This document shows, piece after piece, positions 1 to 26,018 of a stretch of 26,018 nt of DNA. Position numbers and translations under genes: made by a program. The stretch covers positions 3,189-29,206 of IMG/VR virus record IMGVR_UViG_3300030098_005213; one strand, 5' to 3'. This DNA is from a virus. Below the pieces are notes generated by a model. That model was not told the DNA's origin, made no database searches, and was given only the letters and a program-made list of their open reading frames with translations. Numbering within the stretch: the stretch's first letter is position 1; each line of letters opens with the position of its first letter.

Positions 1-302
1 TTTTTAATAGTAGGAGAAGCTGAATAATTATATTTTAAGAAATTTACTAGAGCTATTTCATTAGTTTTTTTACTTATTACTATTTTATTTAAGTTTACAA
101 ATAATTCTAAAAGCTTTTCTATTGTTTCTTTATTATATCCAGTATGATAAGTAATTTGCCTTACTGAAATTTCATAAATTCCACATTGTTTAACATTAGG
201 ATTTGTAAGTAAGTATATATAAAAATACTTCTGCTCTGGAGTAAGATCTAAAATTAGTGGATCGTTCCAAAATGTAGTATGTATCTGCCTGTATTTCGCC
301 AT
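1..302 (-). CDS. Phage replication initiator, N-terminal winged-helix part (partial)
   Basis: This gene starts at an ATG at 302 and runs off the left edge, so only about 100 codons are visible. The translation begins MAKYRQIHTTFWNDPLILDL and continues with an LTPEQKYFYIYLLTNP segment, then CGIYEIS and RQITYHTGYNKETI. This pattern (a W-x-D-P near the start, a leader helix ending LLTNP, then a CGIYEIS strand/helix) is what I know from winged-helix N-terminal domains of phage replication initiators and DnaD-like replisome organisers. Such proteins bind the phage origin and recruit the helicase. The rest of the gene, where a DnaD-type or primase/helicase-loader domain would lie, is outside the window. 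It follows the OB-fold gene at 322-633 by 19 bp, consistent with a replication operon. The family assignment is from motif memory and moderately sure. Confidence 0.6.
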   Translation of the reverse strand, partial: MAKYRQIHTTFWNDPLILDLTPEQKYFYIYLLTNPNVKQCGIYEISVRQITYHTGYNKETIEKLLELFVNLNKIVISKKTNEIALVNFLKYNYSASPTIK

Positions 303-321
303 CTGTTTTTGTATTTAATTA

Positions 322-633
322 TTAAAAAGGAGGATTATTAGATAGATGTATTTCTTCCTCTAAAACTATATTTTTTATATTTAATGTATTAAAAAATTTG
401 TCCTTCCACTCATTAGATTTGATGTAAAATTCTATTTTTACATATCTATCATCTTTTATATTTTCTTTATGAATAGCTATAGATTCTTTTCCGAAAATCT
501 CAAACTGATGCTTATGATCAAAACCTGTATCAGTTTCTACTATTGTTATATACATTTTTTCAAATGTATCGCCTGTTTTACTTTCTATAGTTTCTGTTCT
601 ACTATTTAAAATTTTACCTCTTATTTTATACAT
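322..633 (-). CDS. OB-fold single-stranded DNA-binding-like protein (DUF3127-like)
   Basis: A 103-aa protein of mainly beta pattern. It opens MYKIRGKILNSRTET, has a central FEKMYITIVETD and FEIFGKES strand pair, then DDRYVKIEFYIKSNEWKDKFFN. The tail is acidic and ends NNPPF. This strand order and the short acidic tail with a terminal aromatic resemble DUF3127, a small OB-fold family common in Bacteroidota and their phages, and more generally the SSB C-terminal tip that recruits partners. The likely role is protecting ssDNA during phage replication or recombination. The start overlaps the end of the upstream DnaA-like gene by 8 bp, so the two are probably translationally coupled. DNA binding is inferred from fold resemblance; no catalytic motif is expected or seen. 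Confidence 0.6.
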   Translation of the reverse strand: MYKIRGKILNSRTETIESKTGDTFEKMYITIVETDTGFDHKHQFEIFGKESIAIHKENIKDDRYVKIEFYIKSNEWKDKFFNTLNIKNIVLEEEIHLSNNPPF

Positions 634-1066
634 AACTTTTTTTATTTAATTTAATTTTTAATATATCTATTTGATGCTCTAATCTGTTGTTTTCGTTTAG
701 GATTTGTTCGTATTTAATATCCAAATCGTAATCGTGCTTCGTTTTTATTATACTATATGCAAGATCTAGCTCTGCATTTTTCCAGTTTTTAAACTGAGTG
801 TAAGTATTTTCATATTGTCTAGTATAGTGATTTATTATTTGGTATTCCGAATCGTGATGTTTTAACATTTCTACTATATGATCTTTACTTTTATTTAATA
901 ACTCTGAAATATCATAAATACTAAAATTCTCTTTATAGTGCAAAATATGATAAACCATACTCCTAGCATCTTTAGTTCTAGGATTGCTAAATATATTATA
1001 GAAATCTGCAAATTTCACTTTATTATAGAAACAGCATATCCTTATTAATCTATCTATTGATTGCAT
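626..1066 (-). CDS. DnaA domain IV-like helix-turn-helix protein with C-terminal coiled coil
   Basis: A 146-aa protein. Residues about 30-75 (ARSMVYHILHYKENFSIYDI, then LLNKSKDHIVEMLKHH) follow the layout of the TrpR-like DNA-binding domain IV of the replication initiator DnaA: a long helix, a short helix with the S-x-x-(D/E)-I-x-x-L-L pattern, then a recognition helix starting K-(S/R)-(K)-D-H. There is no AAA+ ATPase part, so it could bind DnaA-box-like sites but not act as a full initiator. The last 50 residues are charged and helical with a leucine/isoleucine periodicity (YEQILNENNRLEHQIDILKI), likely a dimerising coiled coil. It sits between a possible annealing protein and an OB-fold protein, so origin recognition or transcriptional control are the likely roles. 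An unrelated HTH regulator is the main alternative. Confidence 0.5.
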   Translation of the reverse strand: MQSIDRLIRICCFYNKVKFADFYNIFSNPRTKDARSMVYHILHYKENFSIYDISELLNKSKDHIVEMLKHHDSEYQIINHYTRQYENTYTQFKNWKNAELDLAYSIIKTKHDYDLDIKYEQILNENNRLEHQIDILKIKLNKKSYV

Positions 1067-1286
1067 AGTTTTTGTTTACATCATAATTTTTACCCTCTTT
1101 AAACATCCAGTATTCATCTGATTTATATTCAAAATAATCTATAATTTTATAATCGCTATCCTTTTGAATATCTAGAAGTATATTTAAAAGCTCCTTCTTA
1201 CTGCATTTAACTAAAAGATCTCCAGTATTACAAATAATAATCCAGCTTCTTACAAAAGTATAATCGTTTATATAACTATTTCTCAT
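1050..1286 (-). CDS. Small hypothetical phage protein
   Basis: I do not recognise this protein. From the ATG at 1286 it is 78 aa (MRNSYINDYTFVRSWIIICN). An in-frame ATG at 1307 would add seven residues. I prefer 1286 because it gives an 11-bp overlap with the preceding gene, like its neighbours, rather than a 32-bp overlap. The sequence has two Cys residues near the middle (IICNTGD and VKCSKKE), a central amphipathic helix (KKELLNILLDIQKDSD) and an aromatic-rich end (DYFEYKSDEYWMF). It overlaps the downstream HTH gene by 17 bp, so it belongs to the same early/replication operon. No membrane segment or signal peptide is seen. Confidence 0.5.
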   Translation of the reverse strand: MRNSYINDYTFVRSWIIICNTGDLLVKCSKKELLNILLDIQKDSDYKIIDYFEYKSDEYWMFKEGKNYDVNKNYAINR

Positions 1287-1692
1287 TTTTAAACTCCTCT
1301 GCTTCATCTTCTGAATAAAATCCGTGTAAATTCGCTAATTTTAAAATAGTTCTAGCTAGTGCCCTTTTTTCGGCCATCGCTACTGGATAGGGATTGCTAC
1401 AATTTTTAGGGGATGCTTCTCCGAAACTTTGTATCATTATTTTTGGCCTCGGCTGTGGATTGTTTTCATTTCCATCAAATAAAACCCCAGTAGCTAAAAC
1501 TACTGCATAGCGACAATCATCTGATATTTTTTCTAGTTTGAAATTAACCTGAGCTCCTAGCTTATTTTGTATCTTCTGTATTCCAGATCTAGTTATTATA
1601 GGTTTTTCTTTTGATCCAAATTTTAATATAAATATATCATCTTTTTCTAAAGAGTATTTTTTATATATTTCTTTTAAGTTTTCTCTATTCAT
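1276..1692 (-). CDS. Possible single-strand annealing / recombination protein
   Basis: A 138-aa protein. The middle carries alternating strands (CRYAVVLATGVLFDG, then a proline-rich turn and KIMIQSFGEASP). The C-terminal third has a conserved-looking helix, YPVAMAEKRALARTILKLAN, followed by LHGFYSEDEAEEF. A YP-x-x-MA-x-KRA-x-x-R helix with a downstream (Y)SEDEA segment is, as I remember it, typical of small phage annealing-type recombinases related to ERF/Rad52-like proteins. The neighbourhood (an OB-fold ssDNA-binding-like protein and a DnaA-like protein) fits a replication/recombination cassette. Its length is short for ERF or Rad52, so it may be a minimal or divergent member or another conserved early protein. 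The functional call is tentative; the ORF itself is secure, with ATG at 1692 and overlaps on both sides. Confidence 0.45.
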   Translation of the reverse strand: MNRENLKEIYKKYSLEKDDIFILKFGSKEKPIITRSGIQKIQNKLGAQVNFKLEKISDDCRYAVVLATGVLFDGNENNPQPRPKIMIQSFGEASPKNCSNPYPVAMAEKRALARTILKLANLHGFYSEDEAEEFKNEK

Positions 1693-1831
1693 AATATGAG
1701 TGAAGTTTATTTAATTTTGATAATAATTTTAATTTAACTAAATCTAGAGCTACCTTATCGGCTGCTTCTAGTTTTTCATTATGCAAAACGGATAGCAATA
1801 AGCTATAATCCCTTGTATCTAGTTTTTCCAT
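1685..1831 (-). CDS. 48-aa small hypothetical protein
   Basis: A short ORF from an ATG at 1831 to TAG at 1685-1687. It translates as MEKLDTRDYSLLLSVLHNEK, then LEAADKVALDLVKLKLLSKL and NKLHSYYE. It is almost entirely helical, rich in Leu and Lys. It fills the space between two genes, ending 8 bp inside the start of the annealing-like gene at 1692 and beginning 3 bp before the end of the gene at 1834-2136. This tight tiling, matching the neighbours, is the best reason to think it is real. No family is recognised. Confidence 0.5.
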   Translation of the reverse strand: MEKLDTRDYSLLLSVLHNEKLEAADKVALDLVKLKLLSKLNKLHSYYE

Positions 1832-1833
1832 TT

Positions 1834-2136
1834 TTATAAATTTTTATAAGTTTCTATTTCTGTTTTAAAATCTAAAGAGTTTTCTTTGCTCATAAATAAA
1901 TTAACATTTTTATATTTAGATTCTATATTAGTGCTAGTTTCATCTATATCTGAAAGCCAATCTATATATATTTCTTTTAACTTTTCTTCTAAATCTTCTA
2001 GCTTTTCTATTTCTGTTTTAGGTACTTCTAGTTTATATAAAATAGTTTTCTTTTCTATTGTTGTTAATCTATTAAATAAAAAAAGAATAGTATTTAAAAC
2101 ATCTTTTTTAAATTGTGTATCAAGTTTTGTAGCCAT
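1834..2136 (-). CDS. Hypothetical helical protein, 100 aa
   Basis: Unrecognised. It begins MATKLDTQFKKDVLNTILFL and is predicted mostly alpha-helical, with a strongly charged middle (PKTEIEKLEDLEEKLKEIYI) likely to form a coiled coil or helical hairpin. The end is Asn/Lys/Ser rich. No signal peptide, membrane segment or metal motif is seen. The start ATG at 2136 overlaps the end of the preceding gene by 17 bp and the stop lies 2 bp before the 48-aa gene, so it is part of the same leftward operon. Context only suggests an early or replication-associated accessory role. Confidence 0.55.
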   Translation of the reverse strand: MATKLDTQFKKDVLNTILFLFNRLTTIEKKTILYKLEVPKTEIEKLEDLEEKLKEIYIDWLSDIDETSTNIESKYKNVNLFMSKENSLDFKTEIETYKNL

Positions 2137-2446
2137 CTATTTTTCCTTTTATTATTATTTCTAATTTTCTCCAGTCATTTTTGTAGTGATAAAATAATAC
2201 ATCATAACAAAAATCCGTAGAATATAAATAACATATCTGCCGATTAAATAATTTTTTAATACCCTGCATCCCTTTTTTTCTGTAAACATCTATAATATAT
2301 TTATCGTTTATTATTTTAGTTGCTGTTCTTCTTTTAGTTTTTAATAGCAATCTTATTGCTCTATCTCTTTCTGCATCTTCTTCCATTGATATCTGATTCA
2401 CATCTAATAAGTAATAAAGCTCATCCATAAAATTATATATATTCAT
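2120..2446 (-). CDS. Hypothetical basic protein, 108 aa
   Basis: Unrecognised. I take the ATG at 2446 (MNIYNFMDELYYLLDV) as the start; the ORF can be extended two codons to a TTG at 2452. An acidic N-terminal helix (ISMEEDAERDRAIRLLL) is followed by a basic segment (KTKRRTATKIINDK) and a Tyr/Cys/Phe-rich part (CYLYSTDFCYDVLFYHYKND). The mixed basic helix pattern could bind nucleic acid, but no definite fold is seen. It ends with TGA and overlaps the next gene by 17 bp. A TATATTTG sequence sits immediately upstream at 2450-2457 but is too close to the start codon to be its promoter unless a later start is used. Confidence 0.5.
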   Translation of the reverse strand: MNIYNFMDELYYLLDVNQISMEEDAERDRAIRLLLKTKRRTATKIINDKYIIDVYRKKGMQGIKKLFNRQICYLYSTDFCYDVLFYHYKNDWRKLEIIIKGKIDGYKT

Positions 2447-2476
2447 ATACAAATATATATAGATAAGCTTTATTAC

Positions 2477-2683
2477 TTACCCCCTTTCCTTTAGCTTAGC
2501 TATTAGGTTTACCTGCATATCCATCAGCTCTTTAAAGCTATGAGTAAAAAGCCACTCTTTAACATCGTTTGCAGGTTTAATTTTTTCAAAATTTACAGGA
2601 GTATTATTTAATACTCTTAATCTGATTATTTCATTGACTAGCCAAACTTTCATATTTGGCCTTAAAGTTTCTGTAAAGCTCAT
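2477..2683 (-). CDS. Hypothetical small protein, 68 aa
   Basis: Unrecognised. The sequence begins MSFTETLRPNMKVWLVNEII and ends with a helix (FKELMDMQVNLIAKLKERG). The composition looks like a genuine folded helical protein. It is the first gene after an 88-bp gap that follows the phosphoesterase gene, and its leader (AACAAAAACAAAAACT before ATG) is A-rich without a Shine-Dalgarno sequence. It could therefore be first in the early/replication transcript. No domain is assigned. Confidence 0.5.
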   Translation of the reverse strand: MSFTETLRPNMKVWLVNEIIRLRVLNNTPVNFEKIKPANDVKEWLFTHSFKELMDMQVNLIAKLKERG

Positions 2684-2747
2684 AGTTTTTGTTTTTGTTT
2701 ACACAAATTAACCTAAAAGCTTTTTAAAAGCAAAATTTTTAGAGTGT

Positions 2748-2760
2748 TTGTTATTAACAA
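2748..2760. promoter_or_regulatory. Inverted repeat TTGTTA-t-TAACAA, operator-like
   Basis: The 88-bp gap 2684-2771, between the phosphoesterase and the left-hand gene block, contains a 13-base inverted repeat with arms TTGTTA and TAACAA and one central base. The same half-site occurs in the palindrome at 23814-23827 and once at the candidate promoter near 22504. A weak AT stem (GCTTTT/AAAAGC) lies beside it at about 2719-2731. I read this gap as the regulatory boundary between the late/lysis genes and the early block, but no convincing -7 box is seen in it. Confidence 0.3.
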
Positions 2761-2771
2761 TCAGATGTTTA

Positions 2772-3521
2772 TTATTTAGAATAGCTTATTTTAGATCCTA
2801 AATCCATAGGTATAAAAAATCCTACCTTCCCATCTATAACTATTCCACATCCTAAAGTAGGTTTTTTACTAAAATTACGGCCGTACTGAAAGGCCAAATC
2901 ATTTACAGATATAAGGCATCCAACATTAAGAGCAAAACACAGCTCTTTATAAGAAGCTCTATAGTTTACACCTCCTGAGCTGTGAGTGTGGCCTATTACT
3001 ACTGATTGCCTGTAGTCCTGCATAAAATTTACAGCAGCATTAGCTCCAGATTTTCCTGTGCCGTGTAAATATAAAACTTTATCTATTTCTAGATAATCGT
3101 GAGTTTTCCATCCTTTTGGAAAATTCCAAGATTCAGCAAAAGTTTTATAAAATTTCTTAGGGATAGAGTGTTTTAACATTCGCCTATTTATGAGCTGATC
3201 GTGATTGCCCATCATTAAATCACCTTCAGGAAAAACTTTAAAAAGCTTATCTATATCCTTTTGTGCTAGCTCTGCTTCTTTTCCTCCTGAAACCATATCG
3301 CTATCTTTTTCCCAGAAGCTCCAAGCTGAGCCATCTACTAAATCTCCGATATGGATTATTCTATTAGCTTGAAACTGATTAAACACTTCATAAACCCAGT
3401 TAAGATGCCCCTTTTTAGAATAAGGATAGTGAGTATCTGAAATTATCCCTACTACATTACTTCGCTTATGATAATTTATAAACTCATAAACAAATTTATT
3501 TAATCGTGGCCTGTAGCTCAT
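2772..3521 (-). CDS. Calcineurin-like metallophosphoesterase
   Basis: A 249-aa protein with the full set of metallophosphoesterase motifs in order: GIISDTHYP (Asp29, His31), IHIGDLVDG (Asp60), MMGNHDQL (Asn106, His107), LYLHGTGKSG (His153) and VVIGHTHSS (His178, His180). These residues normally hold a two-metal centre that hydrolyses phosphomono- or diesters; the substrate cannot be told from sequence. The length is normal for a single-domain enzyme. There is no signal peptide, so it should act in the cytoplasm. It overlaps the holin gene by 4 bp and is the last gene of the lysis cluster before a regulatory gap. Possible roles are nucleotide or nucleic-acid end processing, or removal of cyclic-nucleotide defence signals; the latter is speculation. 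Confidence 0.85.
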   Translation of the reverse strand: MSYRPRLNKFVYEFINYHKRSNVVGIISDTHYPYSKKGHLNWVYEVFNQFQANRIIHIGDLVDGSAWSFWEKDSDMVSGGKEAELAQKDIDKLFKVFPEGDLMMGNHDQLINRRMLKHSIPKKFYKTFAESWNFPKGWKTHDYLEIDKVLYLHGTGKSGANAAVNFMQDYRQSVVIGHTHSSGGVNYRASYKELCFALNVGCLISVNDLAFQYGRNFSKKPTLGCGIVIDGKVGFFIPMDLGSKISYSK

Positions 3522-3919
3522 TTATTTTTTTTTGCCGATCCTCCAAAAAAGAAATCAATAATAGTATTTACTTTAGCACTCATAGCTCCAAATAAAGTAC
3601 TTATAAAACTGATTTCAAACTCCCCTAAATTAATATCTCCTATTACAAAATATCTAGCTAAAACAAAACTTAAAATAAAATATGCTATAGTAAATATAGT
3701 AGCTAGTATTTTTTGTATATTACTATCATCTTCGTACATCTCCCTAGCACTTTTGCGATCTTCCACTTCCAGCTGATACATAGTTTGTTTATGGTTTTTT
3801 AAAACTTTTTCTAGTTCAATTTTAAGCTGTTTTTTTTCTTCTTTTGTGCTAGTTAAATCATCTATAGCTTTATTTACATCTATTTTTAATCCTCCAAAAA
3901 TTTTATTAATTAAACTCAT
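3518..3919 (-). CDS. Holin, 3TM-type family
   Basis: A 133-aa protein with an N-terminal charged, coiled-coil-like region (STKEEKKQLKIELEKVLKNH, then a RKSAREMY segment). Two hydrophobic helices follow at about 70-92 (ILATIFTIAYFILSFVLARY) and 101-123 (FEISFISTLFGAMSAKVNTI), then the end DFFFGGSAKKNK. The order of charged arm, D-x-x-x-x-QK, membrane segments and terminal FFFGGS-x-x-K is that of the 3TM holin family (Holin_3TMs) found in many tailed phages. It would open the inner membrane to let the adjacent M15 endolysin reach the peptidoglycan. It overlaps both the endolysin gene and the phosphoesterase gene by 4 bp, a tight translational coupling. Confidence 0.8.
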   Translation of the reverse strand: MSLINKIFGGLKIDVNKAIDDLTSTKEEKKQLKIELEKVLKNHKQTMYQLEVEDRKSAREMYEDDSNIQKILATIFTIAYFILSFVLARYFVIGDINLGEFEISFISTLFGAMSAKVNTIIDFFFGGSAKKNK

Positions 3920-4413
3920 AAAGATTTGATTTGTTTTATTCTTTTATATTTAGTTTTATTATTATCATCTTTGTAAGCTTCTAGTAATTGATTTCTATTA
4001 TTTTCCTTTGAATAGCTAATATGAATCCATCTATAATCAAACTCATTAATCATCTGATCAAACTCTATTCCCAGCTCTAGTATGGTATTAAATATCTTTT
4101 TATTATTTGCTTTTCCATTAGCATCTATAAAATGTATATCAGCTGCTTCTCCTCTTGTGTGCTGAGAAGTTGCTATATATTCTCCTTTTATTATTTTATA
4201 AGCTCCTCCTATTGCTTTATTTAATTGTTTACTTCTCCATCCTGAATTTATTTTAATAGGGCCTATACAATCTCTAAGTGGTTGCAAAACTTTTAAACAA
4301 AGTAGCTGCATATTTCTTATATGTTCTTTAGGAGGATTAAGCTCTAGCCCCCTTCTTTTAGCTACATTAGATTTAAGAAATTCTTTTAAAGTAAAATTTT
4401 TAGATAATAACAT
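3916..4413 (-). CDS. Endolysin, peptidase M15 family (DD/LD-carboxypeptidase type)
   Basis: A 165-aa enzyme that would cut peptide cross-links of peptidoglycan. It starts with the usual FTLKEFLKS, then INSGWRSKQLNKAIGG. The zinc-binding motif SQHTRGEAADIHF supplies His85 and Asp92, and RWIHISYS supplies His131. The substrate-side Arg60 of GWR is present. The length matches single-domain M15A phage lysins, and there is no signal peptide, so release depends on a holin. It lies between a thioredoxin-fold-like membrane protein and the 3TM holin. The C-terminal tail (NNKTKYKRIKQIKSL) is basic and may help bind the envelope. The family call is firm; whether it cuts DD or LD bonds is not readable. 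Confidence 0.9.
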   Translation of the reverse strand: MLLSKNFTLKEFLKSNVAKRRGLELNPPKEHIRNMQLLCLKVLQPLRDCIGPIKINSGWRSKQLNKAIGGAYKIIKGEYIATSQHTRGEAADIHFIDANGKANNKKIFNTILELGIEFDQMINEFDYRWIHISYSKENNRNQLLEAYKDDNNKTKYKRIKQIKSL

Positions 4414-4415
4414 TT

Positions 4416-4796
4416 TTAATTAAATTTATTCAACAATAATACATCTACCTCTTTTTGTAGTTTTTTGTATGTTATATCAAAATCAAGCATAATAGTACTT
4501 TTAAATCTTTTTACTTCTTCTCCATTATTAAATAAAATTATAGTAGGTTGTTTTATATTATACTCATCCATATATTTTAAATTATCGCAAAGTATTATAG
4601 TATAACATTTACAATTTTTTATCTTATCTAAATCTTCTATAAAATTTTCTTCATTCCAAGATGTGTTAAATTCTACTATCGCTATTTCATTTTTTAAAAA
4701 GTTTTGTCCTGATGCCGTAGCAGCAAATAGAAACACTAAAAGCATTAATAATATATATATATAATTACTTATATCTTTTTTATTTATTGATTTCAT
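4416..4796 (-). CDS. Membrane-anchored thioredoxin-fold-like protein lacking CxxC
   Basis: A 126-aa protein with an N-terminal hydrophobic helix at about 12-29 (NYIYILLMLLVFLFAATASG) that could be a signal anchor or cleaved signal peptide, placing the rest in the periplasm. Residues 38-100 look like a thioredoxin fold: strand IAIVEFNTSWNEENF, a helix, strand YTIILCD, then KQPTIILFNNGEEVKRF with the expected cis-proline at Pro84 before the beta hairpin. The position normally holding W-C-G-P-C is SWNEEN, so the redox cysteines are missing; an unrelated CKC lies at 62-64. It should therefore be a binding or scaffold protein rather than an oxidoreductase. It overlaps the upstream membrane protein gene by 17 bp and sits just before the endolysin. 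The fold call is by motif, not a search. Confidence 0.55.
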   Translation of the reverse strand: MKSINKKDISNYIYILLMLLVFLFAATASGQNFLKNEIAIVEFNTSWNEENFIEDLDKIKNCKCYTIILCDNLKYMDEYNIKQPTIILFNNGEEVKRFKSTIMLDFDITYKKLQKEVDVLLLNKFN

Positions 4797-5052
4797 ATAA
4801 CCGATCTTCTATTTTATTTAATTGATCTTTTATTTCTTCTATTCCTTCTGCATTTTGCATAATCGTTGTTCTAATAAGTTCATCTTTTATTTCCCACTCA
4901 GTAGCAGATAGAGTAGGTTTAGGAAGTTGTTTAGCATCTTCTATATCAGCTTGTAGCTTTGAATACATAGAAACCATAGAAATAACAAATCCTATTATAA
5001 TTATTAAAGTTTTTAAATCTAGTGTAAGATTAGTAGATTCTGATATTTTCAT
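4780..5052 (-). CDS. Small one-TM protein with coiled coil, candidate lysis accessory or second holin
   Basis: A 90-aa protein with one hydrophobic helix at about 14-30 (LKTLIIIIGFVISMVSMYSK). A linker and a C-terminal heptad-like segment follow (EGIEEIKDQLNKIEDRLYEI), predicted to form a coiled coil. One TM plus a coiled coil, next to an endolysin, is seen in small holin-like and BhlA-like phage proteins and in some inner-membrane spanin subunits. There is no lipoprotein box, so it would not be an o-spanin. It overlaps the outer-membrane-like gene by 4 bp and the thioredoxin-like gene by 17 bp. The role is inferred mainly from position. Confidence 0.5.
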   Translation of the reverse strand: MKISESTNLTLDLKTLIIIIGFVISMVSMYSKLQADIEDAKQLPKPTLSATEWEIKDELIRTTIMQNAEGIEEIKDQLNKIEDRLYEINK

Positions 5053-6086
5053 TTTATTAATATGTTTAGCCCTAGTTTTAAATTATAATTTTTCCTATCT
5101 AAATAACTTAAATAGATTCCTTCTATATGTAAAGAAAGCAATTTAGTTATCTTCTTTTGTATTAAAGCTCCTATTTCATAATCTACAGCTCCACTATATC
5201 CAAAAGTAGTAAGAGCTTTATTATATGGAAGTAAATTACTCCATACTAAAGTATGATAGTTGTTTTTGTGAGTATAATAACTAAATCCAAATACTGCCGA
5301 TAGTGTTTGCTGTGTTCCTATTTTGTTTATTTCTGCTGAATTATAGCTATTTACAATCTCTGAATAGTGATACTCCATAAATTCTGTATTGCTGCTAGCT
5401 ATAGTATCTCCAGCTGGATTAGTCCAATAATTATAAGTATCTTCTGTTCTATCTACAAATCCATTACTATTAATATCATTCCAATAAAAAAAGGAGTTAT
5501 AACCTAGAGAATTAGCAACATCTATATAATCGCCTCCACTAAAAACACTAAAAGGATTTAATCCGTAAGCTGGATGAAACCTTATAACAGCTCCAGCTGA
5601 AAGCTGAAGCTTATTTATATCCTTTTTTATTCTTAAATCTATTTCTCTATATTTTAGATCTATTCCTTCTAGGTTTGTACTCTGAAGCTTTACTATATAA
5701 AAGCTCCCTAAATACCTTAAAAAATAATCCTGATTGATATATTTAATTCCTCTATCTCTTATATTTTCGTAAGAAATTAAATACTCTAAGCCATTTATTA
5801 AAGCTGATCTAAATTTTCCGTAATCTGTTTCCGTTCCATCTTTATAGCTTTTTCTATCTTCCATTGATAACCTAGCTAATCTCCTTACTCCGAAAGCATA
5901 TCTATAATTAAACTTATTATCTCTAGTTGTTTCTGTAAGTATTCCATCTTTAATAGTATAAGTATTAACCTCATCTAGCACTTGATTTACTCCTATAGTG
6001 CCGTAAATAGTAGAGTATTTAAAAACTCCTAGCTGAGCATTAGCTGCTAAGCATATAAAAAATAATATATATATAATCTTTTTCAT
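5049..6086 (-). CDS. Secreted outer-membrane beta-barrel-like protein with an EF-hand-type loop
   Basis: A 345-aa protein with a clear Sec signal peptide (MKKIIYILFFICLAANAQ; cleavage likely after ANA or at AQ, a common Bacteroidota pattern). The mature part has many alternating aromatic/polar strands (FNYRYAFGVRRLARLSMEDR, QLSAGAVIRFHPAYG, TLSAVFGFSYYTHKN, LLSLHIEGIYLSYL) and ends in a strand with a terminal LNILIK. Together these suggest an outer-membrane barrel or similar surface protein. Residues 204-215 (DINSNGFVDRTE) match a DxNxNGxxDxxE calcium-binding loop. It follows the tail genes with an ATAATG overlap and precedes the lysis genes. Possible roles are altering the host surface late in infection, superinfection exclusion or outer-membrane disruption. 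A virion protein is less likely because of the signal peptide. No family is recognised. Confidence 0.6.
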   Translation of the reverse strand: MKKIIYILFFICLAANAQLGVFKYSTIYGTIGVNQVLDEVNTYTIKDGILTETTRDNKFNYRYAFGVRRLARLSMEDRKSYKDGTETDYGKFRSALINGLEYLISYENIRDRGIKYINQDYFLRYLGSFYIVKLQSTNLEGIDLKYREIDLRIKKDINKLQLSAGAVIRFHPAYGLNPFSVFSGGDYIDVANSLGYNSFFYWNDINSNGFVDRTEDTYNYWTNPAGDTIASSNTEFMEYHYSEIVNSYNSAEINKIGTQQTLSAVFGFSYYTHKNNYHTLVWSNLLPYNKALTTFGYSGAVDYEIGALIQKKITKLLSLHIEGIYLSYLDRKNYNLKLGLNILIK

Positions 6087-7081
6087 TATCCTACTATAGT
6101 TTTATAATAAAGATGTACTACTATATAGCTGCTAGCAGATGTAAAATTAATACTAGTATATAGATCTAATTTTTCTCCTGTTCCATCAGTATCGTTAGAT
6201 TTTAAAGGGGTTGTTTTATAATCATTACTAGTAAGAGAAGCAGAATAAGTACTAGCTCCTATCTGATATAACATTGAATCCCTGCTTCTATAAGCAAAAT
6301 CAGTGATAGAGCCCCAATAAGTGCCGATTGTAGTGCTAGGCATATTATAACCTATATACAAACTAGATCTAGCCATTTCATCAGCTCCGTGCTTATATTG
6401 AATATAGCAGCTAATAGGAAGATGCAGCATCCCTGTTTCAGCAGCTAATAAATTATATCCGTTAGTTCGCAAAAGTTTATATTCTGCATTTGTTAAAGTA
6501 TATTTTTTATATTGAATTGCATTTGATGTAGTTTCCATCGCCTGCTGATTATCTGCTACTATTAAGCTTCTTACTGGAAAATGATTACCACTAGAAAAAT
6601 CTGTAGATGTTATAGTTAAAGTAGTATCGGAGCTCATTAAATCAGCATCACAAGTTAGCTGCATCCAATCAAAAGTGAGATTATTAAATAAATAAAACTT
6701 ATCTCCTTTTCTCAATAAATAATCTTTTCCTGTTGCTTTTATATTTAGTGATGTAGTTCCAGTAGTATTAGTAATCTGAGAAGTACTAAGAATAGATATA
6801 GCTGCCGTTTGCAAATAGTTATAAAAAGGATTTTTAAAGTGAGGAAAATCTTTAAAAGATTGAGTTCTTATACTAGGATCTACTAAAGCTCCAGTAGCTG
6901 TGTTTACTACTGGAAGCCATTGATAGTTAAATTTTCTTCCTTTGTTGTTTAAAGTGCCTCTATTCGTTAAAATAGTATTAAGTTTTTTTAATACTTTGGG
7001 ATTCATTCCTTTAACCTGAGATGATGGCCGTTCATTCTCTTTTTTATGTAAGCTTATATTTTTTCCGTACTGCTTAGCCAT
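6086..7081 (-). CDS. Distal tail structural protein, possible receptor-binding or fibre protein
   Basis: A 331-aa protein without signal peptide. A basic N-terminal 60 residues (KENERPSSQ, KVLKKLNTILTNRGTLNNKG) precedes a Thr/Ser-rich beta region (TNTTGTTSLNIKATGKDYLL, SSDTTLTITSTDF). Further strands with aromatic residues follow, ending SSYIVVHLYYKTIVG. The small-residue-rich beta composition and its place after the hub-like gene fit a distal tail, decoration or receptor-binding protein. I do not recognise a named family. It overlaps the hub gene by 8 bp and the outer-membrane-like gene by one base, so it is the last structural gene of the tail operon. Confidence 0.5.
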   Translation of the reverse strand: MAKQYGKNISLHKKENERPSSQVKGMNPKVLKKLNTILTNRGTLNNKGRKFNYQWLPVVNTATGALVDPSIRTQSFKDFPHFKNPFYNYLQTAAISILSTSQITNTTGTTSLNIKATGKDYLLRKGDKFYLFNNLTFDWMQLTCDADLMSSDTTLTITSTDFSSGNHFPVRSLIVADNQQAMETTSNAIQYKKYTLTNAEYKLLRTNGYNLLAAETGMLHLPISCYIQYKHGADEMARSSLYIGYNMPSTTIGTYWGSITDFAYRSRDSMLYQIGASTYSASLTSNDYKTTPLKSNDTDGTGEKLDLYTSINFTSASSYIVVHLYYKTIVG

Positions 7082-9878
7082 TACTACTATAGTTTTTCTG
7101 TATTAAATTATCTTTGCTATATGTTATACAATCCTCTAAAGTAATCGTAAGCTCCCCAGTTCCAGCTACAAACTTTCCTCCTGTAGGTATAAAAGCTATA
7201 TCTGTTCCTACTTGATTAGTAGCCCAATCGCCACTAGTCCAATAGTAAAGCTGAGAAAAAGGGCATCTTTCAATAGTTCTATCTGGAGATCTATCTAAAA
7301 ATCTTAAGTTTAATTTTCTTTTTAGCATATAATAATGAGCTATCGCCATCTTAGCTCTTATATGATGCAGCTGCATATCTTCGCCTCCTGATGTTTCCAT
7401 AGCTTCTGTTCGCCAATCGTTAATAGTATCTCCTTCTTCTGGCCCTCCTGTTGCATTAGCAGTAGTAAAAATTTTAAACATCCCCATATATTCGCCTCCA
7501 GCTATTCCAGAATCTGTGCCTGCAAAAGGATCAAAAGCAGGTTCATCTCCTATCACTATTTCAGGTTCTTGCACTAACTCCTCCGATGGAGTTCCGTTGC
7601 CGTTTTCATACCAGCCATAAGAAGTATCGTAGCTGTTAGCTCCTGCTGTTGCCCCCATAATAAAAACTCTTACATCTGTATATTCATAAGAATAGTGAAC
7701 ACCACGATCACGGCATAAGAGCTGCCTATTCATATCCCAGCTTTTAGGGCAAACATAGTATCCATTCCCTGAGCTATCAAAAACTTTATCTCTAGGCACT
7801 CCATAAATAAACTTCACTCTTAATAACCTGCTCCATCCAAAATCATCAAGCTCAGCAGGAAAAGCAACAGAGCCATCCCCTCTGATCCAAGGTATAAAAG
7901 GAGATGTAATCATAAAAGGAGTAGAAAAAGTAAAAGCTCCATTATTGCATCCTGTTCCCCAGTTGCTACCATTATCAGGCCAAGTTATAGGGCCTCCCCA
8001 ATCGTAGATTTGAACTTGTGAAATTGCATCAAAGTATTCAGGAGAAAACCAAGTAAAATGATTATAGTTGATTGCTGTTTGCTCATTATAACCATCGTAA
8101 GACATTTCCATCCAGTACATCCAATCTTGAATCGCTGTTCCTTCTACATCTCCATTAGGGCCTACATCTTGCCCCCAAGCTATAGCATCATCCTCATCTA
8201 AGGGCACAGAGCTTAAATTCCCTGTGTTAAATTCTGCTAAATCAAATCTTATTCCATCAGAAGTACCATCCCATCCTTTCATATTAGAAGGATCTTGATC
8301 TGTTTGATAAGATAAAAAATCTGATGCATTAGTCCACGGCAAAGAGCCGTATAAATTTCCCCATCTCATTGAGCCCAGATTAAAAGTTTTAGTAATAGCT
8401 CCCCCTGATAAATTTTCTCCTACTACATCTATACTTAATCCCATCCTAGGCATTACCTTACTAAAATCGTAAGCTTCATAAGAATAAGGGCCACTATTTG
8501 GATCGTAGTTATTTTCCCAAAATTCCTGAGCTGAAATATATCCGTTATCTCCATTATAACCAGCAACATCTATCGGCTGGATGCTTACATTTCCGATTAT
8601 AACTATTTTTTGCTCTGAGTGGAATCCGTAGTTGCTACCAGTCCATCCTGTTAAACCGATATCAGAATTTCCAGTCAAATCAATCGCACTATCTCCACTA
8701 AAATAAGCACTTTCAAAATAGTTATAGTTAGGATATACAGAATCCCACATCGGATTAACAGAGTTAAAACTTAAAGGCCCTACTGCTATAGGTTGGAAAA
8801 CACTATGCTTATAAATACTTTGATAAGAAAGCAAAGGAGGTATAAAATTATCTACAGCTCCTGCTAGAGCTTGCTCTGGATTTGAATCATCACAAACAAA
8901 ATTCACATCTACCTCAATCGCTGTATCAGAGCTTAAATCGTTTTTATGATAAAAAATGATTTGATCGTTGTCATATCCTGAATCATTATCGTTATTATGA
9001 AAAACTAGAGGAGCTTGCAAGTACCATAGAGCAGCCCCTTCTTCTAAAGTGCTTCCATTAGTATCGTTCCTGTGTGAGCACATCATCAATCTAAGTTGAA
9101 AAGCTGCTAGAATTTGCTCTAAAACTTGATAATAGCTCCATCCTTGTCCGTTGCTATTTTTAAATATAATAGTATTTATTTTAACTAAAGCTAGTGGATC
9201 GTGGTTTACATTATTCTTCCAAGTTCCATCTAAAGAGCCCATCGCTTCGCAGTAATAGTAAGGAGTATGAGCCAAAAAATAATCTTTATTTGCTACAGAT
9301 GTATCTGAAAGAGGCCAGAATCCAAACTCAGCAGAAGCTGTGCTTATTTGCTTTAAACAGGTTTTAATAATTCCTAGAGCAGATCGCATCCCTCCATAAT
9401 TATCAAAATCCCACTTTTTATATTTTAATTGAGCTAGGCCATCTACTGCTTTTATATTTACTATTCTATTTGGAGATGTATCTTTTCCAGCTGATAAATC
9501 TCCTAAAACTACTCCTATCCAATATCTAAACCATAATCCCGCTGCCGTTCCTTTTCTCCATATTTCTACACATAAAGATTCTTCATTACTAGAAGCACTA
9601 GATAATAAGTCATCTAGGATTTGAGCTTGATCGCTGTTTCCTTCTTCAATAATAAAATTAAAAGAAACAGAAGTAGTTTTAATAGGAGCTAGCATACCAT
9701 CATCGCTTCCACTCATATTAAGAATAAAACCATCTTTAGTAGTATTAAAATCTACATTCGCTGGCTGTGCTCCCTGTGTTCCTTTTTTATATAAATACAA
9801 TCTCCATTTACTATCGTAAGTTTCCTCAGGATATGAGTTTTGGCTGTAAAATTCGCATTTATATTTTAAAAAGGCCAT
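7074..9878 (-). CDS. Large baseplate/hub-like tail protein
   Basis: A 934-aa protein. The N-terminal part (MAFLKYKCEFYSQNSYPEET, then WRLYLYKKG and later FNFIIEEGNSDQ) and the segment RYWIGVVLGDLSAGKD followed by IVNIKAVDGLAQLKYKKW resemble the start of tail hub or distal-tail-associated proteins, where an I-x-A-x-DGLA-x-L signature closes the first barrel domain. The QVLEQILAAFQLRLMMC helix is another typical hub element. Long Asp/Asn/Gly/Trp-rich stretches at about 380-760 look like inserted surface or carbohydrate-binding modules. A short helical/basic end (MAIAHYYMLKRKLNLRFLDR) follows. It lies downstream of the tape measure and a 61-aa membrane protein, as expected for the tail tip. No peptidoglycan hydrolase motif is seen. 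Confidence 0.6.
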   Translation of the reverse strand: MAFLKYKCEFYSQNSYPEETYDSKWRLYLYKKGTQGAQPANVDFNTTKDGFILNMSGSDDGMLAPIKTTSVSFNFIIEEGNSDQAQILDDLLSSASSNEESLCVEIWRKGTAAGLWFRYWIGVVLGDLSAGKDTSPNRIVNIKAVDGLAQLKYKKWDFDNYGGMRSALGIIKTCLKQISTASAEFGFWPLSDTSVANKDYFLAHTPYYYCEAMGSLDGTWKNNVNHDPLALVKINTIIFKNSNGQGWSYYQVLEQILAAFQLRLMMCSHRNDTNGSTLEEGAALWYLQAPLVFHNNDNDSGYDNDQIIFYHKNDLSSDTAIEVDVNFVCDDSNPEQALAGAVDNFIPPLLSYQSIYKHSVFQPIAVGPLSFNSVNPMWDSVYPNYNYFESAYFSGDSAIDLTGNSDIGLTGWTGSNYGFHSEQKIVIIGNVSIQPIDVAGYNGDNGYISAQEFWENNYDPNSGPYSYEAYDFSKVMPRMGLSIDVVGENLSGGAITKTFNLGSMRWGNLYGSLPWTNASDFLSYQTDQDPSNMKGWDGTSDGIRFDLAEFNTGNLSSVPLDEDDAIAWGQDVGPNGDVEGTAIQDWMYWMEMSYDGYNEQTAINYNHFTWFSPEYFDAISQVQIYDWGGPITWPDNGSNWGTGCNNGAFTFSTPFMITSPFIPWIRGDGSVAFPAELDDFGWSRLLRVKFIYGVPRDKVFDSSGNGYYVCPKSWDMNRQLLCRDRGVHYSYEYTDVRVFIMGATAGANSYDTSYGWYENGNGTPSEELVQEPEIVIGDEPAFDPFAGTDSGIAGGEYMGMFKIFTTANATGGPEEGDTINDWRTEAMETSGGEDMQLHHIRAKMAIAHYYMLKRKLNLRFLDRSPDRTIERCPFSQLYYWTSGDWATNQVGTDIAFIPTGGKFVAGTGELTITLEDCITYSKDNLIQKNYSSNG

Positions 9879-10064
9879 CTAGCAGCAGTTTTTATGTTTT
9901 TTTCCTTTTTTGTTTTTATTAGGTACTATACTATTAATTATTTTATCTATATAAGTAAATACCTGATTATCTTTTTCTGTAGGAGTTAAATTTACTACTA
10001 CTTTTACTAAGGCCAAAAAAGCTACTAAAAGCTCTAGCCAATTATTTAAAATAAAATCTATCAT
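9879..10064 (-). CDS. 61-aa membrane protein between tape measure and hub
   Basis: A small protein with one hydrophobic helix near its N-terminus (FILNNWLELLVAFLALVKVV). A short polar segment follows, then a second amphipathic helix (FTYIDKIINSIVPN) and a very basic tail KNKKGKKHKNCC ending in two cysteines. It could insert in the inner membrane with the basic tail in the cytoplasm. A protein of this shape between tape measure and hub might be a holin-like accessory, an ejection-related protein or a tail component. The terminal Cys-Cys could allow disulphide or lipid attachment, which is speculative. The stop abuts the hub gene start, so the pair is probably co-translated. Confidence 0.5.
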   Translation of the reverse strand: MIDFILNNWLELLVAFLALVKVVVNLTPTEKDNQVFTYIDKIINSIVPNKNKKGKKHKNCC

Positions 10065-10085
10065 TTTTTAATTAATTTAATTTAT

Positions 10086-10093
10086 ACAAAGTT
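10086..10093 (-). promoter_or_regulatory. Possible -7 box TAACTTTG
   Basis: The minus strand reads TAACTTTG here, fitting the Bacteroidota TAnnTTTG consensus, 22-29 bases upstream of the ATG of the 61-aa gene. It overlaps the last codons of the tape measure gene. No clear -33 TTG is seen. In such AT-rich DNA the match may be chance, so this is a weak candidate for an internal tail-tip promoter. Confidence 0.2.
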
Positions 10094-12524
10094 AAAAATC
10101 AGCAACAGATCCTCCTACTCTGTTTTGTGAAAGTGTAGATCTGCTGTTTGTTAATAATATATCTGCTCCCTGTATCGTTCCGTGCAATCGGCCTCCTCCT
10201 CCTACATCTCCTAGCATACCTTTAAGCTTATCTAAAGGAGCTATAACCTCAGGATTTACTATAGAAGTTCCTGCTCCCTCGCCTACCATCGCTAAAGTTT
10301 TTCCAGAAACTAATCCCCCTTCGGCAAAAGGAGGGATAACAGAATTAAATAAACTTCCTACTACACTTCCAGCAGTAGCAGCCACAATAGCATTAGCTGG
10401 AAAAGGTACACCTGCTAAGGCCTTAGCCATAAAAGCAGATACTCCTTCTGCTAATCTAGCTTTTATAGCTTCTCTAGTTTGTTTTTTTATATTATCTACC
10501 ATACTTATCCCCTCCTTATCTTGCAAATCGGCCATCTGCTCAAAAGCAGATCCGAAACTTTGCTCTAGTTCCTGTAGCTCTTTATCTAGCTCATCTTTAT
10601 TGAGTTTAGCATTTACTTCTATTTCTGGATTTTCTCCATCCTCCTCCCCATCTCCGTAAGTTATATCTGTTATATTTGCAGTCGCATCTATTTCTAAATT
10701 TTCCACATCTTCCCCTTCTTCTCCTCCTCCTAGTAAATCTCCCAGCCCTAGTGCTCCACTCATATCGCTTACAAAACCCTCTAGCTTGCCCTTCATATCT
10801 CCAATTTTATTATCTATATCATCAGTAGTAATAAACTCTATTTTTTCTTTAGAGTTTATATTGTCCATCATAGTATCAAAATCTTCAGCAGTTTTTTCTA
10901 CAAAATCTGAGGCATTATCTTTCATATCAGAAATCGCATCTTTAAATCTGCTTACTGGATTTCTGAAGTTTATAAGATCTACTATAGCATTTCCTAAGGC
11001 ACTAAAGATAGTTTTTACTTGTTTGAAAAAATACTCTATATAATTCCATACTGCTTTGAAGGCAAATTTTATTCCTTCTACAGCAATTTTAAAACCCATA
11101 GATTCATTATATAAATCTATAAATCCATTTACTACATCTACGATTTTTTGTTTAGTCCAATCCCAGTTTTTAATAAGCAATCCTACTATTCCTATTATAG
11201 CAGTTATAACCATACCGATGGGATTCATAGCTCTTGCAGCTGCTCCTACAGCTATTATAGCAGTTCTAGCTATTCTTACTACTTTTACTACAAATTGAAA
11301 CATTTTAACCATTTTCCCTATAATGATTAAAGTAGGCCCTAAAGCTACTAGGGCTAATCCAAATTTAACTATTTTAGCTCTGGATTCTTCACTTAAAGAG
11401 CTAAATTTATTAGCCATTTTGCTAAAAGTATTAGCGATTCCAGTAGCTACAGGCATCAAAGATTCCCCTAGTTTTACTCCTGCTACCTGTAAATCTGCTA
11501 TCGCCTGTTTAAATTTAAAAGCTGAAGTTTGCGAAGTTTCATCAAAAGCATCATTAACAAATCCTTGAGCCGATTCCATATTGTTTAATATATCAATATA
11601 GTTTTCTGATTGTTCTCCTACTATTCCTAGTACACCTTTTAAGGCCTGTGATTTACTAAAAAACTCCGATAAAGGGATACCAGCAGAGCTAAACTGCTCC
11701 TGTAGCATTAATAGAGTATTTTGCAATCCATTTTCCCCTAAGAAGTTTCGTAAGTCATCGGCACTCATAGCTCCCCCCTCCATTGATTCTGTTGCCTTCG
11801 CTAGAGCTTTTTCTGCCTTAGGAGTTATTTTAGCAAAACTCATCATAACACCAGAAAGCCCAGTAGTTGCATCAGTAGCTGAGCCAGTTGTTCTAGTATA
11901 AGTAGAAATCATAGCTCCCACTTCTTCCATAGAGATACCAAGGTTTGAAGCTAGGCCCAGCTGCGATCCTAGTACATTTGCAAGCTCCTCAGATTTAAAC
12001 ATCCCAGATTGTACCATAGAGCCAAAAATATCTAAAGCATCGCTAGATGTTAGTACTTCTTCTCCGTAAGCATTCTGAGCAGCAGCTGCTACTACAGCTA
12101 GAGATTCCATATCCCCAAGTCCAGCAGCAGATCCTTTGGCTGTTGCTTCTAGGGCCTTCATCGCTGATTCAGCATCTAATCCTGCTGAAGTTAAAAAGTA
12201 CAATCCATCGGCTAGCTCTTTAGGGCCTGTAGCTACATCTCCTGATAAATTTAGTACAGATTCGCTTAGCTTATCTACTGCATCTTTAGGTAGTCCTACT
12301 AGAGTTTGTATCTTAGTCATTGAAGATTCAAACTCAGAAGCTGTTTTAACAGCTACAGCTCCTAATCCTATTAACGGCATAGAAACATTAGTAGATAAAC
12401 TAGATCCTATTTTTCCTAGTTTGCTTCCAAATTTATTAAGTTTGCCTTCTATTTTTTTAAGGCCTGATGTAAACTCTTTAGAGTTAAGTTTTAGAAATAC
12501 TGATAGAGTTTTGGTACTAGACAT
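10092..12524 (-). CDS. Tail tape measure protein, TP901 type
   Basis: An 810-aa protein that sets tail length and is ejected with the DNA. It starts MSSTKTLSVFLKLNSKEFTS. The TP901-type core lies at about 50-330 (VSMPLIGLGAVAVKTASEFE, then MTKIQTLVGLP and DGLYFLTSAGLD). A hydrophobic stretch at about 385-455 (IVKFGLALVALGPTLIIIGK, then MVITAIIGIVGLLI) could span the inner membrane. An acidic region near 590-650 (GGGEEGEDVENLEID, GDGEEDGENPEIE) is followed by a second hydrophobic part and the usual C-terminal PPFAEGGLVSG-(x)-LAMVGEGAGTS motif. At roughly 1.5 angstrom per residue, this length implies a tail near 120 nm. No lysozyme or peptidase domain is visible. It lies between the chaperone genes and the tail tip genes, as expected. 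Confidence 0.9.
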   Translation of the reverse strand: MSSTKTLSVFLKLNSKEFTSGLKKIEGKLNKFGSKLGKIGSSLSTNVSMPLIGLGAVAVKTASEFESSMTKIQTLVGLPKDAVDKLSESVLNLSGDVATGPKELADGLYFLTSAGLDAESAMKALEATAKGSAAGLGDMESLAVVAAAAQNAYGEEVLTSSDALDIFGSMVQSGMFKSEELANVLGSQLGLASNLGISMEEVGAMISTYTRTTGSATDATTGLSGVMMSFAKITPKAEKALAKATESMEGGAMSADDLRNFLGENGLQNTLLMLQEQFSSAGIPLSEFFSKSQALKGVLGIVGEQSENYIDILNNMESAQGFVNDAFDETSQTSAFKFKQAIADLQVAGVKLGESLMPVATGIANTFSKMANKFSSLSEESRAKIVKFGLALVALGPTLIIIGKMVKMFQFVVKVVRIARTAIIAVGAAARAMNPIGMVITAIIGIVGLLIKNWDWTKQKIVDVVNGFIDLYNESMGFKIAVEGIKFAFKAVWNYIEYFFKQVKTIFSALGNAIVDLINFRNPVSRFKDAISDMKDNASDFVEKTAEDFDTMMDNINSKEKIEFITTDDIDNKIGDMKGKLEGFVSDMSGALGLGDLLGGGEEGEDVENLEIDATANITDITYGDGEEDGENPEIEVNAKLNKDELDKELQELEQSFGSAFEQMADLQDKEGISMVDNIKKQTREAIKARLAEGVSAFMAKALAGVPFPANAIVAATAGSVVGSLFNSVIPPFAEGGLVSGKTLAMVGEGAGTSIVNPEVIAPLDKLKGMLGDVGGGGRLHGTIQGADILLTNSRSTLSQNRVGGSVADF

Positions 12525-12842
12525 CTATTTATTTTTTTTTTGTTTTTTTTCTTCCTTAGCTATTATATACATCGCTTTTTTCCTATCTGCTCTAATTTTT
12601 TCTAAATCAATCTTCTTTTCCCAGTTAAACTGAATTAAATCAGATTGTTTTATTTGATTTTGCCTTTTACGATCTTTATTTATAAGAGCTGTAGTTTGAA
12701 ATCTTACTCTTTCCCACTCAAACCTCTGTATCATTTCTTCATAATCTCGCCTCCCTTCCATTTTCAGCTGAAATTGTCTAGGAGTAAAATCCCAAAACTC
12801 ATCTAAGCTCATATTTAAAAACCCTAGTGCTAAGCTCATCAC
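12525..12842 (-). CDS. Tail assembly chaperone, T part (made by -1 frameshift)
   Basis: This is the second reading frame of the chaperone pair. Read alone from a GTG at 12842, or the ATG at 12839, it gives 105 aa. The reading frame is however open upstream to the poly-A run at 12891-12900, and the conserved-looking segment PPTIEDVMSLALGFLNMSLD begins before the GTG. It continues with the typical EFWDFTPRQFQLKMEG. I therefore think it is normally made as an extension of the upstream protein, about 229 aa in all. After the motif comes a long charged helix (RRDYEEMIQRFEWERVRFQT) and a Lys-rich end. The T part binds the tape measure protein, whose gene starts one base further on. Independent initiation cannot be excluded. 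Confidence 0.7.
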   Translation of the reverse strand: MMSLALGFLNMSLDEFWDFTPRQFQLKMEGRRDYEEMIQRFEWERVRFQTTALINKDRKRQNQIKQSDLIQFNWEKKIDLEKIRADRKKAMYIIAKEEKKQKKNK

Positions 12843-12868
12843 ATCCTCAATAGTAGGAGGATCAGATT

Positions 12869-13213
12869 CTATTTCTTTTTCTTCTCCTTCTTTTTTTTTT
12901 CTGATGGATTCATCTTAGTCATTGATTCACTAAAAATCTCCATAGCTTCAGAAAATATATCCATCCCTTCCTCATCTATCCAATCAGCCACATCATCTGA
13001 AGAAAAATTAAATTCTTCTTTACTTCTTCTAGCTCCGTGCTTTAAACCACAATAAATCAGATGTATAGCATTATTAAGAGATAAGTTATCTGCTAAAGTT
13101 GCTAAATCTTTTAATCCTGATCCTGTAGCATCGCACCACTCAGCTAAAGCTGCGAATCCATAATGGATGGGCCTCATTTCGCCACCTATTGCAATCGTTT
13201 TTTTATCTACCAT
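12869..13213 (-). CDS. Tail assembly chaperone, G part
   Basis: A 114-aa protein with the fold pattern of small tail chaperones: MVDKKTIAIGGEMRPIHYGF, a first helix (ALAEWCDATGSGLKDLATLA), LNNAIHLIYCGLKHGARRSK and then an acidic segment DDVADWIDEEGMDIFSEAME. It ends PSEKKKKEKKKK, with the Lys run encoded by the slippery A tract. In lambda-like phages protein G and its frameshifted form GT coat the tape measure protein and guide tube polymerisation. The position just before the tape measure and after the tube genes is diagnostic. Its ATG lies 4 bases after a hairpin at 13218-13249. The family name cannot be given with certainty, but the role is well supported by context and the frameshift. Confidence 0.75.
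   Translation of the reverse strand: MVDKKTIAIGGEMRPIHYGFAALAEWCDATGSGLKDLATLADNLSLNNAIHLIYCGLKHGARRSKEEFNFSSDDVADWIDEEGMDIFSEAMEIFSESMTKMNPSEKKKKEKKKK
12890..12900 (-). promoter_or_regulatory. Probable -1 ribosomal frameshift site (A10 G) in the tail chaperone
   Basis: The minus strand reads CAG followed by ten A and then GAAGGAG. In the zero frame this gives Glu-Lys-Lys-Lys-Lys and a stop at 12869-12871. A one-base slip back on the A run gives Lys-Lys-Lys-Glu-Gly-Glu-Glu and opens directly into the downstream frame, with no stop through to 12525. Slippery A runs are used for -1 shifts in other tail chaperone genes. A downstream stimulatory structure is not obvious. The ten-A run could also allow transcriptional slippage. 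Confidence 0.7.
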
Positions 13214-13217
13214 AATT

Positions 13218-13249
13218 AAAATTTTCTTTAAATATATAAAGAAATTTTT
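13218..13249 (-). terminator. AT-rich hairpin with U tract after tail-tube genes
   Basis: A perfect 8-bp stem (TTTCTTTA / TAAAGAAA, 13223-13230 with 13237-13244) is flanked by A and T runs that extend it with one bulge. It lies 20 bp after the stop of the second tube gene. It ends only 4 bases from the chaperone ATG, so it might also act as an RNA structure limiting chaperone translation. It is weak in GC and may only partly terminate. Confidence 0.4.
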
Positions 13250-13268
13250 TATTTATAAACCCTTCTTA

Positions 13269-13709
13269 TTAGGTAGTAGATAAAGCTCCTGTTCCTTGCA
13301 CAGATAAAGAATAAGTTGCAAATTCTCCGATACCAGCATTAACAGATAAAGATGTTATATATCCATCTCCATCCCAGTAAACTACTCCTGTTTGAGATGT
13401 AGTAGTAGAAAATTTTACTTTTACTTTAGTTCCAGCTTGCAAAGCATCGTTAAGAGTTTTAAATCTTACAGCTTCTCCATCAGATGATCCCTGAGTGTAA
13501 AAAGCTTCGCAATCCATAGTCCAGCTTCTAGCTCCATTTATAAAAGATTTGTTTCCAGCACTATCCTTATTCGTTGTATCTATAGTTTCTTGATTTACTG
13601 CAATAGTAGCAGAAGTACTACCTCCTACAGCAGCATAAGCTCCAGCTCCTGATCCATCTAGATCTACTGATAAGATTAAGTTGCTTCCTGAAATTGTTTT
13701 AACAGCCAT
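13269..13709 (-). CDS. Major tail (tube) protein, second copy
   Basis: A 146-aa beta-rich protein of the TP901-1/phi13-type tail tube group. The segments SGSNLILSVDLDG, TIAVNQETIDTTNKDSAGNK, SWTMDCEAFY and DGDGYITSLSVNAG, then ATYSLSVQGTGALSTT, follow the order of tube subunits, including the lid-like KDSAGNKSF turn and the final strand ending SVQGTG. It is a paralogue of the preceding gene at 13729-14178: both share KDS, SWTMD-x-E-x-FY, GYI-(x)-SLS and the S(V/L)S-(V/I)QGTG end. Two tube-like subunits may build a mixed or layered tube, or one may be a tail-end or decoration form. It is followed by a hairpin. Confidence 0.8.
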   Translation of the reverse strand: MAVKTISGSNLILSVDLDGSGAGAYAAVGGSTSATIAVNQETIDTTNKDSAGNKSFINGARSWTMDCEAFYTQGSSDGEAVRFKTLNDALQAGTKVKVKFSTTTSQTGVVYWDGDGYITSLSVNAGIGEFATYSLSVQGTGALSTT

Positions 13710-13728
13710 TTTTTATAGTTTTTATTAT

Positions 13729-14178
13729 TTACGATTTATTTAATTGCCCTGTGCCTTGAATACTTACAGAATAAGTAGCAGCATCTTCTGTTCCTCCAGT
13801 CATTGATAAAGTGCTGATGTATCCTTCTCCGTGATATTCATTACTGCCCCCATCAAACTCTACATATACTTTAGTAGGATATGTAGTGCCGTTAGGAGTA
13901 GTAGTTGATCCATCTCCGTAAGCTCTTTCAAATAATGTAGCTGGATTTACTGATCCATTTTCATTATAAAAAACCTCTGCATCCATAGTCCACGAAGTAC
14001 TAAGGCCCTGAAACTCTTTACGATCTAGAGAATCTTTATCTGAAACTTCAGCAACATCAATCGTTAAATTACAAGTGCAGGAAGTAGCAGCAGCTATTGT
14101 AGAAACACCTCCAGAGGAAGGAGATGAGGAATCATCTACTTTTAATTTTAGATTAGTTCCATTAATTATAGTAGCCAT
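13729..14178 (-). CDS. Major tail (tube) protein, first copy
   Basis: A 149-aa beta-rich tube-type subunit. It begins MATIINGTNLKLKVDDSSS and contains CNLTIDVAEVSDKDSLDRKE, SWTMDAEVFYNENG, GEGYISTLSMTGG and the terminal strand TYSVSIQGTGQLNKS. It would polymerise on the tape measure to form the tail tube. Compared with the second copy it carries a Cys pair (SCTCN) and a slightly longer loop at about 90-110. The genes are 19 bp apart and colinear, typical of tandem duplication followed by divergence. Which copy is the main tube subunit cannot be decided from sequence. Confidence 0.8.
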   Translation of the reverse strand: MATIINGTNLKLKVDDSSSPSSGGVSTIAAATSCTCNLTIDVAEVSDKDSLDRKEFQGLSTSWTMDAEVFYNENGSVNPATLFERAYGDGSTTTPNGTTYPTKVYVEFDGGSNEYHGEGYISTLSMTGGTEDAATYSVSIQGTGQLNKS

Positions 14179-14202
14179 ATTTTAAATTTTTTTAAATTAT
14201 TA

Positions 14203-14421
14203 TTATTTTTCTTCTTCTATTTTTACTTCTTTTTTAGTTTTTGTAGCTTCTTTTTTTGTAGTTTCTTTTTTTGGTTTTATAAGGCCTAGCTCATCTTCAA
14301 TATATCCTGCATTAAATAGATTAGTATAACCTTCTAAATCTATAAAGCCGTATTTTTCGCCTTTTTTGTGAGGGCCATAATCTTTAATTAAAGTAGGTTT
14401 ATATAAATTTCTCATAATCAT
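14203..14421 (-). CDS. Small charged hypothetical protein between terminator-like and tube genes
   Basis: A 72-aa protein beginning MIMRNLYKPTLIKDYGPHKK, with a compact aromatic/Gly N-terminal half (KYGFIDLEGYTNLFNAGYIE) and a Lys/Glu/Thr repeat-like tail (KKETTKKEATKTKKEV). The tail looks disordered. No family is recognised. It overlaps the preceding gene by one base, so it is translated with the tail genes. It may be a minor tail or assembly factor. An alternative ATG at 14415 would shorten it by two residues. Confidence 0.5.
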   Translation of the reverse strand: MIMRNLYKPTLIKDYGPHKKGEKYGFIDLEGYTNLFNAGYIEDELGLIKPKKETTKKEATKTKKEVKIEEEK

Positions 14422-15890
14422 TAATTTAGTTTTTCATATTTATTGTATATATAATCTTTTAATTTTTTATATATAATATCTGTAGGTTGAAACGGAGCAG
14501 CATCAGCATTTATATTATGAGTTTGCTTTTCATTAGGTATAAATAATAACATTTCATACATCCGAAATCCAGCACTATCATCTATTTGCCTTTGGCCGAT
14601 TCTATTAATATAAAAATTATTATCCATATCATTATCTAAATCATCCGTATTTCCTGTTATACTATTATTTTTAAGGATCTGGCCTGTAGTCAATTTAGGA
14701 TTGTAATTAGAATTAAAATACTCATACCATCCCTGCTGATTATAGCTTCCTCCTGTATATTGTTTACTACCTCCCAAAGATAAGCAAAAAAAATGATAAT
14801 CAGCATCCCAATAAGAGCTAGAATCGGTACTACTTATTAAAGTTCTTTCATTACTAGATGCATCAAAAGTTATTCCATTAGTTTTAAAATGTAAAGTAAT
14901 ATCGCTGCCTACTTTTTTATGAGAAAAAATAAGAGGCCTAAGATTTGCCGTTTGATTATCTGACCCTAGGATGTAATTTTCTCCATCCGTTCCAGTTGGT
15001 TTATAAACTAAAACTACCATCCCTCCATAAGGCATCACAAATTGCTGAGTTAAAGGAGAATCTATAGATTCTACTGCTATAGTTTGAAACCCTGTAAAAT
15101 TTAAAAAAGGCATCGTATTTTCACTTATTCCATCTTGAAAAACTGGCCTTAATAAAGGGCTACCTCCAGCAGCTCCTGATTTCATATATTCATAAAAATT
15201 GTAGTTTGTAGTAGTTATAGTATTATCCGATAAGCTTTTTACTCTACCTAGCTTATTAAAAACCCAATCTACAATAGAGTTATCTACAATAGTTCCATCA
15301 TAATTGATATCGCCAAGTGCCGTAGTGCCTCGCATTAGTTTTGATTGTGTAAAATCATAACATAAAGCTAAAGGATTAGTAGGAGTATATCCATCAGAGT
15401 TTTTAACATTATAGCTGAGCTTCATTATATCATCATAATAGTAAACTTCATACTCAATCCTTCTAGTAAATAGTTTCAATTTACTAAAATACTCATCTTC
15501 CTCATCTATGTAAAAGATGTGCTGAATATCTATATTTTCTATAAAGCTATGAGTATAACCTCCATCAGAATAACCAGAAACAAAAGCCAAACCTTTATCA
15601 GTTTTATCTATATAATGATCTAAAACATCTCTAACCTGTGTGCTAATAGTATTTAAGCTATTATATGAATCTGATATTATTTGCAGCATTACTCTACAAA
15701 AAACTATATTAGGATTTTTATCTTTTGAAGTTTCGTATTCAGTATAATTATGATAAACTATAGCAGGATAGTTAGTGCTAGCACTTATAGAGTGTTTAGC
15801 ATTTTGAGGCATAATTACAGGATAGATTCCTCCATTGTTTAAATCAGAAATTTTATCTTTTAGTATCCTGTGTATCGCTTTTCCTATCAT
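14421..15890 (-). CDS. Tail-terminator-like protein fused to a LamG-like domain, copy 2
   Basis: A 489-aa protein in two parts. Residues 1 to about 155 (MIGKAIHRILKDKISD, then IYPVIMPQNAKHSISASTNY and a CRVMLQIISDSYNSLNTIST helix) have the layout of small tail-terminator/completion proteins of the DUF3168 kind, which cap the tube at the head end. The remaining 330 residues are beta-rich and end FYINRIGQRQIDDSAGFRMY EMLLFIP then a KLKDYIYNKYEKL helix, a typical close of LamG/concanavalin-like domains. Terminators are normally 110-150 aa, so the extra domain is unusual; it would project at the neck and could bind glycans. It is a paralogue of the preceding 499-aa gene and overlaps it by one base. 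Both assignments are motif-based. Confidence 0.55.
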   Translation of the reverse strand: MIGKAIHRILKDKISDLNNGGIYPVIMPQNAKHSISASTNYPAIVYHNYTEYETSKDKNPNIVFCRVMLQIISDSYNSLNTISTQVRDVLDHYIDKTDKGLAFVSGYSDGGYTHSFIENIDIQHIFYIDEEDEYFSKLKLFTRRIEYEVYYYDDIMKLSYNVKNSDGYTPTNPLALCYDFTQSKLMRGTTALGDINYDGTIVDNSIVDWVFNKLGRVKSLSDNTITTTNYNFYEYMKSGAAGGSPLLRPVFQDGISENTMPFLNFTGFQTIAVESIDSPLTQQFVMPYGGMVVLVYKPTGTDGENYILGSDNQTANLRPLIFSHKKVGSDITLHFKTNGITFDASSNERTLISSTDSSSYWDADYHFFCLSLGGSKQYTGGSYNQQGWYEYFNSNYNPKLTTGQILKNNSITGNTDDLDNDMDNNFYINRIGQRQIDDSAGFRMYEMLLFIPNEKQTHNINADAAPFQPTDIIYKKLKDYIYNKYEKLN

Positions 15891-17389
15891 TAGTTAGTAG
15901 TTCTATTAAACATATTATGTTTTGATATTATTTCTCTTTTTACCTGAGTATATTTATTAGTGCCGAAAATTAAAGATTCAGGCCACATCACAAAATCATA
16001 TATATTACAGGCATCGTTTAAAGCTATAGTTCCTGCTCCTTTAGTATCATAGCTGCTGATGTCGCTGTGTATTGTTTCAAAGTTGAAAAAATACTCTTTA
16101 AAATCTTTATTAGCAGAGCTAGATGTATCACTCCAGCTATAGTAGTTATTTTTATCGCCAAATCCAGAAGAAGAAAAATCGCTAGAAGTTATCCACTCAT
16201 ACTGCCCCTCTAATTTAGTTGCTTCTCCATCCTTCCTTTTGAAGCTTACAGCAAAATAAAAAGGATCTTCCATACTAACATTAGGCATCAGCCCCCAAGA
16301 TGGGATAGAAACCCAAGATGCCTGAAAATTAAATCCTCTTATTTCTTCTCCTCCTGCTCCATCTTCTTCTAGTGCTGTTCCTCCCATCACAAATTTACAA
16401 GATATAGCAGTTGTAATAGTATTAAAAAAAATACTGCAAACGGCATCAGTAGTGCTGTTTCTTTTTCCTAGTATTGCTACTCCTTTATCATTACTATAAG
16501 AATCAGGGATAGAGCAAACTACAAAAAAAGTTATTTCTTTATATTTTCTATTTTTTCTGTTTGTAGCTTGCGAAGAAAGCATATATCGGCTAGAAGCAAA
16601 CTCTAAATAGTTCTGTTCATTATATTTAGGAGGATTAAGAGCATCTTTTTTTATTATTGGAGCAGGTAATCCGTAAAAATTTTCATATATACCATCTAGA
16701 GTAGTGCTAGAGATTTTATTATTATCTACATTTAATACAGAAGGAGTAAATAAATAGTTTGCCCCCTGATTAATTTCTATAGGTTGAGTATATACAGGAT
16801 CATAAGGGCTAGGAGAAATAGTAGCCATTAAGTTTAAATCATCAAATTTTAAAACTACATCTGCTCCCCAAATAGTTAAATCATCTATATAAAGCATATC
16901 AAATAACAAAGTATTTTTATATACTTCTAGCTTTTCTTCGTATGTTTCAGTAGAGCTCATAAACTCTAAAAATTGAATCTGTAGCCCTCCTACATATTGC
17001 ACATCTCCAGTAGAAGCAGGGGCAAATCTACCATATTTATTATCTCCTTCCGTTGTTCCATAACCTATAGAATCCGAATCATTACTATTAAAAGAATTAG
17101 TATATCTATGAAGTTGATTTATAACTAAAGTGCTTAGCTGATTTACTACTGCATAGCTTTTATCCATTATATCTATCTCTATAGAAACTCTATTATTTGG
17201 AGCTCTAAGCTCTTTTATTTTATCAGGATCATTTTTTTCTATTCTATAACATAAAGCAGGAAGGCCTATATTCTGGGGGATTATATTAGGGTAGATATTA
17301 TCGCCTATAAAATTATATATATTATACTGAGGATTATATCCATCAGCTCCAAATCCTATAAGCATCCATTTTATAGCCCTTCCTACCAT
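15890..17389 (-). CDS. Tail-terminator-like protein fused to a LamG-like domain, copy 1
   Basis: A 499-aa protein. The first about 170 residues match the paralogue in pattern: MVGRAIKWML, IYPNIIPQNIGLPALCYRIE, NRVSIEIDIMDKSYAVVNQL, then LQIQFLEFMSSTETYEEKLE. This suits a tail-completion (terminator) fold. The C-terminal part holds NYLEFASSRYMLSSQ and KEITFFVVCSIPD, then GVAILGKRNS, and closes with CNIYDFVMWPESLIFG and a final helix. These are LamG-like sandwich features. The position after the HK97 gp10-like gene is exactly where a terminator is expected. It overlaps gp10-like by 7 bp. Two terminator-like proteins may form a mixed ring or serve head end and tail tip separately. Confidence 0.55.
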   Translation of the reverse strand: MVGRAIKWMLIGFGADGYNPQYNIYNFIGDNIYPNIIPQNIGLPALCYRIEKNDPDKIKELRAPNNRVSIEIDIMDKSYAVVNQLSTLVINQLHRYTNSFNSNDSDSIGYGTTEGDNKYGRFAPASTGDVQYVGGLQIQFLEFMSSTETYEEKLEVYKNTLLFDMLYIDDLTIWGADVVLKFDDLNLMATISPSPYDPVYTQPIEINQGANYLFTPSVLNVDNNKISSTTLDGIYENFYGLPAPIIKKDALNPPKYNEQNYLEFASSRYMLSSQATNRKNRKYKEITFFVVCSIPDSYSNDKGVAILGKRNSTTDAVCSIFFNTITTAISCKFVMGGTALEEDGAGGEEIRGFNFQASWVSIPSWGLMPNVSMEDPFYFAVSFKRKDGEATKLEGQYEWITSSDFSSSGFGDKNNYYSWSDTSSSANKDFKEYFFNFETIHSDISSYDTKGAGTIALNDACNIYDFVMWPESLIFGTNKYTQVKREIISKHNMFNRTTN

Positions 17390-17826
17390 TTTAAAAACTT
17401 TTTAACCTCATCTATTATGTTTTTAGCTACTATCCCTTTAGTAGCATTAAAAGCATCGGCTAAATAAGGGCTGCTTTTTTTTGTCATAGCTCCAGATGTT
17501 CCTACTTTGTGAGGATATGTAGCTAAGTGAACATACCATCCCCCCTTTCTTTTTCCTCCTTTATAGTTTGCTCCTACTCTTACTCCTGATTTAGTTCGCC
17601 ATCCTGTTGTTTTTTTCTTTAGTACTCCAGTTTTATCTACTGGAGCTTGCGATTTAGCACTCATTCGCATCGGTTTACTAGCTCTATAAACTAATTTATT
17701 TATCTGAGTATTAGCTCCTTTTGCCGTAAATTGATCTCTTATACGATCTAAAGCATATTTTAAATCTCTTAAATCGCTTTTAGATATTTGTAAATCTAGC
17801 CCTCTATTTCTATTAGTCGCACTCAT
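17383..17826 (-). CDS. HK97 gp10-like neck/tail-completion protein
   Basis: A 147-aa basic protein. Key parts are LDLQISKSDLRDLKYALDRI, INKLVYRASKPMRMSAKSQA, PVDKTGVLKKKTTGWRTKSG and VRVGANYKGGKRKGGWYVHL, followed by the YPHKVGTSGAM loop and a C-terminal helix (SPYLADAFNATKGIVAKNII). The P-(V/x)-DTG-x-L-(K/R)-x-S-like segment and the W-Y-x-x-(V/L)-E/A-x-G-like pattern identify the HK97 gp10 family. These proteins act at the head-tail junction during tail completion. The start overlaps the head-closure gene by 4 bp. High confidence from motif order and position. Confidence 0.8.
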   Translation of the reverse strand: MSATNRNRGLDLQISKSDLRDLKYALDRIRDQFTAKGANTQINKLVYRASKPMRMSAKSQAPVDKTGVLKKKTTGWRTKSGVRVGANYKGGKRKGGWYVHLATYPHKVGTSGAMTKKSSPYLADAFNATKGIVAKNIIDEVKKFLKW

Positions 17827-18197
17827 AAAGTGTTATCTGTATAGTAGCATCTTATTATTATTCCTTTTCCCCTTCCTATAGTTTCCATACTAGATATATT
17901 CCAGTATTTAGATTCGTAAAGTACCTCAAAATTATCCTCAGGAGAAATAGTACTGCTGTTCATTTGTAAATCAGCATCATATCTTACTAAAAAATTTATT
18001 TTACTTTCTGCTCTTATAGTATCATCTTCTACTTTTTCATTTCCTTTAGTTCCTGTAGTAATTAACTTAGCCCAAATAGATTTTAAAAGGGCCTTAGTTT
18101 TTATTATTTCTCCGTAATCGTTCTGAGTATCTGTATTATAATAAATATCTATAGGAGTATCTAGCTCCCCAGCTTTTAAAAATTCATTTTTAGCCAT
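17823..18197 (-). CDS. Head closure / head-tail adaptor protein
   Basis: A 124-aa protein with the pattern of the phage head-tail joining family (SPP1 gp16/HK97 gp7-like). The N-terminal strand is GELDTPIDIYYNTDTQNDYG, followed by KSIWAKLITTGTKGNE, the central IRAESKINFLVRYDADLQMN, then DNFEVLYESKYWNISSMETI and IIIRCYYTDN. The 'W-A-x-(L/I)' strand after a GE-(I/P)-x turn and the YW-x-I-x-S-x-E end are what I use for the call. It would bind the connector ring and close the head after packaging. It lies one base after the gp6-like gene. Confidence 0.8.
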   Translation of the reverse strand: MAKNEFLKAGELDTPIDIYYNTDTQNDYGEIIKTKALLKSIWAKLITTGTKGNEKVEDDTIRAESKINFLVRYDADLQMNSSTISPEDNFEVLYESKYWNISSMETIGRGKGIIIRCYYTDNTL

Positions 18198-18198
18198 C

Positions 18199-18870
18199 TT
18201 AATATGTTTTAAATCTGTACGGATCTAGTATATATTCACTCGCCTTAGGCAATCTACTTATAGAATCTTCTCTTTTTTCATACATTGATCCCAGTATTAA
18301 TAGAATCGCTGTTTTTATTGCTTCAGGCACATCGCCTGCCCCATCTTCACTAGCATCAGCATCTCCATATCCAGCAGTAAACTTAATTTCTATAGCATCA
18401 GCTCTATCGTATAAAGTAGGAGTACTTATATTTTTTCCTATTTCTAAGAATCCCTTTTGATTTATAAATCTATTAGTGCTGTAATTAGTATCGGCCCAAT
18501 CTTGCTGAGCATTAGCAGAATCATAATACTTGAGATGTGTTATTTTAACCAAAGGAGCATAAGGAAGTACAATCTGATTTAATCCATCTTTTCCTACATA
18601 TCCTGCTGAAGTTAAATAACTTCCATCGGATAAAGTGGTTGCATAATTATTAGAAACATAAACATCGTTCCAAGTTTCCATAGTCATCGTGTATTCAGTA
18701 TGCAAAAATCTACTATTACAATAATTCTGAGCTACTTCTATCGCAGCTATAATAAGATTTCCTATTAGTGTATCTTCAGCAGTATGAGTGATTCTAAGAA
18801 AGTTTTTTGCTGTAGCTACTGATATTAAATTAGTATATGTTGGAGGAGTTATTAAATTTAGTTTTACCAT
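18199..18870 (-). CDS. Head-tail connector protein, gp6-like
   Basis: A 223-aa protein of the gp6-like connector kind. It starts MVKLNLITPPTYTNLISVAT, then AKNFLRITHTAEDTLIGNLI and IAAIEVAQNYCNSRFLHTEY, the standard helical start. A beta section follows (IVLPYAPLVKITHLKYYDSA, FLEIGKN, AIEIKFTAGYGD) and the helical end VPEAIKTAILLILGSMYEKR. It forms a ring under the portal. The length (about 200) and gene order fit. It begins after the strong hairpin that follows the major capsid gene; its leader reads AAAGGTTTGAA before ATG. Confidence 0.85.
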   Translation of the reverse strand: MVKLNLITPPTYTNLISVATAKNFLRITHTAEDTLIGNLIIAAIEVAQNYCNSRFLHTEYTMTMETWNDVYVSNNYATTLSDGSYLTSAGYVGKDGLNQIVLPYAPLVKITHLKYYDSANAQQDWADTNYSTNRFINQKGFLEIGKNISTPTLYDRADAIEIKFTAGYGDADASEDGAGDVPEAIKTAILLILGSMYEKREDSISRLPKASEYILDPYRFKTY

Positions 18871-18888
18871 TTCAAACCTTTATAAAAT

Positions 18889-18921
18889 AAAAAAGGAGGA
18901 GGCAATCCCTCCTCCCTTTTT
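18889..18921 (-). terminator. Strong GC hairpin terminator after major capsid gene
   Basis: The 73-bp gap between capsid and connector genes holds an 8-bp GGAGGAGG/CCTCCTCC stem with a short loop, extended by an A5/T5 pairing with one bulged C. It is flanked by A and T tracts on both sides, so it could act in both directions. In such an AT-rich genome this is a conspicuous terminator. It likely reduces read-through from the highly expressed capsid gene into the connector and tail genes. Confidence 0.8.
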
Positions 18922-18943
18922 ACACATTAATAAATTAAATATA

Positions 18944-20188
18944 CTAAGCTAGTTTACAAGTATATTTACAAAATGATTTACCATCTGCAACAGCCCAATC
19001 GTAGTGTTGATTTACTACTAATCTTACTGCATTTTCTGTAGCAGCAGAATAAGGATCTACTAATATATTAGTAGGCCCAAAAGCAGCAAAATAAACTCTT
19101 GAGAAATCCCCAAACAAACCATCAAAAGTAGCATTAGCTCCTGATACACTAGCTGGAGCTGAGCTAAACCAGCCATTATATCCAGCCAATCTATCATCTT
19201 GATATAATGGAGAAACTGATCCTACTAAGGAGTTCTTTTTAATTTCACTATACCCAGCAAAGCTATTTACAAAACCTAGATTACCATCTAATCCGTGATC
19301 ATTAGCTAAATCTTGTATAGCAGAAAGTAAATCTTCTCCTACAGATGTTCCACTAGCAAAAGTATTTCCTGTAGTAGCATCAATAACATTAGCATCTGCT
19401 ACAATAGCAGCAGGCCCAGCAACAGCAGAAGTACTAGCAAACATATTAGCATCTATTTTAGCTGCTATTTGTCGGCCCATATCTCGCATAATCGCAGCTT
19501 CAGCTCCTGTGCCGTTCTGCATTACTATTACATTACTTAGATTAGCATATCCGTTAATTCTCTTAGGAGATAAAGTAATTTTACTAAAAGCAGTAGATGT
19601 ATCAGTTCCTGCTGCATTTTCAGCAGCCCACTCTACAGCATTTGCTCCTGTTATAGGTACAATAGTATCAGCTGCTAAAGTTCCTAAATTAGTTAAACCT
19701 ACTTTATTATATAAAGCTCCTTCTACTAAAGCATCAGCGAAAGCATTTACAGCTACTGGAGCTATATTTTGGCCTATTACAGCTCTTTGCTCTGCTTTAT
19801 TTGTCATCCAGCTAGGAAGCCCGATGCCGTTTAAAGTGCTTCGGTTTTCCTTTTCAGCTTCTTTGTGCATCTCAGCTTCTATACCTTTAAGGCCTCCAGC
19901 TTGCACATCTCTTACAGCTTTAAATAAGCTCCACGATTTCGCTTCTTTTTCAGCAATATCCTGATTGGTTTGTACTGACATATTAACAGCTATAGATTTA
20001 TTTAGCTGCTCTTGTCTTTCAGCTATTGCAATTTTTTTATCTAAAGCTTTTATCTCAGTATCAAAACCATCCCAGCTATTTTGCTCCTCATCAGTAAGAT
20101 CTCTATCTTCTGATTTTGCAGTATCCAATATCGCCTCCATAGTTTCCACTAGTTCAGCTCTATCTTCTTTTAAATTAATTGAGTTCAT
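18944..20188 (-). CDS. Major capsid protein, HK97 fold
   Basis: A 414-aa capsid subunit. Residues 1 to about 70 are a charged helical delta/scaffold region (LKEDRAELVETMEAILDTAK, then LTDEEQNSWDGFDTEIKALD). The HK97-type core follows: FADALVEGALYNKVGLTNLG, ITLSPKRINGYANLSNVIVM (P-domain and spine region), MRDMGRQIAAKIDANMFAST, and DLANDHGLDGNLGFVNSFAG. The end is VVNQHYDWAVADGKSFCKYT. The delta domain would be removed by the fused protease just upstream. The pattern K-(R/L)-x-x-(Y/G)-x-x-(L/V)-(S) before a long helix is typical. It is followed by a terminator. The ATG at 20188 is close to the protease stop. Confidence 0.9.
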   Translation of the reverse strand: MNSINLKEDRAELVETMEAILDTAKSEDRDLTDEEQNSWDGFDTEIKALDKKIAIAERQEQLNKSIAVNMSVQTNQDIAEKEAKSWSLFKAVRDVQAGGLKGIEAEMHKEAEKENRSTLNGIGLPSWMTNKAEQRAVIGQNIAPVAVNAFADALVEGALYNKVGLTNLGTLAADTIVPITGANAVEWAAENAAGTDTSTAFSKITLSPKRINGYANLSNVIVMQNGTGAEAAIMRDMGRQIAAKIDANMFASTSAVAGPAAIVADANVIDATTGNTFASGTSVGEDLLSAIQDLANDHGLDGNLGFVNSFAGYSEIKKNSLVGSVSPLYQDDRLAGYNGWFSSAPASVSGANATFDGLFGDFSRVYFAAFGPTNILVDPYSAATENAVRLVVNQHYDWAVADGKSFCKYTCKLA

Positions 20189-20189
20189 T

Positions 20190-21290
20190 TTAATACGATT
20201 TTTTAAGTTTTAATAATTTTAATTTTCTATTTAACAAATCCATCTTAATAAGATAATCTTCTTGTTTCTTGTTTTCTTGTTTTTCTTTTGCAGCTCTATA
20301 AGTTAAAAAACTTCTTTTGCCTACTTCAGCATCAGGATATGCTGGATATACTACAGGAGATACATCTAATAATCTTCCTACTTTTTTTATAGTTCTTATA
20401 GTGTTTCCTTCTTCATCCTCATCCCAGCTATCATCCTCCACTATAAAACCGAAAGAAGATTGATTAACATCTCCTCTTTCTAAACTTACCATTAAATCCC
20501 TTCCGTATGTAGTATCAGGAGCTGTAAAATTATATTTTAAACCTCTTTCATCTACTGATAAGCTTAGAGTTCCTGCTGTAGTTCTTCCTAGTATATAATT
20601 AGGATCGTGATTAAATAAAGCTCTTACATCATTTTGCAAAACACTATCAAAAGCTTCAGGAGCTATTTTTTCTCTGAATCCTCCCAGATTTTCTGATAGA
20701 GCTGGATTGCCTTCAGCATCAGTAAAAACTGAAGCATATCCTACTACTTCTCTACTTTCAGAGTTTGCTACTCTTATTTCTGAATTTATAAAATTTCTTC
20801 TTTCTAATCCTTCTATATTATTTTTATTTCTATTATTTATATTTTCTTTATCCATATCTATTATTTTTACATTTTCTGAATCTTCAAAATCCTGAAAATT
20901 TTTATGATAATTTTCTATATATTCTAGCCACTCATCAGGCCGTTCATTTTTTGCTATTTCTAGGCATTTTTCTTTATTTCTTTTTAAATAAATTATCTCA
21001 GCTCCCAGCTCATCTACTATTTTTTGCCTATTTTCCTTAAAAGGAGTGCTATTAATAATCCAAGCTGTGATATTTTTATCTTCCTTTAATTTTTTATATA
21101 TAGTGTTTCTTATTTCAAAAACATAATCTTTAATATGTTTCAGATGTATATGAGATCTATTAATAGTAATAGCTTGATGTATAGTATCAAAATCAAAAAT
21201 CAAATCTTCGCTATTAGCATTACTTCTAACATAAGTAGATTTTCCACTACAGGAGCTCCCTAAAACTAAATAAATTTTATTTTCCTTCAT
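20190..21290 (-). CDS. P-loop kinase-like domain fused to HK97-type prohead protease
   Basis: A 366-aa protein with two domains. Residues 1 to about 150 form a P-loop nucleotide kinase-like domain: IYLVLGSSCSGKSTYVRSN (Walker A, 11-19), LIFDFDTIHQA (Asp33/Asp35), TAWIINSTPF and EIIYLKRNKEKCLEIA, as in AAA_33/polynucleotide-kinase-like proteins. Residues about 165-340 are the U35 prohead protease: REVVGYASVF, FREKIAPEAF, the catalytic His228 in ALFNHDP, and Ser278/Ser279 in VNQSSFGF, with a VSPVVYPAYPDAEV end. The protease cleaves the capsid delta region. The ATG at 21290 lies 14 bp inside the portal gene and one continuous frame covers both domains, so the fusion looks real. The job of the kinase half is unknown; RNA/DNA end modification or control of maturation are possible. 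Confidence 0.85.
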   Translation of the reverse strand: MKENKIYLVLGSSCSGKSTYVRSNANSEDLIFDFDTIHQAITINRSHIHLKHIKDYVFEIRNTIYKKLKEDKNITAWIINSTPFKENRQKIVDELGAEIIYLKRNKEKCLEIAKNERPDEWLEYIENYHKNFQDFEDSENVKIIDMDKENINNRNKNNIEGLERRNFINSEIRVANSESREVVGYASVFTDAEGNPALSENLGGFREKIAPEAFDSVLQNDVRALFNHDPNYILGRTTAGTLSLSVDERGLKYNFTAPDTTYGRDLMVSLERGDVNQSSFGFIVEDDSWDEDEEGNTIRTIKKVGRLLDVSPVVYPAYPDAEVGKRSFLTYRAAKEKQENKKQEDYLIKMDLLNRKLKLLKLKKSY

Positions 21291-22464
21291 CTGTGTTTGT
21301 TTTTCCTACTTCTCCTAAATTTAAAGGCACATAATAATCATCGCCTTTTTTTACTTTATTCATATCCTCCATTGATCGGATGTCATTAGGAGATAAAGCT
21401 CCTACATTAAATAGTTTAGTATAGTAATCAGCTCTACTATTTACATCCCCTCTTAAAAGCTCTGTAGTTCTAAATTTACAAAAATGAGTAGTTTGCTCTT
21501 TAGCACTTAAAAGCTTCCTATTTAGCTCCTGCTCCCAGTTTATTAAATAAGGAGTTAAAGAGTATTTAGCAAACTCCAGAGATTGCTGTTCTATGTTTGA
21601 GTATGTTGATCGGCTAAGATCTCCAAGTAGATGAGGAGGGCATCTAAAAATTCTGCTTATTTCAGCTACTGAAAAATTACGGCTATCTATAAAAGCTGCA
21701 TCTTGTAAAGGCATCGCTATAGGTTTAAATTTAGTTCCATTTTCTAAAACTGCCGTGCTGTGAGAATTTGATAATCCAGAGTATCTGCTGTTCCAGCTTT
21801 GCCTCAATCTATTTGCTGCCTCATCAGTTAAAACTCCTCCTACTTCTAAAACTCCTGATAGATTAGCTCCTTGAAAAAAGTTTGATCCGTATCGCTGAGT
21901 AGCCAATCCAAATCCTACAGCTTCTTTACAAGCTTGAATAGGAGATTTGCCTACTAAACCATCAAAAGAAAGGCCTACTATATGCAGAATCTCCATAGAG
22001 CTAAAAGTGCCTAAATCTTTTACTTTGTAATATAATTCGCCATCATCTCCTAAAACTGGATCTACTTTATCTGGCTGTAATAATTCTAACGATATAGGCC
22101 TACTTCCTCCATTTCTTACTATTAAACAATAAGCATTTCCCCAAAGAAGTAAGCTATTCATCATCGTATTTCGCCAAGTAAAGGAAGTATATTTATTATT
22201 TGGAGCAGTTGAAATAAGATTGTTTAAAGGGATTTTTTCATCTATATATTTAGAGCCATCTTTTTCTTTGCGATATACATTAAGAGGCAAACTGCTTATA
22301 GTTTCAGATAATAATCTAACAGCAGCCCAAACAGCAGGAAGGCCTATAGAGTTATCTTGCGAAACTCTAACACCACTAGAGCTGCCCCCTACAGCTCCTA
22401 AAGTAAAGCTATTAGCTGCTCTTTTTTCCTGTTTAGGTTTATAAAAAAAATCTAATAATCCCAA
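21277..22464 (-). CDS. Portal protein, HK97 family
   Basis: A 395-aa portal subunit, a dodecamer through which DNA is packaged and ejected. The N-terminus MGLLDFFYKPKQEKRA is typical and is read from a TTG at 22464; no ATG fits it. Downstream: LPAVWAAVRLLSETISSLPL, TSFTWRNTMMNSLLLWGNAY, ELYYKVKDLGTF, EILHIVGLSFDGLVGKSPIQ, then ATQRYGSNFFQGANLSGVLE and FRCPPHLLGD. The end is a helical barrel part (KKGDDYYVPLNLG). All are hallmarks of the Phage_portal HK97 group. The leader lies after a terminator and a TATATTTG box, so it is probably the first gene of the head operon. The gene overlaps the kinase-protease gene by 14 bp. Confidence 0.92.
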   Translation of the reverse strand: MGLLDFFYKPKQEKRAANSFTLGAVGGSSSGVRVSQDNSIGLPAVWAAVRLLSETISSLPLNVYRKEKDGSKYIDEKIPLNNLISTAPNNKYTSFTWRNTMMNSLLLWGNAYCLIVRNGGSRPISLELLQPDKVDPVLGDDGELYYKVKDLGTFSSMEILHIVGLSFDGLVGKSPIQACKEAVGFGLATQRYGSNFFQGANLSGVLEVGGVLTDEAANRLRQSWNSRYSGLSNSHSTAVLENGTKFKPIAMPLQDAAFIDSRNFSVAEISRIFRCPPHLLGDLSRSTYSNIEQQSLEFAKYSLTPYLINWEQELNRKLLSAKEQTTHFCKFRTTELLRGDVNSRADYYTKLFNVGALSPNDIRSMEDMNKVKKGDDYYVPLNLGEVGKTNTDEGK

Positions 22465-22503
22465 AATAGAGTATTTAAGAAAGTGTAATTAAATTAATAA
22501 TAA

Positions 22504-22511
22504 CAAATATA
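22504..22511 (-). promoter_or_regulatory. Candidate promoter -7 box TATATTTG for head operon
   Basis: The minus strand reads TATATTTG followed by TTATTATTAATTTAATT, 40 bp upstream of the portal start. It matches the Bacteroidota TAnnTTTG box. It lies directly after a terminator, which is a sensible place for a new transcript. The same twelve bases, TATATTTGTTAT, occur at 23820-23831. No clear -33 TTG is seen; the upstream region is a T run. Confidence 0.5.
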
Positions 22512-22516
22512 CAAAA

Positions 22517-22546
22517 AAAAAAGAGGTATTTCTACCCCTCTTTTTT
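22517..22546 (-). terminator. Bidirectional hairpin terminator before portal gene
   Basis: Ten-base arms AAAAAAGAGG (22517-22526) and CCTCTTTTTT (22537-22546) pair perfectly, with inner GGTA/TACC able to pair as an alternative. T tracts occur on both sides whichever strand is read. It closes the transcript of the five small genes upstream (stop at 22570). Confidence 0.75.
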
Positions 22547-22569
22547 ATTATTTTGGATTGGTTTTTGTA

Positions 22570-22854
22570 CTATAAACTAAGCTCTAATTGTTTTTTATTT
22601 GGATTCCACTCATAATAAAACAAAGTGTAAAAAGTACCTCTATTAAATTTATCTCTAAATTGCTCTTTATGTAGTAGAGGAGTGTTTCTAGTTATGCTCA
22701 TTTTTTTATCTCCATAATTAACCTGAATAGGTATAAATCCGTATCTGCTATATAGCTTCTTTTGTGGGATAGCTATTAAAGTTTTACTTTTCAGATCAGG
22801 GCAAACCCTATATCCTTTGATTAATTTTTTGATGCTGTAGTAGTTCATTTTCAT
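22570..22854 (-). CDS. Hypothetical basic protein, 94 aa
   Basis: Unrecognised. It begins MKMNYYSIKKLIKGYRVCPD and has a beta-looking middle (KTLIAIPQKKLYSRYGFIPI, QVNYGDKKMSI) and an aromatic end (FYTLFYYEWNPNKKQLELSL). The protein is strongly basic overall, so nucleic-acid binding is possible but not shown. It overlaps the upstream zinc-ribbon-like gene by 47 bp, which is long; a start at the second Met (22848) would shorten this only slightly. It is the last gene of the small-gene group, just before a terminator. Confidence 0.5.
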   Translation of the reverse strand: MKMNYYSIKKLIKGYRVCPDLKSKTLIAIPQKKLYSRYGFIPIQVNYGDKKMSITRNTPLLHKEQFRDKFNRGTFYTLFYYEWNPNKKQLELSL

Positions 22855-23032
22855 AAATTTTGTTTTTCTGTTTGTTTATTTTGTCCTGATTATATTGTTT
22901 CATATTAGCTAAATAGCTATCAGGTTTATTGCTATCTAGTATAAAATTTCCTTTACATATAAAACAGCCATCTTTTTTTATAAGTGATACCCTCTGGCAT
23001 CTCATACAAAATCTAAATTTTTGATACTCCAT
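22808..23032 (-). CDS. Small zinc-ribbon-like protein
   Basis: A 74-aa protein. Two Cys pairs, FCMRCQRV (8-13) and GCFICKGN (22-28), are spaced by about ten residues as in a short zinc ribbon or zinc-finger knuckle. A charged helical tail (KQYNQDKINKQKNKIYENEL) follows. It could bind DNA, RNA or a protein partner. Small Cys4 proteins near the terminase are found in many phages, sometimes beside HNH nucleases, but no HNH motif is seen here. The start abuts the stop of the preceding gene. The metal-binding reading is from Cys spacing only. Confidence 0.5.
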   Translation of the reverse strand: MEYQKFRFCMRCQRVSLIKKDGCFICKGNFILDSNKPDSYLANMKQYNQDKINKQKNKIYENELLQHQKINQRI

Positions 23033-23241
23033 TATATATAATTTATAGCTTTTATTAATCCTTCTCTACTTATAGGCAAATCTTTTATCACTACTTTTGG
23101 ATCTTTTTTAAGAGCTATTATTTCTTTTCTATGTTCTTTTTTTAATTTGCTTACTTTGCTTACAGCTTTTTTTCTATTTGAAAATCCTTCTATTTGATAT
23201 CCATTTTCTAAGCTTTCTGAGTGTACTATATATATTTTCAT
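23032..23241 (-). CDS. Hypothetical small basic protein, 69 aa
   Basis: Unrecognised. It starts MKIYIVHSESLENGYQIEGF, then a very basic helical region (NRKKAVSKVSKLKKEHRKEI) and a short acidic/hydrophobic end (LPISREGLIKAINYI). The first strand, turn and basic helix could be a small alpha/beta fold. It abuts the neighbours (1-bp gap upstream, 1-bp overlap downstream), so it is co-transcribed with the small-gene group. Confidence 0.5.
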   Translation of the reverse strand: MKIYIVHSESLENGYQIEGFSNRKKAVSKVSKLKKEHRKEIIALKKDPKVVIKDLPISREGLIKAINYI

Positions 23242-23242
23242 C

Positions 23243-23560
23243 TTATCTATATTTTATTTTTTCTACTAATTGAGTTCCTTCATTAATAAGCTCTATTATT
23301 TTCTCCCAATCTCCCTCATCTGCTAACCACTCTAAATCATCTGCATAAGCTTTAATTTGAAAATTACTAAAGCTAAAGCCGTGAGTAAATAGAGTAAATT
23401 CTGAAAATTGATTTTTTTTGAAAGTAAAACGATATCTATTATCGCACATTACAGAGCATAGATCTAAAACTACAGCTCTTATTTTATTTTGTTCTTTTTC
23501 ATTAGGCAAATTAAATTTAGGAGGATTAGATTTTAACTCCTGATAAGTACTTTTTTCCAT
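23243..23560 (-). CDS. Hypothetical protein, 105 aa
   Basis: Unrecognised. The sequence MEKSTYQELKSNPPKFNLPN is followed by a helix (EQNKIRAVVLDLCSVMCDNR), strands YRFTFKKNQFSEFTLFTHGF, and an acidic helix (ADDLEWLADEGDWEKIIELI). The composition is that of a soluble folded protein with net negative C-terminal half. Its leader is nearly identical to that of the next upstream gene (39 bp, two differences), so the two may be expressed alike. No domain is assigned. Confidence 0.5.
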   Translation of the reverse strand: MEKSTYQELKSNPPKFNLPNEKEQNKIRAVVLDLCSVMCDNRYRFTFKKNQFSEFTLFTHGFSFSNFQIKAYADDLEWLADEGDWEKIIELINEGTQLVEKIKYR

Positions 23561-23591
23561 TGTATTATTTTTTAAATTAGTATTTCTGTTT
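23553..23591. repeat. 39-bp duplicated leader, copy A
   Basis: This segment covers the ATG and 5' leader of the 105-aa gene. It matches 23774-23812, the leader and ATG of the 62-aa gene, at 37 of 39 positions. The leader is A-rich on the minus strand and lacks a Shine-Dalgarno sequence. The coding regions diverge after the first codons. Confidence 0.8.
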
Positions 23592-23592
23592 A

Positions 23593-23781
23593 TTAAACTT
23601 CAAACTCTAAATTTCTCATCTCTAACTCATCCATAAAAGTAAAAAAATGATTTTCCGATTTAAAAGTAAATACATTAGTAAACTCCATTTTAAAATCTAA
23701 CTGCAAATCTGCTGCTAATTTTTGGGCCTGTAAAGTATCTCTTAATGAAGTTTCAATTTTAAAAAGTTCTAAATTTTCCAT
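23593..23781 (-). CDS. Hypothetical small protein, 62 aa
   Basis: Unrecognised. The protein is MENLELFKIETSLRDTLQAQ followed by KLAADLQLDFKMEFTNVFTF and ending FFTFMDELEMRNLEFEV. It is acidic, with a helix then a hydrophobic aromatic segment. As the first gene after the palindrome and TATATTTG box at 23814-23831 it is the most likely first gene of the small-gene transcript. Its leader is duplicated in front of the 105-aa gene. It could be a small regulatory or inhibitor protein, but nothing in the sequence shows this. Confidence 0.5.
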   Translation of the reverse strand: MENLELFKIETSLRDTLQAQKLAADLQLDFKMEFTNVFTFKSENHFFTFMDELEMRNLEFEV

Positions 23782-23812
23782 TGTATTTATTTTTAAATTA
23801 GTATTTCTGTTT
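23774..23812. repeat. 39-bp duplicated leader, copy B
   Basis: Second copy of the leader repeat (see 23553-23591), containing the ATG of the 62-aa gene. Two adjacent mismatches (a/t and t/a) are the only differences. It ends two bases before the palindrome at 23814. Confidence 0.8.
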
Positions 23813-23813
23813 G

Positions 23814-23831
23814 TTTGTTATAACAAATATA
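23814..23831 (-). promoter_or_regulatory. TATATTTG box overlapping a perfect palindrome TTTGTTATAACAAA
   Basis: On the minus strand TATATTTG (23831-23824) matches the Bacteroidota -7 consensus, and its TTTG begins a perfect 14-base palindrome (23814-23827). An operator overlapping the -7 element would let a dimeric regulator block transcription. A start about 5-7 bases beyond the box would fall in the palindrome and give a 5' leader of roughly 35-45 bases for the 62-aa gene. A clear -33 TTG is not visible; the region there is T-rich. Confidence 0.5.
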
Positions 23832-23860
23832 GCTCTTTTTTCCTTATAACCTAGCTTAAA

Positions 23861-23887
23861 AGTAAAAAAAGATTGTTTTTTTTTACT
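23861..23887 (-). terminator. AT hairpin after terminase gene
   Basis: Ten-base arms AGTAAAAAAA (23861-23870) and TTTTTTTACT (23878-23887) flank a 7-base loop. It lies 69 bp past the terminase stop. Read leftward it is followed by TTTTAAG. With almost no GC it is at best a weak terminator. The rest of the 174-bp gap 23782-23955 is AT-rich and holds only this, the promoter/operator and the leader repeat. Confidence 0.35.
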
Positions 23888-23955
23888 CTACCTCTGTTAA
23901 ATTTTTTGAAAGTTTTTTAGAATTTTTTACTTTTTAGGTATTTTATAGGAAAAAT

Positions 23956-25509
23956 CTAGATAAAAATTAGCCCCCTGCCTTCGTAAACTGACTGATTATC
24001 GCCTTCTATGGAGTTTAGATATTCAGCTAAAGCACATACTAAAGCTACTACTCCATCTATTTTATTAGTGCTTTTAGCTTTATTTGGTTTTATGTTCCCT
24101 GCTGGATCTTCTGTGATGTGCACATTATTAAACATCCATCTTAAAACTGGATTGCCTCCGTGGTTTATTTGTTTATTTAAAATAAGTTTTTCTAGTAGTT
24201 TAGTAGGAGCAGAAAGAGAAACAAATCCCATCCCTATCGGATTCATTTTTGCCCCATCGTTTATTAAATTTACTACTATTTGGGATGAGTTCCAGCGATC
24301 AAAACTACAGCTGATTATATTAAACTGCTCTGCTAGCTCTTTAAATTTTGCCTCTATAAAATTATAATCTTGCACATTTCCCCCTGTTTTAATTATATAT
24401 TTTTGATCTACCCAGCTTAAATAATCTACTCCATCTCCTACTCCCTGAGTATTTACTTTTTCCTCAGGTATGAAAAAATAAGGAAGCACATCAAAATTAT
24501 CATCTTCATCTGGAAAAATTAAAACTAGAGCACTTATATCCCTAGTAGAAGCTAAATCTAATCCTGCAAAACAATCCCTGCCTTTTAGCTTTTTAGCATC
24601 TATTGGAGATACATTACACTTCATAAAATCCTCATCTGTAATCCAAAGCGATTCCGATCCAGTCCAGATATTCAGATGCAATCTTTTAAAAGTATTTTGA
24701 AAACTAGGAGTAAGCTCAGCTTTTTTAAATTGCTGCTTAAAATAATCCTTTTTAATTATTGTACCATAAGCAGGATTAGCTTTTTTCCAAACCTCCTCAT
24801 CCTTCCAGTTATCATCCGTATCTGCTCTATATAATACAGGAAGAAAAGTATCATCTTTAATAATTCCATCTCTAACCTTACTAGCATACTCTGACATCTG
24901 AAAGCATAAACTTTGTTTATCGTATCCAGCAGTAGTGATAGCCATTATTAAGGGCTGCCTTCTAGCTCCTGTTGCAGTAGTGCAAACCTCCCAGAGATCG
25001 TTGGATTTCTGAGTGTGCAGCTCATCAAAAATTAAAGTACTTATATTCATTCCGTGGGCCGTGTTTGATTCTGAAGAAATAGCTTTATAAAAAGATCCTG
25101 TACTTTCTATAGTGATAGAATTTCTAAAAACTTTAGCTCTTTTATTTAGTTCTGGATTTTGAAGTACCATCTGCTTTGCTATAGAAAACACGATAGAAGC
25201 TTGACTACGATCAGCAGCAGCTGATATAATTTCCTGCCCTATTTCTCCAGAGCAGAAAAGCTGAAATAATACGATAGCTGCACAGAGGTTGCTTTTTCCA
25301 TTTTTTCTAGGTATTTCTATATAGCAAGTTCTATATTTTCTATAGCCGTTTTTATCTACCCATCCAAATAAGGGCCTTATTATTTCTTCTTTCTGAAACT
25401 CCTCTAAGATAAAAGGTTTTCCTCCTAGCTCCCCTTTAGTATGAGTAAGAAACTTCTCTATAAAAGCTACAGCTTTATCAGCTCTTTTTTTATCATATAT
25501 ATACTTCAT
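23956..25509 (-). CDS. terL: Terminase large subunit
   Basis: A 517-aa packaging motor of the Terminase_1 (HK97-like) type. The N-terminal ATPase has a Walker A variant YIEIPRKNGKSNLCAA (about 67-73), Walker B STLIFDELHTQ (about 158-164) and the coupling motif ITTAGYD (191-197). The C-terminal nuclease starts at CFAGLDLASTRDISALVLIF with the metal-binding Asp318, and continues SCSFDRWNSSQIV; the late DGVVALVCALAEYL gives another acidic residue. The length is normal. It cuts the concatemer and pumps DNA through the portal. It follows the methyltransferase gene by 12 bp. No small terminase subunit is recognised on either side in the window. Confidence 0.95.
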   Translation of the reverse strand: MKYIYDKKRADKAVAFIEKFLTHTKGELGGKPFILEEFQKEEIIRPLFGWVDKNGYRKYRTCYIEIPRKNGKSNLCAAIVLFQLFCSGEIGQEIISAAADRSQASIVFSIAKQMVLQNPELNKRAKVFRNSITIESTGSFYKAISSESNTAHGMNISTLIFDELHTQKSNDLWEVCTTATGARRQPLIMAITTAGYDKQSLCFQMSEYASKVRDGIIKDDTFLPVLYRADTDDNWKDEEVWKKANPAYGTIIKKDYFKQQFKKAELTPSFQNTFKRLHLNIWTGSESLWITDEDFMKCNVSPIDAKKLKGRDCFAGLDLASTRDISALVLIFPDEDDNFDVLPYFFIPEEKVNTQGVGDGVDYLSWVDQKYIIKTGGNVQDYNFIEAKFKELAEQFNIISCSFDRWNSSQIVVNLINDGAKMNPIGMGFVSLSAPTKLLEKLILNKQINHGGNPVLRWMFNNVHITEDPAGNIKPNKAKSTNKIDGVVALVCALAEYLNSIEGDNQSVYEGRGLIFI

Positions 25510-25521
25510 TTTTTTAACTCA

Positions 25522-26018
25522 TTATAATAGTTTTATTTGTGCCGTTTGCTGCTCTATTCTTTTAATAGTTTTTTTAAAATAACCTTCATCAATCTCCATA
25601 CCTACAAACTCTTTACAGCCATAATAAAAAGAAGCTATAGCACTTGATCCACTTCCTAGATGTGTATCTAAAATTCTAAAATCTTTACTAGCATAATTTT
25701 TTAATAACCACTCATAAAGCTTAACAGGTTTTTGAGTAGGATGTATTTTTTCTGCTGCTGAAGTGTTGCCTTCTAAATTTCCATAGTATCTATAATAAAA
25801 ACATCTAGCTACTTTATCTATACTAGTCCAAGCCAGCTCGCCATCTGAAAAATTAGGAACAGGATTCTCTTTATACCAAAAAATAAAACCTTTACATCCT
25901 CTATTTGCTTTATTAACTTTAAAGCTCCAGAGCTCAGGAAAATAATTACCTCCCCAAATTATCTGATCTTTACTTACTCTAAAAAGCTCATTAAAAAAAT
26001 CTATTCTGGGGGCATCTC
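25522..26018 (-). CDS. DNA methyltransferase, C-terminal part (partial)
   Basis: The frame is open from the right edge to a TAA at 25522-25524, giving about 165 residues of a longer protein. It reads DAPRIDFFNELFRVSKDQII then WGGNYFPELWSF. Further on come KGFIFWYKENP, the EKIHPTQKPVKLYEWLLKNY segment, and ILDTHLGSGSSAIASFYYGC with EFVGMEIDEGYF near the end. The TQKP helix followed by an F-x-G-x-G-type motif (here DTHLGSGS) is the C-terminal SAM-binding part of beta-type amino-methyltransferases (N6-adenine or N4-cytosine). The target-recognition region and the DPPY-type motif are largely outside the window. It lies 12 bp before the terminase gene. Its likely role is protecting phage DNA from host restriction, or marking it. 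Confidence 0.88.
   Translation of the reverse strand, partial: DAPRIDFFNELFRVSKDQIIWGGNYFPELWSFKVNKANRGCKGFIFWYKENPVPNFSDGELAWTSIDKVARCFYYRYYGNLEGNTSAAEKIHPTQKPVKLYEWLLKNYASKDFRILDTHLGSGSSAIASFYYGCKEFVGMEIDEGYFKKTIKRIEQQTAQIKLL

Follow-up and report, generated by a model that had tools for sequence, protein, structure and literature searches.

Phages are known to rid their genomes of orthodox Type II restriction sites, and about one viral genome in ten has lost such sites completely or almost completely, most of these genomes belonging to non-temperate phages (Rusinov et al. 2018, PMC6286503). As in these cases of site avoidance (PMC6286503), of which T7 is a classical one, it is short, mostly palindromic and Type II-like words that are missing from the dsDNA phage described here. 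The number of missing words is about 14 (non-nested) in 29 kb, compared with 6 in T7, 0–3 in four other isolates and 1 in a relative of this phage (G020), and the missing sets differ between close relatives. The phage resembles Cellulophaga phage phi39:1 in genome size (28.8 kb for phi39:1), in the order of the terminase, portal, protease and capsid genes, in its start regions and in a homologous capsid; however, protein identity is only ~30% over six orthologues, and phi39:1 has 41 copies of CATG, its missing words being mainly CCAGC, CTCAG and CTGAAG. The recognition site of NlaIII/FatI/IceA-type systems is exactly CATG, a word missing here, and FatI comes from Flavobacterium aquatile. DNA-modification genes known from phages (Mom, C5 and N6/N4 methyltransferases) are present here too, beside the terminase in members of the phage family, where they occur alongside extensive purging and are swapped among the relatives at a single slot. 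The genome is a strong new case of a known phenomenon, made unusual by how many words it lacks, by their turnover between close relatives and by the neighboring modification slot.

The window, that is, the whole stretch of DNA analyzed (26,018 bp), covers bases 3189–29206 of the 29,206-bp IMG/VR record IMGVR_UViG_3300030098_005213. Two runs of 10 Ns (record bases 2402–2411 and 3179–3188) suggest that the record is a scaffold. Nearly all genes of the window lie on the minus strand, and they encode a DnaD/replisome-organizer-like protein, a single-stranded DNA-binding protein (SSB) of the DUF3127 type (322–633, minus strand; PF11325, phrog_4932), a metallophosphoesterase, an M15 endolysin, tail proteins including a tape measure, a protease, and a major capsid protein whose closest isolate is phi39:1 (18944–20188, minus strand; PF05065). 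These are joined by the portal protein (21277–22464, minus strand; PF04860, 8e-108), the terminase large subunit TerL (23956–25509, minus strand; PF20441 and PF03354) and, adjoining the terminase, the C-terminal 164 aa of an N6/N4-type DNA methyltransferase (25522–26016, minus strand; PF01555, 1.8e-10; phrog_67), which extends off the end of the record. Outside the window, record bases 419–1096 encode another N6/N4 methyltransferase, for which no relative had a counterpart. The genome thus encodes two DNA methyltransferases, and it also encodes two HNH proteins. No integrase was found among the proteins scanned, which represent part of the ORFs of a possibly incomplete record.

An earlier note on this sequence had reported that CATG is wholly absent from the 26 kb, and an exact count bears this out: the window (positions 1–26018) holds 0 copies against ~30 expected from a second-order Markov model, despite containing 611 CAT and 142 ATG. 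In a codon-shuffle null, which keeps the protein sequence and codon usage, 30.6 ± 4.6 copies are expected in the window, with a minimum of 18 in 1,000 shuffles. Because codon-pair context is missing from this null, the Markov null and the relatives described below were used beside it. The absence extends to the remaining 3.2 kb, where the claim could have failed, so that the full record shows 0 copies against 35 expected. Taking elimination as an observed/expected ratio below 0.1 at more than 15 expected sites, CATG is therefore eliminated under both nulls (0 vs. 30–35). All three codon frames are empty. His codons followed by G are CAC in 16 cases and never CAT, as had also been pointed out; none of 188 Met codons is preceded by C; and the frame xCA|TGx does not occur.

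CATG is not alone in this respect. The window also lacks TCGA, ACGT, GCGC, ACGC, AGNCT, ACNGT, GTNAC, GGNNCC, AATATT, CTCTTC, GAGAC and CTCTC, all counted against the codon-shuffle and Markov nulls. With codon-shuffle expectations cross-checked by the Markov model, the counts are 0/30 for TCGA, 0/16 for ACGT, 0/32 for ACGC, 0/30 for AATATT, 0/65 for AGNCT, 0/21 for ACNGT, 0/15 for GTNAC, 0/11 for GGNNCC, 0/15 for CTCTTC and 0/14 for GAGAC; GCGC is likewise at 0, where the codon shuffle predicts 23 copies and the Markov model just 4. Four words (CCGC, CTCTC, TGCCA and GACC) have a single copy each in the genome. Lone survivors of nearly eliminated words are seen in the window for CCGC (9539), TGCCA (22995), GGTGA (3220), CACTG (6301) and GACC (14962), and such copies may have arisen by recent mutation, may mark variant strains or may be errors of the assembly. 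Overall, 47 4–6-mers (some of them nested) are eliminated in the real genome and none in ten codon-shuffled copies. The earlier note's reading of the CATG loss as synonymous selection against one palindromic tetramer thus stands as regards selection but not as regards a single tetramer, since at least 12 other motifs are equally absent.

The eliminated words fit an orthodox Type II profile, being short and mainly palindromic, although several asymmetric words are missing as well. Eliminated 4-mers are biased toward palindromes (odds ratio 11, P = 2e-9) in 14 genomes, whose kinship makes them less than fully independent. Many of the words are classical Type II recognition sites, and enzymes with matching sites include NlaIII/FatI, TaqI, MaeII, HhaI, HpyCH4III, MaeIII, NlaIV, SspI, EarI, BsmAI and AciI; we know of no enzyme for ACGC, GACC, CTCTC, TGCCA or AGNCT, nor for CAGC, which is eliminated in a relative (G018). 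The loss of AGNCT here may reflect two specificities rather than one, because AGACT (in G001, G006 and G007) and AGCCT (in G022) have been lost separately in relatives. CpG suppression was rejected as the cause of the loss of TCGA, ACGT, GCGC, CCGC and ACGC, since ACGA, ACGG, CCGA and GCGA all occur in the same genome, some of them more often than expected. AGCT and GGCC are strongly above the codon-shuffle null in this genome and in most close relatives of the subclade. Applied to T7, the same scan recovered the expected avoidance of GATC, CCAGG, AAGCTT and CTGCAG, and it found 3 eliminated words in Nonlabens phage P12024L, 0 in Flavobacterium phage 6H, 0 in KHP30 and 1 in sk1.

Relatives were found by searches with the portal, terminase and capsid proteins; they form an uncultivated phage family and several of them are fragments. 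Each relative has its own eliminated set. The check in related phages that had been proposed with the original observation finds CATG at normal frequency in close relatives (G001, G002, G003, G006, G009 and G016) and other words purged there; relatives of similar GC content and codon habits hold 25–105 copies, with 59 in G009. CATG is at zero in G007 (8.5 kb) and in G004 (4.8 kb, hence weak evidence), and the distant G023/G024 group has eliminated CATG, CCGG and GAGAC. GATC is eliminated in G016/G017 and in G022, and AATATT is the only eliminated word in G020. The list for G018 is longer than that for this genome and includes CTAG, GANTC, CTNAG and the asymmetric CAGC (0/78) and CCAG (1/66). 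Whole sets of eliminated sites distinguish phages at 79–91% TerL identity, including G003 and G007, which carry the same sample number. The TerL tree requires four changes in CATG state, and well-supported branches force at least two of them; the CATG-free state arose several times independently.

It is also evident from aligned orthologous codons that CATG has been lost site by site. None of the CATG sites of G002 (0/32), G003 (0/27) or G009 (0/48) is kept in this genome, while 31–43% of all 4-mers are kept in the same alignments, and the commonest replacement is the synonymous CATG to CACG. Selection against CATG is thus well supported by synonymous replacement, by loss at every aligned site and by the normal CATG content of closely related phages. 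Some words are kept by one genome and lost by its near relatives. AATATT is present in G009 at 45 copies against 48 expected, nearly all close relatives being without it, and G005, the TerL sister of G009, has 0 copies in 4.8 kb. CCAGA has been mostly lost by the near relatives, and within the close set this genome (G000) alone has it at normal frequency.

Beside the gene for the terminase small subunit, the relatives carry a variable slot with differing DNA-modification genes (L049:97-738, L046:12701-14011, L047:536-2703, L008:536-1756, L051:98-739, L053:584-1420 and L009:529-1371, where L049 and L050 are loci of G009 and L053 and L054 of G018). The slot holds C5 methyltransferases in G002, G003, G006 and G018 (the last matched only partly), Mom in G016, a PAPS-reductase-like protein in G003 and G007, and nothing in G001. 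N6/N4 methyltransferases with divergent middle parts occur in G009, G005 and this genome, where the gene at 25522–26016 occupies the slot on the side of the large subunit; a further homolog of this kind is found in G012. These observations suggest two answers to restriction, namely site removal and DNA modification. A trade-off between purging and modifying is hypothetical, hinted at by the full complement of AATATT in G009 and the retention of CCAGA in this genome. The idea that Mom explains the words kept by G016 is not supported: tested with (C/G)A(C/G)NY, the target of Mu Mom, the genome keeps GACCR and GACCY equally.

The pattern is very probably explained by repeated purging under host Type II restriction, with one of the enzymes specific for CATG and with hosts that were Bacteroidota-like. 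The earlier note had proposed avoidance of an NlaIII-type enzyme; Type II restriction is retained as the best explanation, but a single such enzyme cannot explain the genome, because CATG is one of at least 12 eliminated motifs. At least 12 specificities are many for one host, and the explanation therefore needs either several hosts or a long history. Other points speak against restriction as the agent: the searches described below found neither a host nor a CATG-specific enzyme, some eliminated words match no enzyme known to us, and the phage itself carries methyltransferases.

It is unlikely that the purge is a relic, left by an ancestor that met CATG restriction, in a phage whose present hosts lack it: the states of individual sites do turn over among close relatives, as with AATATT, back in G009 and at zero in G005, but with CATG at exactly zero in 29 kb, selection can hardly have been absent for long, given that new CATG sites arise all over the genome by single mutations. 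An enzyme of the phage itself, for instance a nuclease or a methyltransferase with a harmful CATG mark, is a still poorer candidate for the driving force. The two methyltransferases and two HNH proteins would offer such an enzyme; however, no one shared gene separates CATG-free from CATG-rich relatives, G009 combines a homologous methyltransferase with its many CATG copies, and the other eliminated words would demand many enzymes. That the base composition, the codon usage or the codon-pair context of this low-GC genome, most of which is coded on one strand, could have emptied it of CATG, with no selection on the tetramer, is scarcely credible and is ruled out for CATG. Codon-context bias does exist in the family, most subclade members having more AGCT and GGCC than the codon-shuffle null predicts, but two nulls keeping composition or codon usage predict 30–35 copies, relatives of similar composition are rich in CATG, and no tested word was lost from any codon-shuffled copy.

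As to the hosts under which restriction would have acted, a flavobacterium-like member of Bacteroidota is likely, judging indirectly from translation signals, kinship with phi39:1 and the SSB. Start regions are mostly without a Shine-Dalgarno motif and bear an A-rich block at −14 to −11, two features shared with phi39:1, to which the capsid is also related, and the DUF3127-type SSB is also annotated in P12024L. A search of the genome_contigs collection with a single portal sequence had no match, and a portal profile matched only proteobacterial prophages there at 26–37% identity, none of them close, which name no host. The NlaIII/IceA family (PF05315) had no match in 398 genomes of Pseudomonadota, not the likely host phylum, or in controls, a result that is no proof of absence and does not bear on Bacteroidota, and a literature search on FatI and on NlaIII in Flavobacterium yielded nothing usable.

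Under host restriction, the course of events was probably as follows. Recent hosts of this small tailed phage, probably flavobacterium-like Bacteroidota, would have carried a Type II enzyme cutting unmethylated CATG, and every CATG lost would have raised the chance of survival of the infecting DNA, so that substitutions, many of them synonymous, could build up until no copy was left. The same process would have stripped the genome of at least 12 other Type II-like sites, and related lineages that met different enzymes would have lost different words. Words would stay or return in lineages that were unexposed, or perhaps shielded by an acquired modification gene. More speculatively, and with less confidence than for restriction itself, it is possible that the eliminated words form a lineage-specific and fast-changing record of the restriction specificities of uncultured hosts, some of them for words that match no enzyme known to us (AGNCT; CAGC in G018), coupled to a swappable modification slot in which an acquired modifier lets purged words return.

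The phage family offers a natural experiment on escape from restriction, in which one can measure how fast purging proceeds and how far it can be reversed, and its variable modification slot permits a direct test of a trade-off between site removal and site protection. Moreover, the eliminated sets predict which enzyme specificities uncultured hosts have, and they might be of use in matching phages to their hosts. The sequence of this genome looks like a log of the host defences that it has encountered.
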